Below are positions 1 to 64,000 of a stretch of DNA of 64,000 bases, piece by piece. This DNA is from Bacteroidales bacterium. Its GTDB lineage: Bacteria > Bacteroidota > Bacteroidia > Bacteroidales > UBA932. Every line of letters starts with the position of its first letter. Positions within the stretch are counted from its first letter, which is position 1. Made by a program: the position numbers and the translations under genes. Location: the NCBI GenBank assembly GCA_017437755.1, contig JAFRXI010000043.1, forward strand, positions 124,001 to 188,000, written 5' to 3'. Below the pieces are notes generated by a model that saw only the letters and a list, made by a program, of their open reading frames with translations, was not told the DNA's origin and ran no database searches.

Positions 1-525
1 GGAAGCTCCGTCGGTGGCGCTGATCGGCTTACCTGCCGAATCAGTCACAGCCTCCCAGGAGGAACCGCCGTCCATGGATACCTCCCAGAAACCGTCGGAA
101 GATATCCTTACCTGAGGCGTGGCCCCGTCGTGGTTTCCCACCGGTGCGGCACCGCTAATCAGGTCGAAAGTGGTTCCCCCGTCCACCGAGATTACCCAGC
201 GTCCGTCCTTGTCCACACCGATTACCGGGACAATGGCAGCGGCATCCTTCCCGAAGGTTACCTTGACGGTTGTCCCGTCGCTGAGTTCCAGCTCATAACC
301 ATGCTCGACACTCTTGTGGCCCACGATGATTATATTCCCTTCCCGGAGGAATTTTCCGGCAGCTATGGCATTGGAATTCGCCGATGCCACCGCATCCTCC
401 AGCTGGTCGAGGCTTGCCGAAAGCTTGTCCATGCGGTCCTCCAGCGAGGAGGTGTCAACGCAGGAAAGCACCGTGCAAAGCATCGTCGCAGCCGCGAGGA
501 ATGATTTGATTCTGAATACTTTCAT
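1..525 (-). CDS. DUF4988-like surface lipoprotein, C-terminus missing at window edge
   Basis: Reading leftward from ATG at 525 gives 175 codons with no stop before position 1, so only the N-terminal part is present. The protein starts MKVFRIKSF, has a hydrophobic leader ending LCTVLSC (lipobox) and then a short heptad-like stretch (SLEDRMDKLSASLDQLEDAV), followed by repeats of the type DGxWxxSxDGG. This layout of lipid anchor, coiled coil and Trp/Gly-rich repeats is that of DUF4988-type lipoproteins that precede carbohydrate-active or glycan-binding domains in Bacteroidales PULs. Its start overlaps the sulfatase stop (ATGA), so it is translated with the operon. The functional domain lies outside the window; PL29-type lyases carry similar N-termini, but this is only a guess. 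Confidence 0.7.
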   Translation of the reverse strand, partial: MKVFRIKSFLAAATMLCTVLSCVDTSSLEDRMDKLSASLDQLEDAVASANSNAIAAGKFLREGNIIIVGHKSVEHGYELELSDGTTVKVTFGKDAAAIVPVIGVDKDGRWVISVDGGTTFDLISGAAPVGNHDGATPQVRISSDGFWEVSMDGGSSWEAVTDSAGKPISATDGAS

Positions 526-2027
526 ATCTGTTCCAATATTTTATCCAATATATTGTCCCTGTACCAGGGGTCATTGCTTTCCTCAAGCTTTTTCCGGAGC
601 TGGGCGCAAAGCGTCTGGAAAAGCTCCGGGTTCTCCTCCCTCGGGAGGGGATGCATCTGATAAGGATCGGCCAGGTCGTCGAAAATCATTATTCCGTCCA
701 GGCTGAAATCCCTTTTTACGGATATCTCCATCGTATGTCCGGCCGTCCTTATTCCCCTCGCCACCGGGAAGAAGCTCCTGTAAAGGCCGTCGGCATCCGG
801 TTCCCCGTTGACATTGCGGAGGTACAGCGCAGCCTCAGGACGCTCCCCTTCCCCACTCATGAACACAGCGGAAAGGTCCTGTCCTTCAACCGTTTCCGGA
901 ACCCTGGCACCGGCAAGGGACAGAAGGGTGGGCATTATGTCCACCGACGACAGCAGCACCGGATCGGTCCTGTGCGACAGCCGGCCGGGATACCTTATGA
1001 TGAAAGGTACGTTGAACGACTCGGTCCAGATTGAATTCTTGGGATCGTCCACGGAATGGCTGCACATAGTCTCACCATGGTCCGAGGTGAAGACCACTAT
1101 CGTATTCCGGTCGAGTCCCTGTGCCCGGAGTTCTTCCAGTATCCGGCCGAAGCCCCTGTCAACCGCGGTTACATTGGCAAAGTATTCCCTTGCCGACGGC
1201 GCCTTGGACATTGTTGTATCGGCATTCGGCCTTCGGTAGAGTTCAGTCAGCGACATTCCGGAATAAAGTGCGTAATCCTCTGCCACACAGTCGGTTTCGG
1301 GATTGGAGTACGGGCTGTGGGGAGGATTGTAGGCCACGCAGAGGAAGAACGGGCGCTTCCTGTCACGCGTACGTAGGAATTCCAGGGCCTTGCCGGTCTC
1401 ATGTTCAACCGAGAATTCATGCGGATCGTGGCGGACGCCGTCCGTATCCCAGTAATGGGGATTCCTGTGCTCGTCGAAGGTCCCATAGGAATACCACCAG
1501 GAAAAGCCGTGGCGGCGCTCCGGCGGGGTATATGCGTCCCACTCAGGGTTGCGGGAACTGACATAGCTTCCCGGATTGGCCGGATCGTTCTTCATGGGGA
1601 CCTCGGCATGGAGCTTACCTATATAGGCGCACTCGTATCCTTCGGAAGACAGCACGTCGGATATGCATACGGCATCGGGACGGAGGGTATTCTCCGGTCT
1701 CAGCGCCATGCAGTTGGAGTAAATCCCGTTGCGGCCGGGATACATTCCGGTGAGGAACATCCCCCTGTAGGGACTGGAAAGGGGACAGGTGGACATGGCC
1801 CTTGTCAGCACCAGAGATTCCCGGGCGAAAGCGTCCAGATTCGGTGTTACAACCGGATCGGCCACCCAAGGCTGTGCGCCGGCGAACTCCGGAGAATCCC
1901 AGAAAGCCATGGCGCTGCAACGGAACTGGTCGGGAAAAACGTAAACTATATTGGGACGTTTCTCCTGCCCCGTGCACGATACGGCAAGCAGTCCGATCGA
2001 CGGCAGTATGCAGTCTTTAAATTTCAT
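522..2027 (-). CDS. S1-family sulfatase, serine type, lipoprotein
   Basis: 501 aa exolytic or endolytic sulfatase predicted to remove sulfate esters from glycosaminoglycan chains. Leader with Cys18 (LLAVSC) suggests a lipoprotein. The formylglycine motif is S84-S-P-Y-R followed by GMFLTG, so this is a serine-type enzyme needing an anaerobic sulfatase-maturating enzyme (anSME), which is not encoded in the window. NIVYVFPDQ near residue 26 supplies metal ligands and TSDHGE the second metal-site cluster. The gene overlaps the upstream PL8 gene by 11 bp and the downstream lipoprotein by 4 bp, so it belongs to the leftward PUL operon. Sequence flavour resembles chondroitin 4-O-sulfatases of the S1_27 type, but the subfamily call needs a SulfAtlas comparison. 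Confidence 0.88.
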   Translation of the reverse strand: MKFKDCILPSIGLLAVSCTGQEKRPNIVYVFPDQFRCSAMAFWDSPEFAGAQPWVADPVVTPNLDAFARESLVLTRAMSTCPLSSPYRGMFLTGMYPGRNGIYSNCMALRPENTLRPDAVCISDVLSSEGYECAYIGKLHAEVPMKNDPANPGSYVSSRNPEWDAYTPPERRHGFSWWYSYGTFDEHRNPHYWDTDGVRHDPHEFSVEHETGKALEFLRTRDRKRPFFLCVAYNPPHSPYSNPETDCVAEDYALYSGMSLTELYRRPNADTTMSKAPSAREYFANVTAVDRGFGRILEELRAQGLDRNTIVVFTSDHGETMCSHSVDDPKNSIWTESFNVPFIIRYPGRLSHRTDPVLLSSVDIMPTLLSLAGARVPETVEGQDLSAVFMSGEGERPEAALYLRNVNGEPDADGLYRSFFPVARGIRTAGHTMEISVKRDFSLDGIMIFDDLADPYQMHPLPREENPELFQTLCAQLRKKLEESNDPWYRDNILDKILEQI

Positions 2028-4881
2028 CTTTCTCAGTCATTACCAGTTTTTCAGTACGGCCTTCAGAAGTCGGGACGATCAGCCTGGTGGAATCTCCCTC
2101 TTCCCTGACTATTGTTCCCTCGGGAGCGGATACCGCATTCCAAAGGCCTGCCAGAAGCAATTCCACACTCACCTCACCGCAGTCATTATTCACCCACTTC
2201 CTGGAATAAATGCTCCTTTCCACATACTTCCCATCAGAGGTGAACACCTCGTCGGCCGGTCCCCTGTACAGTGCCAGGTCAGGATTGGAAACGCTGATTT
2301 CCAGTTTGTTCCCGTTCCCGGAATACATAAGCATGCAAGGAGTGGAATACTTTATCAGGTCACTCACGGGGCCATCCTCGAACACCGCTGCTCCGACGGT
2401 GCCGCAATATTCGACGGCGTGCAGCCGACAGGTGCGGGAAAGCAGGCGATACGGTTTCCCTGACATGGGAGTCCCTTCGGGAGACAGTTCCACCATGTAC
2501 TCATAGGTAGGCCTGTCCTGACGGATATATGCCTTTTCATACCAGTTGGAGGTGGGGGCGTCGGTCTCCTCGTGGAGGGATTGCTGCAGCCGGCGGGTAT
2601 ATACCGTCTCACCGTCAAACACGGTCCAGCGGTTGCCGAACCTGTCTTCCAGCACAGTCCGCCCGGAGAGCGAATCGGCCTTTGACAGCACAGGGAGGGC
2701 GTTCTGGAAAAGGGTCGTATGCACAGGGATGTCGCTTTCTATGTCGGACCCCAGGCAGACCGTCACCGGACCGAACACGAAGTAACTCTTGCGGGCGCGC
2801 AGGGAACCGTTGTACTTGGGATTCTCATGGAGTTTCATGGCATAGGCCCCCGAGTTCCCGTGGGAGACCCCTCCGGCGAACCATTCGTCGGAAAGGAGCA
2901 TTTCCTCATAGCCGGAATACTCGTCCGGATTGATGACATGGGCCTTCATGGACTCCATGGGGAGAGGTGCGGCAGTGGTGCCGGGGATATGGCACCAGTC
3001 GTAGCCGTCAACCGTATAGGTTGGTCCGGACGGGGGCAGGATTTCCATGCTGCCATGCGTCAGGTACCTTCCGTAATGGTTGGCACCCCTGTATATTTCG
3101 GCCGACCATAGGTAACGGCTGTGTCCAGCTATGGTAACCAGCCATTCCCCGCTCCTGGCAGAGAGCGAACAGTTGTAGCCGTAGACCCTGACTCCCTGGG
3201 GCGCAGGCTCGGCCCCGGGAGCGCCGGAAAGCCTCCTGTGGGCAGCCAGCATCACCGAATCCACGCTGCATTTACCGTCAGGGGTACCGGAATCGGCCAT
3301 CATGGAATAATGCCATGGAACTAGGGTTCCCTTGCCGTCGGGGTGGCGGCCGGACATCGCCAGGGGGAAGTTGGCCGGATTGCAGTAGAAACGCATCTCC
3401 AGAAGGGCCTTGCGGAGGATTCCGTGACTTTCGGCAGAAATGGCGAAAGAGGTCCCGTGAAGCAGCCACACGGCCCTTACCGCACCGTCGAAGCCTCCCA
3501 CCGCATAAGCCGGATAAGCCCTGCGGTGATGGAATACGGTACCGTCGGTCTTGAAGCAGGCCTTTGTGCCGCCGGTGTACTTGAAGCCGTTGTCCACCCA
3601 TCTGGACAGAGCCTTCATCATGGCATGGGCACGCGGACCGTCGTCCATCAGCAGGACGGAGGCCACCCGGCTGAGAAGATAGGTATTGAACGCATCGATA
3701 TCCATCCCGGGGGTCTCAGGGGCCGTTTTAACCTCGCCCAGACCCGAGAACCATTCGCATGCAGCCTGCACCTGCTCCAACAGTCCGGCCTTCCGGAGCA
3801 CGTCCTTCATGATGACTGGACCGGTATAGAAATTCCGCATGCTGTAGCCAAGGTGGTGCAGCGTGCCCTGCGCGCTGCCGGCGGCGAATCCCTGGTCCAG
3901 GAGATGCCTGGTCATGTCCACGTAAATCCTTTCAAACTCCTCCTTTGCGTATGGATCCTTTTCACGTTTCCATCCAAGCGCAATGCGGTACAGGTTGTCG
4001 TTGTACGCACGCAGGAGCTGTCCCTCGGCAGCGAACCGGGCCGAAGCATCGCGGATACCCAGGTTTATGTAGGTCTCGCCGTATCGGGTGAAGAAGACGG
4101 GCTTTCCGGTGACCGTTCCGTCAGGATTGTAACGGATGCCGTAGCTGCCGTAAACCTCGCGGGCTTTTTTCAGAGCGTATCCCTTCCCGCCCCCGGAAAT
4201 CAGGTCCACGAAGCGCTTCCGGACCGTTTCCAGCTCAGTCACTTCCCTTTCCGTGACCCGCTTCCCTACAGGTATATCAAGATTACGGTTCCAGTGCCGG
4301 TTCAGAAGCAGCCAGTGGATTCTGGTCTCCGGATTGATGAACGGAGCCTGGAAGTCAGCCGTATGATATCGGACGTCTTCGAACACCGCCGGAATGATCC
4401 CGTCGAAGAAGAGGGTTCCGCGCCTCGCCCCCACCGGAACAATCCGGATCTGGTCCATTCCGGTTTCTGGAGTGCCTTCCATGTCGCGGTCAAAGGCCAC
4501 CCATGCGCCTCTCCAGCCCGTGAATCCAAGTTTGTAAGGGAAAGAGCAGCAGACCTTTCCATCTTTCAGAAATTCAAAGCGAAGGCTGCCTTCGAGAGGC
4601 TTGGGGGAATAGACCCAGAATACGAACGAGGAGACCGACGTTTCCTCGGGGTTGGGATTCCCGGGCAGATAGCCCACGTCCACCTTCAAGGACAGGGACT
4701 GCCTGCGGCCGCACCAACTCCACTTGAGGGAACGGGAACCGGTTTTGTAATGCTCAGCGCTGCTTCCCTTCCCATCCTCGAAGGAAAGATAGGAAGGATG
4801 CACGATCTCTACCTGGGCCCTTGCCCCAACCGGGGCGGCACAGAGCAGGAACAGAACCGGTATATATCTCCAAAGGCGCAT
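2017..4881 (-). CDS. Polysaccharide lyase family 8 (chondroitin/hyaluronan lyase), copy 1
   Basis: 954 aa secreted lyase with Sec signal (MRLWRYIPVLFLLCAAPVGARA). It would cleave uronic-acid-containing glycosaminoglycans by beta-elimination, leaving 4,5-unsaturated ends for the GH88 enzyme. Residues matching the Proteus chondroitinase ABC catalytic set are all visible: His452 and Tyr459 in FHHRRAYPAY, Arg512 in SGRHPDG and Glu595 in SAEIYRGANHYGRY. Layout: N-terminal beta-sandwich to about 190, alpha/alpha toroid about 200-520, C-terminal beta-sandwiches after that. Only 3 bp separate it from the upstream DUF5017 gene. The second PL8 in the same operon shares the catalytic set but diverges strongly elsewhere, suggesting different sulfation or chain-position preferences. 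Confidence 0.92.
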   Translation of the reverse strand: MRLWRYIPVLFLLCAAPVGARAQVEIVHPSYLSFEDGKGSSAEHYKTGSRSLKWSWCGRRQSLSLKVDVGYLPGNPNPEETSVSSFVFWVYSPKPLEGSLRFEFLKDGKVCCSFPYKLGFTGWRGAWVAFDRDMEGTPETGMDQIRIVPVGARRGTLFFDGIIPAVFEDVRYHTADFQAPFINPETRIHWLLLNRHWNRNLDIPVGKRVTEREVTELETVRKRFVDLISGGGKGYALKKAREVYGSYGIRYNPDGTVTGKPVFFTRYGETYINLGIRDASARFAAEGQLLRAYNDNLYRIALGWKREKDPYAKEEFERIYVDMTRHLLDQGFAAGSAQGTLHHLGYSMRNFYTGPVIMKDVLRKAGLLEQVQAACEWFSGLGEVKTAPETPGMDIDAFNTYLLSRVASVLLMDDGPRAHAMMKALSRWVDNGFKYTGGTKACFKTDGTVFHHRRAYPAYAVGGFDGAVRAVWLLHGTSFAISAESHGILRKALLEMRFYCNPANFPLAMSGRHPDGKGTLVPWHYSMMADSGTPDGKCSVDSVMLAAHRRLSGAPGAEPAPQGVRVYGYNCSLSARSGEWLVTIAGHSRYLWSAEIYRGANHYGRYLTHGSMEILPPSGPTYTVDGYDWCHIPGTTAAPLPMESMKAHVINPDEYSGYEEMLLSDEWFAGGVSHGNSGAYAMKLHENPKYNGSLRARKSYFVFGPVTVCLGSDIESDIPVHTTLFQNALPVLSKADSLSGRTVLEDRFGNRWTVFDGETVYTRRLQQSLHEETDAPTSNWYEKAYIRQDRPTYEYMVELSPEGTPMSGKPYRLLSRTCRLHAVEYCGTVGAAVFEDGPVSDLIKYSTPCMLMYSGNGNKLEISVSNPDLALYRGPADEVFTSDGKYVERSIYSRKWVNNDCGEVSVELLLAGLWNAVSAPEGTIVREEGDSTRLIVPTSEGRTEKLVMTEKDEI

Positions 4882-4884
4882 CAG

Positions 4885-5838
4885 TTACTTGTCTATTACG
4901 CTGAATCTCAATTCCTTCAGTATCCTGCTGGAGCCAAGGTAGTTGGCATTGGTACAAACGAAGCTTGCAGTATAGTTACCGGGCTTGTCATAGACATACT
5001 CGTACGACTTCATGTAATTCTGAAGATTCTTCACCACGGTTCCCTTGTCGTTGGCCACACGGTTCAGCGCCGACGGGGTGGAAATGGCCCAGCCGTCGAT
5101 GGACTCGGGATAGAGGGTCGCGTTGCAGCCCTGGAAAATGATATCGGCAGTGGCCGGCTTGTTGAACTGGATGGTCCCGTTGCCTCCGTTATTCTCGTAA
5201 GCGTTTGAATACCAGTCATTGAGCATGACAGTAGTGAAATTCAGCTCGGTAATCTTCATGGTGGAAGGCTCGGCTCCCTCCATGTCCAGCACCAGCGAAC
5301 CGCTCAGCCAGTAGGTCCTCTGGGCGCTCTTCCCGTCGCGGACCGGTTTCCAATGGAAAGCCACCGTGAAATTGTCCAGATAACCGTTCATCTCATAGGA
5401 CTGGTGGGTCCATACCTGGGATGCGCCTTCCTCGTAGTCGAGCCTGGTCCATCCCTGCATTCCCCCGTCCACCATGGCTTTGACAGTAGCCTTGTCGGCC
5501 TCGGCGTCATCGCCCTTGAGCCCGGCAAAGGAGTTTGAGACATATACCTCAAGTCCGTCCTTGTAGCCATAGCGGGCCTGGTAGTCGAGGTTCAGCATTG
5601 CCGAGTTCACCTGTTCCACGGGCACCGAATAACGGTCCTTGAAACGGTACTGGGCGCCTGTTTCGCCGCTGTAGAACAGGATGTTGTCAACATTCCCGTC
5701 GATCAGGAAACGGACCGGTTCCCCGGTCATATAAGTATTTGCGGGATCGAGCGTTATGTTACAATCCACGGGTTCCACTATATCCTGGGTGCAGGAAGCC
5801 GCCAGGACGGGAATCATAAGCAGACATATCTTTTTCAT
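4885..5838 (-). CDS. DUF5017 PUL surface lipoprotein (SusE-position)
   Basis: About 317 aa from the MKKICLLMIP start at 5838; a start 12 bp further upstream (5850) is possible but adds MVTV before the obvious signal peptide. Lipobox LAASC. The segment FLIDGNVDNILFYSGETG is the characteristic N-terminal pattern of DUF5017 proteins, which sit directly after SusD in many Bacteroidales PULs. By position and lipid anchor it is a surface glycan-binding protein that helps SusC/D capture the chain; no catalytic motif is visible. It lies 5 bp after susD and 3 bp before the PL8 gene. Binding specificity cannot be read from the sequence. Confidence 0.82.
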   Translation of the reverse strand: MKKICLLMIPVLAASCTQDIVEPVDCNITLDPANTYMTGEPVRFLIDGNVDNILFYSGETGAQYRFKDRYSVPVEQVNSAMLNLDYQARYGYKDGLEVYVSNSFAGLKGDDAEADKATVKAMVDGGMQGWTRLDYEEGASQVWTHQSYEMNGYLDNFTVAFHWKPVRDGKSAQRTYWLSGSLVLDMEGAEPSTMKITELNFTTVMLNDWYSNAYENNGGNGTIQFNKPATADIIFQGCNATLYPESIDGWAISTPSALNRVANDKGTVVKNLQNYMKSYEYVYDKPGNYTASFVCTNANYLGSSRILKELRFSVIDK

Positions 5839-5843
5839 AACCG

Positions 5844-7547
5844 TTACCATAAGGGGTTCTGTACCAGAAGGGTGTTGACACCCAGTTCGATGTTGGGTAT
5901 GGGAAGGCAGACATGACGGTCAGCCACGGCCTCGCCTATAGCGGCGGCATAGCCGCTCTTGGTGTTCTTGTTCCAGCGCTCGTCGGCGGTCCACTGGCCG
6001 TACTCGTTCATGGCCTTTACGAATATTCCCCAGCGGATCAGGTCGTACTTGCGGAGGGATTCAAAACAGAGCTCGCGTCCGCGTTCGTTCCGGACCAGTT
6101 CCCGGAAAGAATCCCGGTCGTACGATTCATAAGGCAGAGTCTTGATTCCGGCACGGTCCCTGACGAGTTTGACGCAGTCATAAGCCTTCCGGGAAGGTGC
6201 TCCCTCGTACTCGTTTGACGCCTCGGCATACATCAGCAGGACGTCGGAGTAGCGGAGAAGCGGGTAATTGATCGTGGTCCAGAGGTTTTTGGCCGTCTTG
6301 ACACCCTCATACTCAACCTCTCGGCGGTACTTGCCGCAGTTGCGGATAGCCTGCGCCGCAGTGGGGTCCTGAGTGGTGGTCACTGAATTATAGGCATACG
6401 GGGTCTTGTCGATGGAAGCAAGACTCTTGGTCTTGCCGTCGGAACCGTCAGAGCCGTAAGGCGGATTGTTGCTCCCGGAATAGTTGTACGGGGGCAGGTT
6501 CCATTCCTGGCGGACGTCGGTTATCCTGCCCAGCTGATATTCATCTTCGGTACGGTCGGTGGCCCAGTACAGGTCCCACAGCTTGAGGCTGCCGTCGTAC
6601 ATGCCATAGGAATAATTGCATTTGAAAGTGGCGTAATCACTGCTGCCGGTGCTCTGGAGGCCGATAACGTCACCGATCCTGCCGTTGCTCCACGACGAGG
6701 CGCTGGAACGGTCGCCGAGGAATTCCACCTCCCACATTGACTCGTGATACTCGGTATCGTACTGGTCTTTTATCATGTTGATGAACACCTGGCTGTAATC
6801 GGGGTTGAGTCTGTGGAGACCGCTGGAAATCACCTCGTCGGCATGCTCCATGGCCTTTTGCATGAATCCCTTCTTGTCCCCTCCCTTGACGGAGGCGCCG
6901 GCCATGAACAGGTAGACCCTGGAGAGGATGCCGTGGATGGTGGTTGCAGTGACCCTGGAAGGCTGGATAGCAGGATCTTCCGCGGCTTTGCCAAGGCACT
7001 CTTCCATCTCGGAGGCCGCCCAGGAAAGTACCTCGTACTGGGGAGAGGCCGCGCACAGGACGTCCTTGTGCTCGGTCACCTCTTCCTTGCGCATGGGGAC
7101 GTCGCCCCAGGCCTGGGCCAGTACAAAGTGATAATACGCCCTGAGGAAGCGGGCCTCGTTGTACATCCCTCCGTCGGGATCGTATTCCGACCCGTCAATC
7201 GCAGCCATGAACGCATTGGCGTTGCGGATACCGGCATAGATACGCGTCCATGCCTCGTAGATCTCGGTAGTACTTGCGTCATACCTGTACTGGGGAGCCG
7301 CGGTGGATGACTGGGGTGCGCGGTTGAAATAGCAGAGGTCGTCCACGCCGGAAAGCATCAGCGAGAAATAGTTGCCATAGAACTGATAGTGGTTCATTGC
7401 CCCGTAAACCCCTGACAGTCCGTATTTTGCCTCCAATTCGCTCTTATAGAAGGTCTCCTTGCTTATGACATTGGGAGACAAGTCCAGGAAACTGCAGGAA
7501 GGCAGTGCCACGAGTATGGAAATTGCGAAATAATATATCTTCTTCAT
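5844..7547 (-). CDS. SusD/RagB outer-membrane glycan-binding lipoprotein
   Basis: 567 aa lipoprotein (LPSC, Cys18) with the SusD fold: N-terminal SKETFYKSELEAKYGLSGVYGAM, TPR-like helices in the middle (FLRAYYHFVLAQAWGDVPM) and the C-terminal NERGRELCFESLRKYDLIRWG motif. SusD proteins form the lid on the SusC barrel at the cell surface and hand oligosaccharides to it. The gene is 12 bp downstream of susC, the normal arrangement. The surrounding PL8, GH88 and sulfatase genes suggest a sulfated glycosaminoglycan ligand. Length is typical for the family. Confidence 0.95.
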   Translation of the reverse strand: MKKIYYFAISILVALPSCSFLDLSPNVISKETFYKSELEAKYGLSGVYGAMNHYQFYGNYFSLMLSGVDDLCYFNRAPQSSTAAPQYRYDASTTEIYEAWTRIYAGIRNANAFMAAIDGSEYDPDGGMYNEARFLRAYYHFVLAQAWGDVPMRKEEVTEHKDVLCAASPQYEVLSWAASEMEECLGKAAEDPAIQPSRVTATTIHGILSRVYLFMAGASVKGGDKKGFMQKAMEHADEVISSGLHRLNPDYSQVFINMIKDQYDTEYHESMWEVEFLGDRSSASSWSNGRIGDVIGLQSTGSSDYATFKCNYSYGMYDGSLKLWDLYWATDRTEDEYQLGRITDVRQEWNLPPYNYSGSNNPPYGSDGSDGKTKSLASIDKTPYAYNSVTTTQDPTAAQAIRNCGKYRREVEYEGVKTAKNLWTTINYPLLRYSDVLLMYAEASNEYEGAPSRKAYDCVKLVRDRAGIKTLPYESYDRDSFRELVRNERGRELCFESLRKYDLIRWGIFVKAMNEYGQWTADERWNKNTKSGYAAAIGEAVADRHVCLPIPNIELGVNTLLVQNPLW

Positions 7548-7559
7548 AGCCGTCCCTGT

Positions 7560-10500
7560 TTAGAAAGTAATGTTGATTCCTCCGGTTATGCCCCATGCGC
7601 GGGGGTAGGCCGACCAGTCGAAGCCCGGAGTCAGTACCGACGAGCGGGTGGACACCTCGGGATCGGGACCGGAATAGCCGGAAAGGACCCAGAGATTCTC
7701 ACCCGAGACATACACCCTCATCGATTCGACGCGGACCTTGGCAAGCAGCATCTTGGGAAGGTTGTACCCCAGGGTTATGTTCCTGAGCCTGAGGAACGAA
7801 CCGTCCTCGACAACCCTGGACGAATATACCTCGAGCCCGTTGGAATTCACCCTCGGGATATCCGAGGTGGGGTTCTCGGTGGCATGGAACCGGTTCACAT
7901 AGGAAGTGAACTGGTTCAGGTTCAGTTTGGAACCGCTCTCGAAAATGAGGCGGTTGGCGTTGAGCACGTCATTACCATAGCTCCATGAGAAGAAGAAATT
8001 CAGGTCGAATCCCTTCCAGGCGAGGGTGCTCCCGAAACCGCCGGTGGCAAGGGGCTGGCCGCATCCGATGATGGTGCGGTCGTCGTCGTCGACTATTCCG
8101 TCGCCGTTTATGTCGCGGTAGCGGGGGTCGCCGGGCTTGGTGGCCGACTTGCCCACGCTGTTCATATAAGGCACTCCGTCGTTCAGGATGCCGGAACTGT
8201 TGAAGTCATCGGCCTTGTATGTCCCGTCATAGATGAAGCCGAACATCATACCCGTGGGCTTCCCCACCTGGGTTATATAGGCGTTCTGGCTGTTGTACTT
8301 GTTCTCCCACGTAATGGAGCGGAACAGGGAATACTGGTCGCCGGTCAGCGCAGTCACCTTGTTCCGGTTCACGCCCACGTTGAAATTAAGGGTCCACTCC
8401 AGGTCGGCGGTCCTGACGGGGACCACATCCAGGGTGAATTCCATTCCCTTGTTCTGCATCGATCCGATGTTCAGCATCTCGGTGGTGTATCCCGAGGATG
8501 CGGGGATGGTTGCGGCGAGCAGCAGGTCGTAGGTGTCCTTCAGGTAGAGGTCGCCCGTGAACTTGATCCGGTTGTCGAACAGGGCCAGGTCAAGGCCGAG
8601 GTCGGTCTGCGCGGTGGTCTCCCACTTCAGATGCTCGTTAACCATATTGGAGGGATAGTACCCCGATACGGTCTTGCCGTCGAATACATAGTCAAAGGAG
8701 CTCTGGTCGCCCGGGCTGGTGGAAATCTGCGAATAGAAGTCGTAAGGGGTTGACGTCCTGTTGTTTCCGGTGAGTCCCCATGAGGCGCGCAGCTTACCGT
8801 TGGTGAGCCATGAGGCCCCTTTCAGGAAGTTCTCACGGTTGAAATTCCAGGCCACGGAAGCCGACGGGAAGTATCCCACCCGGTTAGCCTTGGGGAATTT
8901 TGAAGAGCCGTCGGCCCGGAACGATGCGGTCAGGTAGTACCTGTATTTGTAGTTGTAGTTGAGCCTGATGGCGCCCGACATCAGCCGCCAGTCGTATTCA
9001 AACGGGGTAACAGTCTGGAACTGGCCGGTGTGGAGGCCTTTCAGGCCCAGCGTCTCGGTGGTCATCTTGTCCGCCTTGGTTCCGTAGTAGTCGTAATTCT
9101 GGCCGCTCATGGAGAAAATCCCCATCAGCTGGAGGTGGTGCTGCCTGGCGATGTTCTTCGTCCAGGTCAGGACGTAGTCGTTGAGCCAGGTCCTCTGGTC
9201 CCACCAGTAGATCCCTCCGTTGATTCCCTTGCCGGAGGGAGACCCCTCGTAACCGGTATATGTCTGCGTACCGTTGAACTCCTCGCGGCGGCGCTTGTTG
9301 ATGGTATAGCCTCCGGTCACCTTCAGGCGGAGTTCCGGGGTAATGTTCCACAGGAGCGAAGCATTGACGTTGAGGTAGTCCACGACCGTTTTCCTGTACT
9401 CGTTCCTCACGGTCTTGGCCGGATTGAAGCGGTAGTCGTTGGAAGATGCGGCGTCGGTATCGATCAGGGCATCCAGCCAGTCATCGTCCTCGCTTTCCGA
9501 CATCTGGCTCAGGGGACGGACGGGACGGTAGCCCCATACCGAATACATGAGCCATCCCGATGCCGATGAATTCTGCTGGGCGCTGGTGGGATTGGTTCCG
9601 GAAGTAATGCTCCTGGAATAGTTTGCCAGCAGGTCGAACTTGAGGTTCTTGAACACCTGCTGCGAGAAGTTGATCCTGCCCTGATAGCGCTGGAAGTTGG
9701 AATTGACTATGATTCCGTCCTGGTCAAGGGCCGAGAAACTGATGGCATAACTGCTTCCCGTCTTGGCGTTGCCGCCCGACAGGGAAAGGGTGTAGTTCTG
9801 CATCAGGGCGGTACGATAGATCATGTCCTGCCAGTCGGTCGCCTTGACATTGCGGTAATCCTCCAGCGTATACCCGTCGGTCAGATAATAGTTGGTTCCG
9901 CCGTGCGTATCCACAAAGTCCTTCTGCACCTTCACAAAGTCGTAGGCATCCATGAGGTCCACCTTGTTGGATATCTTGTTACCGGTCCAGGTGGCCGAGA
10001 AATTGACTTTCGGCTGGCCTGCGGCGCCCCTCTTGGTGGTTATTACCACTACTCCGTTGGCTCCCCGCGCACCGTATATGGCTGTGGCCGAGGCATCCTT
10101 CAGGATGTCGATGGTCTCTATGTCGGCCGAGCCGAGGGTCGCCGCAAGGGAACTCTCCGAAGGGAAGCCGTCGATGATGTAAAGCGGAGCGCTGGACTGG
10201 GTGAGCGAGTTGTTTCCGCGGATGGTGATATTGGCGTCGGCACCGGGAGTACCGTCACCGGTGGTGACCACCACGCCGGCCACGCGGCCGGTAAGCGCCT
10301 GGTCGAACGAGGTCACCGGCGATTTCATCACATTCTCCATGGATACGGAGGTGACGCTGCCCGTAAGGTCCCTCCTGGCGACGGAGGTATAACCGTCGCT
10401 CACAACCTGGGAAGCGTCCAGCGAGAGGTTGTCTTCCTGCATAACCACATCGATGACCGAACGCCCCGCGACCTTCTCGGTCACATCCTGGTATCCGAGG

Positions 10501-10730
10501 CATGAGAATACCACGGATCCTTTGGCAGGAAGGGTGAGTGACCAGTTTCCGTCAGCGTCCGAAACGGTCCCGTTGGAGGTCTTGCCGGCCTCGTAAACCG
10601 TAGCCGCAACCACTCCCTCTCCGGAGGAATCGGTTATCCGGCCCTTTACGTTCACGGTCTGCGCTCCGGCCTGGAACAGGGCCGATGCGGAGAGCAGGAA
10701 CGCCATCAGATACTTTAATTGGACTTGCAT
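7560..10730 (-). CDS. SusC/RagA TonB-dependent outer-membrane transporter
   Basis: 1056 aa. Signal peptide ending AGAQ, then a carboxypeptidase-regulatory-like domain (VNVKGRITDSSGEGVVAATV, about residues 27-100), a plug domain with ITIRGNNSL and PLYIIDGFP, followed by GARGANGVVVITTKRG, and a C-terminal beta-barrel ending in an aromatic residue (GGINITF). It imports oligosaccharides across the outer membrane using TonB energy. No N-terminal anti-sigma-interacting extension is present, consistent with control by the neighbouring hybrid sensor rather than by an ECF sigma factor. It lies 15 bp after the PL8 gene and 12 bp before susD. Confidence 0.96.
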   Translation of the reverse strand: MQVQLKYLMAFLLSASALFQAGAQTVNVKGRITDSSGEGVVAATVYEAGKTSNGTVSDADGNWSLTLPAKGSVVFSCLGYQDVTEKVAGRSVIDVVMQEDNLSLDASQVVSDGYTSVARRDLTGSVTSVSMENVMKSPVTSFDQALTGRVAGVVVTTGDGTPGADANITIRGNNSLTQSSAPLYIIDGFPSESSLAATLGSADIETIDILKDASATAIYGARGANGVVVITTKRGAAGQPKVNFSATWTGNKISNKVDLMDAYDFVKVQKDFVDTHGGTNYYLTDGYTLEDYRNVKATDWQDMIYRTALMQNYTLSLSGGNAKTGSSYAISFSALDQDGIIVNSNFQRYQGRINFSQQVFKNLKFDLLANYSRSITSGTNPTSAQQNSSASGWLMYSVWGYRPVRPLSQMSESEDDDWLDALIDTDAASSNDYRFNPAKTVRNEYRKTVVDYLNVNASLLWNITPELRLKVTGGYTINKRRREEFNGTQTYTGYEGSPSGKGINGGIYWWDQRTWLNDYVLTWTKNIARQHHLQLMGIFSMSGQNYDYYGTKADKMTTETLGLKGLHTGQFQTVTPFEYDWRLMSGAIRLNYNYKYRYYLTASFRADGSSKFPKANRVGYFPSASVAWNFNRENFLKGASWLTNGKLRASWGLTGNNRTSTPYDFYSQISTSPGDQSSFDYVFDGKTVSGYYPSNMVNEHLKWETTAQTDLGLDLALFDNRIKFTGDLYLKDTYDLLLAATIPASSGYTTEMLNIGSMQNKGMEFTLDVVPVRTADLEWTLNFNVGVNRNKVTALTGDQYSLFRSITWENKYNSQNAYITQVGKPTGMMFGFIYDGTYKADDFNSSGILNDGVPYMNSVGKSATKPGDPRYRDINGDGIVDDDDRTIIGCGQPLATGGFGSTLAWKGFDLNFFFSWSYGNDVLNANRLIFESGSKLNLNQFTSYVNRFHATENPTSDIPRVNSNGLEVYSSRVVEDGSFLRLRNITLGYNLPKMLLAKVRVESMRVYVSGENLWVLSGYSGPDPEVSTRSSVLTPGFDWSAYPRAWGITGGINITF

Positions 10731-10745
10731 GTTATTGACATATAG

Positions 10746-13586
10746 TTATTTGATTTCAAATTCAACCGGTTGTCCGTGGAGGCACAGGACTGTTATCTCG
10801 GTCCAGCCTCCGGTCGCCCTGGCACTTACGGCCGGGCTTTCCCCAGGGAGAGTCAACTCTCCCCTGACCTTCACGGTCCTTGAAAGCGCCCTTCCCTCTT
10901 CGGGAGTGGTGTAACTCTTTTCGGAAATCCCAAGGTCAGGCGTGCACACGCTCATTACCCTGCCGCCTCCACGGGGCCGCTCCATGACGATGGTTTCGGC
11001 CGGGATCACGATATCGGGACCGGAATAGCCCAGGTAACTGGCATAGGCCGTTATTCCCGTGGGAATGTCCCGGACCACATGGGCGTCGCTGCCGGCATGG
11101 AGCACTTCGTACGGAGGCTTGCGAAGGAAGCGTCCGGCATCCTCCGGGGCTGGTTCCACCAGCATCAGATACTCATAGGAGGCATCCCTGGGAGCGATTC
11201 CGTGATTGATCACCCCCCATGCGAACTCTCCCCTGCCGGTACTCCTTCCTGTATTGTCGGGGGATTCCTGGATACATTTCCTGACCACCAGCGACGAAGC
11301 ATCCTTGAGGATGTAACGGTTTCCGGAGAGGTCGGACACTATAGCGCCCTTCCCCTTCCTGGTCAGTGCCACCTCATTGCGTGCGCCTGTGGTATTCTGC
11401 TGGAACAGAGTCGTTTCCGTGGGACAATCGGAATCGTTGCTGATTCCCGTACCGATGAAGACCAGCCGGTTGTCGAAGCAGAAAACGCTCTTTGTGGCTG
11501 TAGCTCCGGGGCAGAAATTCCGACGGTCCTTTTCCACATATGTGAAGGCCAGCACCCCGTTCTTCCCTTCCAGCGAGGAAACTCCGGGGAAGCGGCTGTC
11601 GTTCCTTTCCATCAGGGTCCCCTTGTTGGGAGAGTCCAGACGGTCCCAGGGAAGGTGTACCGTGGTGGTTCCGGGGATGCGGTTCCAGTCCCATCCCGTC
11701 TCCACGAAGCCTGACGCTTCCGCTGAGGGAGGTGCCCCCGAATTGATTACCTGGACCGAGCCGTAACTCTGATAGCGGCCGTAGCGGTTGTCGCGAGTGT
11801 ATATCTCCGAACCCCAGACATCCGAGTTGTAAGCCTTTAACGTTACCATCCAGCCCTTCCTCCTATGGATGCCGAAAGCTCCGTAATTGTATACGAAAAA
11901 ACCTTCCGGCATAGCGGCCGGGGCAATCCCTGCTTTCTTCAGGGCGCTTGTAAGGGTCTTGTTGGTGCCGCCGAGCGAGAGGTATGCTCCGCCGAGTTCC
12001 GGGTCGGCCTTGAGACCATTCCCGGTCAGGTCGCCAAGTAGTGCGAGAGCCCCGAAAGCATTGACCACGGCGGGGTGCATGTGCCCCCCAAACGGATGCC
12101 GACCTGAAATGCCGATGCCCCAGTCCACCAGGTTGCAGCTGGTGTGCATGGCCATCAGTGCCTTCTTGATGCAGCGCCGGCTCTCCCCGCAAGGGACGAA
12201 GGAGGTGCCCTCGATGAGCGAGAACCAGCTTCCAAGCGAGGCGAATGCGCCGGTGGCATAGGCCGGATAGTGACCGCCATGATGGAATGCGGTGCCATCC
12301 ACCTTTATTCCGCCGATGGTTCCGGAGGAATAGTTCATGGAGCCTTCCATCCACCTGGCAAGGGATTCAATATATGCCTGACGCAGGGCGGGGGTATCCT
12401 GCAGGAGGCATACCGCCACTTTGGGGAGGGTCAGCGTGTTCCATGAGTCCAGTATCTCGTCACGGCCCTTCTGGAACGGGAGACGGCATTCCTGGATTCC
12501 GCTCCAGTACTCGAGCGCCCTTCTCCATCGGGGCATCCTGCCGGAAGAACGTATCTCGTCCTGCATAAGCCAAAAGGAATCCATCCAACCCCTTATATTA
12601 TACCCATAATGATGGTTGGTGCCCATCCCGCTCCCATAGTCAACGCCCTGCCACAGTATATGGTCCCCCAGCAGGAAGAAGTCCCGGAGGGTTCCGGCAT
12701 CGCCGGTTTCACGGTATTTCAGCGCAAGTGAGTGAAGGGCGGTGAAAGCGGCCTGCATCTTCACATCGTCAGGAGTGGATTCGTCGTTGCTCACTATCGG
12801 AGCACCTTTGACCGTTCCATCCGGAAGACGCTCGAGGCAAAGCTTCTGCATTACGGCCGATGCGTCCGCAGCCTTCTTGCCGACCAGTTTCCCAAACCGT
12901 TTGGATATCTTTTCAAGTGACTCTTCATCAATTGTTTCCGATGGAGAAAGCCGGGGATATCCCTCCCATTCCCAGAGACGGATCCAATGCCATTTGTTGC
13001 CACGAGTGACATAGCGGTTGTTGTCCGGGATCTGGGCGTCGGGGGTGTTCTGGCGGTTGATCTCCTGGGGAGTGAAAACCAATCTGTCTATGCAGATGGA
13101 ACCCTCCGCCTGAGTCGGTGAAGGCCGCAGGCACATTTCATATCCCCTCTTAACCCGTTGCTTTACAGGTGTTTCCCCTACCGGCACCCCGGAGCGGAGC
13201 ATGTCCTCGTACCTGATCCAGAGCGCCCGCCATCCCGTAAAATCCATGTTCACCGGGAAACTGCAGACCTCCCGGCGGAGGGAATCCCGGAAACTAACCG
13301 TTAGCGGATCGGGCATACTGCGTTCGCTGCATACCCACATCATCAGGCCTCCCTTCGGGCTGGCCATGAAGGCCGAGACAGCCTCGGGATCGGCAATCAC
13401 CAGTTCGGCCTGACCCTTCCAGGAGAACCGGAGCGATGACCCTCCGTCCTTGTACCTGTCGGTATCCAGGCTCAGTACGCCCCTTCCCCTGACCGTCACT
13501 CCGGAGGGTACGCTTCCTTCAAAACCGTACCTTCCTACCGGCGCCAGGGCAAGGACCATGGCCGATATGATTGCCGCAAGACTCAT
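10746..13586 (-). CDS. Polysaccharide lyase family 8, copy 2
   Basis: 946 aa with a short signal peptide (MSLAAIISAMVLALAPVG). The catalytic set is conserved at His436 and Tyr443 (FHHGGHYPAY), Arg496 (SGRHPFG) and Glu594 (GSEIYTRDNRYGRY). Domain order matches PL8: N-terminal sandwich, alpha/alpha toroid, C-terminal sandwiches. It starts 1 bp after the GH88 stop on the operon strand and ends 15 bp before susC. Having two PL8 genes in one operon parallels the chondroitin/hyaluronan locus of Bacteroides thetaiotaomicron, where different lyases act on different chains or positions. Which copy is cell-surface and which periplasmic cannot be decided; neither has an obvious lipobox. Confidence 0.92.
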   Translation of the reverse strand: MSLAAIISAMVLALAPVGRYGFEGSVPSGVTVRGRGVLSLDTDRYKDGGSSLRFSWKGQAELVIADPEAVSAFMASPKGGLMMWVCSERSMPDPLTVSFRDSLRREVCSFPVNMDFTGWRALWIRYEDMLRSGVPVGETPVKQRVKRGYEMCLRPSPTQAEGSICIDRLVFTPQEINRQNTPDAQIPDNNRYVTRGNKWHWIRLWEWEGYPRLSPSETIDEESLEKISKRFGKLVGKKAADASAVMQKLCLERLPDGTVKGAPIVSNDESTPDDVKMQAAFTALHSLALKYRETGDAGTLRDFFLLGDHILWQGVDYGSGMGTNHHYGYNIRGWMDSFWLMQDEIRSSGRMPRWRRALEYWSGIQECRLPFQKGRDEILDSWNTLTLPKVAVCLLQDTPALRQAYIESLARWMEGSMNYSSGTIGGIKVDGTAFHHGGHYPAYATGAFASLGSWFSLIEGTSFVPCGESRRCIKKALMAMHTSCNLVDWGIGISGRHPFGGHMHPAVVNAFGALALLGDLTGNGLKADPELGGAYLSLGGTNKTLTSALKKAGIAPAAMPEGFFVYNYGAFGIHRRKGWMVTLKAYNSDVWGSEIYTRDNRYGRYQSYGSVQVINSGAPPSAEASGFVETGWDWNRIPGTTTVHLPWDRLDSPNKGTLMERNDSRFPGVSSLEGKNGVLAFTYVEKDRRNFCPGATATKSVFCFDNRLVFIGTGISNDSDCPTETTLFQQNTTGARNEVALTRKGKGAIVSDLSGNRYILKDASSLVVRKCIQESPDNTGRSTGRGEFAWGVINHGIAPRDASYEYLMLVEPAPEDAGRFLRKPPYEVLHAGSDAHVVRDIPTGITAYASYLGYSGPDIVIPAETIVMERPRGGGRVMSVCTPDLGISEKSYTTPEEGRALSRTVKVRGELTLPGESPAVSARATGGWTEITVLCLHGQPVEFEIK

Positions 13587-14774
13587 TTACTCTATATTAC
13601 GACGCCTCAAGAGGGCTTCGAGGAAATAGTAATCGGCGTAATTGAGAGGGACATCTATGCTGCTTCCATGGGGAAGGCTTCCAACCGAATGCATGAGGAT
13701 AAAGCCGCCGTTGGTGCCGTTTTCCGCCCTGAACGAAGGGGAAGAAAGGGTTTCCAGCATGCCGTCGGCCTTCTGCAGGTAAAGTTCCTTCCCGGTAATG
13801 GTATAAAGCTCATACAGGGCCGATGCCATGATGGCCCCGGCCGAGGCGTCACGATATGTGTCGGGAATACCGGGAGCGTCGTAATCCCAGTAAGGGACCA
13901 GGTCCGCAGGCAGGTTGGGGTTATTGAGGAGGAATGAGGCTATCTTCTCCGCCTGGGCAAGATAGCGCTCATAGCCCGTGCAGCGGTATGCCATGGTGAA
14001 ACCGTAAAGCCCCCATGACTGGCCGCGTGCCCAGGCGGAATCGTCGGAGCAGCCCTGGGCGGTGTAACGTCCGCGGACTTCTCCGGTAACCGGATCATAG
14101 TCAACCACATGAACGCTGCTGCCATCCTCGCGGAAATGATTCTCGATGGTCTTGTCGGCATGGCTCACCGCAATATTGAAATAGGTGGAGTCGCCGCTGA
14201 ACGCAGTTGCGTTGAAAAGCAGCTCCAGGTTCATCATATTGTCTATGATCACGGGGCAGGCCCAACCCTTCTCGGCCTGCCATCCCTTCACGTCCCATGA
14301 CTGGATGATGCCGGCGGCGGGGCGGAAACGGGTGCAGAGCGACTTGGCGGTCTGCACCATCACATCCTTGTAACCATCTATATTCTTGAGCCTCAAACCG
14401 TTGCCAAAGCTGCTGCCCACCATGAAACCCACATCGTGATGCCATGTAAGCCACTGCAGGGAATCGAGGTTTCCGGTATGCTTCATGGCGTGATCCGCCC
14501 ACATTTCATCACCGGTAAGTTCATACATGTACCAGAGTTCTCCGGCAAAGAAACCGCTCACCCAGTCGTCGATAGGGACATACTTTATCTCACCTTCCTT
14601 GAACGTGGCGGGAATACGGATGGTATCCCCTTCTTCCGAGGCGGCCATGAGCGCCCCGATCTGGGCCTTTGCAACTTCCACATCCTCCCTGATGAGCTTT
14701 TCCATCGGGCTGGTGCAGGCCCATGCCAGGGCCATGGTCCCTGCCAATGCGGAAATGATTCTGTAATATTTCAT
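13587..14774 (-). CDS. GH88 unsaturated glucuronyl hydrolase
   Basis: 395 aa lipoprotein (LAWACTS, Cys20). GH88 enzymes hydrate the 4,5-double bond that PL8 lyases leave at the non-reducing end, opening unsaturated glycosaminoglycan disaccharides. The (alpha/alpha)6 barrel family motifs are visible: DDWVSGFFAGELWYMYE, LTWHHDVGFM and CPVIIDNMMNLE, whose two Asp residues match the conserved catalytic pair, then SAWARGQSWGLYGF and TYRDASAGAI. It is the first gene of the leftward operon, 54 nt downstream of a consensus -7 box. Substrate is inferred from the lyases beside it. Confidence 0.94.
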   Translation of the reverse strand: MKYYRIISALAGTMALAWACTSPMEKLIREDVEVAKAQIGALMAASEEGDTIRIPATFKEGEIKYVPIDDWVSGFFAGELWYMYELTGDEMWADHAMKHTGNLDSLQWLTWHHDVGFMVGSSFGNGLRLKNIDGYKDVMVQTAKSLCTRFRPAAGIIQSWDVKGWQAEKGWACPVIIDNMMNLELLFNATAFSGDSTYFNIAVSHADKTIENHFREDGSSVHVVDYDPVTGEVRGRYTAQGCSDDSAWARGQSWGLYGFTMAYRCTGYERYLAQAEKIASFLLNNPNLPADLVPYWDYDAPGIPDTYRDASAGAIMASALYELYTITGKELYLQKADGMLETLSSPSFRAENGTNGGFILMHSVGSLPHGSSIDVPLNYADYYFLEALLRRRNIE

Positions 14775-14827
14775 ATAATTTAGTATTGGTTATCGTTTGG
14801 CGTTCACTATTGTGACAGCGGCTGATG

Positions 14828-14860
14828 CAAATATAACAAGCGCAGGACTGCTTTGCCAAA
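14828..14860 (-). promoter_or_regulatory. Promoter of the glycosaminoglycan operon
   Basis: On the minus strand TTTG (14860-14857), a 21-nt spacer and TATATTTG (14835-14828) match the Bacteroides primary-sigma consensus exactly. Transcription would start near 14823, about 48 nt before the GH88 start codon, and cover GH88 through the lipoprotein at the left edge. Confidence 0.75.
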
Positions 14861-14861
14861 C

Positions 14862-14890
14862 ACAAAAATGCAAAATATTTACATTTTTGT
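14862..14890. promoter_or_regulatory. Candidate operator for the hybrid sensor
   Basis: Perfect 9-bp inverted repeat: ACAAAAATG (14862-14870), 11-nt AT-rich spacer, CATTTTTGT (14882-14890). It abuts the -33 box of the operon promoter on its upstream side, which is where an AraC-type activator dimer such as the output domain of the adjacent sensor would bind. The stem is AT-rich and has no following T-tract, so it is a poor terminator for the sensor gene. Confidence 0.45.
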
Positions 14891-14907
14891 ACAATAAAGA
14901 AAAAAGG

Positions 14908-17900
14908 TCAGCGACCCCTGCGGTATTGTGTGGGAGAAACCCCGAAGCGGTCCTTGAACCGGTGGCAGAAATAGTTCTGGGTATTGAATCCCAGCCTGTC
15001 CGCTATCTCGGCCACCGAGAGTCCAGGCTCATCAACCAGCATTGTGCAGGCCATGTCCAGGCGCATGTTCATGACATAGTCGTTGGGAGTTCCGGAAGTG
15101 ACCGACTTGAACCGGTTGTAGAACCGGGAACGGCTCATGTTCATCATGGACGCCAGGACATCATTGTTGAGCGAAGGATCTGAAATATGCTCCCTGACTA
15201 TCTTCTGCAGCCTCTGGAGGAATTCCTTGTCCTCCCGGTTGGTCGCCTTTGAAGAGATGTCCTTCTCCTGCGGTGCGGCAGTACTGCCCCTCATCTTGCC
15301 GGCCTTTACAAGATTGTTGCACCGGGCCAGCAACATCTTGGAATTGAACGGTTTGGCAATATAGTCATCGGCCCCTTTCAAAAGCCCGCCAAGCTCAGTG
15401 GAAGCCCCGTCGAGGGCCGTCAGAAGCACCACCGGCACATGCGAGAGGGACTGGTCGTCCTTTATGGCGGCACAGAGTTCCGTTCCGCTCATCCGCGGCA
15501 TCATCACGTCGCTTACCACCAGGTCGGGCCTGAGGCTGCGTACCATTTCAAGGGCCTCCTCACCGTCGGAGGCGGCAGCCACCCTGTACTGGACCGAGAA
15601 CAGTTCCGCAAGTATCGAGGCCATCTCGGCATCGTCCTCGGCAATCAGGACCAGCGCCCGGCCGTCATCCTGTGGCGGGATATCTTCCCTGGCAGGGGGT
15701 GCCTCGGCCGGTACCGGCGCCGGGGTATCCTGGATAACTGCCTGGCCGTCGCCCTGGAAATGGGAGATGCCGCCACGCAGTGTTACGGTGAAGCAGGTAC
15801 CCTCACCAAGGCCGCTTTCCACCGTCACCCTGCCGTGGTGCCGTTCCACGATGTCCTTGGCCAGGGCAAGTCCAATCCCGGAACCGGGCACTCCCCTTGC
15901 CACATCCCTTTCCTCGGCCTGGTAGAACCTTTCAAAAATGTGCGGAAGGTCCTTTTCGGCGATTCCCACCCCGGTATCCCGGACCAGGATGTCCACATCC
16001 CCGTTCTCTCCTGACCGGACAGAAAGGGTTATCGACCCGCCTTCCGGTGTGAATTTCACGGCGTTGAAAATGAGGTTCATAAGGACCTTCTGCATCTGGT
16101 AGGCGTCAAACCAGCAGACCGGATTGCCGGGGGAAGGGTTGAATCCGAGATGGAGGTCCTTTCCGGATGATATCTCCTTGAAGCGGTCCAGTATATCTGA
16201 GACAAAGGGATTCACCGCCGTCTTTGAGACGTGGAGCGTAACCAGATTCTGCTCAAACTTCCGGAAATCAATCAGTTCCGTCACAAGCTGGTTCATCTGG
16301 CGGGCCTGGGTCATCACCCTGGACATCTTATGGTTGACCCTTGGCGGCAGCCTGTACGACTGGAAAATGGAGTCAATCTGGGCTATAATCAGGGTAAGAG
16401 GAGTCCTCAGTTCATGGCTCAGCGTGGTGAAGAAACGCAGTTTGGTCTCGTTCAATTCCTGAATCCTCGCCTTCTCCATACGTTCTTCCTCCACGGCCAG
16501 GGAAGCCAGGCGACGCAGCCGGAGCATCCTCCCCAGCAGCAGGACGATGCCAGAGGCGGCAAGGAAATAAATAAGGTAAGCCCACCAGGAGGCATACCAG
16601 AAAGGTTTCACCCGGATATCGAGGCTGCATAGCGGCACCCCTGCACTCCTCCTTCCCAGCGAAATGCGATGCCGCCCCACCTTGAGGTTGAGAAGCGAGA
16701 TCATCGGAGACTGCACGTCATGCCACTCCCCGTCACCGTCGAAACTGTACACATAGTCGGTCCAGTTCAGGGATGTCATGTTTTTCCTGGACGAGAACTG
16801 CACGTCCACCCTTGTCTGCGGCCCCTTCAGAACCACTTCGCGGGAATACGGCAGGGCTTTTGGCAGTATGTCCGGACGGTCAAAAGGATGGATGGGGGTT
16901 CCGTCCACGTAAAGGTCGGAGAAATACAGGTCCGCCGGCTCCGGATTCCCGCCTGCGGAAATCCTGAACGATACCAGGCCGTTCGTTCCCCCGGCATACA
17001 CGGTCCCGTCGGACGAAACGGCCAGTCCGCTGTCCATCACAAGTGCCTCCAGCGGAAGGTTCCGCCCGGGCAGATATGTCTCCAGAAGCGCCCCGGACGG
17101 GTCCAGGAGACGGATTCCGTCCTCGCCGGACACCAGCAGGGAACCGTCCCCGCACCTGACCACCTGGTATCCCGACAAACCTGGCATGTAAGGGCCGAAA
17201 GGCCTGAATTCCTCGTTCTCAAGCCGGAAAAGCCCATGTCCGAAAGTGGATATGACCACATCGTCACCCGGCCCCGGCAAAACCCTCATCGGCCTGACCC
17301 TGGCGCCGTCGGACAGGACCGGATATTCCTTAACCAGAGTCTTTGACTTCAGGTCGAAAACCACCACATTCCCCGAACAGAGCCAGAGCTTGTCACCTGA
17401 TATAGCCTCATGGACATAGCGGATACCGTCGGTACGGGGATAAAGCAGGGAGTCCCTCCCGGATGAAAGCGAATGCACCAGGACTCCGTCGTCGGTGGAA
17501 AGATAAAGGTCGTCATCCTTTCTGGCGACGACGTTTATGACGGCGTAAGCCGAGTTGGCATCCTCCGGCGAAATCTCCCGGCGGAACCGCCCGGAACGGA
17601 CATCCAGTTCAAACAGGCCGTCCCGGTTGGTGGCGATATACATGGTATTCCCGTCAGGGGAAGTATCAAACCACTTGGCATTCGTGAAAGGCTGGCCGGG
17701 GAAACGTCTGATTTCACCGCCGGAAGGGTCCAGGCTGTTGATTCCGCCGCCCTCGGTACATATCCAGATAAGGGCACCCGGGCCTTCGGCGACGTGTCCC
17801 ACAACGGGATGGGAAAGTCCCTCCCCGGACGTCGTAGAGGGGAAGAACGAATAGCTGCCGGCCTTGGTATCGGCATAATTCACCCCGCCATAATAAGTTC

Positions 17901-18816
17901 CCACCCAGAGGAAGCCGTCCCTGTCGACAAAGGCCGCATGCACGGAATTCTGAGAAAGTCCCCCCTCCCGGTCTTCGCGGGCATATGTCGTGAAACGGCC
18001 GGAAACCTGATCGTACCGGCAAAGGCCGTTGAATGTTCCAAACCAGATGCTGCCCCGGGGATCCTCCGTCACAGTCCTTACATTATTGCTGATGAATCCA
18101 TTGCCGGAATCGGATTCCACCGTATAGTTCACTACGGAAAGGTCATTTCGGATCCGGAAAAGCCCGTCGGCAACGCTTCCGGCCCATACTTCCCCGGAAG
18201 ACGATTCAAAGAGTCCCCGGACCTCGCCGGCGCTGAACAGGCGTTTCAAGATGCCATCGTTTCCGGTGGTGAAAAGCCCGTCCTGCCCGGCAAGGAACCG
18301 CCTTCCGTCCGAGGTAACCAGCACTTCCCGGACATCGTCCAGTGGAAGTGTGCCGGTCTTTTCCATCAAAGCCGTCGCGGGGTTCCATCGGAGGACATCA
18401 TGCCCCTGCGCCACGCAGGCATATCCGTCCTCAACGAAAAGGCATGACGGCTCCACACCGGAAACAACACTGACTGAGCCGGTTACTGCATCATGACGGA
18501 CAAGTTCAATACCCGCCAGGAAGAACACGTCCCCATTTGAATTGCAAACTATCGGCTTGACGACGCTGCCCGTGAATGCCGTTCCTCCCCTGCTCTCATA
18601 GGGCTTGCACGAAACAATACGGTTTCCGTCGTAGACGCTGACCCCGTTCTCGGTTCCAAACCAGATCCGGCCCAGGGAATCCTGACAGACCGACATCACC
18701 GACGGATGCGCCAGCCCTTCCCTGAACCCCAGGTGCATGAAATACGGCATTGCCCAGGCCGGGAATGGAATCAGCAGGGAAAGCAGGACAAAAATGTAAA
18801 TGACGCAGCGTCTCAT
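14908..18816 (-). CDS. Hybrid two-component system sensor/regulator (HTCS)
   Basis: 1302 aa from the ATG at 18816; the reading frame extends 21 codons further, but MRRCVIYIFVLLSLLIPFPAWA is a clear signal peptide. Order: two seven-bladed-type regulator propellers (about 25-625, many SxDGxxWxGT-like repeats), Y_Y_Y domain (about 640-740), one membrane helix (about 745-765), HisKA with His801 in SHELRTP, HATPase (about 905-1020), receiver with Asp1103 in VVSDVMMP, and AraC-type HTH (about 1195-1302) ending NYFCHRFKDRFGVSP. HTCS proteins sense oligosaccharides in the periplasm and activate the neighbouring PUL. The TATATTTG promoter box lies so close that the message may be nearly leaderless. 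Confidence 0.95.
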   Translation of the reverse strand: MRRCVIYIFVLLSLLIPFPAWAMPYFMHLGFREGLAHPSVMSVCQDSLGRIWFGTENGVSVYDGNRIVSCKPYESRGGTAFTGSVVKPIVCNSNGDVFFLAGIELVRHDAVTGSVSVVSGVEPSCLFVEDGYACVAQGHDVLRWNPATALMEKTGTLPLDDVREVLVTSDGRRFLAGQDGLFTTGNDGILKRLFSAGEVRGLFESSSGEVWAGSVADGLFRIRNDLSVVNYTVESDSGNGFISNNVRTVTEDPRGSIWFGTFNGLCRYDQVSGRFTTYAREDREGGLSQNSVHAAFVDRDGFLWVGTYYGGVNYADTKAGSYSFFPSTTSGEGLSHPVVGHVAEGPGALIWICTEGGGINSLDPSGGEIRRFPGQPFTNAKWFDTSPDGNTMYIATNRDGLFELDVRSGRFRREISPEDANSAYAVINVVARKDDDLYLSTDDGVLVHSLSSGRDSLLYPRTDGIRYVHEAISGDKLWLCSGNVVVFDLKSKTLVKEYPVLSDGARVRPMRVLPGPGDDVVISTFGHGLFRLENEEFRPFGPYMPGLSGYQVVRCGDGSLLVSGEDGIRLLDPSGALLETYLPGRNLPLEALVMDSGLAVSSDGTVYAGGTNGLVSFRISAGGNPEPADLYFSDLYVDGTPIHPFDRPDILPKALPYSREVVLKGPQTRVDVQFSSRKNMTSLNWTDYVYSFDGDGEWHDVQSPMISLLNLKVGRHRISLGRRSAGVPLCSLDIRVKPFWYASWWAYLIYFLAASGIVLLLGRMLRLRRLASLAVEEERMEKARIQELNETKLRFFTTLSHELRTPLTLIIAQIDSIFQSYRLPPRVNHKMSRVMTQARQMNQLVTELIDFRKFEQNLVTLHVSKTAVNPFVSDILDRFKEISSGKDLHLGFNPSPGNPVCWFDAYQMQKVLMNLIFNAVKFTPEGGSITLSVRSGENGDVDILVRDTGVGIAEKDLPHIFERFYQAEERDVARGVPGSGIGLALAKDIVERHHGRVTVESGLGEGTCFTVTLRGGISHFQGDGQAVIQDTPAPVPAEAPPAREDIPPQDDGRALVLIAEDDAEMASILAELFSVQYRVAAASDGEEALEMVRSLRPDLVVSDVMMPRMSGTELCAAIKDDQSLSHVPVVLLTALDGASTELGGLLKGADDYIAKPFNSKMLLARCNNLVKAGKMRGSTAAPQEKDISSKATNREDKEFLQRLQKIVREHISDPSLNNDVLASMMNMSRSRFYNRFKSVTSGTPNDYVMNMRLDMACTMLVDEPGLSVAEIADRLGFNTQNYFCHRFKDRFGVSPTQYRRGR

Positions 18817-18848
18817 TTGGGACAAATATAAAAAATTCCGTACTTTTG
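18816..18848 (+). promoter_or_regulatory. Promoter of the divergent sulfatase
   Basis: TTTG (18816-18819), 21-nt spacer, TACTTTTG (18841-18848): an exact match to TTTG/TAnnTTTG. Transcription would start near 18854, about 17 nt before the sulfatase ATG at 18871. The -33 box overlaps the start codon of the oppositely oriented sensor gene. Confidence 0.65.
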
Positions 18849-18854
18849 GACAAT
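18823..18854 (-). promoter_or_regulatory. Promoter of the HTCS gene
   Basis: Minus strand: ATTG (18854-18851), 20-nt spacer, TATATTTG (18830-18823). The -7 box is perfect and the -33 box has one mismatch. It interleaves with the sulfatase promoter, so the two polymerases would exclude each other. The predicted start site is only a few bases from the sensor ATG. Confidence 0.55.
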
Positions 18855-18870
18855 ATTGTAACCAGTAGTC

Positions 18871-20412
18871 ATGAAACATACCGCCCTCGCCCTGCTCCCG
18901 CCAGCCCTTCTTGGTGCACTTTCATGTTCCCAGAAGGAACAGCCCCGCCCGAATATCCTTCTCATAGTGGCCGACGACCTCGGAATCGGCGACCTGAGCT
19001 GCTATGGCTCCGAAACCATCAGGACGCCCTTCCTGGATTCCCTTGCCTCCGACGGCCTGCTGATGAGGAATGCCTACGCAACATCCTCAACATCAACTCC
19101 AAGCCGGTTTGCGATGTTCACCGGAATGTATCCCTGGCGGAACCCGGAGGCGAGGATACTCCCGGGCGACGCCCCCCTGCTGATAGACACCGCCATGAAC
19201 ACCCTGCCCAAAATGATGCAGGAACTCGGTTACGCTACCGGCGCCGTGGGCAAATGGCACCTTGGGATGGGATACGGTAAGACTGACTGGAACGCCCCGA
19301 TAGTCCCATCCGGGAACACGGTGGGCTTTGACTACACCAACCTCATCCCCGCCACGGTTGACAGGGTTCCCACGGTCTATGTTGAAAACGGCCTGGTGGT
19401 TGGCCTGGACCCCTCCGATCCCATAGAGGTCAACTACAAAGAGAATTATCCCGGCGAGCCAACCGCCGACACCAATCCCGAGATGATGACCATGCGATGG
19501 CTGCACGGCCATCGTGGAACCATCGTAAACGGCATTCCAAGAATTGGTTACATGAAAGGAGGACACTCTGCACGCTGGGACGATGCCACCATGGCGGAAT
19601 ACTTCCTGGGGCGGATAAAAGATTTTATGGCCTCCCACAGGGAGGAGCCTTTCTTCCTTTATTACGGGCTCCATCAGCCGCACGTTCCCCGCGTGTCAGG
19701 AAAGGCTTTCGAGGGGGCCAGTGGCCTCGGATGCCGCGGCGACGTGGTTGTGGAGGCCGACTGGTGCGTGAGCGAGGCAGTCTCCGCACTCGATTCCCTG
19801 GGCATACTGGACAACACCATTATAATCTTCACTTCCGACAACGGGGCGGTCCTCCAGGACGGCTATGACGACGGTGCCGAGGAAGCGGCCCTTGCGGCAG
19901 GGCATGACCCCGACGGCGGCCTACGCGGCGGAAAATACAGCATGTACGACGCCGGCACGCATGTTCCCATGATAGTCTACTGGAGAGGGCATATACGGCC
20001 GGCGGTTTCATCCGCCAGGTTCTGCCTGATGGACCTCTATGCCTCTCTCGGGAAGATTCTGGGAGGCACTGTCCCGGAAGGGCTTGACAGCGAAGCCTAC
20101 CCGGAAGTACTTATGGGAAAGGAACTTACATCAGGCCGTGACACCCTGATGATAGAAGCCATGGGACATCTGGCCATGCTTGCCGGCAAGTACGCCTTCA
20201 TTCCTGCATATTCCGGAGCCAACACCAATTCCACGGGAATAGAACTGGGCTGCAATCCTTACGATACCCTCTGGGACCTGGAAGAAGACCCGTTCCAGGA
20301 AAGCGACATCTCCGCCTCCGAGCCAGGCAAAGCCTCAGCCCTGAAGGGGGCCTTCCTCCGCCAAGCAGGAGCGCTGTACAGGGAGCACATGCAAACCGAT
20401 CCCCTGGAATAA
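18871..20412 (+). CDS. S1-family sulfatase, serine type (possible GalNAc-6-sulfatase)
   Basis: 513 aa lipoprotein (GALSC, Cys19). Metal ligands Asp35-Asp36 lie in NILLIVADDLGIGD. The formylglycine motif is S75-T-P-S-R, followed by FAMFTGMYPW, so it is serine-type. GKWHLG and FTSDNG are further S1 signatures. It would remove sulfate from glycosaminoglycan saccharides released by the PUL. It is transcribed away from the HTCS and so could be under its own promoter. The general look (GIGDLSCYG, YATSSTSTPSR) is that of N-acetylgalactosamine-6-sulfatase subfamilies such as S1_15; this subfamily assignment is inference. A strong hairpin follows the stop. Confidence 0.9.
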   Translation: MKHTALALLPPALLGALSCSQKEQPRPNILLIVADDLGIGDLSCYGSETIRTPFLDSLASDGLLMRNAYATSSTSTPSRFAMFTGMYPWRNPEARILPGDAPLLIDTAMNTLPKMMQELGYATGAVGKWHLGMGYGKTDWNAPIVPSGNTVGFDYTNLIPATVDRVPTVYVENGLVVGLDPSDPIEVNYKENYPGEPTADTNPEMMTMRWLHGHRGTIVNGIPRIGYMKGGHSARWDDATMAEYFLGRIKDFMASHREEPFFLYYGLHQPHVPRVSGKAFEGASGLGCRGDVVVEADWCVSEAVSALDSLGILDNTIIIFTSDNGAVLQDGYDDGAEEAALAAGHDPDGGLRGGKYSMYDAGTHVPMIVYWRGHIRPAVSSARFCLMDLYASLGKILGGTVPEGLDSEAYPEVLMGKELTSGRDTLMIEAMGHLAMLAGKYAFIPAYSGANTNSTGIELGCNPYDTLWDLEEDPFQESDISASEPGKASALKGAFLRQAGALYREHMQTDPLE

Positions 20413-20414
20413 GC

Positions 20415-20446
20415 GAAAGAGGCCGACCATCCGGTCGACCTCTTTC
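20415..20446. terminator. Bidirectional hairpin terminator
   Basis: A 14-position stem (20415-20428 with 20433-20446) has one C/A mismatch and the 4-nt loop ATCC. It lies 2 nt after the sulfatase stop and 6 nt past the tRNA-Val 3' end on the opposite strand, so it can stop transcription from both sides. There is no long T-tract on either side. Confidence 0.65.
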
Positions 20447-20452
20447 CGTCTG

Positions 20453-20527
20453 TGAGGACTAGCAGACTTGAACTGCTGACCTCTTGCCTGTCAAGCAAGC
20501 GCTCTAAACCAACTGAGCTAAGCCCTC
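20453..20527 (-). tRNA. tRNA-Val (anticodon GAC)
   Basis: The minus strand folds into a full cloverleaf of 75 nt. Acceptor GAGGGCT pairs with AGTCCTC (one G-T), D arm TTAGCTCAGTTGG, anticodon stem CTTGC/GCAAG with loop TTGACAG giving anticodon GAC, T arm with GTTCAAGTC, discriminator A. The 3' CCA is not encoded (CAG follows). A matching promoter lies just upstream. Confidence 0.95.
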
Positions 20528-20541
20528 ATTGATTGGGACTG

Positions 20542-20572
20542 CAAAGATACTCAAAAATTCTTCCCCCGCAAA
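20542..20572 (-). promoter_or_regulatory. Promoter of tRNA-Val
   Basis: Minus strand TTTG (20572-20569), 19-nt spacer, TATCTTTG (20549-20542) matches the Bacteroides consensus. The expected start near 20537 is about 10 nt before the mature tRNA 5' end. Confidence 0.7.
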
Positions 20573-20628
20573 TTTATTTTTCAAATAGTTTCCGAATCCG
20601 GGACCTTTCCTGAAAAGGGAAGGCCTTA

Positions 20629-21591
20629 TCACCGGTATTTCATTCTGAAAAGCATCCTGCCAAGTCTGGGGAAGGACAGGAGGAAGACTACGCGGGCCTT
20701 TTCAGCAAGGCTTATGTCCGGGCAGGAGATATATTCCCGGAAAGTCTTCTTTTTCAGGGGCTTGAATATCCTGTAATAATCTTTCAGGTCGCTCCTGTGT
20801 TCAAGGTCAAACCTGGAAGAGAGAAACGTTCTGTAAAGTCTGGCGAGAAAAATGGACCGAAATTGGGGCAGAATGATCAGGGGCTCGGTCATGTTCATCA
20901 TCATGAGCCTGCCAAGGGCACGGTAGGTCCCGAAACCGTGGTTGCTCAAGCTAAGCGGACGCATCCGGTAAAAATACTGCATGCTCTTTTTGTATATGGC
21001 CTTCCGTGTTTTCTGGGCAACGACAAGGTTGAAAGACATATCTTCACAGGTATAAATGTCCAAAAACCTGAGTCCCTCCAATACTTCCCTGGAATACAGT
21101 TTATTCCATAAGACACAGAACGCCATGTTGGTCCGGGATGGCTTCCCGCATATGTTGTTGGCCACATATACCCCATCGAACGTGATTTCCTCGTCCGTGA
21201 AAACCTCCTCTTCCAACGGCTTGCCGTCAAGCCCCACTTTGGTGTGATCGAACATGGCCCAGTCATACGGCCCTGATGAAATCAGATTTACGGCAACCTC
21301 CAGGGCGGTTGGCAAAATGATGTCGTCGGGATCAACGAACAGTATGTATTCTCCCTTTGCCTCATCCAGGCCTGCATTCCTGGCATGGCCTACCCCGGCG
21401 TTCGGCTGGTGGATCACCCGGAAGCGGGAGTCCTTTGCACAGAAAGCATCGCACATTTCCCCGGACCCATCGGTGGATCCGTCGTCCACGATTATGCATT
21501 CAAAGCCGGCATAAGTCTGAGCCGCGATGCTCTCAAGGCTCGCCTCCAGAAACTCCCTTACATTATATACCGGTACGATAATGCTGACCAT
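20629..21591 (-). CDS. GT2 glycosyltransferase, paralogue A
   Basis: 320 aa GT-A fold family 2 transferase: MVSIIVPVYNV, then IIVDDGSTDGSGEMCD, HARNAGLDEAKGEYILFVDPDD (the metal-binding DxD-type site reads DPDD). No membrane helix, so it probably works on the cytoplasmic face adding a sugar to a lipid-linked or capsular glycan. C-terminal half is Arg/Lys-rich (FKPLKKKTFREYISCPD) as in related Bacteroidales transferases. It is very similar to the next gene (21616-22575), and a third, broken copy lies at 24229-24819, so a local duplication has occurred. Donor and acceptor sugars unknown. Confidence 0.88.
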   Translation of the reverse strand: MVSIIVPVYNVREFLEASLESIAAQTYAGFECIIVDDGSTDGSGEMCDAFCAKDSRFRVIHQPNAGVGHARNAGLDEAKGEYILFVDPDDIILPTALEVAVNLISSGPYDWAMFDHTKVGLDGKPLEEEVFTDEEITFDGVYVANNICGKPSRTNMAFCVLWNKLYSREVLEGLRFLDIYTCEDMSFNLVVAQKTRKAIYKKSMQYFYRMRPLSLSNHGFGTYRALGRLMMMNMTEPLIILPQFRSIFLARLYRTFLSSRFDLEHRSDLKDYYRIFKPLKKKTFREYISCPDISLAEKARVVFLLSFPRLGRMLFRMKYR

Positions 21592-21615
21592 TGTTTCACC
21601 TTATTATCATTTGTC

Positions 21616-22575
21616 CTACCGGTATTTCAGCCTGAAAAGGATCCTGCCAAGTCCGGGGAACCAGAACAGGGCAACCGTGCGTGCCTTCTCGGAAAGGCTT
21701 ATCTCCGGGCAGGAGAGATATTCACGGAAGGTCTTTTTTTTCAGAGGCTTGAATATCCTGAAGTATTCTTTCAGGTCGCTCCTTTGTTCAAGGTCAAACC
21801 TTGAAGTGAGCGCCATCCTATAAAGCTTGCTCAGGAATATCGACCGAAATGAGGGGACAACTTTTTTGTCAAGTTCACTCATCATCGTCAGTCTGGCCAG
21901 AGCACGGCGGGTTCCGAAAACGGATTGGCTCAGGCCCCTAGGGTTACGACGGTAAAGGTACTGCAAGCTTTTCTTGTAGATGGCCTTCACCGTTTTCTGG
22001 TATACAAGGAAGTTGAAGGGAAAATCTTCACATGTATAATCGTACCCGAACCTTACCTCTTCCAGTAATTTCCTGCTATACAGTTTGTTCCATACAAATT
22101 GGTAAGTCAGGGACGTCCATGAGGGCCTTTCGCACATCCTTTTGGCGGCACAAACCCCGTCAAATATAATCACCTCTTCCGTAAACCTGTCATCATTCAA
22201 TCTGGTGCCATCGAGTCCGATCTGTGTGAAATCGAACATCGCACAGTCATACGGGCCGGATGAAATCAGGTTCACTGCCACCTCGAGGGCAGTTGGCAGG
22301 AGTATGTCGTCGCTGTCAAAGAACATGATGTATTCTCCCGTTGAGGCATCCAGGCCTGCATTCCTGGCCCACCCTATCCCGGCGTTCTGCTGGTGGATCA
22401 CCCGGAAGCGGGAGTCCTTCAGGCAGAAGGCGTCGCATATTTCCCCGGACCCGTCAGTGGATCCGTCGTCCACGATGATGCATTCAAAATCAGCAAAAGT
22501 CTGTGCCGCGATGCTCTCAAGACTTGCCTCCAGAAACTGCTCTACATTAAATACAGGGACGATTATGCTGACCAT
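21616..22575 (-). CDS. GT2 glycosyltransferase, paralogue B
   Basis: 319 aa, same architecture as paralogue A: MVSIIVPVFNVEQFLEASLESIAAQTF, VDDGSTDGSGEICD and GEYIMFFDSDD (DSDD in place of DPDD at the metal site). The first 110 residues are nearly identical to paralogue A while the middle (NDDRF to RRALARL) is clearly different, suggesting different acceptors or gene conversion at the ends. It is 24 bp upstream of paralogue A and 13 bp downstream of the lipoprotein gene, so the three genes probably share a transcript. Substrate unknown. Confidence 0.88.
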   Translation of the reverse strand: MVSIIVPVFNVEQFLEASLESIAAQTFADFECIIVDDGSTDGSGEICDAFCLKDSRFRVIHQQNAGIGWARNAGLDASTGEYIMFFDSDDILLPTALEVAVNLISSGPYDCAMFDFTQIGLDGTRLNDDRFTEEVIIFDGVCAAKRMCERPSWTSLTYQFVWNKLYSRKLLEEVRFGYDYTCEDFPFNFLVYQKTVKAIYKKSLQYLYRRNPRGLSQSVFGTRRALARLTMMSELDKKVVPSFRSIFLSKLYRMALTSRFDLEQRSDLKEYFRIFKPLKKKTFREYLSCPEISLSEKARTVALFWFPGLGRILFRLKYR

Positions 22576-22588
22576 TTATCCTTTTTTA

Positions 22589-23644
22589 CTATTTCACCTC
22601 CATCAAATTGGTCTCCTCCATTTCGTCGTCAACGATGATACCAATCCCGGAATTAGCAAAACGGCCATTAATATCAACTTTGATGAGCGCGATTGTCTTA
22701 TTCTTGATTTCAAGCAAACCGTCAGTTTGCCAAAAGAAACTATTTTCAGAATATGAGAACTCGCCTTGATCGCTCATTTCTGGTGCCCAATAAACATAAG
22801 GCTTAAAGTTGATGATTCCCCTGTCATTCAAATAAGAAGAGGTGTCAGATGATGCATAATTACCAAAATATACAAAAACCTTATCCACATCTCCAGAGGT
22901 ACTCGTTAAAAGAAATCTGAAATTATCAAGGGTTTCATATTGTATTGAGGCGTTATCTGGATCCTCTCCTACATCTGCTGAAAGTAACAGCCCACCTTCA
23001 GTTGGAGCCTTGATTATTACATGGACTCCAAAATTCCGTCTTTGAACGTTTACAACAACATCTTTGATATTTCCTTCAACAAGAGCCTCCCCGTAATATA
23101 CATTCAACATGGAGAATACGCTCTTTTGGGAACGGTTTCCGGAAACAACACACGCAACTTTTTGTGAATCAGGAATAAGCGTACGAGTAGACAGGGAATA
23201 AGAAAAACTATTGGAAACAGCAACTCCGTCGGACAGGCGAGAAACAGGCTCAAATACCTTATTGTCTTCTGAAACGAACAACTTATCCTCTCCGTCTGAA
23301 ACGATAAGACATTTAATCCTGTACTTGTGACCGGCATCCAAAACTACCCTGAGATCCTTGACATGGTCCTTGTCAAAAAGCCCTTCAGCATAAGGATAAA
23401 AAGTGTTCTGTCCGTTTCCGGTGACAACAACGCTATCAATGGAGAAGGCATAGAAAGAATTCCCTTCCTCGGTAGCTTTGGACATAGGCGACACGTCGAT
23501 TGTCATGACATCATTAGCGGCAAAATCGCCCCCAATTAATATGCGCGTCATACCGCCATTCACCGTATCTGACGGCTGTTCTATCCTGTTGCAGCCACAA
23601 CATAGAAGCACAATAACAAAAGAAAAACAAAAAAAACGTTTCAT
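22589..23644 (-). CDS. Uncharacterised lipoprotein
   Basis: 351 aa from the MKRFFCFSF start at 23644; the frame extends 37 codons further upstream without signal-peptide character. Leader ends CCGC, giving a lipid anchor. The rest is rich in beta-strand-like Val/Tyr/Ser/Asp segments (FYAFSIDSVVVTGNGQ, VVVNVQRRNFGVHVIIKAP). I do not recognise a family with certainty. The layout, a lipoprotein with an N-terminal strand-rich domain about 150 residues long followed by a second one, is reminiscent of fimbrillin/FimB-Mfa2-like surface proteins, but no decisive motif is seen. Its AT-richer composition than the surrounding PUL and transporter genes suggests transfer. Cotranscription with the two GT2 genes is likely. 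Confidence 0.65.
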   Translation of the reverse strand: MKRFFCFSFVIVLLCCGCNRIEQPSDTVNGGMTRILIGGDFAANDVMTIDVSPMSKATEEGNSFYAFSIDSVVVTGNGQNTFYPYAEGLFDKDHVKDLRVVLDAGHKYRIKCLIVSDGEDKLFVSEDNKVFEPVSRLSDGVAVSNSFSYSLSTRTLIPDSQKVACVVSGNRSQKSVFSMLNVYYGEALVEGNIKDVVVNVQRRNFGVHVIIKAPTEGGLLLSADVGEDPDNASIQYETLDNFRFLLTSTSGDVDKVFVYFGNYASSDTSSYLNDRGIINFKPYVYWAPEMSDQGEFSYSENSFFWQTDGLLEIKNKTIALIKVDINGRFANSGIGIIVDDEMEETNLMEVK

Positions 23645-23832
23645 ATTAGATAGTAGTTTTGTTTTAAAGATTACATTATTTACCCACCCACTGCGAACCC
23701 GTCCAAAGGACCTCATAAATACAGTCTGTATACACCATCTGAGTTGCCAAATCAACTCCTTGAGTCAGAATAACATGTTCATTTCAGTCCACTTTTAATT
23801 TTGAGCCAATTTAAAAAAAAAACATATGTAAA

Positions 23833-23840
23833 CAAATATA
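23833..23840 (-). promoter_or_regulatory. Possible -7 box for the lipoprotein-GT2 transcript
   Basis: TATATTTG on the minus strand in an AT-rich stretch 190 nt before the lipoprotein ATG. No convincing TTTG box is at the correct distance. The rest of 23645-23884 holds only a small hairpin (GAGTTG/CAACTC, 23741-23758) and no gene that I can see. Confidence 0.3.
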
Positions 23841-23884
23841 TTTCTACTTTTTACACCCGGGTTAACGGAAAAGATTGAGAATAA

Positions 23885-24226
23885 TCAACAGAACTTGTCT
23901 ATAAGTTAACTCACGGGAGCGGGAAATACTGTTTCCTCAGCCGTCCACGCCGTTTTGGCAAGAGTCTGCTGGTTTCCACATTGGAAACCTACTTCAGCGG
24001 CCACAACAACCTCAAGGAAATCTCAATGGATGCCCGATAAACCGGCATCTGCGGTATCTCGGAAAAAGAAATCAAGATCAACGACTCCGCTGACACCGCC
24101 CTGCAGCAGATTGAGGACAAGGTTTATGCACGCAAATTCTCCGACGACAATCGAAAGATCTTCAAGATCGGCATCCGTTTCTCCACGGAAACCCGCGGCA
24201 TGGATTCCTGGCGGGTTTTGGAATAG
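23885..24226 (+). pseudogene. Remnant of an AAA-ATPase/PD-(D/E)XK nuclease-like protein
   Basis: One frame shows the N-terminal signature YCFLSRPRRFGKSLLVSTLETYF typical of AAA-ATPase_like (PF09820) proteins, whose Walker A is within RRFGKS. It soon meets TAA after SMDAR. The same frame continues with GICGISEKEI and ends with the C-terminal nuclease-domain segment (ALQQIEDKVYARKFSDDNRK, then IFKIGIRFSTETRGMDSWRV) and TAG at 24226. Around 400 residues between the two ends are missing and there is no start codon; an in-frame stop lies just upstream. Intact family members are about 500-580 aa. This is a double-truncated relic, abundant as a family in Bacteroidales genomes and often thought to be mobile-associated. 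Confidence 0.7.
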
Positions 24227-24228
24227 CA

Positions 24229-24819
24229 TTACCGGTATTTCATTCTGAAAACCATCCTGCCAAGCCTGGGAAAGGACAGTAGGAAGACTACTTGGGCCTT
24301 TTCCATAAAGCTTATGTCCGGGCAGGTGAGATATTCGCGGAAGGTCTTCTTTTTCAATGGCTTGAATATTCTGTTGTATTCTTTCAGGTCGCTTTTCCTT
24401 TCAAGGTCAAACCGTGAAGAAAGAGTCGTCCTGTACAGCCTTGCGAGAAAAACAGGCCGAAAAGAGGGGACATGTACTTTTTTGTCTAGTTTCCTCATCA
24501 TAGTCAGTCTGGTGCCATCTAGTCCAATCTGTGTAAAATCGAACATCGCACAGTCATACGTACCGGATGAGATCAGGTTTACGGCTACCTCAAGGGCAGT
24601 TGGCAGGAGCATGTCGTCGCTGTCAAAGAACATGATGTATTCTCCCGTTGATGCATCCAGGCCTGCATTCCTGGCATGGCCTACCCCGGCGTTATGTTGG
24701 TGGATCACCCGGAAACGGGAGTCCTTCAGGCAGAAGGCGTCGCATATTTCCCCAGACCCGTCAGTGGATCCGTCATCCACCATGATGCATTCAAAATCGG
24801 TATAAGTCTGTGAAGCGAT
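24229..24819 (-). pseudogene. Broken third copy of the GT2 glycosyltransferase
   Basis: Homology to paralogues A and B begins at their residue 22 (IASQTYTDFECIMVDDGSTD), directly after an in-frame TAA, so the first 21 residues are lost. Inside, 103 codons are missing: IGLDGTRL runs straight into TMMRKLDKK. The junction at 24508-24512 is TCTGG, which occurs at both ends of the missing 309 bp in paralogue B (21892-21896 and 22201-22205), indicating microhomology deletion. The copy is a mosaic: AGVGHARNAG and the C-terminus FLLSFPRLGRMVFRMKYR match A, while STGEYIMFFDSDD and IGLDGTRL match B. An ATG at 24783 opens a 184-aa frame, but a working enzyme is unlikely. Confidence 0.8.
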
Positions 24820-25085
24820 TTACAAATAGAATTCTACAAATAATGATCGTTTTTTTAATAACCACCGTCTCAGCGCCCCTGCATGACAGCTTTTTCACAC
24901 AAAATGGCCTGGACAAAAGTACCACTGAGCAACTTGTCCCCCGGCTCCGTCCACGTTGAAGGGCGTTTTCATGGACGGCGAGTGTGAAAAGCGTTTGCCG
25001 TCCACGTTGAAGGGCGTTTTCATGGACGGGAGAGGGCAAAAGAACCGCTTCAATAAAAAAGGCGATAATTCCGAAGAATTTTTCA
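24820..25085. other. Gene-free stretch with hairpins
   Basis: No credible gene. A short AT-rich part (24820-24880) is followed by a hairpin GGACAA/TTGTCC (24911-24916 with 24934-24939) and then two exact 32-nt hairpin repeats. Small frames through the repeats encode repetitive peptides and are not supported as genes. Confidence 0.55.
24947..25029. repeat. Two exact 32-bp hairpin repeats
   Basis: Identical 32-nt units at 24947-24978 and 24998-25029, period 51. Each begins CCGTCCA and ends TGGACGG, so each can fold into a 7-bp stem with an 18-nt loop. The CCGTCC/GGACGG stem is shared with the 90-bp repeats that flank the transposase gene at 52938-53813, so they may belong to one REP-like family. 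Confidence 0.75.
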
Positions 25086-25093
25086 TATATTTG
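25086..25093 (+). promoter_or_regulatory. Probable -7 box for the peptide transporter operon
   Basis: TATATTTG, 65 nt before the POT gene ATG. No clear -33 TTTG at the usual distance. The leader between them is A/C-rich just before the start (ACAATTAACAATAACAAC). Confidence 0.45.
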
Positions 25094-25158
25094 TGAATTG
25101 AGCCTGTTCATTTGCGGGCTCAGGAGTACGTAAACAATTAACAATAACAACTATAACG

Positions 25159-26838
25159 ATGTTCAAAGGACAACCCAAAGGACTCTACGCCCTGGCACTT
25201 GCCAACACCGGCGAAAGGTTCGGTTACTACACCATGCTGGCCATCTTCCTGCTGTTCCTGCAGGCCAAGTTCGGATTCACCGCCGCGGCGGCCGGCCAGT
25301 TCTATGCCATCTTCCTTGCAGCCGTCTATTTCATGCCGGTCCTCGGCGGATGGCTCGCCGACAAGATCGGTTTCGGGAAGTGCGTCGTCACAGGCGTTTC
25401 CGTGATGTTCCTCGGCTATCTCCTGCTGGCCATCCCCACTGACGCTTTCCAGGGCCGTGGCCTGGCCCTCGCCATGATGATCGGCGCCCTGCTCCTGATA
25501 GCGGCAGGAACCGGTCTTTTCAAGGGAAACCTGCAGGTCATGACCGGCAATCTGTATGACGACCCTGCCTACAGCGCAAAGCGCGACTCCGGCTTCAGCC
25601 TGTTCTACATGGCAATCAACGTGGGTGCCATGTTCGCCCCCACCGCAGCAACGGCCCTTACCAACAGGCATCTGGCAAGCTCCGGCCTCATCTACAAGGC
25701 CGACATCCCTGCGCTCGCACACCAGTGCATGAACGGCACCCTCCAGGATCCTTCCCTGCTCCAGGAACTTCAGGCCGCGATGCCCGGTTCCGACGTGGCG
25801 GCCATGAGCCTGAGCGACTTCAGCCAGTACTACATCAACCACCTGTCCACCGCCTACAACCTGGGATTTGCCGTGGCATGCGTGTCGCTGATCTTCTCAA
25901 TGGCCATCTACTTCGGTTTCCGTTCCTGGTTCAAGCATACCGACGTCAACGCCAAGCAGGCGGCAGCCTCCAACGAGAATGTGGTTGAACTCACCCCCAA
26001 GCAGACCAAGGACCGCATCGTGGCCCTCTGCTTCGTTTTCGCCGTGGTGATCTTCTTCTGGATGGCCTTCCACCAGAACGGCTCTTCGCTGACTTACTTT
26101 GCCCGTGACTACACCCAGGATACTGTTTCCGGGCCGCTCAGGATTGGCTTCAACATCTGGCCGCTGTTCCTGATTGCCGTGTCAATCTATACTCTGTTCG
26201 GAGCATTCCAGTCGGAAACCACCAGGGCAAAATACATCTGCGCGGTCGTCACGCTGATCCTGTGGGGCGGGGCATATGCGATTTATTCCGGCATGGACTC
26301 CGTCCTGCACATCCTGCCCCAGCAGTTCCAGCAGTTCAATCCCTTCTTCGTGGTTGCACTGACCCCGGTGTCCATGGCATTGTTCGGAGCCCTGGCCAAG
26401 AAAGACAAGGAGCCTTCCGCACCCAAGAAAATCGGCCTGGGCATGTTCGTGGCAGCAGTCGGCTACCTCATCATGCTCGCCGCCTCCAATGGTCAGCCGG
26501 CCCCTTCGGAACTCACGTCGGTGGGAGGCATTTCTCCCGACCCGGTGGTCCCTACCTACCTTATCAGCACCTATCTGGTCCTGACCTTCGCCGAGCTGCT
26601 GCTCTCTCCTATGGGTATATCCTTCGTTTCAAAGGTGGCACCGCCCAAGTACAAGGGATTGATGATGGGACTCTGGTTTGCGGCCACGGCCATAGGAAAC
26701 TACCTCAGCTCCATACCCTCGATGCTTTGGGACAACGTTCCGCTGTGGGTGAACTGGACGGTTCTCATGGCCCTCTGCGTCATCTCCGGCGCCGTGATGT
26801 TCGCCCTCCTGAAGAGGCTCGAGGCTGCAACCGCATGA
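25159..26838 (+). CDS. POT/PTR2-family proton:oligopeptide symporter
   Basis: 559 aa inner-membrane transporter with 12-14 hydrophobic segments. The family signature is plain: GLYALALANTGERFGYYTML (ExxERFxYY-type) at residues 8-27, FYAIFLAAVYFMPVLGGWLAD and FKGNLQVMTGNLY (PTR2 signature 2). It imports di- and tripeptides with protons. Length is typical of the Bacteroidetes POT subgroup. Its stop overlaps the start of the next gene (ATGA), so it heads the downstream transcript. Peptide uptake fits a gut saccharolytic and proteolytic lifestyle. Exact peptide range cannot be inferred. Confidence 0.93.
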   Translation: MFKGQPKGLYALALANTGERFGYYTMLAIFLLFLQAKFGFTAAAAGQFYAIFLAAVYFMPVLGGWLADKIGFGKCVVTGVSVMFLGYLLLAIPTDAFQGRGLALAMMIGALLLIAAGTGLFKGNLQVMTGNLYDDPAYSAKRDSGFSLFYMAINVGAMFAPTAATALTNRHLASSGLIYKADIPALAHQCMNGTLQDPSLLQELQAAMPGSDVAAMSLSDFSQYYINHLSTAYNLGFAVACVSLIFSMAIYFGFRSWFKHTDVNAKQAAASNENVVELTPKQTKDRIVALCFVFAVVIFFWMAFHQNGSSLTYFARDYTQDTVSGPLRIGFNIWPLFLIAVSIYTLFGAFQSETTRAKYICAVVTLILWGGAYAIYSGMDSVLHILPQQFQQFNPFFVVALTPVSMALFGALAKKDKEPSAPKKIGLGMFVAAVGYLIMLAASNGQPAPSELTSVGGISPDPVVPTYLISTYLVLTFAELLLSPMGISFVSKVAPPKYKGLMMGLWFAATAIGNYLSSIPSMLWDNVPLWVNWTVLMALCVISGAVMFALLKRLEAATA

Positions 26839-27554
26839 CGGAAGCCACGATAATACAACTTAAGGACTGGGCCGTTACTTATAACGACCCGGTCTGGTTT
26901 CGGGAAGACCCCATCGCCTTCCCTACCCTTTTTGCGGAGAGATACCGCCGCGGGGAGGCGTGCCTGCAGGATGTGGAAGCAGCCGGCGTCTTTGCCGCCC
27001 ACTTTGCATGGGGCCGCCGGGCGATGATAGTGAGGGACTGCTCCCGCCTCTTTGACGAAATGGACTGGAAGCCATACGATTACGTAATGAGGGGATGCTA
27101 CCGCTGCTCGCCGGAAAGCATACACCGGACCGTAAAATGGCAGGACGTTGCGGCTATCTGCGGGAACTTACGGACCATCTTCGAGGAAGAAGGCTCGCTG
27201 GAAAAGCTCACCCCGGACGAGGTCCGCACCAGGGTTTACGGCCAGAAATCCGACCTGAAGGCCCCCAACAAGAAAATCAACATGATGCGGCGCTGGTTTG
27301 TCCGCAACGACGGCAAGGTTGACCTTGGAATCTGGAAAGATTCCGACCCGGATTCCCTGCTGATCCCCCTTGACGTACACGTCCACGACGTGGCCACCAT
27401 CCTGGGGCTCACCTCAAGGAAACAGAAGGACATCGCAACCGTGGAGGAAATCACCGGTGCATTCCGGAAAATCTTCCCCGGAGACCCCTGCAAGGGCGAT
27501 TTCGCCCTGTTCGGTTACGGCGTGACGCATCCTAAGGAAAAGCCCGTAGACTGA
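26835..27554 (+). CDS. TIGR02757/DUF2400 family protein
   Basis: 239 aa from the ATG at 26835, which overlaps the POT stop by 4 bp; a longer frame runs upstream through the POT gene, but that part is out of the transporter's own frame and is spurious. Features of the family: GVFAAHFAWGRRAMIVRD near the N-terminus, MMRRWFVRNDGKVDLGIWK in the middle, LLIPLDVHVHDVA and DPCKGDFALFGYGVTH at the end. The conserved WxVRxDxVDxGxW and PLDxH blocks and the C-terminal DPxxxDxAxxGxG recall helix-hairpin-helix DNA glycosylase-like folds, but no function has been shown for this family to my knowledge. Very common in Bacteroidetes. Confidence 0.88.
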   Translation: MTEATIIQLKDWAVTYNDPVWFREDPIAFPTLFAERYRRGEACLQDVEAAGVFAAHFAWGRRAMIVRDCSRLFDEMDWKPYDYVMRGCYRCSPESIHRTVKWQDVAAICGNLRTIFEEEGSLEKLTPDEVRTRVYGQKSDLKAPNKKINMMRRWFVRNDGKVDLGIWKDSDPDSLLIPLDVHVHDVATILGLTSRKQKDIATVEEITGAFRKIFPGDPCKGDFALFGYGVTHPKEKPVD

Positions 27555-27566
27555 AACCACCTCCCC

Positions 27567-28259
27567 ATGCCCAGGCTCTACATCATAGCCGGATGCAACG
27601 GTTCCGGGAAGACGACGGCATCGTACACGGTGCTGCCGGAACTTCTGGAATGCAGTGAATGGGTGAATTCCGACGAATTCGCCAAGAGCCTTTCCCCGTT
27701 CAAGCCCGAGAGCGCGGCAATCATGGCCAGCCGCTACATGCTGCTCAAGACCAGGATGCTGTTCCGCGACCGGAAGGACTTTGCCATAGAGACCACCCTC
27801 GCCACAAGGTCCCTTCTGAAAATGGTGATGGCTGCCCAGCGGCAGGGATACTTCGTGGAACTGCTCTACCTGTGGCTCCCCACCCCGGAAATGGCAGTGG
27901 AGCGGATCCGGGCCAGGGTCGCCGCCGGCGGACACAACATCGACGAGGAAACCGTCAGGCGAAGGTATTACACCGGCCTCAGCTATCTGTTCAACGACTA
28001 CATGAACACCTGTGACAAATGGACCATGGCCGACAACTCCACCCCTCCTTTCAAGTTGATTGCCGAGGGGTCCGCCACCATGGCCACGATCCACGACTGG
28101 GCTGCCTTCCGGGAACTCAGGGAACTGGTTCCCAAAGGGCAGTACGACACTATCCGCAGGCGGAGCCCATCGGAATTCGTGCCCAGGGAAGTCCTGGAGA
28201 AAACCCCCGACGCCCATGACGGAGTACCCGCCCCGCAAACTAACGGAAACTGGAAATGA
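27567..28259 (+). CDS. Zeta-toxin-like P-loop kinase, no partner antitoxin
   Basis: 230 aa with Walker A AGCNGSGKTT (residues 8-17), then VNSDEFAKSLSPF and the KDFAIETTLATRS segment typical of the zeta toxin/polynucleotide kinase-like group, and RIRARVAAGGHNI as lid. Zeta toxins phosphorylate UDP-N-acetylglucosamine; many chromosomal relatives in Bacteroidetes have no antitoxin and unknown roles. Here no small antitoxin gene is next to it: 12 bp upstream is the DUF2400 gene and 4 bp overlap joins it to tldD. Operon placement among housekeeping genes argues for a metabolic kinase more than a toxin. Function uncertain. Confidence 0.75.
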   Translation: MPRLYIIAGCNGSGKTTASYTVLPELLECSEWVNSDEFAKSLSPFKPESAAIMASRYMLLKTRMLFRDRKDFAIETTLATRSLLKMVMAAQRQGYFVELLYLWLPTPEMAVERIRARVAAGGHNIDEETVRRRYYTGLSYLFNDYMNTCDKWTMADNSTPPFKLIAEGSATMATIHDWAAFRELRELVPKGQYDTIRRRSPSEFVPREVLEKTPDAHDGVPAPQTNGNWK

Positions 28260-29689
28260 CCTATCCCCTGAAATACTACCTGGACACTTTCGGAGTCACG
28301 GAAAGCTTATTGGAAACGCTTGTTGCCGAGGCGCTTGGACGCGGAGGATCATGGTGTGACCTGTTCTTTGAGAACACCTCCTACGGGAATCTCCTGCTCA
28401 GGGATTCCGAGGTGAATTCGGGAGGTCTCCACGTCGACTTCGGGGCCGGGATCAGGGTCCTATCCGGGGACAAGACCGGATATGCCTATTCGGAAAGCAC
28501 CTCCCGCAGGGAACTCCTCCAGGCTGCGGCCGCGGCTTCCGCCATCGCCACAGGAAAGGTCCCTGATGGATTCCGTACCGGTGCCAAAACATTTCTGTGT
28601 CCGCCATCCTCCCCGGACCGATATCCGGTGAAAAACTCCTGGAGGGATGCCGGCGCAGAGGGATTCCTCCCTTTCATGACCGTTCTCGACAAGTCCATCC
28701 GTTCCCGTGACAGCCGGATAATCAAAGTGATAGCCATGCTTTCATGGCAGGTCAGCGACATACTGATGTACAATTCACTAGGGGAAATCACCTTTGATAC
28801 CCGCCCCATGGGAAGCATATCGGTTTCAGTAATCGCCGCACAGGGGAACAGGACAGAGAACAAATCGGTGTCCAGGAGTTTCCGCACGGGGGCAGAGATG
28901 CTCTCTCCAGCCCTCATGGAAGAGATTGCCGCCGACGCCGTGAAGGGCCTGGACCAGATGTTCGCAGCCGGCCGTCCCAAGGGCGGGAAGATGAGCGTGG
29001 TGATGGGGGCCGGCGCCTCCGGAATACTCCTGCACGAGGCCATGGGCCATGCATTCGAGGCTGATTTCAACCGCAAGGGGCAGTCGGTCTTTTCCGGAAA
29101 AATGGGTCTCCGCGTTTGCCCTGAGGGTATCAGCATAATCGACGACGGCACCATTGCCGCCAACCGCGGATCCCTCAACTTCGACGACGAAGGAGTCCCC
29201 GGCCAGAAAACCTATATGGTTGAGGACGGGATACTTACGTCATATCTCCACGACCGGATAAGCGCCTCGTTCTACGGCGTCGCCCCCACCGGGAACGGCC
29301 GCAGGGAATCCTTCCGCTACAACCCCATCCCCCGTATGAGGGCTACCTACATGGAAGGCGGAGACTCCTCTCCCGAATCCATCATCGCCTCGGTAAAAAA
29401 GGGGGTCTACGTGGACGAATTCTCAAACGGCCAGGTAAAGATCGGCGAGGGCGACTTCACGTTCTACGTAAAGAGCGGCTTCCTCATCGAGGACGGTAGG
29501 CTGACGATGCCGGTAAAGGATATCAATATAATCGGGAACGGACCCGAGGTCCTGAAGGACATCAGGGCGGTGGGAAACGATCCCAGGATAGACAACGGGA
29601 CCTGGGTATGCGGGAAAGAGCAGAATGTCCCCGTATCCTGCGGCATGCCCACCGTACTCGTGGGATCCCTTACAGTGGGAGGAGAATGA
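28256..29689 (+). CDS. tldD: TldD metalloprotease subunit
   Basis: 477 aa. The metalloprotease motif HEAMGH (HExxxH) sits in LLHEAMGHAFEADF, marking this as the catalytic TldD subunit. Other family blocks: DLFFENTSYGNLLLRDSEV at the N-terminus, YMVEDGILTSYLHDR, then NPIPRMRATYMEGGD and GKEQNVPVSCGMPTVLVGSLTVGG at the end. TldD/TldE heterodimers degrade unfolded peptides and mature some ribosomally made modified peptides. The tldE gene starts 1 bp after its stop. Start ATG overlaps the zeta-like gene stop. Confidence 0.93.
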   Translation: MTYPLKYYLDTFGVTESLLETLVAEALGRGGSWCDLFFENTSYGNLLLRDSEVNSGGLHVDFGAGIRVLSGDKTGYAYSESTSRRELLQAAAAASAIATGKVPDGFRTGAKTFLCPPSSPDRYPVKNSWRDAGAEGFLPFMTVLDKSIRSRDSRIIKVIAMLSWQVSDILMYNSLGEITFDTRPMGSISVSVIAAQGNRTENKSVSRSFRTGAEMLSPALMEEIAADAVKGLDQMFAAGRPKGGKMSVVMGAGASGILLHEAMGHAFEADFNRKGQSVFSGKMGLRVCPEGISIIDDGTIAANRGSLNFDDEGVPGQKTYMVEDGILTSYLHDRISASFYGVAPTGNGRRESFRYNPIPRMRATYMEGGDSSPESIIASVKKGVYVDEFSNGQVKIGEGDFTFYVKSGFLIEDGRLTMPVKDINIIGNGPEVLKDIRAVGNDPRIDNGTWVCGKEQNVPVSCGMPTVLVGSLTVGGE

Positions 29690-29690
29690 G

Positions 29691-31052
29691 ATGGACGTGA
29701 CAGGAATGCTTACCGAACAGGAAATCGCCCTTGCAAGGCACTGCCTGGACCATGCCGCCGCCTGCGGAGCCTCCAAGTGCAGGATCAGCCTCAACAAGAG
29801 CCTTATGGAACTCACCGCCACCCTCGACGGGGAGGTGGACAAGGTTACCCATGCCCTGGACCGCAGCCTCACCCTCAATCTCCTGGTGGACGGAAGGTTC
29901 GGGACATTCTCCACGAACCGCCTGGAAAAGGAAGGGCTGGAAAGGTTCACCCAGGCGGCCATCGCCACCGTAAAGATGCTTTCACCCGATCCGTGCCGGG
30001 ACCTCCCCCACAAGGCTAAAAAGGTCACCGGCGCAGCCGGAGGGATGGAACTGGACCTCTTTGATCCGGACTATCCCCGCCTCGGCCTGGAAGAGCGAAG
30101 GGCAATGGCACTTGGAAGCTCCCTCTGGAAGGACAGGGACAACCTCAGCCACGGCTTCACCATACTTTCGGAAGAGGGGGAATATTCCGACAGCGTATAT
30201 GACAACGTGGTCCTGGACTCGGAGGGGCTGTACTGCCGCCATACCGAGACATCCTTTGAGATAGGACATGAAATAACGGTCGCAGATCCCGAAGGGAACC
30301 GTTTCAGCGGGTACTGGTGGGACGCCTCACCCAGGCTGTCCGGAATCGCAGGATCCATAAGGAGATGCTCCAGAAAGGCCCTGGAACGTGCTGCAGAGCA
30401 GATTTCGCCCCGGCCGTTCAAGGGGGGCAAGGTGAATGTGGTGGTTGACGCCGAGTGCGCCTCAAAGCTTCTGAATCCGGTGCTCGCCGCCCTGGGCGGA
30501 TATGCTGTCCAGCAGAAGAACTCCTTCCTGGAAGGGAAACTGGGCAAGAAGGTTTTCGGACCCGGATTCACGGTCGTCGACCTGCCCCATGAAAAGGGGA
30601 TGACCGGTTCCAGACTGTTCGACAGTGAAGGGGCGGCTACGGTCGAAGGCCCCATAATCGAGAACGGAACCGTCCGTAAATACTTCATCAACACATACAT
30701 AGCCAACAAGTTGGGAATCGGCGCCACCAACGAAGACTGTACCCGTCCAAAGGTAATGCCCTACGGGGAAGCCACCACCATGGAACAGGTCCTGGCGCTC
30801 GTCGGAAACGGAATCTACATAACGGGATTCAACGGAGGCAACAGCAATTCCTCCACCGGCGATTTCTCCTACGGCATAGAGGGATTTGCAATCGAGGGCG
30901 GCAGGATCACCCATCCGGTGAGGGAGATGCTCATGACCGGCAATTTCGTCACCCTGTGGAGAAACCTGGTTTCCGCCCTGGACGACGCCCGGCCCTGCAT
31001 GTCCCGGCTTGTCCCTACCCTGGCATTCGTCAACGTGGACATAAACGGATAG
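29691..31052 (+). CDS. tldE: TldE/PmbA subunit
   Basis: 453 aa from ATG at 29691 (MDVTGMLTEQEIALARH), one base after the tldD stop; an upstream extension in the same frame overlaps tldD and is not needed. It has the PmbA fold (ISLNKSLMELTATLDGEVDK; GGKVNVVVDAECASKLLNPV; GNSNSSTGDFSYGIEGFAIEGG) but lacks HExxxH, as expected for the non-catalytic partner that closes the TldD barrel. No RiPP precursor gene was recognised nearby, so a general peptide-turnover role is more likely. Confidence 0.92.
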   Translation: MDVTGMLTEQEIALARHCLDHAAACGASKCRISLNKSLMELTATLDGEVDKVTHALDRSLTLNLLVDGRFGTFSTNRLEKEGLERFTQAAIATVKMLSPDPCRDLPHKAKKVTGAAGGMELDLFDPDYPRLGLEERRAMALGSSLWKDRDNLSHGFTILSEEGEYSDSVYDNVVLDSEGLYCRHTETSFEIGHEITVADPEGNRFSGYWWDASPRLSGIAGSIRRCSRKALERAAEQISPRPFKGGKVNVVVDAECASKLLNPVLAALGGYAVQQKNSFLEGKLGKKVFGPGFTVVDLPHEKGMTGSRLFDSEGAATVEGPIIENGTVRKYFINTYIANKLGIGATNEDCTRPKVMPYGEATTMEQVLALVGNGIYITGFNGGNSNSSTGDFSYGIEGFAIEGGRITHPVREMLMTGNFVTLWRNLVSALDDARPCMSRLVPTLAFVNVDING

Positions 31053-31055
31053 CAG

Positions 31056-32144
31056 ATGAAGACAGCGATTGTCATACTGAACTGGAATACAAGGGATTAC
31101 CTGGAAAGGTTCCTTCCCCCGCTGCTTGAAAGCATCAAGGGGCTGGACGCCTCGGTAACAGTAGCCGACAACGGCAGCGACGACGGGTCGGCCGAGCTTC
31201 TCAGGACCAGGTTCCCGGACGTAAGGACCATCCTTTTTGACAGGAACCACGGCTTTACCGGCGGTTACGACAAGGCCCTCTCTCAGGTGGAAAGCGAGTA
31301 TTACGTGCTCCTGAATTCCGACATCGAGGTTCCTCCGCACTGGCTGGAGCTCCTTGTGGAGTGGATGGATTTCCATCCGGACTGCGGGGCATGCGGCCCC
31401 AAGCTCCTGTCCTACGGCAACAGGGACATGTTTGAATACGCCGGAGCCGCAGGCGGCCTTCTGGACGCAATGGGCTACCCGTTCTGCCGTGGAAGGATTC
31501 CGGGAATGGTGGAAAAGGACGCCGGCCAGTACGACTCCCCCGCTCCGGTGCTCTGGGTTTCAGGAGCCTGCCTCATGGTCCGGAGTTCCGTGTTCAGGGC
31601 CCTTGGCGGGCTGGACGACAGGTTCTTCGCCCACATGGAAGAGATCGACCTTTGCTGGAGGATGCAGCTCAGGGGATGGAAGGTCTGGGTGGTACCATCG
31701 TCCAAAGTATACCATATCGGCGGAGGTACCCTGCCGCAGACCTCTCCCTGGAAACTCAAACTGAACTTCAGGAACAACCTGCTGATGCTCCAGAACAACC
31801 TGCCGTCCACAATCGCGCTCGCTCTGCTGAAGGACGGCCATAAGGCCCAAGAAGCCGCCAGGCTGGGCATAAGGAAGGCCACAAGGCTGATTTTCAGGAG
31901 GAAAATACTTGACGGTTTGGCCTGCTGTGTATATATTTGCACCGGAAGATGGAGCCTGGTGAAGGCCGTCGCCGATGCCCACAGGGAGTTCTCCTCCCTT
32001 GGAAGGACCCCCTCGGCGCAGGAGGTCGAAAACCTTCTCGGGGAATGTCCCGGGGCCGTGGTACATGGGCTGTATGGCGGCTGGATCATCCCCGGAGCTG
32101 TTTTCTGCAGGAAAAAGACACTCAAGACAATTCGTTCGCTATGA
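31056..32144 (+). CDS. GT2 glycosyltransferase (rhamnosyltransferase-like)
   Basis: 362 aa. N-terminus TAIVILNWNTRDYLERFLPP, VADNGSDDGSAELL, NHGFTGGYDKAL and LLNSDIEVPPHWL (DSD metal site written NSDIE) are those of the WcaE/rhamnosyltransferase-like GT2 group. HMEEIDLCWRMQLRGWKVW is the ED/QxxRW-like acceptor loop. A hydrophobic stretch near the C-terminus (DGLACCVYICTGRWSL) may attach it to the membrane. It follows tldE by 3 bp and overlaps trkA by 4 bp. Probably adds a sugar to a surface glycan; donor and acceptor unknown. Confidence 0.88.
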   Translation: MKTAIVILNWNTRDYLERFLPPLLESIKGLDASVTVADNGSDDGSAELLRTRFPDVRTILFDRNHGFTGGYDKALSQVESEYYVLLNSDIEVPPHWLELLVEWMDFHPDCGACGPKLLSYGNRDMFEYAGAAGGLLDAMGYPFCRGRIPGMVEKDAGQYDSPAPVLWVSGACLMVRSSVFRALGGLDDRFFAHMEEIDLCWRMQLRGWKVWVVPSSKVYHIGGGTLPQTSPWKLKLNFRNNLLMLQNNLPSTIALALLKDGHKAQEAARLGIRKATRLIFRRKILDGLACCVYICTGRWSLVKAVADAHREFSSLGRTPSAQEVENLLGECPGAVVHGLYGGWIIPGAVFCRKKTLKTIRSL

Positions 32145-33511
32145 GAATTATAATAGAAGGAGCCGGAGAAGTGGGGTCGCATCTTGCAAAGATGCTCAGC
32201 CACGAGGCCAACGACATAACGGTGGTTGACGACAACCCCCAGAGGCTGTCAAGGGTATCGGACTCGATGAACGTGGTCACCGTCCTCGGCGACCCTTCCT
32301 CCATCAGCGTACTCAAGGAGGCAGGCGCCCAGGAGGCGGACCTTTTCATCGCAGTAAATCCCTACGTTCCCCAGTCGGTAAACATAGTCAGTTCCCTCCT
32401 GGCCAAGAAGCTGGGAGCCAAAAGGGTTACCGCCAGGATTGACGACGCGGACTACCTCACCCCCGAGAACAAACTGATGTTCAAGGAATTGGGAATGGAC
32501 CTGATGTTCTATCCCGAGAAAATCGCAGGCGATGAAATAATGGACCTGCTGAAGCACACGGCATCGGCCGACTCCATGGACTTTGCCAGGGGGAAACTCC
32601 AGCTGGCCGTGTTCAAGCTGGAGGAAGACTCTCCACTTCTGGACATGAAGGTGGCCGAACTCACCCAGGCCGTTTCCGCGGTGAACTCCGAGCTGCACTT
32701 CAGGATAATCGCCATCGCACGCGGCGACGAGACCATAATCCCCCGCTTCGATACGGGTTTCCGCTACATGGACCACGTATATATCATTGCCAAGCGCGAC
32801 GGCATGGCCAGCATAATGAGGTACATCGGCAAGGACAACATCGAGGTTCAGAGCGTAATGATAATGGGAGGCAGCCGGATCGGCCAGATGGTGGCCGCAC
32901 AGCTGTCCCGCCAGGGTTCCGGAGTAAAGATAATAGAATCCAACCGCGACCGCTGCCTGGAGATTTCCGAGAAGCTTGGCGACTCGGTGGACGTGGTTAA
33001 CGGCGACGGCCGCAACTCCGACCTCCTCATGGAAGAGGACATCAAGTCCTACGACGCCTTCGTGGCCGTGACCGGCAACGACGAGGCCAACATCCTCTCC
33101 TGCGTGGCGGCCAAGAAATTCGGCGTGGACAGGGTCATAGCCGAGGTGGAAAACCTGGAATACATCCGCCTGGCCGAGGAAATGGGGGTGGACGCCGTCA
33201 TAAACAAGAAGCTCATCACCGCAGGAAGGATATTCAAGTTCACCCTTAGCGACAAGGTCCGCTTTGTCAAGTACATGAGCGGAACCGACGCGGAAATCCT
33301 GGAATACACAGTTGCCCCGGAAAGCCGCATTACAAAGGCCCCGCTCAAGGAGATGGGATTCCCGGGCAACGCCATAATCGGAGGAGTCATCCGCGGCGGG
33401 GAATCGTTCATCGCGGTTGGCGACACCAGGATAGAGGCCTACGACAGGGTGGCCGTCTTTGCCCTTCCGTCGGCAGTCAAGGAGGTTGACAAGTTCTTCA
33501 AGTACAAATAA
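32141..33511 (+). CDS. trkA: TrkA potassium-uptake NAD-binding protein
   Basis: 456 aa from the ATG at 32141 (MRIIIEGAGEVGSHLAKML); an upstream extension overlaps the GT2 gene. Two Rossmann/RCK repeats are visible: GAGEVGSHLA with VVDDNPQRL, and MIMGGSRIGQMVAAQLSRQG with IIESNRDRC, each followed by a TrkA-C domain. TrkA gates the TrkH potassium channel at the inner membrane. In many Bacteroidetes trkH is adjacent, but here it is not in the window. The stop codon lies inside the outer stem of the structured intergenic element that follows. Confidence 0.93.
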   Translation: MRIIIEGAGEVGSHLAKMLSHEANDITVVDDNPQRLSRVSDSMNVVTVLGDPSSISVLKEAGAQEADLFIAVNPYVPQSVNIVSSLLAKKLGAKRVTARIDDADYLTPENKLMFKELGMDLMFYPEKIAGDEIMDLLKHTASADSMDFARGKLQLAVFKLEEDSPLLDMKVAELTQAVSAVNSELHFRIIAIARGDETIIPRFDTGFRYMDHVYIIAKRDGMASIMRYIGKDNIEVQSVMIMGGSRIGQMVAAQLSRQGSGVKIIESNRDRCLEISEKLGDSVDVVNGDGRNSDLLMEEDIKSYDAFVAVTGNDEANILSCVAAKKFGVDRVIAEVENLEYIRLAEEMGVDAVINKKLITAGRIFKFTLSDKVRFVKYMSGTDAEILEYTVAPESRITKAPLKEMGFPGNAIIGGVIRGGESFIAVGDTRIEAYDRVAVFALPSAVKEVDKFFKYK

Positions 33512-33605
33512 CCAACTTAGGTCAGATGACCGTCTGCACCCACGCAGCGTAAGTGGGAGAGGAAGGACCGAAGGTCCGTAGTCAGATAACTTAAGTTGGT
33601 TATTT
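33506..33605 (+). ncRNA. Candidate structured RNA/mobile element, copy 1
   Basis: A 14-bp perfect stem closes the element (33506-33519 with 33592-33605), continues with G-T and three more pairs, then 5'GA/3'AG tandem mismatches and TGAC/GTCA. The core contains CTGC (33534-33537) pairing with GCAG (33544-33547); the loop CCCAC (33539-33543) can pair with GTGGG (33553-33557) as an H-type pseudoknot with a 1-nt and a 5-nt loop. A second hairpin GGACC-GAA-GGTCC is at 33565-33577. The same core recurs at 59031-59151. The outer stem includes the trkA stop codon and the element ends 13 nt before the ABC-F ATG. No known family recognised. Confidence 0.55.
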
Positions 33606-33618
33606 TAAAGTAGTTATA

Positions 33619-35370
33619 ATGGCGAGCTATCTTCAGATAGAAAACATCTCCAAGTCCTACGGGACCAAGGTGCTCTTCCAAAACATCGGATTCAACATCA
33701 ACGAGGGTGACAAGATCGCCCTGATCGCTCCCAACGGAACCGGGAAGACCTCCCTTCTGAGAATCCTTTCCGGGAAGGACGTTTCCGACAGCGGCGGCCG
33801 CATCATCTTCCTTAAAGACATCAGGATCGCCTTCCTGGAGCAGGAGTATATCTTCGACCCCGGGGCTACCGTCATGGAGCAGGTAATGTCCGGGCAGTCT
33901 TCGTTTGAATACGAACTGCGTGCAAAACAGATACTTACAGGGCTCGGCATCACCAGTCTCCAGGCCCGCATGGACTCCCTTTCCGGGGGTGAGGTAAAGA
34001 GGGTGGCCATTGCTGCGATGCTCTCGTCCGACGCAGATTTCTACATAATGGACGAGCCCACCAACCATCTGGACATCGATGCCATAGAATATCTGGAAAG
34101 CTGGTTCTCAAAGGCGAGGTGCACCCTGCTGATGGTGACCCACGACCGGTATTTCCTGGACCGGGTCTGCAACACCGTCATGGAACTGGACCACGGCTCG
34201 GTATACATCTACAGGGGCGGTTACCTGAACTACCTCGAGAAAAGGCAGGAAAGGATAGACAACTACAACGCCGAGACCGACAAGGTGAGGAATGTGCTCA
34301 GGAGGGAGCTGGAATGGATGAGAAGCACCCCGCAGGCCCGCTCCGGCAAGGCCAAATACAGGAAGGAGGCCTTCTACGCCCTGAAGGAGCGCTCGGAGCA
34401 GGTTTACAGGACCGGGAAAGTGGATATGGGGATACTCCGGCAGAAGGGTTCCTACCTCGGCAACAAGGTGGTCAACTTCTCCGACGTGTCGTTCTTCTGG
34501 AGGGGAAAATGCTACCTGGACCACTTCAGCTACAATTTCCAGAGGAACGAGAAGGTGGGAATCGTGGGGCCCAACGCTTCCGGCAAGACCACCTTCCTCA
34601 ACCTTCTGGCCGCGCCCCTTCCGGACGACCCTGAATCGTACATGACGGGGGAAATCCAGTGGGGAGAATCCCTGAGGACGGGTTACTACAGGCAGGCCGG
34701 GATGTCGTTCAAGGAGGACCAGACGGTCCTGGACACGGTTTCCGACACCTCCCTGCTCTCCCGGTTCATGTTCCCCCGGGAGATGTATTCCAGCCGCATA
34801 TCCACCCTTTCGGGAGGAGAGAAACGTAGGCTCTACCTGCTCACCATTCTGATGCAGGAGCCCAACCTGCTGATACTTGACGAACCCACCAACGACCTGG
34901 ACATAGTCACCCTGGGCGTACTGGAGGAGTATCTCCAGGAATTCAAGGGAACCCTTGTCATAGTGTCCCATGACCGGCACTTCCTGGACCGGCTTGCAGA
35001 CCATCTTTTCGTCTTCACCGGCGACGGCACCGTCAAGGACTTCGTGGGCGACTACAGCCAGTACCGGGAATACCTCAAATCGGTGGAGGAGCAGAAAAAG
35101 GCCAGGAAGAAGGAGGAAAAGCCCGCCCGGGAGCATCCCCCGGTCCCGGCTCAGGACAAGCCCAGGAAACTCACATGGAAGGAGCAGCGGGAACTCGAGT
35201 CCCTGGAGGCCGAGATCGACGCGCTGAACGCCGAGAAAGCCCAAATCGAGGAACGCCTTTCAGGAGGCAGCCTTTCAGGCAGTCAGCTGATGCAGGATAC
35301 GCTCCGCCATCAAGAAATAGCGGGCCTCCTCGACATCAAGGAAACCCGCTGGCTGGAACTGTCTGAATAA
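33619..35370 (+). CDS. ABC-F family ATPase (Uup-like)
   Basis: 583 aa with two ABC domains and no membrane segments. Walker A APNGTGKTS and signature LSGGEVKR in the first domain; GPNASGKTT and LSGGEKRRL in the second; both Walker B blocks (MDEPTNHLD; LDEPTNDLD) are intact. Between them the linker (LRRELEWMRSTPQARSGKAKYRKE) matches the Uup group, and a charged C-terminal coiled coil (KKARKKEEKPAREH, EIDALNAEKAQIEERL) follows. ABC-F proteins bind the ribosome or DNA intermediates; Uup acts on stalled or branched structures. Separated from trkA by the structured element, which could control it. Convergent with the next gene, 3 bp apart. Confidence 0.92.
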   Translation: MASYLQIENISKSYGTKVLFQNIGFNINEGDKIALIAPNGTGKTSLLRILSGKDVSDSGGRIIFLKDIRIAFLEQEYIFDPGATVMEQVMSGQSSFEYELRAKQILTGLGITSLQARMDSLSGGEVKRVAIAAMLSSDADFYIMDEPTNHLDIDAIEYLESWFSKARCTLLMVTHDRYFLDRVCNTVMELDHGSVYIYRGGYLNYLEKRQERIDNYNAETDKVRNVLRRELEWMRSTPQARSGKAKYRKEAFYALKERSEQVYRTGKVDMGILRQKGSYLGNKVVNFSDVSFFWRGKCYLDHFSYNFQRNEKVGIVGPNASGKTTFLNLLAAPLPDDPESYMTGEIQWGESLRTGYYRQAGMSFKEDQTVLDTVSDTSLLSRFMFPREMYSSRISTLSGGEKRRLYLLTILMQEPNLLILDEPTNDLDIVTLGVLEEYLQEFKGTLVIVSHDRHFLDRLADHLFVFTGDGTVKDFVGDYSQYREYLKSVEEQKKARKKEEKPAREHPPVPAQDKPRKLTWKEQRELESLEAEIDALNAEKAQIEERLSGGSLSGSQLMQDTLRHQEIAGLLDIKETRWLELSE

Positions 35371-35373
35371 CAG

Positions 35374-37632
35374 TTATTTCACATAGCCTCTCGTGAGCAT
35401 GAGCAGGCGGTCGGGATAATTTGTTATTATTGCATCCACCCCGCAGTCAATCATCCTCTGAAGGTCTTCCACCTTGTCGGGAGTCCAAGGAACCACCTTG
35501 ATTCCCTCCGAGTGGAAGCGCTCAACCAGCTCCGGAGTTACAATCTCGTAATTGGGGCTCCACCAGTCGGGCTTGAAGTCAAGGAGTCCCATGAAGGCGT
35601 CCACATCGGTCTCGTGGTCGGTAAGATAGGCCAGGAAGAGTTCGGGATACTTCTCGTGCATGTAATTGAGAGCCCTGGTGTCGAAGCACTGGACTATGAG
35701 CCTGTCGCCCAGGTTCTTTGAGAGGAGGACGTTCACGCACAGGTCCGTAAACGACTTGTAATCAGGCCAGTTGACGCCTTCGCCCTTCTTGTCGCGGGAC
35801 TTTATCTCAACGTTGTACCTGGTCGGGGACAGCTTGTGGACGGCAGTGTATTCCTCAATCCGGTCGATAAGGTCGGAAAGGAGAGGCTTCACGGCCGGGA
35901 CAAGTTTCTTGTCGGGCCAGACGTCGTTGTAGAGCATGCCCACGTCGTACCTTGCGATTGAATCGTACGGCATCCTGAACAGATACTCCTTGGGGTCGCT
36001 CTTGAGGACCGGAGTACCGTCGGGACGGGTGGAGCAACGATGGTGGAACCAGCTGTCATGGGAGACCACCACCAGCGAGTCGGCGCTGACCTGGAGGTCC
36101 AGCTCGAGGGTGTTCACGCCCAGGTCCAGGGCGTTCTTCATCGACTCCCAGGTATCCTCCGGCATAAGTCCGGCACCTCCGCGATGGGCCTGGACATCCA
36201 CATAATCAGATAGTTCCTGACGATACTTCCACTCCTTGCCGGCAGGGTCCCTCACCACCAGTTCCACCGACGAGGCATACTGGCTGGTAGGGGTGACGGT
36301 GAAGTAATGGATGTTGCGCCTGGGCCTCTTGTACTTGGGTATCTCCTTTCCGGCGGCCTCGTAGACGGCGTTGATGCTCTTTATGAATGTGGGCGACACG
36401 TCCAGGGCCTCGGTTGCACTTCCCATGAAAACGCCGTCCTGATACCACTCCACGCTCCAGCGGGAATCATAGTCCCAGACATTCGCCACGACGCTGTTGG
36501 GGTTGTACATCGACTGCCCCATGGGGATGAATTCCACCTGGTAGTCATCGGGGAAATCGATGTTGTGCCAGTACCAGGAAAGGCTGTCGGACAGGTTGTT
36601 GAATATCTCGTATCCCCTGGGGGTACCGTCGTTGCAGATATCCGTCTCCCACCAGGTTCCGCAGATGCTGGCGGCATTGTGGTCGTGGATGTCGTCGGAA
36701 TAGGTGAGGTTGTTGAGGATGTGGGTGTGCCCGGACAGGAAATCCACCTTGCGGCCCTCCAGGAGGGAGAGCATCTCGTCACCGAGGAGGCAGTCCTTCT
36801 CCTTGAACCAGAAATACAACGGGGAATGCTGCGCAATGAAGATATGGGTATCCTCGGGGATGTACGACAGGAGGTTCTGCACAAAGGAAAGTTCCTTCCT
36901 GGAATAGCCCACGTCGTATTTTCCGCTCTTTGAGGGGTCGTCAAGGCCGTTGCCCAGGAACTGTATGTTGTTGAGGCCTATCACAAGGTCGTTCCCCAGG
37001 AAGAAGGCCCAGTTGCGGGGGCCGAAGAAATCCTCGTAGGTGCGGGCTGCGGCGTCGCCGGACAGGGTCTGGATGTAGTCGTGGTTGCCGATGACCGAGT
37101 AGAACGGGATCCCGGTCCGGGCTATGGCCTGCTTATAGTCGGGATATATCTCCAGGCGGTTCCACCCGAGGTCGCCCAGGGCGATTCCAACGGTGTTGCG
37201 CTTTGCGGCATGCGTGGCGGCATTGGAAATCAGGTCTTTGAGGGGCGCATCAAGGAACTTCTTCAGATGCTTGGGATTCTGCATCTGGGGGTCCGACACG
37301 GAAAAGAGGGTGTAGTCCGTCGACGGCGAGGTGGGAATCAGCTTGAAGGTGTAGAACTTCTTTTTGGAAAGTTCCTGGTAGAACGCCGGGGAGCCGGAAG
37401 AATAGTCGGCGGTGGTTCCGGAAGGCGTGACAACCTGTACGAAACGGGAATTCCCCGCTACCTTAAGCTTGAAAAAACCGTCGGAATCGGTTGTTGAGAA
37501 ATTGACTCCGTCGGTCACGATGACTCCCTCGAGGGGACGCCCGGCACAACTAACGTTGCCGGTGATTTTCCTTGCCTCAGCTCCGAGGCCGATTGCCAGG
37601 AGCAATAGCAAAGCAGATACAAATCGTTTCAT
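35374..37632 (-). CDS. Metallophosphoesterase-glycerophosphodiester phosphodiesterase fusion
   Basis: 752 aa secreted protein (signal peptide ending GAEA). Regulatory-like beta domain about 22-100; calcineurin-like phosphoesterase about 105-320 with D114-P-Q116, GD154, GN183-H184, H269 and GH302-T-H304; MetallophosC-like domain about 330-460; GDPD barrel about 478-745 with His483 in QAHRGG, Glu510 and Asp512 in TLELDL and His525 in VVSHDSW. The first metal motif is DxQ instead of DxH. Such a two-enzyme protein could cut a glycerophosphodiester and then act on the released phospho-compound. It is divergent from the operon that ends in glpT. Fusion is in one uninterrupted frame. Subunit roles are inferred. 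Confidence 0.87.
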   Translation of the reverse strand: MKRFVSALLLLLAIGLGAEARKITGNVSCAGRPLEGVIVTDGVNFSTTDSDGFFKLKVAGNSRFVQVVTPSGTTADYSSGSPAFYQELSKKKFYTFKLIPTSPSTDYTLFSVSDPQMQNPKHLKKFLDAPLKDLISNAATHAAKRNTVGIALGDLGWNRLEIYPDYKQAIARTGIPFYSVIGNHDYIQTLSGDAAARTYEDFFGPRNWAFFLGNDLVIGLNNIQFLGNGLDDPSKSGKYDVGYSRKELSFVQNLLSYIPEDTHIFIAQHSPLYFWFKEKDCLLGDEMLSLLEGRKVDFLSGHTHILNNLTYSDDIHDHNAASICGTWWETDICNDGTPRGYEIFNNLSDSLSWYWHNIDFPDDYQVEFIPMGQSMYNPNSVVANVWDYDSRWSVEWYQDGVFMGSATEALDVSPTFIKSINAVYEAAGKEIPKYKRPRRNIHYFTVTPTSQYASSVELVVRDPAGKEWKYRQELSDYVDVQAHRGGAGLMPEDTWESMKNALDLGVNTLELDLQVSADSLVVVSHDSWFHHRCSTRPDGTPVLKSDPKEYLFRMPYDSIARYDVGMLYNDVWPDKKLVPAVKPLLSDLIDRIEEYTAVHKLSPTRYNVEIKSRDKKGEGVNWPDYKSFTDLCVNVLLSKNLGDRLIVQCFDTRALNYMHEKYPELFLAYLTDHETDVDAFMGLLDFKPDWWSPNYEIVTPELVERFHSEGIKVVPWTPDKVEDLQRMIDCGVDAIITNYPDRLLMLTRGYVK

Positions 37633-37641
37633 ATCAATGGT

Positions 37642-38064
37642 TTAGATAAGTCCTTTCAAAATAGCATCGTCAAAGTCGCCAAACCACTCGTGCAGGGTTT
37701 CCGCAGCCTTGGCCTTGACTTCGGGAGTTATGTTCCGGGCCACGGAATAGAGTCCCCAGACCAGGGCGGCCAGGTCGTCGGTGAAACCGATGACAGGAAT
37801 GGCGTCGGGCAACAGGTCGAGGGGAAGTATGAAGTATCCGAGTGCACCTATGATCTTGGCCCTGTCCTTCACCGGCGTTCCGGGAGACTTAAGGACATAA
37901 TACAGCAGGAGGGCGGCATAAACGACCTTGATTCCTGCCCTGGCGGCGAATCCCTTCAGTTTTCCCCAGAACTGGTTGTCGGAAAAATTGTCCCGGAAAG
38001 AGGAAAAATTGTCCTCCATCACACTTCGCATGTTGCTGCGGTATTCGTTGTTTTCCATAATCAT
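37642..38064 (-). CDS. DUF1232/YkvA-family small membrane protein
   Basis: 140 aa; an alternative start at 38058 removes two residues. Core VVYAALLLYYVLKSPGTPVKDRAKIIGALGYFILPLDLLPDAIPVIGFTDD carries the DUF1232 signature YFILPLDLxPDxIPVxGFxDD with two membrane helices. Function unknown in the family. It lies 9 bp upstream of the phosphoesterase fusion and probably shares its transcript, with a TAAGTTTG -7 box just before it. Confidence 0.88.
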   Translation of the reverse strand: MIMENNEYRSNMRSVMEDNFSSFRDNFSDNQFWGKLKGFAARAGIKVVYAALLLYYVLKSPGTPVKDRAKIIGALGYFILPLDLLPDAIPVIGFTDDLAALVWGLYSVARNITPEVKAKAAETLHEWFGDFDDAILKGLI

Positions 38065-38077
38065 GCAGTTGATTTTA

Positions 38078-38085
38078 CAAACTTA
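38078..38085 (-). promoter_or_regulatory. -7 box of the DUF1232-phosphoesterase transcript
   Basis: TAAGTTTG on the minus strand, 13 nt before the DUF1232 start codon. The nearest upstream TTTG (38113-38110) is 24 nt away, longer than usual. Confidence 0.4.
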
Positions 38086-38175
38086 CAAGTTTTTTCGGAC
38101 CTTTCCACGCAAAACTTCAATTATCATGCTGAAGTACCGCCACTTTATTAAAGAATTAAATATAGTTGACGTTTA

Positions 38176-38207
38176 TTTGCAATAATCATGAATTTTTAAT
38201 AATTTTC
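38176..38207 (+). promoter_or_regulatory. Candidate promoter of the phosphodiester operon
   Basis: TTTG (38176-38179), 20-nt spacer, TAATTTTC (38200-38207), one base off TAnnTTTG. The start site would be near 38213, about 22 nt before the symporter ATG. If right, it drives the seven-gene run to 52796. Confidence 0.45.
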
Positions 38208-38234
38208 GGGGTTATTTATGCAAATCGTTATACG

Positions 38235-39422
38235 ATGGCCAAAAAGAAGATAAAACTGGGATTGTTTGCAAAAGTCCTGATCGCCCTTGCCTGCGGATCT
38301 CTCCTCGGTTTGGTTGCACCGGATTTCCTGGTTCGCATCTTCAAGACTTTCAACCTCCTGTTTGCACAGTTGCTGAAATTCATAATCCCGCTGCTGATAC
38401 TCGGGCTGGTGACGCCCGCCATCGCAAATGTGGGGAAAGGGGCAGGGAAAATGCTTCTGACGGTGATGGGAATCGCCTACCTGTCCACAATTTGTTCCGG
38501 ATTCTTCGCCCACGTGTGCTCCACAAACCTTTTTCCCTTCTACCTCACCCCTGGAGAACTGTCCTCCGATGCCGTGTCCGCCAGGGAATTCCTCCCTTAC
38601 ATCGAGCTGAAGATACCTCCGGTCTGCGACATCCTTACAGCCCTGGTCCTGTCATTCCTCCTGGGAATCGGCATCATCGTAACCGGTTCTTCCGCACTGA
38701 AGAAGGCATTCGACGACTTTGGGGGCATAATCAGGCTGACCATAGAAAAGGTGATAATACCCATGCTGCCCTTCTACATTTTCACCATGATATGCGAAAT
38801 GGGCGCAAGGGGGGTACTGGCCGTAGTCCTGGGATCCGGAGTCAAGATCATCCTCACCGGCGTCATCCTTTCAATCATTTACCTTATCATACAGTATTCC
38901 GTTGCCGGGGCGATTGCCGGCAAGAATCCTTTCAAATGCCTGTGGAACATGGTCCCGGCCTACCTGACGGCATTTTCCATATGCTCTTCGTCAGCCGTGA
39001 TCCCGGTAACCTCGTCCTGCGCACGCAAGAACGGTATAAGCGACGACATAGTGGACTTTACCATCCCGCTATGCTCAACCGTCCACATGTGCGGCTCCAC
39101 CATCAAGCTTGCAGTTTCCTCGATTGCGGTGGCATATCTCGCCGGAATCCCCATTCCCTTTGCCGTCTATGCCCACTTTGTGCTGATGCAGGGAATCGCG
39201 GCCGTGGCAGCCCCCGGCGTGATGGGCGGAGTACTGATGGCATCGATAGGTCTCCTGGAATCCATAATGGGATTCACCCCGGAACAGACCGCCCTGGTAA
39301 TGACATTATACCTCGCCCTTGACGGATACGGCCCCGCCTGCAACGTGACCGGCGACGGAGCCATCGCCCTCGTCATCGACAAGTTTTTCGAGAAAAACAA
39401 ACCAGCATATGAAAACTCCTGA
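38235..39422 (+). CDS. DAACS-family cation symporter with altered binding motif
   Basis: 395 aa from MAKKKIKLGLFAKV at 38235 (the frame extends 23 codons upstream without support). Eight hydrophobic segments plus re-entrant loops as in GltPh/SstT/DctA symporters: SLLGLVAPDFLVRIFKTFNLLFAQLLKFIIPLLI, then SSAVIPVTSSCARKNG and VDFTIPLCSTVHMCGSTIK. The usual NMDGT sodium/substrate motif reads HMCGS here, so the solute may be unlike glutamate or dicarboxylate. First gene of the operon, overlapping the nitrilase-GDPD gene by 14 bp, so it probably imports a product of that pathway. Solute unknown. Confidence 0.87.
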   Translation: MAKKKIKLGLFAKVLIALACGSLLGLVAPDFLVRIFKTFNLLFAQLLKFIIPLLILGLVTPAIANVGKGAGKMLLTVMGIAYLSTICSGFFAHVCSTNLFPFYLTPGELSSDAVSAREFLPYIELKIPPVCDILTALVLSFLLGIGIIVTGSSALKKAFDDFGGIIRLTIEKVIIPMLPFYIFTMICEMGARGVLAVVLGSGVKIILTGVILSIIYLIIQYSVAGAIAGKNPFKCLWNMVPAYLTAFSICSSSAVIPVTSSCARKNGISDDIVDFTIPLCSTVHMCGSTIKLAVSSIAVAYLAGIPIPFAVYAHFVLMQGIAAVAAPGVMGGVLMASIGLLESIMGFTPEQTALVMTLYLALDGYGPACNVTGDGAIALVIDKFFEKNKPAYENS

Positions 39423-41085
39423 TTTCCGTTGCCTGAGATTCATTTTTCCCGCCGTCATCCTTCTGCTGGCCGGCTGTTTCCAGTCCTGGGCCGCCCCGAT
39501 GAAGGCCAGGGTGATCCAGCAGCTCTACGCCCAGGACCTCAAGGGGCTTGAGAAGAGTTTCAAGTGGACATTGAACGAACTGAAGAAATGCGATCCCAGC
39601 CTTGACATCATCGTCATCGGTGAAAACTGCCATATCCCGGGAAAGACTCCAAATGACCAGGTATACTTCCAGATCGACGCCAAGAACGGGCCCGTTCTCC
39701 TGAAAGCCTGCGCGGAGACGGCAAGGCGCTGCCACTCATACGTATTCGCCGGCGCCCTGGACTCCAGCCTCGGAGCCCCCCGCAACACCATATTCATGTT
39801 CGACCGCAACGGGGAACTCGTGGGAAAGTATTACAAGGAGCAGCTTACCCCGGGCGAGATGAAGCGCCTTGACAAATCCTACACCGAAGAGTGGACAAAG
39901 CCTTACCTCGTTGACATCGACGGCCTGAGGTTCGCCTTCCTTACCTGCTACGATTTCTATTTCTACGAGAACTTCGCCAACATCGCCCGCTGGAAACCGG
40001 ACATCATCATCGGCTGCTCCCACCAGCGCAGCGACACATTCCGGGCGCTGGACATCATAAACTCATTCTGCGCCTACAACACCGGAGCCTATCTTGTACG
40101 CGCCTCCGTATCCATGGGGCTGGATTCAGTCCTTGGCGGATGCTCCTGCGTGGTATCCCCAACCGGTGAGATACTCGGGAACCTCCGTTCGGAAGTCGCC
40201 AGCATGGACATCACTTTCGACCCCAAGGAGAAATACCTCAAGCCGGCCGGTTACGGGAATCCCCCGGCAATGCACTCGGAATACATAGAGAAGGGGCGCA
40301 GGCCATGGAAATACCGTCCGGCGGGCAGCGCGATAGTCACCCCATTCCCCGAGGCCCCCGCCAGGAGGCTGTGCGCCCACCGGGGCTTCTCCTCAGTCGC
40401 CCCCGAAAACTCCCTTGCCGCTCTTGGCGCAGCCGTTGCACTCGGAGCCGCGGAGGTGGAATTCGACCTTTGGTGGACCAAGGACGGCGAGATAGTCTCA
40501 ATCCATGACGCCACCCTGGACCGGGTCTCCGACGGCACCGGAAAGGTTTATGAGAAGACCTACCAGGAGCTGCTCCAGTACGATTTCGGCATCAAGCACG
40601 GAGAGCATTTCAAGGGTCTGAAGATCCTCCGCTTCGAGGACATCCTGAGAAAACTCTCCTGCCACACCATAATGAACATCCATCTCAAGTCCATCCAGAA
40701 CATGCCCTGGGACAGGGCCAACCTGCAGAAGGTGATAGACCTGATACGGGATTACGACGCCCAGGGCCACGTATACTTCATGACCAACAACGGCGCACTG
40801 CATGCACAGCTGATGGAAATGGCTCCGGAAATCCCCCGCTGCATGGGGAACATCCGCGGAAAGGACATAGTGGATGAGGCAATCCGCAACAAATGCCAGA
40901 TGGTCCAGCTGTTCAAGCCTTACTTTGACCAGAACACCATAGACAGGGCCAAGGCCAACGGCATGAGGGTCAACCTGTTCTGGTCCGACGACCCCGAAGA
41001 AGCGGTCAAATACCTGGATATGGGAGTGGAGACCATACTCACCAACGACTACCAGATAATCTCCGCAGCAACCGGCCTGAAATAA
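39409..41085 (+). CDS. Nitrilase-superfamily amidase fused to glycerophosphodiester phosphodiesterase
   Basis: 558 aa lipoprotein (LLLAGC, Cys23). Nitrilase domain about 32-270 has the Glu-Lys-Cys triad: Glu72 (VIGENC), Lys143 (KYYKEQLTPGE) and Cys180 (FLTCYDFYF). GDPD domain about 319-555 has His324-Arg325 (AHRGFSS), Glu334, Glu351 and Asp353 (VEFDLWW) and His366 (VSIHDAT), the full active-site set. One protein could thus cut an amide and a glycerophosphodiester. Being lipid-anchored in an operon with SusC/D, it acts outside the cytoplasm. Candidate substrates include N-acylated glycerophosphoethanolamine or an amide-decorated glycerophosphate polymer; this is inference. I know of no characterised protein with this domain order. 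Confidence 0.87.
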   Translation: MKTPDFRCLRFIFPAVILLLAGCFQSWAAPMKARVIQQLYAQDLKGLEKSFKWTLNELKKCDPSLDIIVIGENCHIPGKTPNDQVYFQIDAKNGPVLLKACAETARRCHSYVFAGALDSSLGAPRNTIFMFDRNGELVGKYYKEQLTPGEMKRLDKSYTEEWTKPYLVDIDGLRFAFLTCYDFYFYENFANIARWKPDIIIGCSHQRSDTFRALDIINSFCAYNTGAYLVRASVSMGLDSVLGGCSCVVSPTGEILGNLRSEVASMDITFDPKEKYLKPAGYGNPPAMHSEYIEKGRRPWKYRPAGSAIVTPFPEAPARRLCAHRGFSSVAPENSLAALGAAVALGAAEVEFDLWWTKDGEIVSIHDATLDRVSDGTGKVYEKTYQELLQYDFGIKHGEHFKGLKILRFEDILRKLSCHTIMNIHLKSIQNMPWDRANLQKVIDLIRDYDAQGHVYFMTNNGALHAQLMEMAPEIPRCMGNIRGKDIVDEAIRNKCQMVQLFKPYFDQNTIDRAKANGMRVNLFWSDDPEEAVKYLDMGVETILTNDYQIISAATGLK

Positions 41086-41107
41086 GAAAAAACGAATATT
41101 TGTTACC

Positions 41108-43099
41108 ATGTTAAAGAACAAGATTGAACGGATTATCCTGATATTCACCGTCTTGGCGGCGACGGTCGCCTGTTCCGGGAAAAAAGAGGAGCCGGATCCA
41201 GACGCGCTGGATATCTCGGGAATTGAACTTCCGTCGGTGATAGAGGCGAAATCCGGGGCGGAAATAGCCGTGACCGACCGGAATGGCAATATCAGGACCT
41301 CCGACGTGGTGGTGTTCAATTCCGTCACCGAAAACGGAGGATTCGACTGCGCCGTGGTCAAAACCGATTCCAGGTCGTTCACCTTCAAGCTCAACCCCAA
41401 GATAAACTCCGGCCGTTACATCTGCCATATCAAGAGGGGCCTGAGCGACAAGACCGTGGGAGTCACCAATATCAAGATACTTTCGGCGACGGAAGTGGAA
41501 CCCGGTGACGGAACCATCTATGGTACAGTCACTTGCGAAGGAGCCGCCATAAAGGATGTGGTGGTTTCCGACGGTGTGGAGGTCGTAACCACCGACAAGG
41601 ACGGCATCTACAGGATCAATTCCGGCAAGACCACAGGATACGTATTCATTTCCATCCCTTCCGGTTATGCCGTCCCCACAAAGGGTATCCTCCCCATTTT
41701 CCACCATATTCTGGAGAAGGGTGCCGGCGAGCCCGAGAGGGTGGATTTCACCCTGACCAGGACCTCGAACGAGAAGCATACCGTGCTGGTGATGGGCGAT
41801 ATCCACCTCGCCAACCGCAACAACGACCGGGTGGAATTCAAGAAGTTCACCACCGACGTGATGAAGTACAAGGAAGAGCATCCGGGAGAGGTCATCTACG
41901 GCCTGACCCTGGGTGACATGACATGGGATGTGTACTGGTATACCAACAACTACTACTTCCCCAACTACCTCTCCGACATGAACTCGGTGGTATCAGGCAT
42001 CCCGGTATTCCATACCATAGGCAACCACGACCATGACATGAAGGCGGCCGGAGACATACTCACCATAGTGGATTACGTCAAGGACATCGCCCCCAATTAC
42101 TATTCCTTCAACCTTGGGAAGGTGCATTACATCGTCCTGGACGACATCCTCTGCACCAACGACGGAAGCGGGACATCCGACAGCCGGAAGTACTCTGAGA
42201 AGATCACCGATGCCCAGTATGCCTGGCTGAAGAAGGACCTCCAGTTCGTGGACAAGAACACCCCGGTGGTGGTTTCCATGCATGCTCCCATCTTCCGCGA
42301 CAATAGCTCCACCTACGGTATCACCCCCCATGCCGGTCTCACCGGATGGAGCACCCTGGTCAACTGCTTTACCGGTTACAAGACCGTGCACTTCCTCACG
42401 GGACATACCCACCGCAGCCTCAACGTGGACAGGACCTCGACGTCGAACTACTTCGAGCACAATGCCGGGGCGGTATGCGCCAGCTGGTGGTGGAGCCAGA
42501 AATGCTCCACGGGATTCGACGTATGCACCGACGGAACCCCCGGGGGCTACCTGGTGTGGAAGGTGGACGGGACCGACTTCAAATGGCAGTACAAGGGCAC
42601 CAAGGAGAACCTCGACTACCAGTTCCGTTCCTACGACCTCAACAACGTGTGCTTCGACGCTTCAATGGTGAACACATGGGTGCCCGAGGGCAGCGACTGG
42701 GCAAAGAACCGCTTCGTGGAGCTCTACGCCTCCCGCTTCCCCAAGAGCAGCGCCAACGAAATCCTGCTGAACATCTGGGATTACGACCCCTCCTGGACCA
42801 TCAAACTGGTAGAAAAGACGTCGTCCGGCGACAAGGAGCTCACCTGGAACCAGGTGCAGACACTGGACCCGCTCCATATAATCTGCCTGTCGGCAAAGAG
42901 GCTCAACAGTTCATCCGTAACCTCCGACCCCTCGTTCCTGACCAACCTCTCGTCACACCTCTTCAAGGCAAAGGCATCGGCGCCCGGCACCACCATCGAG
43001 ATTACCGTCACCGACCGGTTCGGGAACGTCTACCGCGAGACCATGACAAGGCCCAAGACCTTCTCGCTGGGAAGCTACAAGACAGGATACGCAAAATAA
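41108..43099 (+). CDS. Calcineurin-like metallophosphoesterase lipoprotein
   Basis: 663 aa, lipobox VACS (Cys22). An Ig-like N-terminal domain (about 33-125) precedes a carboxypeptidase-regulatory-like MetallophosN domain (GTIYGTVTCEGAAIKDVVVSDG, about 135-215), the phosphoesterase core (about 222-440) with D231-I-H233, GD270, GN306-H307, H392 and GH433-T-H435, and a MetallophosC domain to the end. All metal ligands are present. It would hydrolyse phosphomono- or diesters at the cell surface or periplasm. 22 bp after the nitrilase-GDPD gene and 42 bp before susC. It resembles the N-terminal two-thirds of the fusion at 35374-37632, so the two are probably paralogues. Confidence 0.9.
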   Translation: MLKNKIERIILIFTVLAATVACSGKKEEPDPDALDISGIELPSVIEAKSGAEIAVTDRNGNIRTSDVVVFNSVTENGGFDCAVVKTDSRSFTFKLNPKINSGRYICHIKRGLSDKTVGVTNIKILSATEVEPGDGTIYGTVTCEGAAIKDVVVSDGVEVVTTDKDGIYRINSGKTTGYVFISIPSGYAVPTKGILPIFHHILEKGAGEPERVDFTLTRTSNEKHTVLVMGDIHLANRNNDRVEFKKFTTDVMKYKEEHPGEVIYGLTLGDMTWDVYWYTNNYYFPNYLSDMNSVVSGIPVFHTIGNHDHDMKAAGDILTIVDYVKDIAPNYYSFNLGKVHYIVLDDILCTNDGSGTSDSRKYSEKITDAQYAWLKKDLQFVDKNTPVVVSMHAPIFRDNSSTYGITPHAGLTGWSTLVNCFTGYKTVHFLTGHTHRSLNVDRTSTSNYFEHNAGAVCASWWWSQKCSTGFDVCTDGTPGGYLVWKVDGTDFKWQYKGTKENLDYQFRSYDLNNVCFDASMVNTWVPEGSDWAKNRFVELYASRFPKSSANEILLNIWDYDPSWTIKLVEKTSSGDKELTWNQVQTLDPLHIICLSAKRLNSSSVTSDPSFLTNLSSHLFKAKASAPGTTIEITVTDRFGNVYRETMTRPKTFSLGSYKTGYAK

Positions 43100-43141
43100 G
43101 CATACCAGAACACATCATACTAACCTTTCAAACAAAACATT

Positions 43142-46100
43142 ATGGCTAATTCCTTAGGAAAGTCGATCCTGTACACAGCCATGACTGTGCTTTCGCTTGC
43201 CATGACGCCCGTCCTGGCAATGGCGCAGAACATGGTTCACGGTACGGTATTCGACACCGACCGGTCCAACCCCCTCACCGGGGCGACGGTCATCGTAGAG
43301 GGCAAGAAAGCCAACGCCGTGACCGACCTGGACGGTAAGTTCACCATCCGGGCCGACAAGGGCGATGTACTTATCGTACAGTTCATGGGCTACGTGGACG
43401 GCAAGGTAACCGTCACGGGCTCGGCGAACTACGAGATTGTCCTCACTCCCGATTCCGAGCAGCTCAACGAAGTGATCGTCACGGCCCTCGGCATCACCAG
43501 GGAGAAACGGTCGCTTGGCTACGCGGCCACCGACGTCAGCGGAGAAAGTCTGACCTCCGTCCAGAACAGCAACTGGCTCACCAACCTTCAGGGAAAGGTG
43601 GCCGGCCTTACGTTCAACAGCGCCTCTTCGGGGCCTATCAACTCCCAGAGGGTGGTGGTCCGCGGCGAGTCCTCACTTAACAGCGATGCCTCGGCGCTCT
43701 ATGTAATCGACGGTGTACCAGTCACTTCCGGAACTGTCGCAAATGCGTCCGGTTCCACCTACACCAACGATGCGCAGGACAACCCCATCGACTTCGGCGA
43801 CGCCGCCTCGGACCTGAACCCCGACGACATCGAGTCCATCACCGTCCTTAAGGGCGCCGCGGCGACGGCCCTCTACGGGTCGCGCGCAGGTAACGGCGCC
43901 ATCATCATCACCACCAAGAGCGGCCGCACCACAAAGGGCCTGGGAGTCACCTACTCCACCTCCTTCACGGCCGACGTTCCCAGCTACTGGCCTGATTTCC
44001 AGACCGAATACGGAGCCGGCAGCGACCTTGGCGTGAATCCCTACAACTACTGGCCCGCCGAATACAACCCCGACGGACTGTCGGCCAACAACAGCCGTTA
44101 CGCATGGGGCGAAGCCTACGGCGACGGCACCAAGATGCGCTACCAGTACGTGGGCATGAACTGGGACACCCTCATGGGCGAAAAGACCCCCTGGCAGTAC
44201 CGCGACGACTGGTTCACCGGCATATTCCAGACCGGTTACACCTTTGACAACGTCCTTACCATAGAGGGCAATACCGGAAAGGGCACCAGCGTCCGATTCT
44301 CCGTAAAGGACAGCCGGAACAAGTGGATCCTCCCCAACACCGGGTACACCAAGCAGACATTCAGCTTCTCGGTCAATTCAAAGCTCAACAAGACCCTCAA
44401 GCTCACCGCCAAGGTCAACTATTACCGGACCGACTCGGACAACATGCCGTCCAGTGCATACAACAACAACTCCATCATGTACATCCTCCAGTGGATGCGC
44501 AACAACGACAGCATGCAGAACTACAGGGACGAGTATTTCGGCGGCCGCCTGACTCCCGAGGTATTGGCGGGCGGCAATCTCTTCGCCAACCGTTCCGACG
44601 GAGTTGCATACAATCCCTACAGGACCCTGTACGAGATGACCAACTCCATGGACAAGGACCGCGTGTTCGGCAACATCGGCGTCACGGTCAACCTCTGGAA
44701 GGAGAAGCTCACGTTCGAGCTCAAGTCCGGTATGGACCTCGACCACCAGTTCCGTACCCAGCGCAAGCCCTGGTACTCCTACAAGTTCCTCCAGGGCTGG
44801 TACAGGGAGCAGACCATCAACATCTGCGAGTTCAACACCAACTGGATGCTCAAGTACACCGACGCCTTCTTCGACGAGAGGCTTACCCTGACTGCGGGCC
44901 TCGGCGGAAACAACATGACGTACAACGCCAACAATTTCAAGTATACCATCGACAAGCTTGACATCGAGGGCCTGTACATGACATCCAACTACCCTGCCGG
45001 CACCATTCCCGATGTTTCCACCAGCCGTTCCAACAAGGTGGTCAACTCCATCTACGGGCTCGTCTCGCTGGGATGGGAAGACTGGGCATACCTCGACGTC
45101 ACCTTCCGCAACGACTGGTCATCCACCCTCGCACGCGGCTACTGGTCGTACTTCTATCCTTCGGTGAGCGGTTCCCTCATCCTGGACAAGCTCTTCAACT
45201 TCAAGGACAACCTGCCGTGGGTGAGCTTCCTCAAGCTGAGGGCCTCCTGGGCCAATGTGGGTAAGGACACCTCACCCTACTCGCTGGACTATAACTACAC
45301 CACCACCAACTTCGCCGGTGGTTACCGCGTGGGCGCCACCATGCCCAAGATCGACCTTGCACCGGAGAACGTGAACACCACCGAGCTGGGACTCGAGGTC
45401 AAGTTCCTCAAGAACCGCATCGGCATCGACGCCGCCATCTACCAGAGCGACATCACCAACCAGATATACGACGTCCCCTACGACTATATCACCGGCGCCA
45501 AGTACTATACCCAGAACATCGGTCTCATCCGGAACCGCGGTATAGAACTCAGCGTGAACTTCGTACCCGTCAAGACCCGTGACATCACCTGGGAGATAAG
45601 CGCAAACGCCGCCCGCAACGTGGGCGTGCTCAAGAGGATGTACGACGGCTGGGACAACGAGAATCCCCATCAGGAGAACTACTCCACCGGAATCGGCGGC
45701 CGCTTCCAGGTCCTCGACTACGTGGGCAAGCGGATGGGTGAGATCTGGGCCAAGGAAGTCTACAGGAGGGCACCCGAAGGAGCCTTCTACCTGGACGAGA
45801 ACGGCAACCAGGTCGACTGCTCCGGAGCCATGCTCCTCGACGCAGCCAGCGGCCTTCCGCAGGATTCCGGCGAGTTCAGGTACTACGGCAACGCCAATCC
45901 CGACTGGGTGGGCGGCTTGGCAACCTCATTCCGCTGGAAAGACCTGACCGTGAGCGCGGCCTTCTCCGCCCAGATAGGCGGCATGACCTACTCCGTCAGC
46001 GCCGGTATCCTTGGCTATCAGGGAAAACTCAAGAACACCCTGGAGGGACGTTACGACAGCATCGTGGCCCCGGGTGTCAACGAGATAAAGGATACCGAAG

Positions 46101-46453
46101 GCAACGTCACCTACCAGAAGAACCAGACGCTCTGTTCAGACATATATAAGTATTACAATACCTACAAGGCAAACCGCTACTGCCTGGACGAGTACTGCTA
46201 CGACACCTCCTACCTCAAGATGAAGGAACTGAGGGTGGAATACAACTTCCCCAAGACCCTGATCGCCAAGACCAGGATCCTCCAGGGGATAAGCGTGGCC
46301 GCATACGCCACCAACCTATTCTGCGTTTCCAAATATCCATTCTTCGATCCGGACTGCGGAACCATCGACGGCTCAACCATCAAGAGGGGCCTCGAGACCG
46401 GTTCCTTCCCGATGAACAGGAGCTATGGTATCAACCTCAAAGTAAGATTCTAG
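43142..46453 (+). CDS. SusC/RagA TonB-dependent transporter of the phosphodiester locus
   Basis: 1103 aa. Signal peptide ending AMAQ, regulatory-like domain (VHGTVFDTDRSNPLTGATVIVEG), plug with VVVRGESSL and ALYVIDGVP, SRAGNGAIIITTKSG, then a beta-barrel finishing YGINLKVRF. Imports a bulky solute across the outer membrane with energy from TonB. Its partner susD starts 1 bp after its stop. The lyase, glycoside hydrolase and sulfatase genes that normally accompany a SusC are absent here; phosphodiesterases take their place, so the cargo is probably a phosphodiester-containing molecule. Confidence 0.95.
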   Translation: MANSLGKSILYTAMTVLSLAMTPVLAMAQNMVHGTVFDTDRSNPLTGATVIVEGKKANAVTDLDGKFTIRADKGDVLIVQFMGYVDGKVTVTGSANYEIVLTPDSEQLNEVIVTALGITREKRSLGYAATDVSGESLTSVQNSNWLTNLQGKVAGLTFNSASSGPINSQRVVVRGESSLNSDASALYVIDGVPVTSGTVANASGSTYTNDAQDNPIDFGDAASDLNPDDIESITVLKGAAATALYGSRAGNGAIIITTKSGRTTKGLGVTYSTSFTADVPSYWPDFQTEYGAGSDLGVNPYNYWPAEYNPDGLSANNSRYAWGEAYGDGTKMRYQYVGMNWDTLMGEKTPWQYRDDWFTGIFQTGYTFDNVLTIEGNTGKGTSVRFSVKDSRNKWILPNTGYTKQTFSFSVNSKLNKTLKLTAKVNYYRTDSDNMPSSAYNNNSIMYILQWMRNNDSMQNYRDEYFGGRLTPEVLAGGNLFANRSDGVAYNPYRTLYEMTNSMDKDRVFGNIGVTVNLWKEKLTFELKSGMDLDHQFRTQRKPWYSYKFLQGWYREQTINICEFNTNWMLKYTDAFFDERLTLTAGLGGNNMTYNANNFKYTIDKLDIEGLYMTSNYPAGTIPDVSTSRSNKVVNSIYGLVSLGWEDWAYLDVTFRNDWSSTLARGYWSYFYPSVSGSLILDKLFNFKDNLPWVSFLKLRASWANVGKDTSPYSLDYNYTTTNFAGGYRVGATMPKIDLAPENVNTTELGLEVKFLKNRIGIDAAIYQSDITNQIYDVPYDYITGAKYYTQNIGLIRNRGIELSVNFVPVKTRDITWEISANAARNVGVLKRMYDGWDNENPHQENYSTGIGGRFQVLDYVGKRMGEIWAKEVYRRAPEGAFYLDENGNQVDCSGAMLLDAASGLPQDSGEFRYYGNANPDWVGGLATSFRWKDLTVSAAFSAQIGGMTYSVSAGILGYQGKLKNTLEGRYDSIVAPGVNEIKDTEGNVTYQKNQTLCSDIYKYYNTYKANRYCLDEYCYDTSYLKMKELRVEYNFPKTLIAKTRILQGISVAAYATNLFCVSKYPFFDPDCGTIDGSTIKRGLETGSFPMNRSYGINLKVRF

Positions 46454-46454
46454 T

Positions 46455-48056
46455 ATGAAAGCAATGAAGTATCTGGCTGCCTTTGCAGCCCTCTGCCTTG
46501 TCGGGGCGGCTTCCTGCACAAAAAACTTTGAGCAGATAAACCACAACCCGAACAGGATCACGTACGGCGACATCCAGGCGCAGAACATGTTCGAGCCCCT
46601 TATCTACGGGATCGGCGGAAAATACCAGGAGAACGCCGGATACTGGACCAACAACCTCATCCAGTACACATGCTATGTGGATGGTGCAGTGCGCTATCTG
46701 GCAACATATTACACCCTGTCCACCGGCAACTGGACCTCTATCTGGGACACCTACGCCAGGTTCGGCTCCGACGCCCAGCACATGATCGACCTCGCCAGGA
46801 CCGAGGGAAAGGAAAGTCCTTTCTATGAAGCGGTCGGGCTCATCCTCAAGGTGCAGACGCTCTATACCCTCACCACTGTATTCGGAGACATTCCCTACAA
46901 GGAGGCCTACAAGAACATCCTCACCCCGGTTTTCGATTCCCAGGAAGACGTCCTAAACTCCATGGTTGGAGACCTGGATGCCGCAACGGCAATCCTCGCC
47001 ACGGCATCCGCACCAGTGAACGCGGCCATCGACCCCGTTTACGGCGGAGCTCCAGCAAAGTGGATAAAGTTTGCCAACTCCCTGAGAATGAGGATACTCT
47101 GCCTTGAGACAGGCATCAACGAATCCTATTGGGGAGAAATCCAGAAGATGATCGACTCCCCTGCAACCTATCCGGTGTTCACGTCCAATTCCGACAACGC
47201 CAAGGTCCCCTTCCAGGAAGTGGATCCCTACAAGTCGTCGATGGGTCCCACGGCCGTGGCTTCGTTCTTCGACGCCTACAGCATGACGGAGCAGATGATC
47301 AAGATGATGAACATCCAGAACGAAGACGGGAACGACATCTATCAGGACCCGCGCCTTGTGATCTTCGCCTCCCAGAAAGGCGGCAAGTGGACGGGTGCCG
47401 TGGCCGGCTGCCTCCTCACCGAAATCTCCAACGAGAAGGCCAAGAAGCCTGCCCAGATGAACGAGAGGGTCCTCTGGAGGGATGCCATGGATTCCTTCCT
47501 CATGGACTGGTCGGAAATCCTCTTCATCGAGGCCGAAGGCATCCTGGCAGGGAAACTGACAGTTCCCGGCCAGACTGCAAAGGCCCTCTACGAGGCTGCC
47601 GTAACCGCCAACATCCAGAAGTGGGCTCCCTACATCACCTACAACAAGAAGTACCGCGAGATCAACGCCGCGGCGATAAACGAATTCCTCGCTTCCGACC
47701 TCGCGTCCTACGACAAGGCCGTGGAGGGCACCGGGCTGTACAAGAGCGCCGAGGAACTCGTGCTTTCGCAGAAGTGGCTGTCGCTGTACTGGGTAGGCGG
47801 ATTCGAGCCTTACACCCACTGGAGGCATTATGAGTACCCGGTGCTGACCATCGGCGACGGAACCGAGGCCAACGGCTTTGAACTCCCCACCAGGTTCGGC
47901 TACCCCAACTACACAGAATCCTCAAACGGCAAGAACGTGGCTGCCGCCCTCCAGAGGATGGGAGGCAAAAACGACATGCATCTGGCCCTTGACTGGAGTT
48001 ACAAGAAGAATCACGGCTCGAGCCGGAATCCACATCCCCAGTACAAGCCCCAATAA
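46455..48056 (+). CDS. SusD-like lipoprotein (SusD_2 type) of the phosphodiester locus
   Basis: 533 aa, lipobox GAASC (Cys21). FEQINHNPNRITYGDIQAQNMF, GGKYQENAGYWTNNLIQYTCYVDG and TVFGDIPYKEA are typical of the shorter SusD/RagB type found next to SusC_2 proteins. It should cap the SusC pore and bind the ligand. Position 2 after susC is standard. The C-terminal NERGRE-type block of classical SusD is not present; ELPTRFGYPNYTESSNGKNV takes its place, as in this subfamily. Ligand unknown, inferred to carry glycerophosphate. Confidence 0.92.
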   Translation: MKAMKYLAAFAALCLVGAASCTKNFEQINHNPNRITYGDIQAQNMFEPLIYGIGGKYQENAGYWTNNLIQYTCYVDGAVRYLATYYTLSTGNWTSIWDTYARFGSDAQHMIDLARTEGKESPFYEAVGLILKVQTLYTLTTVFGDIPYKEAYKNILTPVFDSQEDVLNSMVGDLDAATAILATASAPVNAAIDPVYGGAPAKWIKFANSLRMRILCLETGINESYWGEIQKMIDSPATYPVFTSNSDNAKVPFQEVDPYKSSMGPTAVASFFDAYSMTEQMIKMMNIQNEDGNDIYQDPRLVIFASQKGGKWTGAVAGCLLTEISNEKAKKPAQMNERVLWRDAMDSFLMDWSEILFIEAEGILAGKLTVPGQTAKALYEAAVTANIQKWAPYITYNKKYREINAAAINEFLASDLASYDKAVEGTGLYKSAEELVLSQKWLSLYWVGGFEPYTHWRHYEYPVLTIGDGTEANGFELPTRFGYPNYTESSNGKNVAAALQRMGGKNDMHLALDWSYKKNHGSSRNPHPQYKPQ

Positions 48057-48076
48057 CCCTGTAAACTAGTAGCGAA

Positions 48077-51000
48077 ATGAAAAGATCATTATACAGAATC
48101 GCTCTCTCAATATTGTCTGCCGCGGCCATACTGGCCTGCCAGCGGACAGAGATCGAGCCGTCTCCTTCGCTGAAGGTGACCGACGATTCCGACGCTGCCG
48201 TTCTTGAACTCGGACAGAGCCTTGAGTATCTCATGGACCTGGCCTATTTCCAGTACTCTACCGCCGCCAACAATAACAACGAGGTCCTCAAGGCCACCAA
48301 GTTCACGGTGCGTTCCAACTGCAGCTGGAAACTGGTTCCGGTGGGAGAAGAGCCCGAGTGGATACATCCCTTCCCCGACCATGGCGACGACGACGGGAAC
48401 TTCTGCTTCCTGGTGGAGCGGAACAACAGCCAGAGCGACTCCCGCCAGGTCATCTACAAGATGGTCCTCAACGACGGTGCCAAGGATATCGAGATTGGCG
48501 GTGACATCATCGTGACACAGGCCGCGGCGGCTGATTTCCTCAAACTGGGGTCGGCCAAGGTGGAAGTCAACAAAGAAGGCGGAAACGCCTCGGTGACAGT
48601 CACTTCCAACGTTCCATGGACATACTCCCTAGTTCCTAACGAGGATTTCGCATCCCCTGCAATCGAGGAATGGATAGAAGACCGTACGGAACTTGCCGAA
48701 GGTGAATTCAAGCAGACCCTGAAGTTCCACTTCGGCGACAACTCCGACGGTTCGATCCGCGGAGCCACCCTGTTCATCAATGTGGAAGGGCACGATGACC
48801 TGAAAAAGGAAATCCCCATCACCCAGTACGGAGTTGACGTGGAGGTTTCCGGATTCCCCGTACAGTGGCCTTCAAACGCCGGAAACGATGGTTATCCCAA
48901 GTGGGCCTCGGCCGCAAACGCAGTCCCCACAGTACTTTCCAACGTGGGTACCGGCACCATCACCTTCGTGAGGGCGGACGTTCCCGGCCTTGACAGGGCG
49001 GCATCCACCACCGACTGCTCAGGCGGCAACGCGCGTGTCAACGGCGCATGGCCAGGTGATTACTATCTATTCTCCGTTCCTGTAGCCGTCTCGGCCGGAT
49101 CGCTGATCAAGCTTCAGTTCGAGGGCCGTATCTCCGGAAGCGGAATCAGGCACTGGAGGCTGGAATACCTCGACGGCGGAGAATGGAAGATAGCCGGCAC
49201 TCCCCTGACCACCGAGATTGCTGCCGATGATGTCTGGCCTGCCGAAACCATAACCTACACCCACGACATGGCCCCCGGCGGCTCCGGCGACGAATACAAC
49301 AAGATAATCTCGCAGGTAGTCCGTTACGAGACCACCTCGCCCGAGGTGGCATTCCGCTTCATGGCGGTCTCCAACGTAATAGCCTCCAGCGGCGCCAGGA
49401 TGGCAAAACCCACCACGGCATCGGCCCGTCTGGACAATTCCGGCGGCGACAAAGGCTGCGACGCTTCCATCACGTGCGTGGCATCAGGCGGTGAGATATC
49501 CTATGCCGACATCGCCGTCTCCGGCCTCGACAAGGACTTCATAGTATTCGAGGGCGCACCCAAGGCGCCGGCCTCTTTCAGCGTTACCGCTTCCGACGAT
49601 TTCACCGTTTCGGTGGACGTCCCCTGGCTGCATGTTGACGAGGGCGCCACGGGAGTTGCCGACGAGGAAACCGCAGTGAAGGTATCCTGCGACGACAGCA
49701 CCCTTTCCGAAACCCGCGAGGGAACCATCACCATCCTTGCCGGAGTTACCCGCAAGGTTATCTCCGTGATCCAGAGTGCTGCAGGCCAGGAACTTGACCC
49801 CTTCATCAGCATATCTTCCGGGAACTCGGTCAATGCAAAGGCCGACGGCGGCACCACCAACATCAAGGTCCAGGCCAACGTGGAATTCGAGGCTGTCTCC
49901 GATGTTCCGTGGATCACCCTGGAGAATCTTGGCACCAAGGCCATGGTTGAATGGACCACATACGCCGCCACCTACCAGGCCAACGACTCCGGAGCCGGGC
50001 GAACCGGCACCGTACGCTTCTTCAACACCGAGAAGAATATCGAGGCCGTGGTTATCTTCAACCAGGCCTATGAAGAGGCTCCTGACAACAACGACCTCAT
50101 CCAGTGGGGATTCGCAGCTGACCTGATGGGCGCCTACAAGGATTCCTTCGAGAAGGACAACGCCTTTGACGCCAATATCGCCGGCAAGGGAACCCTCTCA
50201 TGGTACAGCCTGCCTGAAAACGTAGCCGCCGACACCGAGAATAAGAAATCACAGCTAATCGGAGGTACCGGCCAGCCTTACGTCACGGGTGTCTGGCCGG
50301 GCGATTACTGGGAGTTCAGCATCCCCGTCTCCGACGTTCCCGCCGGCACCGTGGTGAACTTCTCCGGCCTTTCCAGGTCATCCGCCTCCGGAATGAAGTA
50401 CTGGAGGATGGAATGGTCTGTTGACGGAACAACCTGGACTCCTGTCAAGGAACTCCAGACCGAGACCGAATCGGGCACTTCCGGCAAGTACACCAACATT
50501 ATTACCTCTTCCGACCAGACAGTATCCGAATCGTTCTCACTCACAGGTGCCGTTGCCAAGGGTACCCTGAAGATCCGCTTCACCTGCGCCGCCAACTGGA
50601 CCTGCGGCAACGCGGCCCTTACCGCCCCCAACGGAGGAACCCACCGCTGGTCCGGAGCCGCAGCCAACAACAACTGCGTGAAGATAACCATCGAGAAGCC
50701 CCATGAGCCTCTCCATGCCGAATGGCTGTTCAGTGCCGCGGCAATGGCGGATTCCGAAACCGGATACGCCGCAACCTTCGGAGGAACCACGGCGGTGAAT
50801 GTAAAGGAGGCCGGCGACGGAGGCCTTTACGTGAACTCCAACGTAAAACCGGGCGGAAAGATCCGCTACTTCCAGGTTGACAAGACCGCCATAGATACCG
50901 AAGGCAAGGCCGCCAGGCTTGTAGGTGGCACAGGGCATCCCTTTGTCTACGGCGCATGGCCCGGAGACTACTGGCTGTTCGAGGCTTCCGACGGTTATAC

Positions 51001-51373
51001 CTACAAGGCCGGGACAAAGGTCCATATCAAGTTCATAACCAGGATTTCAGCAACCGGGCACAAGTACTGGAAACTGGAATACTGGGATGGGGCCGCATGG
51101 CAACCGGTAAGCGCACTCAAGGACGGCGAAGTGGGTGAAGGAGAGGCACACCAGACATTCCAGTACAACTTCGAGCCCACTACGGCGAGCTCGAACACCC
51201 TGGTGGACTTTACCTGGACGCTTGCCGCAGACTGCGACAACATGCAGTTCCGGTACACATGCATGGCCGACTATACTGCAGGGAACGCCATACTTCCCGC
51301 ACCCAACGGGGGCACCTGCCGCATAGCGGGGGCCGAAGGCACCTCCCCTGTCTTTGAAGTAGTAACGGAATAA
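48077..51373 (+). CDS. BACON-repeat surface lipoprotein with three WPGDY modules
   Basis: 1098 aa, lipobox ILAC (Cys21). Reads as alternating modules: BACON-like beta domains at about 75-150, 155-250, 500-566 and 576-664 (each with xNVPWxxxxP or similar and a closing VxQxA), and three longer modules at about 255-450, 672-875 and 880-1095, each containing WPGDYxxF (325, 740, 961), xHKYWxLEYxDG-like and a final PNGGTxR block. The WPGDY modules look like carbohydrate- or ligand-binding jelly rolls, but I cannot name the family. No catalytic motif is seen. By place (third after SusC/D) it is the surface capture protein, and three repeats suggest avidity for a polymer. Confidence 0.8.
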   Translation: MKRSLYRIALSILSAAAILACQRTEIEPSPSLKVTDDSDAAVLELGQSLEYLMDLAYFQYSTAANNNNEVLKATKFTVRSNCSWKLVPVGEEPEWIHPFPDHGDDDGNFCFLVERNNSQSDSRQVIYKMVLNDGAKDIEIGGDIIVTQAAAADFLKLGSAKVEVNKEGGNASVTVTSNVPWTYSLVPNEDFASPAIEEWIEDRTELAEGEFKQTLKFHFGDNSDGSIRGATLFINVEGHDDLKKEIPITQYGVDVEVSGFPVQWPSNAGNDGYPKWASAANAVPTVLSNVGTGTITFVRADVPGLDRAASTTDCSGGNARVNGAWPGDYYLFSVPVAVSAGSLIKLQFEGRISGSGIRHWRLEYLDGGEWKIAGTPLTTEIAADDVWPAETITYTHDMAPGGSGDEYNKIISQVVRYETTSPEVAFRFMAVSNVIASSGARMAKPTTASARLDNSGGDKGCDASITCVASGGEISYADIAVSGLDKDFIVFEGAPKAPASFSVTASDDFTVSVDVPWLHVDEGATGVADEETAVKVSCDDSTLSETREGTITILAGVTRKVISVIQSAAGQELDPFISISSGNSVNAKADGGTTNIKVQANVEFEAVSDVPWITLENLGTKAMVEWTTYAATYQANDSGAGRTGTVRFFNTEKNIEAVVIFNQAYEEAPDNNDLIQWGFAADLMGAYKDSFEKDNAFDANIAGKGTLSWYSLPENVAADTENKKSQLIGGTGQPYVTGVWPGDYWEFSIPVSDVPAGTVVNFSGLSRSSASGMKYWRMEWSVDGTTWTPVKELQTETESGTSGKYTNIITSSDQTVSESFSLTGAVAKGTLKIRFTCAANWTCGNAALTAPNGGTHRWSGAAANNNCVKITIEKPHEPLHAEWLFSAAAMADSETGYAATFGGTTAVNVKEAGDGGLYVNSNVKPGGKIRYFQVDKTAIDTEGKAARLVGGTGHPFVYGAWPGDYWLFEASDGYTYKAGTKVHIKFITRISATGHKYWKLEYWDGAAWQPVSALKDGEVGEGEAHQTFQYNFEPTTASSNTLVDFTWTLAADCDNMQFRYTCMADYTAGNAILPAPNGGTCRIAGAEGTSPVFEVVTE

Positions 51374-51401
51374 TTCATAAGTCTTTAAAGCAACTGCATA
51401 A

Positions 51402-52796
51402 ATGGCTCGTTTTTTAGATCCGCCCAAACCGAAGGCGCAAATTCCGGCCGAAAAAGTAGATAAAGAATACAAGGCGATGCGCCTGAAAGTATTCCTGGGG
51501 GCATTCCTCGGTTATGCTGCGTATTACCTTGTGAGGAAGAACCTTTCCCTCGCCGCTCCCGACATGATCAATGACGGGATACTGGACGCGGGAAAGGTCG
51601 GCCTCGCAATGTCGGCGGTCTCCATCGCATATGCATTCAGCAAATTCGTAATGGGCAGTGTATCGGACCGTTCCGACGCAAGGAAATTCCTTGTGGTAGG
51701 ACTGGTCCTTTCCGCCTTGGTGATGATGTCCGTGGGCCTGATTCCGTTCGGGACCAACACGGCGCTGAATACGGTGATAATATTTGTCCTGATGCTGATA
51801 GTGGGGTGGCTGAGCGGCTTTGGATGGCCCCCCTGCGGGCGCATTATGGCACACTGGTTCAGCCAGAATGAACGAAGCTTCAAGATGAGTATCTGGAATG
51901 TATCCCATACCATCGGTTCGTTCTCACTGGGCTTCCTCGCCATCGCAGGCGTTGCCCTGGCAGCCGATATGGGTATTGCCCAGACCTGGAAGGGAAACTT
52001 CGTATTCCCTGCCGTCGTGGCCATGGCGATAGCCCTGTTCTGCTGGTGGGCTATACGCGATACTCCGGAATCATGCGGCCTTCCCGCCGTGGGAGACTGG
52101 AGGAATGACCACAGCGGGGTGAAGTCCAAGGGCACCGCCGGAGAGAAGCTCCCGTTCAAGGTCCTTTTCGTGGATTACGTCCTCAAGAACAAACTCCTCT
52201 GGGTGGTCGCCATATCCAACGTGGCGGTTTACATGGTCCGTTACGGTATCGGAGACTGGGCGCCTACCTATCTCCAGGCAAAGGGAATCATGACCGCGGC
52301 GGAGAGCAAGATTGCTTTCTCCGTCCACAATATCGTGGGCGCCGTAGGTACAATCGCCTGTGGATGGGCTACTTCCAAGTTCTTCAAAGGCCGCTGCGCC
52401 CCGATGAACGTCATCTGCATGTTCCTCTGCGGCATAGGCGTACTTATCTACTGGATGGTGGGCGCAGGAATCCTTTCCGTGGGTCCCGCCGCCCAGAAGG
52501 TGCTCGTTTACGTTGCGCTTTGCCTCATCGGATTCTTCATCTACGGTCCGGTTGCGCTTACTGGCGTCCAGGCCCTAAACCTGGTACCCAAGAACGCAGC
52601 CGGCACCGCAGCCGGATTCGTGGGACTGTTCGGATATCTGCTTGGTGATGCCGTCTGCTCGAAGATAGTGGTGGGCGGCATCGCCAACGGCTCCTCCTGG
52701 GACGCCGCAATGCTTTCCGTGGCCATCGGAGCCCTGATAGGCGTAGTCCTGTGCGCACTCCTCATTCCCAGCGAGAAGCGCGTCACCACTCAGTAG
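51402..52796 (+). CDS. glpT: Glycerol-3-phosphate:phosphate antiporter
   Basis: 464 aa MFS transporter of the OPA family with twelve membrane segments. The match to E. coli GlpT is unmistakable in GAFLGYAAYYLVRKN (Arg45, which binds phosphate, at the same position), SKFVMGSVSDRSD, GFGWPPCGR, RDTPESCGLP and VRYGIGDWAPTYL (the second phosphate-binding Arg). It exchanges periplasmic glycerol-3-phosphate for internal phosphate. It ends the operon of SusC/D, GDPD and phosphoesterase genes, 28 bp after the BACON lipoprotein, and this is the strongest clue that the locus yields glycerol-3-phosphate. A hexose-phosphate specificity is less likely by sequence. Confidence 0.92.
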   Translation: MARFLDPPKPKAQIPAEKVDKEYKAMRLKVFLGAFLGYAAYYLVRKNLSLAAPDMINDGILDAGKVGLAMSAVSIAYAFSKFVMGSVSDRSDARKFLVVGLVLSALVMMSVGLIPFGTNTALNTVIIFVLMLIVGWLSGFGWPPCGRIMAHWFSQNERSFKMSIWNVSHTIGSFSLGFLAIAGVALAADMGIAQTWKGNFVFPAVVAMAIALFCWWAIRDTPESCGLPAVGDWRNDHSGVKSKGTAGEKLPFKVLFVDYVLKNKLLWVVAISNVAVYMVRYGIGDWAPTYLQAKGIMTAAESKIAFSVHNIVGAVGTIACGWATSKFFKGRCAPMNVICMFLCGIGVLIYWMVGAGILSVGPAAQKVLVYVALCLIGFFIYGPVALTGVQALNLVPKNAAGTAAGFVGLFGYLLGDAVCSKIVVGGIANGSSWDAAMLSVAIGALIGVVLCALLIPSEKRVTTQ

Positions 52797-52845
52797 GCTT
52801 TTAGACGCCCTTCGCCGCCTTCCCCGGCAGGGTGTACTCCCCAAC

Positions 52846-52935
52846 CGTGCTCCCCGTCCCATCAGGATGGACTGGCAGCACGAAAATCCCGCTAAAACGT
52901 GTTCCCCGTCCCAGAAAAATGGACGGGGAGCATGC
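52846..52935. repeat. 90-bp REP-like unit, left copy
   Basis: Direct repeat of 53871-53960 with about five mismatches. Holds two palindromes: one bounded by CGTGCT and AGCACG and a second with 14-bp stem CGTGTTCCCCGTCC pairing to GGACGGGGAGCATG over a 9-nt loop. It ends 2 nt from the transposase stop codon, on its downstream side. Confidence 0.85.
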
Positions 52936-52937
52936 TT

Positions 52938-53813
52938 TTAGATGCAATCCAACATCTTTGCGATATTTGCGTAAGACATTCCTGTCACCCGTGCCAATTG
53001 CGCTGTATCTGCGCTGAAACGCCTTCGGAGTTCCTTCATCAGAACAGGCTTCTGCAGCTCGTCAAGTTCATTCAACTCACTTTTTCTGAACAGGGATTGG
53101 CAAATATCCTGAACCGCAGCGAGTATGATTTGATCCCTGAAAGACGGCAGGGCGTCTCCTTCCAGGCGGATCTTTGCTCTGGAAGATGAGTTCAGGAAAA
53201 AAATGAAACGATTCGGAGTCCGGTAGAGAGCCTCCACTCTATCGACTAGAATATATGATATAGGAAGGATATAGCCTTCACGACCTATCAAATAGTGTTC
53301 ATCGAGAGCGCATCTTGAGTGTAATATGCGCTGGCGGGCCCGAAGGGAAAGTTCAGATATGCTTTTCCCTTTTTCAGCAGTTGGATTGAAGTAACATGCC
53401 CCTGACCCCCAAGAGTACATTGAGGGATGAAAGCAAATGTTTGCAGCAACGGGGTTCATGACAACATATGCGACAGTACGTTCAAGGGATTCGCCTTCAT
53501 TTGAAATCTCCCTTATGTCAACGCCATTGCTTCGCAGGGTCTCAACTGCCTTATACCGACATGTCAAATACCTGCTGTACATAGACTTGAACAGATTAAT
53601 GAACTTCAGCACGGCTTCTTCCGTGCCCTCAAGGACAAAGTGAACGTGGTTTGACATCAGTATAAATGCGATGATTCGCACTCCTGCTTTAAAAGCGCAT
53701 AGTGCAACAAAATTCATCCCGACTTTGAAATCATCGTCATCCCTGAACCAGAGCTTGTCTTCAAGGTGTTCGGTGGAAACAAGAAAACGCTTCATATCTC
53801 TCTCACATATCAT
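52938..53813 (-). CDS. REP-associated tyrosine transposase (Y1/RAYT)
   Basis: 291 aa; ATG at 53813, with an alternative at 53795 (MKRFLVSTEH). HUH motif HVH in ILMSNHVHFVL and the conserved segment AYVVMNPVAAN, whose Tyr matches the catalytic Tyr of the TnpA_REP group. Extra C-terminal part (about 200-291) ends in a helix-turn-helix-like stretch AQLARVTGMSYANIAKML, as in other Bacteroidetes members. It cuts and joins single-stranded DNA at REP hairpins. It is flanked by two 90-bp direct repeats containing such hairpins, the expected substrates. Its composition is AT-richer than dnaJ and glpT on either side, consistent with transfer. Not an autonomous IS: no second ORF or long terminal inverted repeats. 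Confidence 0.88.
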   Translation of the reverse strand: MICERDMKRFLVSTEHLEDKLWFRDDDDFKVGMNFVALCAFKAGVRIIAFILMSNHVHFVLEGTEEAVLKFINLFKSMYSRYLTCRYKAVETLRSNGVDIREISNEGESLERTVAYVVMNPVAANICFHPSMYSWGSGACYFNPTAEKGKSISELSLRARQRILHSRCALDEHYLIGREGYILPISYILVDRVEALYRTPNRFIFFLNSSSRAKIRLEGDALPSFRDQIILAAVQDICQSLFRKSELNELDELQKPVLMKELRRRFSADTAQLARVTGMSYANIAKMLDCI

Positions 53814-53870
53814 TTATGTATCAAAGATATGCGATTCTCTGTTCAATTGCAAGCGCTTTTTTAAGCCAAA

Positions 53871-53960
53871 CGTGCTCCCCGTCCCATCCGGATGGACTGG
53901 CAGCACGAAAACCCCGCTAAAACGTGTTCCCCGTCCCAGAAAAATGGACGGGGAGCACGG
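53871..53960. repeat. 90-bp REP-like unit, right copy
   Basis: Direct repeat of 52846-52935. The second palindrome is perfect apart from one T-G pair: CGTGTTCCCCGTCC with GGACGGGGAGCACG, loop CAGAAAAAT. It lies 57 nt upstream of the transposase start and touches the dnaJ stop codon (TAA at 53963-53961) without a spacer, so it may also act as the dnaJ terminator. Confidence 0.85.
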
Positions 53961-55154
53961 TTAGAAGATATTCTTCTCTTTATCGAACAGGGCGCGGTCC
54001 TCCCGGGACAGATCCGGGGTAAAGGACCCGCTCTGTTTCATTTGCTCCATGGCCGCCTTCTCGCTGCGCGAAAGGCGTCGGGGAATCCAGACCAGTATCT
54101 TGACGTACAGGTCGCCGGTGCCGTTGCCGTATCCGCTCACGGAAGGCAGTCCCCTGCCCCTGAGCTTGACGATGGTCCCTGACTGCGTGCCGGCATCCAG
54201 CTTGACCTTGTAGTTGCCGTCCAGGCAGGGCACGGAAATCTCGGTTCCAAGCATGGCGTCCATCACAGATATGATCTTGGTATAGAAGAGGTTGTTGCCG
54301 TCTCGCTTGAGAGAGGCATGCGGCTGCTCCTCGATGATTACAAGCAGGTCGCCGTTCATGCCGCCCTGGGGGGCCGAATGGCCTTCTCCCCTGATGGTGA
54401 GCTGCATTCCGTCCTCGACTCCGGCGGGAATCTTGACCTTTACGGTCTCGCGCTTGCGCTCCAGTCCGGTACCGTTGCACCGGCGGCATGGATTGGTCAC
54501 GACCTGGCCGGCGCCGTTGCACTGCGGGCATGTGGAGTAGGTCCTGGCCTGTCCGAAAAGGGTGTTTGTAACCCGCTGGACCTGACCGGAGCCCTTGCAG
54601 GTGGGACAGGTCTTGATGTCGGAGGAACTCCTGGCGCCGCGGCCGTTGCAGTCGGCGCACGGACGGTTCCTCTCGAGGGAAAGCTCCTTCTCGCAGCCGT
54701 GGTAGATTTCCTCCAGGGTAAGCTTCACCCGGGTACGTATGTCCCTGCCCCTGAATACTTTCTGCTGCTGGCTCTGGCCACCGCCAAAGCCTCCGAATCC
54801 GTTTCCGAACCCGCCGAATCCGCCAAACCCGCCGAATCCGCCTCCAAAGAGGTCGTTGAGGATGTCGTTGAGGTTGCCGAAACCGCCGCTGAAATCAGGT
54901 CCGGGCTGACCGTCCACTCCGGCAAATCCAAACTGGTCGTACTTTGCCTTTTTGTCAGCGTCGCTCAGGACCGCATACGCCTCGGCCGCCTCCTTGAAAT
55001 TCTCCTCGGCGGTCTTCTTCTCGGCGTCGGTCCCGCTTACCCAGCGGTCGGGATGCCACTTGAGGGCGAGCTTCCGGTAAGCCGCCTTTATCTCATCGGT
55101 AGTGGCGTTCTTTCCAACGCCAAGGACCTCGTAGTAATCTCTTTTCTGTGCCAT
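53961..55154 (-). CDS. dnaJ: Chaperone DnaJ
   Basis: 397 aa Hsp40 with all type I parts: J domain residues 1-75 with HPD in ALKWHPDRW, Gly/Phe-rich linker (about 85-130, GGFGGFGGFGGFGNGFGG), zinc-finger domain with four CxxCxGxG motifs (CADCNGRG, CPTCKGSG, CPQCNGAG, CRRCNGTG), and C-terminal substrate domains. It delivers clients to DnaK. grpE lies 4 bp upstream in the same transcript; dnaK is not in the window. The 3' end is abutted by a REP-like palindrome. Confidence 0.97.
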   Translation of the reverse strand: MAQKRDYYEVLGVGKNATTDEIKAAYRKLALKWHPDRWVSGTDAEKKTAEENFKEAAEAYAVLSDADKKAKYDQFGFAGVDGQPGPDFSGGFGNLNDILNDLFGGGFGGFGGFGGFGNGFGGFGGGQSQQQKVFRGRDIRTRVKLTLEEIYHGCEKELSLERNRPCADCNGRGARSSSDIKTCPTCKGSGQVQRVTNTLFGQARTYSTCPQCNGAGQVVTNPCRRCNGTGLERKRETVKVKIPAGVEDGMQLTIRGEGHSAPQGGMNGDLLVIIEEQPHASLKRDGNNLFYTKIISVMDAMLGTEISVPCLDGNYKVKLDAGTQSGTIVKLRGRGLPSVSGYGNGTGDLYVKILVWIPRRLSRSEKAAMEQMKQSGSFTPDLSREDRALFDKEKNIF

Positions 55155-55158
55155 AGGA

Positions 55159-55704
55159 TTATGCTCCCACTATGACTTTGGCGTACCTGAGGACCTTTCC
55201 GCCGAGGGTATAACCGGTCTGGGCAACGTCTATCACCTTGCCCTTCAGGTCCTCGGACGGAGCCGGGAACATGGTCACCGCCTCGTGGAATTCGGTGTCG
55301 AAGGGTTTTCCCTTGGCGTCGATCACCTCCAGGCCCTTGGTTTTCAGGTATGACATCAACTTATTGTATATCAACTCAGTACCCTCTTTTGCAGCATCGC
55401 TGTCGGTGGAATTCCTGAGCTGGGTAAGGGCGATTTCGCAATCGTCCAGGACCGGAAGAAGGCCCTTTATGGTTTCGGCCGAAGCTGAACTTACAAGGGC
55501 GAGACGATCTTCCGCGCTGCGGCGGCGGAACGTGTCGAACTCGGCCATGAGCCGGAGATAATCCCCTTTGAGGGAATCAATCTTCTCCCGGAGTTCCTTG
55601 GTGGGATCCACCTTCGGTTCCTCCTTCACCTTCACCGGTTCCTGTTCCGGATTCCCTTCGTTCACGACGTTCTTCCCTTTCTTCTCTTCTTTTGCCTTTG
55701 ACAT
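55159..55704 (-). CDS. grpE: Nucleotide exchange factor GrpE
   Basis: 181 aa. Charged, Lys/Glu-rich N-terminal tail, long coiled coil (KELREKIDSLKGDYLRLMAEFDTFRRR) and the GrpE signature near the C-terminus (FDTEFHEAVTMFPAPSEDLKGKVIDVAQTGYTLGGKVLRYAKVIVG). It speeds ADP release from DnaK. grpE-dnaJ order with a 4-bp gap indicates one transcript. A palindrome about 120 nt upstream (55823-55839) could be a heat-shock control site. Confidence 0.96.
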   Translation of the reverse strand: MSKAKEEKKGKNVVNEGNPEQEPVKVKEEPKVDPTKELREKIDSLKGDYLRLMAEFDTFRRRSAEDRLALVSSASAETIKGLLPVLDDCEIALTQLRNSTDSDAAKEGTELIYNKLMSYLKTKGLEVIDAKGKPFDTEFHEAVTMFPAPSEDLKGKVIDVAQTGYTLGGKVLRYAKVIVGA

Positions 55705-55822
55705 AGTATTTCAATTTTCTATACTTGGCCGACCTTTTGGAAAGCCAGCTAAGCAACGTAAATATTATCAGTGCCCATAACATGACGCACCGCAAGGAGC
55801 AAAATGCCTGCCAGAAGCAAAT

Positions 55823-55839
55823 ACTGACACTTTGTCAGT
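55823..55839. promoter_or_regulatory. Palindrome between grpE and purF
   Basis: ACTGACA (55823-55829), CTT, TGTCAGT (55833-55839): a 7-bp inverted repeat in the divergent intergenic region. It overlaps the -33 region of the purF promoter and lies upstream of grpE-dnaJ. It could be an operator for either transcript; I lean to heat-shock genes, but this is not proven by the sequence. Confidence 0.4.
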
Positions 55840-55868
55840 TGATAATTCCTTAATATTAATTATCTTTG
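55839..55868 (+). promoter_or_regulatory. Promoter of purF
   Basis: TTGA (55839-55842), 18-nt spacer, TATCTTTG (55861-55868). The -7 box matches exactly, the -33 box partly. Start site about 55874, leaving a short leader before the ATG at 55888. No purine riboswitch-like structure fits in that leader. Confidence 0.5.
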
Positions 55869-55887
55869 TAGTTCAAAACAGTTGGTG

Positions 55888-57300
55888 ATGCAGCAGATCC
55901 TTTCCGGACTTCATGAAGAATGCGGCGTTTTCGGTGCATGGGGAGTGCACAGGGCTGCCGACGTAACCTATTTCGGCCTGCAGGCCCTGCAGCACAGGGG
56001 ACAGGAAGGATGCGGGATAGTCGCAGCCGACGAGGGCGGAACCCTGAGACGGGTCAAAGGACTTGGACTGGTGTCGGACGTGTTCAATGGTGAAAAGACC
56101 ATGTCACTCCCGGGCAGCATCGCAATCGGCCACGTAAGGTACTCCACAACCGGAGGCGGCGGAATAGAGAATGTCCAGCCCTTCCTTTTCAGGCACAACA
56201 GCGGAGACTTCGCCCTCGCCCACAACGGCAACCTGGTCAACTCCTCGGAACTCCGCACCATGCTGGAAAACCAGGGCAGCCTGTTCCAGTCATCGTCCGA
56301 CAGCGAGATACTCGCACACCTCATCAAGAAAGGTCCACACGCCCCCGACGCACCCAGGATAGACGCCATAAAAGCGGCCCTGAACATGCTGGAGGGCGCT
56401 TTTTCGTTCCTGATAATGACAAACAACCGGATCTATGCCTGCCGTGACAAACTGGGCCTGAGGCCCCTTTCCATCGGCCGGTACAAGAACGGATACGTCA
56501 TAAGCAGCGAAACCTGCGCATTCGATGTCATAGGCGCAACCTGGATAAGGGACCTGGAACCCGGGGAAATCGTCACCGTGGACAGGCACGGCATCCGTTC
56601 CAACCGCTACACCGACGATCTCCGCCATGCCATGTGCGCCATGGAGTTCATATATTTCTCCAGGCCTGACACCGACATCGAGGGCACCAACGTACACACC
56701 TTCAGGAAGGAATCCGGGAAACTCCTCCACCAGGAGGCCCCCGCCGACGCCGACATCGTGGTGGGCGTCCCCGATTCCAGCCTCAGCGCGGCCCTCGGCT
56801 ATGCCGAAGCGAGCGGCATCCCCTACGAGATGGGGCTGGTCAAGAGCAAGTACATCGCCAGGACCTTCATAATGCCGTCACAGGACCTCAGGGACAAGAA
56901 CGTCAGGATGAAGCTCTCGCCCGTAAAGAGCATCGTGGGCGGAAAGAGGGTGGCCCTGATCGACGACTCCATCGTCCGCGGCACCACCTCGCTGAGGATA
57001 GTCAGGATGCTGCGCGAAGCCGGCGCAACCGAGGTGCACGTCAGGATTGCCAGCCCGATGATAAAATACCCGTGCTTCTACGGGGTGGACATCTCCTCCT
57101 ACGAGGAGCTTCTCTGCGCCTCCAGGACCCTGGAACAGGCCCGCGCCGCCATAGAGGCCGATTCGCTCGCCTTCCTGTCCGAGCAAGCCCTTTTCGAGGC
57201 CGGACGCCGGAGCGACCTGTGCCTTGCCTGCTTCAACGGCAAATACCCGACAAAACTATACACATCTATAGAACAAGCCAATAAAGACGGTAAATTCTGA
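55888..57300 (+). CDS. purF: Amidophosphoribosyltransferase
   Basis: 470 aa from ATG at 55888; in-frame TTG and GTG just before it are unlikely starts. PurF commits PRPP and glutamine to purine synthesis. Residues 1-11 ([11 protein letters not shown]) form a propeptide ahead of the catalytic Cys12 in CGVFGAWG, as in the Bacillus type, so the enzyme is processed. The class II glutaminase domain continues through [11 protein letters not shown]; the phosphoribosyl-transfer domain has the PRPP loop [14 protein letters not shown]. The C-terminal Cys residues ([14 protein letters not shown]) and those near CFYGVD may hold a 4Fe-4S cluster. purC begins 2 bp after the stop. Confidence 0.96.
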
Positions 57301-57302
57301 CC

Positions 57303-58241
57303 ATGAAAGCAATCACTTCAACCGATTTCCATTTTCCGGGACAGAGAGGGAAATACACCGGCAAGGTCCGGGACGTATACGACATCGATGACCGATACCT
57401 GGTAATGACCGTGACCGACAGGATCTCGGCATTCGATGTGGTCCTCCCTGAAGGAATCCCCTACAAGGGGCAGATTCTCAACATGATAGCATCGGACTTC
57501 CTGGACCTGTGCTCCGACATCCTCCCCAACTGGAAGATAGCCGTACCCCACCCGATGGTCACCATCGGCCACAAGTGCGAGCCCTTCAAGGTGGAGATGG
57601 TGATCCGCGGCTACCTCACCGGACACGCCTGGAGGGAGTACAAGGCCGGTAAAAGGGAGATCTGCGGGGTGCCCATGCCCGACGGAATGGTTGAAAACCA
57701 GAAGTTTCCACAGCCCATCATAACCCCCACCACCAAAGCGGCGGAAGGTCACGACGAGGACATCTCGCGCGAGGAGATAATCGCAAGGGGGATCGTAGGG
57801 GCCGAAGATTATGCCCTTCTTGAAAAGTACACCAGGGAGATATTCGCCCGCGGCACCGCCATAGCCGCCCAAAGGGGGCTGATCCTGGTTGACACCAAGT
57901 ACGAATTCGGCAGGAAAGACGGGGTGATCTACCTGATGGACGAGGTCCATACCCCCGACTCATCCCGGTATTTCTACGCCGAAGGTTACGAGGAAAGGCT
58001 TGCCAGGGGCGAGCGCCAGCGGCAACTGTCCAAGGAATTCGTGCGTGAATGGCTGATGGCCGGAGGTTTCCAGGGGCGTCAGGGAGAGGTTGTCCCCGAG
58101 ATGACACCTGAGGTCGTTGGCAGCATAACCGACAGATACATAGAACTTTACGAACATATTACCGGCAAGACGTTCGTTCGCGGGGAGTATTCGGCAGAAG
58201 ACATCCGGCGCAGTGTTGCGGAGTGCCTTGAAAAGCTTTGA
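57303..58241 (+). CDS. purC: SAICAR synthetase
   Basis: 312 aa ATP-dependent ligase joining CAIR and aspartate in purine synthesis. [37 protein letters not shown] at the N-terminus and [12 protein letters not shown] are the two family signatures. Length matches the longer Bacteroidetes form. It is 2 bp after purF and only 3 bp before a steroid-reductase-like gene, so the latter may be read from the purine transcript. Confidence 0.96.
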
Positions 58242-58244
58242 TCC

Positions 58245-59021
58245 ATGCCTGATTTCTACACCCTGCTCATTATCATGGCCATCCTCGGGGTGGTTGTGTT
58301 CGTATCGCTCTATTTCGTGGACGCCGGATACGGCAAGATGATTTCCTCCAAATGGGGCCCCACCGTCCCCAACAAGGTCGGATGGGTAATAATGGAGTGC
58401 CCGGTATTCTTTGTAATGCTCTGGTTATGGGCTACTTCCGAGGTCAGATTCCAGATTCCCTACCTGGTCTTCTTCCTGATGTTCGAGCTCCACTACTTCC
58501 ACAGGTCATTCGTATTTCCCCTGATGATGAGCGGAAAATCCAGGATGCCCATAGCCATCATGGCGATGAGTATCCTGTTCAACCTCATCAACGGGTACAT
58601 CCAGGGACAGTGGCTGTTCAGGATCGCCCCTGACCACCCTGTCTACGGTGCCCTCTACACCGGATCATGGCTATGGAGCTGGCAGTTCATCGTGGGAACC
58701 GTGCTCTTCTTTGCCGGGATGTTCATAAACCGCCAGTCCGACCGTATCATCAGGAACCTCAGGGCTCCCGGCGACACCCGCCACTACCTTCCCCACGGAG
58801 GCATGTACGACTACGTCACCTCGGCCAACTACTTTGGCGAGATAGTGGAATGGCTCGGCTGGGCCATCCTCACCTGGAGCTGGGCCGGGGCCGTCTTCGT
58901 ATGGTTCACCGCAGCCAACCTCGTTCCCCGTTCCAATTCAATCTACCACCGCTACCAGAAGGAATTCTCCGAAGAATTCCCCACCATGAACCTCAAGAGG
59001 GTTTTCCCCTTCATATATTAA
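58245..59021 (+). CDS. Steroid 5-alpha-reductase-like membrane protein
   Basis: 258 aa, about the length of human SRD5A1 (259), with six to seven hydrophobic segments. The C-terminal family signature is clear: TSANYFGEIVEWLGWAILTWSW (NYxGExxEWxGW), followed by YHRYQKEFSEEFP. Family members use NADPH to reduce the 4,5 double bond of 3-keto-4-ene steroids, giving a 5-alpha product. Three bases after purC, followed 9 nt after its stop by the second structured element and then an OYE-type reductase. In gut Bacteroidales, such a gene next to a 5-beta-reductase and hydroxysteroid dehydrogenase has been tied to iso-allo bile acid formation. Substrate here is inferred. Confidence 0.87.
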   Translation: MPDFYTLLIIMAILGVVVFVSLYFVDAGYGKMISSKWGPTVPNKVGWVIMECPVFFVMLWLWATSEVRFQIPYLVFFLMFELHYFHRSFVFPLMMSGKSRMPIAIMAMSILFNLINGYIQGQWLFRIAPDHPVYGALYTGSWLWSWQFIVGTVLFFAGMFINRQSDRIIRNLRAPGDTRHYLPHGGMYDYVTSANYFGEIVEWLGWAILTWSWAGAVFVWFTAANLVPRSNSIYHRYQKEFSEEFPTMNLKRVFPFIY

Positions 59022-59030
59022 CGCTTGATA

Positions 59031-59151
59031 GAATTACCGTCCCGGTTAGAAGACCGTCTGCACCCACGCAGCGTAAGTGGGAGGGGCCCGGCCGCAGGCT
59101 GGGAGGGATAGGACCGAAGGTCCGTAGTCTGATAACCGGGAACGGTAATTC
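59031..59151 (+). ncRNA. Candidate structured RNA/mobile element, copy 2
   Basis: An 18-bp outer stem (59031-59048 with 59133-59151, one bulged A) differs in sequence from copy 1 but pairs as well. Then the same tandem GA/AG step and a 4-bp AGAC/GTCT helix, where copy 1 has TGAC/GTCA: a compensated T-A to A-T change. Core identical to copy 1 from CCGTCTGC through GTGGGAG, with the same possible pseudoknot (59063-59067 with 59077-59081) and GGACC-GAA-GGTCC hairpin (59111-59123). An extra hairpin CCCGGCC-GCA-GGCTGGG (59087-59103) is inserted between them. Lies between two reductase genes in their direction. Confidence 0.55.
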
Positions 59152-59168
59152 CAAAACAAATAAACCTT

Positions 59169-60434
59169 ATGTCAGAACTTTTCACTCCATACAAGCTTGG
59201 TCCTATTGAACTCAGGAACAGGACCATACGTTCCGCGGCCTTTGAGAACATGTGCCCCGGGAACAAGCCCAGCCAGATGCTGTACGATTACCATACCTCC
59301 GTCGCCCGCGGAGGTGTGGGTATGACCACCGTGGCCTACTGCGCCGTGGACCGTTCCGGGGTTTCGTTCGACGGACAGCTGTATGTCCACGACGAGATCA
59401 AGGAAGACCTCCGGAAGCTTACCGACGGCATCCATGCCGAGGGGGCCAAGGCCAGCATCCAGCTGGGCCACTGCGGCAACATGACCCACTTCTACACCTG
59501 CGGATACCGCATTCCGGTGGGAGCGTCAACTGGATTCAACCTCTACTCCCCCACCATCGTCAGGGCCCTCCGCAAGGACGAGATCAAGGAGATCGTCCGC
59601 CACTTTGGCGAGGCGGTGGACTTCTGCCGCGACTGCGGGTTTGACTGCGTGGAGATCCATGCCGGGCACGGATACCTCATTTCCCAGTTCCTCTCCCCAT
59701 ACACTAATCACCGGAAGGACGAATACGGCGGCCCGCTGGAGAACCGCATGAGGTTCATGCATGAGGTCCTGGACGAAGTGATGGCCCATGCCGGCAACGA
59801 CATGGCAGTGGTGGTGAAGACCAACATGTGGGACGGCTTCCGCAAGGGAATGCCCCTGGAGGACTGCCTCACCGTAGCCAAGGCCATCGAGGCCCACGGG
59901 GTGCACGCACTGGTGCTCACCGCCGGCTTCGTGAGCAAGGCCCCCATGCTTATCCTCGGCGGCGCCATGCCGCTCAAGACCATGGCCCACTATATGAATC
60001 CGTGGAAGTTCTGGTGGCTCAAGGCCGGGCTCGCCCTCGTGGGCAGGCAGATGGTCCCCACCGTCCCCTACCGCGAACTCTACTTCCTGGACATGGCCCG
60101 GAAGTTCCGCGCACAGCTCAAGCTTCCGCTCATATACGTAGGCGGAATCCAGAGCCGCGAGAACTGCGAGACGGTGCTCAACGAGGGCTTCCAGCTGATG
60201 CAGATGGCACATGTGCTGATCCATGACCCCGCCTTCGTGAACCACATGAAGGAGTCGGAAGACATGTCCTACCGTTCCCGCTGCGGCCGTTCAAACTACT
60301 GTGTGGCAAGGATGTACACCCTGGAGATGAAGTGCCACGAATGCGTGGAAGGGCTCCCCTGCCGCCTCCGGAAAGAGATAGAAAAGGCCGAGAAGGACGC
60401 CGCCGCTTCAGTGGAGGCCGCAAAGCGGAAATAG
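59169..60434 (+). CDS. Old yellow enzyme family reductase (possible steroid 5-beta-reductase)
   Basis: 421 aa FMN TIM barrel: LFTPYKLGPIELRNRTIRS at the N-terminus, QLGHCG, and VEIHAGHGYLISQFLSPYTN followed by DEYGG, the classic OYE signature. The C-terminal CGRSNYC...CHEC...C cluster resembles the iron-sulfur segment of the BaiCD/2,4-dienoyl-CoA reductase group, but the second FAD/NAD domain of those is absent, so electrons must come from another protein. Enzymes of this group reduce 4-ene steroid bonds to the 5-beta form. Adjacent 5-alpha-reductase-like and SDR genes suggest bile-acid or steroid work. 2-3 bp separate it from the SDR gene. A general enoate reductase is the alternative. Confidence 0.85.
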   Translation: MSELFTPYKLGPIELRNRTIRSAAFENMCPGNKPSQMLYDYHTSVARGGVGMTTVAYCAVDRSGVSFDGQLYVHDEIKEDLRKLTDGIHAEGAKASIQLGHCGNMTHFYTCGYRIPVGASTGFNLYSPTIVRALRKDEIKEIVRHFGEAVDFCRDCGFDCVEIHAGHGYLISQFLSPYTNHRKDEYGGPLENRMRFMHEVLDEVMAHAGNDMAVVVKTNMWDGFRKGMPLEDCLTVAKAIEAHGVHALVLTAGFVSKAPMLILGGAMPLKTMAHYMNPWKFWWLKAGLALVGRQMVPTVPYRELYFLDMARKFRAQLKLPLIYVGGIQSRENCETVLNEGFQLMQMAHVLIHDPAFVNHMKESEDMSYRSRCGRSNYCVARMYTLEMKCHECVEGLPCRLRKEIEKAEKDAAASVEAAKRK

Positions 60435-60435
60435 G

Positions 60436-61215
60436 ATGCTGTCGATAGTTACAGGTGCGAGCCGCGGGATAGGGCTCGAATACGCCAGGGTGCTGGCAAG
60501 GGACTACGGGTCGGACCTGATCCTGGTAGCCCGCAGCGAGGATTCCCTCAACCAGGCCGCGAGGGACATCACCGCGCAGTACGGGGTCAAGGCCGAGGTC
60601 GTGGCGATGGACCTCTCGGAGCGCGACGCTGCCGAAAGGCTGCACGGCTGGACCGTATCCAGGGGCATGGAACCCGACGTCCTGGTAAACAACGCCGGAA
60701 CCTTCTTCTTCAACGAGTTCGTAGGGACGTCGATGGAGAGGATCGAGGGGCTCCTCTGCCTCCACGTCATCACCCTCACAAAACTCTGCCGCCTTTACGG
60801 ACAGGATTTCTGCACCCGCGGCAGCGGCTACATCCTCAACATGTCGTCGCTCTCCACATGGATGGTCTGCCCCGGAATCCAGACCTACAACGCCTCCAAG
60901 GCATATATCTACAACTTTACCAAATCGCTCAGGTTTGAACTCAGGCCAAAGGGGGTTGAAGTCCTGACGGTTACTCCCGGAATGGTGGATACTACCCTCT
61001 ACGGGCTGAATGCCGACCTCCGGAAACTGGCTGTCAGGCTCGGGATCAACACACCTCCCGAAAGGCTTGCCAAAAAGGCCCTCCGGAGGCTCTTCAAGGG
61101 CCGGAAGGCCTGCATGCCGGGAGCGGTCAACCACATTGCCAAGCCCTTCCTCAAACATTTGCCCGACTGGGTTATCCGCTTTACCATGAAGCGGATCGCA
61201 AAGTACCAGAAATAG
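60436..61215 (+). CDS. SDR-family dehydrogenase (hydroxysteroid dehydrogenase-like)
   Basis: 259 aa short-chain dehydrogenase: TGASRGIG (residues 6-13) for NAD(P), NNAG (85-88), catalytic Ser138, Tyr151 and Lys155 in SSLSTW and YNASK. The basic tail FKGRKACMPGAVNH ... FTMKRIAKYQK and the FVRE-like membrane-binding hydrophobic patch resemble 17-beta-HSD3/12-like SDRs, which act on steroids or acyl chains. Direct neighbour of the OYE reductase (1 bp gap) and of the flavoprotein, so it probably oxidises or reduces the C3 hydroxyl of the same substrate. Position and stereochemistry cannot be read. Confidence 0.85.
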   Translation: MLSIVTGASRGIGLEYARVLARDYGSDLILVARSEDSLNQAARDITAQYGVKAEVVAMDLSERDAAERLHGWTVSRGMEPDVLVNNAGTFFFNEFVGTSMERIEGLLCLHVITLTKLCRLYGQDFCTRGSGYILNMSSLSTWMVCPGIQTYNASKAYIYNFTKSLRFELRPKGVEVLTVTPGMVDTTLYGLNADLRKLAVRLGINTPPERLAKKALRRLFKGRKACMPGAVNHIAKPFLKHLPDWVIRFTMKRIAKYQK

Positions 61216-61219
61216 CCCC

Positions 61220-62419
61220 GTGACGAGTCTCGCCATAATAGGAGCCGGAGCCGCGGGATGCTTTGCAGCAGCGTCCCTGCGTGAAATGATGCCCGGGGGG
61301 CTTTCCATCCATATTTACGAGGCGGGCAGAAAGCCGCTTGCAAAAGTGGCCGTAACCGGAGGCGGGCACTGCAATCTCACAAACACGTTCCAGGGGGTGG
61401 AATCCCTGGAAAAAGTCTATCCCAGGGGCTTCCGGGCAATGAAACGAGCCCTGGCAGCCTTCAGCCACGACGATACCTGCAGATGGTTCAGGGAAAGGGG
61501 CGTGGCCCTGAAGGAACTCCGGAACGGGTGCATTTTCCCCGTCTCGATGGATGCCATGCAGATTGTAAGGGTCCTCCTTCACGGCGTGGGCGACATCCCC
61601 ATCCATACCGGCAAAAGACTCACCTCGGTCCAGGCATGCGGTAGCGGCGGATTCACCCTGCGGTTCTCCGACGGCAGCGAGGCCGGGCACCACCTCGTAC
61701 TTCTCACCATCGGCGGCACACGCAGCATGCCCGGTCTGCCGGAAGGAATCACCCTGGTTCCGCCATGTCCTTCGCTCTTCTCCCTGAAGGTGGAAGATCC
61801 TTCCCTGCGTTCGCTGATGGGAACGGTGGCCTCTGATGCAACCGTCGGGATCGCCGGCACCAGGTTCCGCGCAGGGGGCGAACTGCTCGTAACCGACTGG
61901 GGCGTAAGCGGGCCGGCCATCCTCCGGCTGTCATCGTACGCAGCAAGGCATCTGAGCCAGAGCAAATACAGCGGCAACCTGGTAATAAACTGGATTTCAA
62001 AAACATACGAAGAGGCGGCGGAAGCCGTCAGCAGTCTTTCTGCCTCCAGGCTCACCACCTCCACTGCCCCGGAAGGTCTGTCCAGAAGGCTGTGGACGCA
62101 TATCCTCTCCAGGGCGGGAGTGAGGGCTGACATACGGAACCGGGAACTTGGCGCCAAGAGCGTCCGGAGCATCGCAAACGCCCTGGTATCGGACACCTAC
62201 GCCATAGCCGGAAGGGCCCCGTTCCGCGACGAATTCGTCACCGCCGGAGGGGTCGGGCTCGATTGCATAGACACCTCGACCTTCCAGGCCAGGGCTGTCC
62301 CGGGACTGTTCTTTGCCGGGGAAGCACTTGACATAGATGCAGTTACAGGCGGTTTCAACCTCCAGGCCGCCTGGTCCACCGCCCGAAGTGCCGCAAACGG
62401 GATATTGAAAAAATTATAA
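61220..62419 (+). CDS. HI0933/YhiN-family flavoprotein (BaiN-like)
   Basis: 399 aa starting with GTG at 61220. FAD motif IIGAGAAGCFAAASLRE at the N-terminus and the family C-terminus GGVGLDCIDTSTFQARAVPGLFFAGEALDIDAVTGGFNLQAAWSTA. Bacteroidetes genomes nearly always hold one such gene of unknown role; clostridial BaiN of the same family acts in bile-acid 7-dehydroxylation. Membership in this operon with three steroid-type reductases raises the chance of a bile-acid role but does not prove it. Ends 55 nt before the Na/Pi transporter. Confidence 0.87.
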   Translation: MTSLAIIGAGAAGCFAAASLREMMPGGLSIHIYEAGRKPLAKVAVTGGGHCNLTNTFQGVESLEKVYPRGFRAMKRALAAFSHDDTCRWFRERGVALKELRNGCIFPVSMDAMQIVRVLLHGVGDIPIHTGKRLTSVQACGSGGFTLRFSDGSEAGHHLVLLTIGGTRSMPGLPEGITLVPPCPSLFSLKVEDPSLRSLMGTVASDATVGIAGTRFRAGGELLVTDWGVSGPAILRLSSYAARHLSQSKYSGNLVINWISKTYEEAAEAVSSLSASRLTTSTAPEGLSRRLWTHILSRAGVRADIRNRELGAKSVRSIANALVSDTYAIAGRAPFRDEFVTAGGVGLDCIDTSTFQARAVPGLFFAGEALDIDAVTGGFNLQAAWSTARSAANGILKKL

Positions 62420-62437
62420 CATTCCGGATTTAAGAGT

Positions 62438-62445
62438 TATATTTG
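62438..62445 (+). promoter_or_regulatory. -7 box of the Na/Pi cotransporter gene
   Basis: TATATTTG 28 nt before the ATG at 62474. No TTTG at the standard distance upstream. Confidence 0.45.
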
Positions 62446-62473
62446 TATAATTGAAGATTTACCTACCATCCAT

Positions 62474-64000
62474 ATGCTGATTGCCTTGAAACTCCTGGGC
62501 TCGATCGCCCTCCTGATTTATGGCATGAAGGTCATGAGCGAAGCCCTCCAGAAAATGGCCGGTCCCCAGCTCAGGCACCTTCTGGGAGCCATGACCACCA
62601 ACCGTTTTTCCGGCGTAGCCACAGGCGCCCTGGTCACCGTTGCCGTACAGTCCTCGGCCGCCACCACGGTCATGACGGTTTCGTTCGTGAACGCCGCCCT
62701 CCTTACGCTGGCCCAGGCGATCTCGGTTATCATGGGTGCCAACATCGGAACCACCCTCAGCGCATGGATCATGTCGGCCGGGTTCTCATTCAACATCGCG
62801 AACCTCGTATGGCCGGCCTTCCTGATAGGAATCATACTTATCCAGATAGGCAAGCACCGCTACATCGGCGACTTCCTGTTCGGACTCAGCTTCCTGCTAT
62901 TTGCGCTTGGGATACTCAAGCAGACAGGCGTGGAAATGGACCTTGCCAACAAGCCGGAGGTGGTGAGTTTCTTCTCTTCCTTCGACTCCGGCAGCTACTG
63001 GACAATACTGCTGTTCCTGCTGATAGGAACCGTGCTGACCTGCATCGCCCAGTCATCGGCGGCGCTGATGGCCATCACCATGGTGCTCTGTTCCACCGGA
63101 ACCATCACCATATTCCAGGGCATCGCGCTGGTCATGGGCGAGAACATCGGTACCACCCTCACCGCCAACCTGGCCGCCATGTCGGCCAACACGCAGGCCC
63201 GCAGGGCTGCCATGGCGCACCTTCTGTTCAATGTATTCGGCGTAATCTGGGTGCTGATAGTGTTCTTCCCCTTTGTGAGGATGGTTTGCCGGATAGTCGG
63301 TATCGACGCTTCCGCCGATGCCGTGGATCCTGCCAGGCTCACCTTTGCACTGGCAACCTTCCATACCGCCTTCAACGTAATAAACACCTCTGTGCTGATC
63401 TGGTTCATCCCCCAGATAGAGAAGCTGGTCTGCATCATAATCAAGCCCAAGAAGAGCGAGGAAGAGGATGAATTCCGTCTCAAGTACATCCGCGGCGGTA
63501 TCATGAAGACTCCTGAAATCTCCGTCCTGCAGGCCCAGAAGGAGATTGTCCAGTTCGGGATAAGGATGCAGAGGATGTTCGGGATGGTCAATGAACTGTA
63601 CGACACCAACGACGACCAGGCCTTCAACAAGCTGTTTGAACGCATCCAGAAGTACGAGGAGATAAGCGACAGGATGGAGAACGAGATCGGGAAATACCTC
63701 GGAGACGTGGGCGATGCCCATCTGTCCGACGACACCAAGGCCACCATCCGCGGCATGCTCCGCCAGATAGGCGAGCTGGAATCCATCGGCGACGGCTGCT
63801 ACAACCTGGCGAGGATACTGCGCCGGAAGAGGGAGAACAAGATCGTCTTCATGGAAAGCCAGGACAACGGCTTCAAGGGAATGATGGGCCTGGTGGATGA
63901 AAGCCTGAGCCGGATGAACATCGTCCTGGACGACAGGAAGGAAGTGCATGACATCGCTCCGTCCAAAGAGCTGGAAGCGAGGATTAACGCCTGCCGCGAC
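62474..64000 (+). CDS. Na+/phosphate cotransporter with PhoU-like domain, C-terminus cut by window edge
   Basis: 509 codons are visible from ATG at 62474 with no stop. Two copies of the NptA repeat are seen: GALVTVAVQSSAATTVMTVSF with GANIGTTLSAW, and LTCIAQSSAALMAITMV with GENIGTTLTANLAAMS; the QSSAA motifs coordinate sodium and phosphate. A cytosolic PhoU-like helical domain starts about residue 345 (EISVLQAQKEIVQFGIRMQRM). It imports or exports phosphate with sodium. Next to it lie the reductase genes, with no clear functional link; phosphate made by the phosphodiester locus would be exchanged by the GlpT antiporter, so a phosphate transporter in the region is sensible. Confidence 0.92.
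   Translation, partial: MLIALKLLGSIALLIYGMKVMSEALQKMAGPQLRHLLGAMTTNRFSGVATGALVTVAVQSSAATTVMTVSFVNAALLTLAQAISVIMGANIGTTLSAWIMSAGFSFNIANLVWPAFLIGIILIQIGKHRYIGDFLFGLSFLLFALGILKQTGVEMDLANKPEVVSFFSSFDSGSYWTILLFLLIGTVLTCIAQSSAALMAITMVLCSTGTITIFQGIALVMGENIGTTLTANLAAMSANTQARRAAMAHLLFNVFGVIWVLIVFFPFVRMVCRIVGIDASADAVDPARLTFALATFHTAFNVINTSVLIWFIPQIEKLVCIIIKPKKSEEEDEFRLKYIRGGIMKTPEISVLQAQKEIVQFGIRMQRMFGMVNELYDTNDDQAFNKLFERIQKYEEISDRMENEIGKYLGDVGDAHLSDDTKATIRGMLRQIGELESIGDGCYNLARILRRKRENKIVFMESQDNGFKGMMGLVDESLSRMNIVLDDRKEVHDIAPSKELEARINACRD

Follow-up and report, generated by a model that had tools for sequence, protein, structure and literature searches.

A SusC/D locus of Bacteroidales with GDPD, metallophosphoesterase and GlpT-like genes, predicted to harvest glycerol-3-phosphate

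Described systems and the layout of the locus

In Escherichia coli, glpTQ and glpABC encode GlpT, an exported GDPD and GlpABC, which together allow glycerol-3-phosphate (G3P) to be used as a carbon source. SusC/D loci with phosphodiesterases, dedicated to organic phosphorus, have been described in Flavobacterium johnsoniae (PUS/PusCD; PMC8115612). In Gram-positive bacteria, the teichoicase GlpQ of Bacillus subtilis is a Gro3P-releasing GDPD whose Gln188 contacts the C3 hydroxyl of Gro3P (PMC7086022), and scavenging of wall teichoic acid (WTA) by Staphylococcus aureus GlpQ has been reported (Jorge et al. 2018, cited by PMC9229137). In the open-licence papers searched, we found no description of an outer-membrane system for eating Gram-positive wall polymers.

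The locus studied here lies in a 64,000-nucleotide stretch of a Bacteroidales genome (the window; GCA_017437755.1, contig JAFRXI010000043.1), and it shares features with each of these systems. As in E. coli glpTQ/glpABC, there are GlpT, GlpABC and a GDPD whose export is read from its signal peptide; however, E. coli has no SusC/D capture and no metallophosphoesterase lipoprotein, and the GDPD is here fused to a metallophosphoesterase. With Sus-type polysaccharide utilization loci (PULs) it shares SusC, SusD, predicted surface lipoproteins and an operon layout, but the window locus has no glycan-active enzyme and the inner-membrane transporter is an organophosphate antiporter. As in PUS, a SusC/D-like complex stands beside phosphodiesterases or phosphomonoesterases and not CAZymes; PUS, however, is induced by Pi depletion and comes with PhoA1, PDEs and PitA (PMC8115612), whereas the conserved partners here are a GDPD fusion, a metallophosphoesterase lipoprotein, a BACON lipoprotein, GlpT and, in some relatives, GlpABC/GlpK. 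An earlier, sequence-only reading of this DNA knew of no described PUL with such a set; SusC/D loci with phosphodiesterases are in fact known, while GlpT does not occur in the main text of that paper. Finally, the same active-site residues as in B. subtilis GlpQ, Gln188 included, are found here by alignment, but the B. subtilis and S. aureus enzymes are Gram-positive ones (PMC7086022 and PMC9229137), whereas the present one belongs to Bacteroidales and would act in the periplasm, after outer-membrane import.

The locus extends from position 35374 to 52796 of the window, and an ORF check found all named genes intact. Seven genes lie on the + strand: an SDF (DAACS) sodium:dicarboxylate symporter (38235-39422; closest to the NCBIfam model SstT, with 85.7 bits against a cut-off of 308), a nitrilase-GDPD protein (39409-41085; CN_hydrolase and GDPD), a lipoprotein metallophosphoesterase (MPE, 41108-43099; MetallophosN, Metallophos and MetallophosC), a SusC/RagA TonB-linked outer-membrane transporter (43142-46453; TIGR04056, 585 bits, above cut-off), a SusD lipoprotein (46455-48056; SusD-like_2), an all-beta, multi-domain lipoprotein with a BACON domain (48077-51373) and a GlpT-like antiporter (51402-52796; best model glpT TIGR00712, 459 bits, below the cut-off of 632.55). 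Because they share a strand and the gaps between them are short (-14, 22, 42, 1, 20 and 28 bases, the single base separating the adjacent SusC and SusD), these genes look like one operon. Divergent from them, on the - strand, are a metallophosphoesterase-GDPD fusion (MPE-GDPD, 35374-37632; MetallophosN, Metallophos and MetallophosC, then GDPD) and, upstream of it, a DUF1232 protein (37642-38064) that is probably outside the function of the locus. We regard MPE-GDPD, MPE, SusC, SusD, BACON and GlpT as core, and SDF and nitrilase-GDPD as accessory. Pfam and NCBIfam agree with the sequence-only reading on the SusC/D pair and its lipoprotein, the GDPD fusions, the metallophosphoesterases, the nitrilase domain and GlpT, the last below its model cut-off; the SDF symporter and the DUF1232 gene are two locus genes absent from that reading. 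None of the nine locus genes matched a glycoside hydrolase, lyase or sulfatase in Pfam/NCBIfam. On reading, no substrate-responsive regulator was noticed in the window; a LacI-type gene adjoins GlpT in two relatives (L232 and L236).

Core proteins and gene order in the genus

MPE-GDPD is predicted to be periplasmic, since by reading it has a signal peptide but no lipobox. In the alignment with B. subtilis GlpQ, the residues H43, R44, E70, D72, H85, E152 and Q188 of that enzyme all have their equivalents (E70 and E152 are, we assume, active-site residues), and the GlpQ-equivalent GDPD active-site residues, Gln188 included, are invariant in 39 of 39 MPE-GDPD sequences, the window's counted. Judged by these residues, the GDPD domain keeps a Gro3P-type active site. 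Lipobox cysteines were read in SusD, BACON and MPE of the window; among aligned MPEs this cysteine is present in 23 of 23, and the metal-ligand residues are kept in 22 or 23 of 23. Structure comparison gives MPE a purple-acid-phosphatase-like fold. A substrate could not be called from it: the matches were purple acid phosphatases and SMPDL3A at TM 0.27-0.32 by query length. By sequence, MPE has no relative in the PDB at E<=0.01, and the search for papers naming MetallophosN/MetallophosC gave only two, both on plants. The BACON lipoprotein is presumed to bind cargo at the surface; a glycan-binding fold was considered for it and rejected, its model (pLDDT 76.9, pTM 0.42) having met only generic beta-sandwich chains among the matches listed. 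In the GlpT-like protein, which does not reach the family cut-off, R45, K80, H165 and R269, presumably the substrate-binding residues of E. coli GlpT, are all kept in the alignment to 1pw4. Both in the window and in ten relatives, grpE/dnaJ lie near its gene.

SusC genes are dense in the window's own genome, with 47 matches (a 48th passes the cut-off only with its pieces summed) and up to 45% of the genome within 15 kb of one, contig ends being unclipped in this figure; a single GDPD near a SusC therefore says little. Gene order was thus compared in 250 genomes of the genus, the same sample for each search. It contains 40 full-length MPE-GDPD loci, of which 26 with at least 10 kb upstream were counted, whereas 13 with less than 10 kb upstream (L166, L215, L217, L220, L223, L226-L231, L238 and L240) and L039 were set aside. 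SusC and/or SusD lie upstream of MPE-GDPD in 21 of the 26 (binomial p 2.4e-4 against the 45% SusC background, loci being counted regardless of relatedness). The remaining five have no SusC/D in the upstream stretch, and in most of them the far side is covered for less than 2 kb. L039, whose upstream stretch is short, has SusC/D downstream and makes a 22nd SusC/D-bearing locus outside the 21/26 count. All 22 have MPE, which adjoins SusC in 20, and 12 have GlpT in the stretch. Starting from SusD, MPE is present in 14 of 17 other loci, and in the remaining three the contig breaks off on the SusC side. Other loci use the SusD_RagB kind; the SusD-like_2 kind of the window was found in one of 296 genomes across the phylum at E<=1e-40, its own.

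Downstream steps appear in the same neighbourhoods. In 22 further genomes, matches to GlpT and to a stand-alone GDPD are no more than 50 bases apart, as in E. coli glpTQ. GlpABC is on the same contig as the window locus in its own genome. In G523 (L283, L233), BLAST shows a collinear array GlpA-GlpB-GlpC-GlpT-MPE-SusC-SusD-BACON-MBL-MPE-GDPD, and in G430 (L285, L216, L282) GlpK and GlpABC flank the block, in the order GlpK, MPE-GDPD, GDSL, MPE-SusC-SusD-BACON and GlpT-C-B-A; GlpA, GlpB, GlpC and GlpK exceed their equivalog cut-offs (members scanned from L216, L244 and L245).

Chance co-location of SusC/D and GDPD is thus rejected by conserved gene order across the genus, not by the single window, which answers the doubt that glpT and the GDPD genes might be coincidental neighbours. 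Taking into consideration this synteny with GDPD, metallophosphoesterase and GlpT, and GlpABC/GlpK in some relatives, it is very likely that what the locus imports is G3P. The capture-to-uptake route for glycerophosphodiesters suggested by the sequence-only reading keeps its SusC/D, MPE-GDPD, MPE and GlpT parts and loses nitrilase-GDPD.

Proposed route and cargo

We consider it probable that this is a SusC/D outer-membrane capture locus round a glpTQ-like module that harvests G3P, by the steps set out here. From the observed gene content, synteny, active-site residues and genomic GlpABC, we infer locations, step order, direction of use and cargo as follows. At the surface, SusD, the BACON lipoprotein and MPE would bind a glycerophosphodiester-containing polymer, which MPE would trim, and the fragments would pass through SusC/D with TonB into the periplasm. 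There, the GDPD domain of MPE-GDPD would free sn-glycerol-3-phosphate at chain ends while its MPE domain removes other phosphoryl groups. GlpT would bring G3P in and Pi out, and anaerobic GlpABC would convert G3P to DHAP, the gain being carbon and electrons.

The most likely cargo would be a glycerol teichoic acid from Gram-positive members of the gut community. WTA that is free of D-alanyl and alpha-glucosyl groups is degraded by B. subtilis GlpQ (PMC7086022). The absence of glycoside hydrolases noted in the sequence-only reading, true of the window locus, does not extend to two relatives: GH31 is in the block of L234 and L236, and NAGLU in that of L234 (selected extra genes scanned). GDSL esterases were found in L166 and L241 by Pfam and in L214 and L216 by BLAST. 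In relatives, these enzymes would take off the alpha-glucosyl, alpha-GlcNAc and D-alanyl/acetyl substituents by which GDPD is blocked. Some relatives also encode an MBL protein; among solved structures, the teichoic acid phosphorylcholine esterase Pce/CbpE is nearest to it (1wra; E 1e-7, a weak match over two short stretches). The family of the MBL protein is broad, with matches in 99 of 250 genomes and at least seven in the richest. Because of these additions, a substituted glycerol teichoic acid fits best, a plausible reading if somewhat short of probable. The argument rests on relatives, and on some of them, since the window locus has no glycoside hydrolase, esterase or MBL protein and its genome no MBL match at E<=1e-20. 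That GH31 is nearest to entries named alpha-xylosidase also tells against it. More tentatively still, the loci may form a dedicated teichoic-acid utilisation family of a rumen/gut Bacteroidales genus, in which Gram-positive wall polymer or debris feeds GlpT and GlpABC, and interchangeable SusC/D and side-chain enzymes match the substitutions. Sulfatases next door in L034 and L212 hint at a different or sulfated cargo, and the glycerol-1-phosphate-dehydrogenase-like gene of a distant relative, L049, also counts against the proposed reading. Gram-positive wall polymers should abound in gut and rumen; a SusC/D locus coupled to GlpT and GlpABC would mean that the Sus machinery also serves to gain carbon from glycerol-phosphate polymers, and such a locus would give a route for Bacteroidota-Firmicutes cross-feeding or necromass use. 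MPE lipoprotein, MPE-GDPD and GlpT could serve as a marker set in metagenomes.

GDPD and GlpT are also the classical proteins for deacylated phospholipids, and the cargo could be lysophospholipids or phospholipid-derived GPC, GPE, GPG and GPI, with diet, host or ciliates as their source, GDSL as a (lyso)phospholipase and MPE as a head-group phosphatase. The GDSL gene is beside or near MPE-GDPD in L166, L214 and L216, and also in the L241 locus, and the Pce-related MBL enzyme could act on phosphocholine. GPC, GPE and GPG are listed in connection with GlpQ (PMC7086022), and use of host phospholipids has been reported for the S. aureus enzyme (PMC9229137). However, these diesters are small molecules, for which capture by SusC/D ought to be unnecessary, and the in-block GH31 and NAGLU, which help to choose among the cargo options of the sequence-only reading, would have no role; we regard this source as unlikely.

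The same GH31 and NAGLU genes, with the neighbouring sulfatases and the two SusD kinds paired with the same phosphoesterases, would suit an ordinary glycan PUL in which GDPD, MPE and GlpT merely remove and recover glycerophosphoryl or phosphoryl decoration. Yet the window locus has no glycan-active gene, and what stays constant from block to block is the phosphoesterases, glycoside hydrolases occurring in two (selected extra genes scanned), which makes this reading rather improbable.

In E. coli, GlpT swaps G3P for Pi, so that little net phosphorus is gained. This exchange, together with GlpABC in the G523 array and GlpABC and GlpK flanking the G430 block, which point to carbon and electrons, makes it quite improbable that, as in PUS, the role of the phosphodiesterases and SusC/D is to scavenge phosphate from organic compounds when Pi runs short, even with MPE in every SusC/D-bearing MPE-GDPD locus and with Flavobacterium SusC/D loci with PDE/PME being induced by Pi depletion (PMC8115612).

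The SDF-nitrilase-GDPD cassette

In the window, nitrilase-GDPD has the catalytic residues of both domains, overlaps SDF on the same strand and is followed closely by MPE; SDF-nitrilase also stands beside EamA-GlpT-MPE-SusC/D in G437 (L241), and SDF-EamA-GlpT-MPE occurs in G559 (L242). That the pair is integral to the G3P route is nonetheless very unlikely, given that the cassette was not found in 17 of 17 other SusD loci (several on short contigs), that SusD and nitrilase-GDPD occur together only in G000, G612 and G618 of the 250 genomes, that one of 24 other genus loci lies inside a GlpT/SusC/D locus (7 of the 24 being on contigs <10 kb), that the GDPD catalytic residues are lost in 22 of 23 aligned genus homologues while, of the nitrilase residues, Lys and Cys are unchanged in 24 of 24 and Glu in 23 of 24 (one gap), and that, among the best 80 of 324 relatives, no SusC/D of the window kind is near. 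Nitrilase-GDPD was thus rejected as a core gene, and the place that the sequence-only reading gave it in the route is not upheld; the cassette would be a separate accessory that landed in the window operon.

The full fusion was found only in the window's own genome among 198 genomes of the order and 199 of the family, the other matches being to the GDPD part alone. Within the genus, 25 of 250 genomes have matches; only those of the own genome and G463 span nearly the whole protein without a break. Of the 324 confirmed relatives, the best 80 (52-73% identity) come from MAGs titled Bacteroidales/Bacteroidia, Kiritimatiellae/Verrucomicrobia, Lentisphaerae, Clostridia and others. No gene other than SDF recurs as a direct neighbour in more than a few of these 80 loci. 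SDF adjoins the relative in 12 of them, among which are 9 of the 9 from MAGs with Bacteroidales or Bacteroidia in the title, and in L053 a SusC of another kind lies about 3 kb away.

Recurrence of the SusC/D locus in the genus

The sequence-only reading had proposed a SusC/D locus for glycerophosphodiesters, with GDPDs, metallophosphoesterases, a nitrilase domain and GlpT, and the genes it named are intact in the window. On the minus strand lie a metallophosphoesterase-GDPD fusion (MPE-GDPD, 35374-37632, assigned by Pfam/NCBIfam) and a DUF1232 gene (37642-38064). The plus strand carries a sodium:dicarboxylate-type symporter (SDF, 38235-39422), a CN_hydrolase-GDPD fusion (nitrilase-GDPD, 39409-41085), a lipoprotein metallophosphoesterase (MPE, 41108-43099), SusC (43142-46453), SusD (46455-48056), a BACON-domain lipoprotein (48077-51373) and a GlpT-like glycerol-3-phosphate (G3P):phosphate antiporter (51402-52796), with intergenic spacing of -14 to 42 bases from SDF to GlpT; the SDF and DUF1232 genes had been missing from the reading's list.

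The genome (2.88 Mb, 76 contigs, 84.9% complete) has six GDPD matches and 47 SusC matches over the cut-off (a 48th, passing only if its pieces are summed, was left out), a dense outer-membrane uptake repertoire that places up to 45% of the genome within 15 kb of a SusC match. Since a single SusC/GDPD co-location therefore proves little, 250 genomes were sampled from the genus, and every search was run on this one set. GlpT was found in 207 of them, nitrilase-GDPD in 25 and SusD of the window kind in 16; the MPE-GDPD query matched in 110, with 40 full-length fusions. The synteny count took in the 26 full-length loci whose upstream DNA reaches 10 kb or more; thirteen of the 40 fell outside it because theirs is shorter. 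SusC and/or SusD was upstream in 21 of the 26 (binomial p 2.4e-4 against the 45% background, ignoring relatedness of the genomes) and in none of the other five (L210, L211, L212, L218, L225), although L210 and L211 carry GlpT a few kb off. With one locus outside this count where SusC/D is downstream (L039), 22 SusC/D-bearing loci were obtained; MPE is present in all 22, directly adjoins SusC in 20, and is accompanied by GlpT in the same stretch in 12. These results show that the co-location is not coincidental. The same phosphoesterases occur with two SusD kinds: the window has SusD-like_2, while L216, L232 and L241 have SusD_RagB.

GlpT lies about 3 kb or less from grpE/dnaJ in the window and in L034-L037, L210, L211, L232, L235, L237 and L239, which argues for a single ancestral site. 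Compared with its relatives the gene order in the window is rearranged, GlpT being last in the block and MPE-GDPD on the other side and opposite strand. A Y1_Tnp (IS200-like) transposase-type gene (52938-53813, minus strand) sits between GlpT and dnaJ, close to the point where the gene order departs from that of the relatives. A LacI-type regulator adjoins GlpT in L232 (2948-4009) and L236 (17148-18206), and none was noticed in the window. Some large genes within or beside the blocks (L209, 9794-15447; L039, 1185-6053) match no Pfam family above its cut-off and are possibly further binding proteins.

Link to glycerol-3-phosphate metabolism

In genome G523 (L283, L233) the genes, named by BLAST, form a collinear array, GlpA-GlpB-GlpC-GlpT-MPE-SusC-SusD-BACON-MBL-MPE-GDPD, MBL being an MBL-fold protein. 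In G430 (L285, L216, L282) the succession is GlpK, MPE-GDPD, a GDSL esterase, MPE-SusC-SusD-BACON and GlpT-GlpC-GlpB-GlpA, with a likely glycerol facilitator, identified by eye, after GlpK. An NCBIfam scan covering selected members of three loci placed GlpB and GlpC (L216), GlpA and GlpB (L244), and GlpC and GlpK (L245) over equivalog/subfamily cut-offs. In the window's own genome GlpABC lies some 85 kb off, on the contig that holds the window, and by match coordinates a stand-alone GDPD lies at most 50 bases from GlpT in 22 further genomes of the sample. Given that GlpT exchanges G3P for Pi, and with GlpABC at hand, the locus looks more like a carbon and electron route than a phosphorus route.

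Like the window locus, the PUS/PusCD systems of Flavobacterium combine SusC/D complexes with phosphodiesterases, and they are induced by Pi depletion (PMC8115612; see also PMC8812569). Also published is GlpQ-type WTA scavenging, in S. aureus (PMC9229137, in the part available, citing Jorge et al. 2018). The open-licence literature, mostly titles and abstract openings, yielded no description of a SusC/D locus that includes GlpT, nor of one that serves teichoic acid.

The SDF and nitrilase-GDPD cassette

While the SusC/D-GDPD-GlpT coupling and the G3P link drawn by the sequence-only reading are supported, its placing of nitrilase-GDPD in the G3P route is not. A genome-collection scan confirmed 324 relatives of this fusion, and the neighbourhoods of the best 80, from MAGs titled Bacteroidales/Bacteroidia, Kiritimatiellae/Verrucomicrobia, Clostridia and others, were examined. 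Among these best 80 of 324, SDF adjoins the fusion in 9/9 Bacteroidales/Bacteroidia-titled loci and in three Kiritimatiellae- or Verrucomicrobia-titled ones, no SusC/D of the window kind lies nearby, and no gene recurs next to the fusion in more than a few of the Clostridia loci. Within the genus, the SDF partner is kept in 23 of 24 other loci, the 24th being cut short by the end of its contig (for L259, similarity search and locus reading together establish the pair). Only one of the 24, from G437 (L241), was seen within a GlpT-MPE-SusC/D locus, seven being on contigs under 10 kb. G559 (L242) reads SDF-EamA-GlpT-MPE up to the contig end, and in L250 a SusC of another kind is about 3 kb from nitrilase-GDPD. 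All 24 aligned sequences retain Lys and Cys of the nitrilase and 23 retain its Glu, with one gap; the catalytic residues of the GDPD domain are lost in 22 of 23 aligned genus homologues, and kept only in the window and L250. We conclude that SDF and nitrilase are an independent cassette, with a putative amide substrate, recruited into the window operon.

The SDF-nitrilase(GDPD) cassette (window 38235-41085; L050-L129; L246-L268) is common to gut Bacteroidales and some Kiritimatiellae/Verrucomicrobia; Clostridia, among the best 80 of 324, also have the fusion, at 52-57% identity.

Active sites and candidate cargo

The MPE lipobox cysteine is invariant (23/23), its metal-ligand residues are kept in 22 or 23 of 23, and its predicted structure (pLDDT 86.4) finds its matches among purple acid phosphatases and SMPDL3A. 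The antiporter scores 459 bits, below the GlpT family cut-off of 632.55, and on alignment keeps the residues that we take to be substrate-binding in E. coli GlpT. MPE-GDPD has no true lipobox, the two pattern matches among 38 sequences both being inside the mature domain. Its GDPD domain, nearest to 3ch0, can be aligned to B. subtilis GlpQ (5t91) and has equivalents of all seven of His43, Arg44, Glu70, Asp72, His85, Glu152 and Gln188 (numbered by an offset worked out from the 5t91 chain), invariant in 39/39 sequences. In GlpQ, His43, Arg44 and His85 touch the phosphate and Gln188 the C3 hydroxyl of Gro3P; the enzyme is exolytic, degrades unsubstituted WTA and not intact LTA, and requires chains without D-alanyl and alpha-glucosyl groups (PMC7086022, in the part available).

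The window alone cannot separate a polymer from head groups as the cargo. In relatives, the interval between SusC/D and MPE-GDPD holds NAGLU and GH31 in L234 and GH31 in L236. L237 (Pfam) and L239 (BLAST) have a second MPE there, and an MBL-fold protein occupies this place in L232 (Pfam) and, judged by similarity, in L233, L235, L237 and L239. Alpha-GlcNAc occurs on teichoic acids. Of the solved proteins, Pce/CbpE, the teichoic acid phosphorylcholine esterase of the pneumococcus, is most closely related to the MBL protein (E 1e-7, over two short collinear stretches; the next, a competence protein, 7e-4). This family is broad, with matches in 99 of the 250 genomes and none in the window's own; of eight members at 78% identity or more, seven are beside MPE or MPE-GDPD, while the eighth stands at the end of its contig. 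A GDSL esterase adjoins MPE-GDPD in L166 (Pfam), L214 and L216 (BLAST), and another is in the L241 locus (Pfam). Because D-alanyl and alpha-glucosyl groups block GlpQ, alpha-glycosidases and esterases beside a GlpQ-type enzyme fit substituted teichoic acid best, and a glycosylated, alanylated glycerol teichoic acid would be our tentative choice of cargo. Against it, sulfatases lie beside L034 and L212, GH31 is nearest to entries named alpha-xylosidase, and the window locus itself has no GH31, NAGLU, MBL or GDSL esterase. Head groups are a less likely cargo, and other glycerophosphorylated glycans seem slightly less probable again.

A distant SusC/D relative (L049:692-19952, genome G428) carries MPE, an S1/P1 nuclease, a GlpT-like MFS protein and a glycerol-1-phosphate-dehydrogenase-like gene (Fe-ADH_2; PRK00843 at 148 bits, below the cut-off of 413), a set that would go with a cargo of the sn-glycerol-1-phosphate type, LTA or archaeal lipids for instance.
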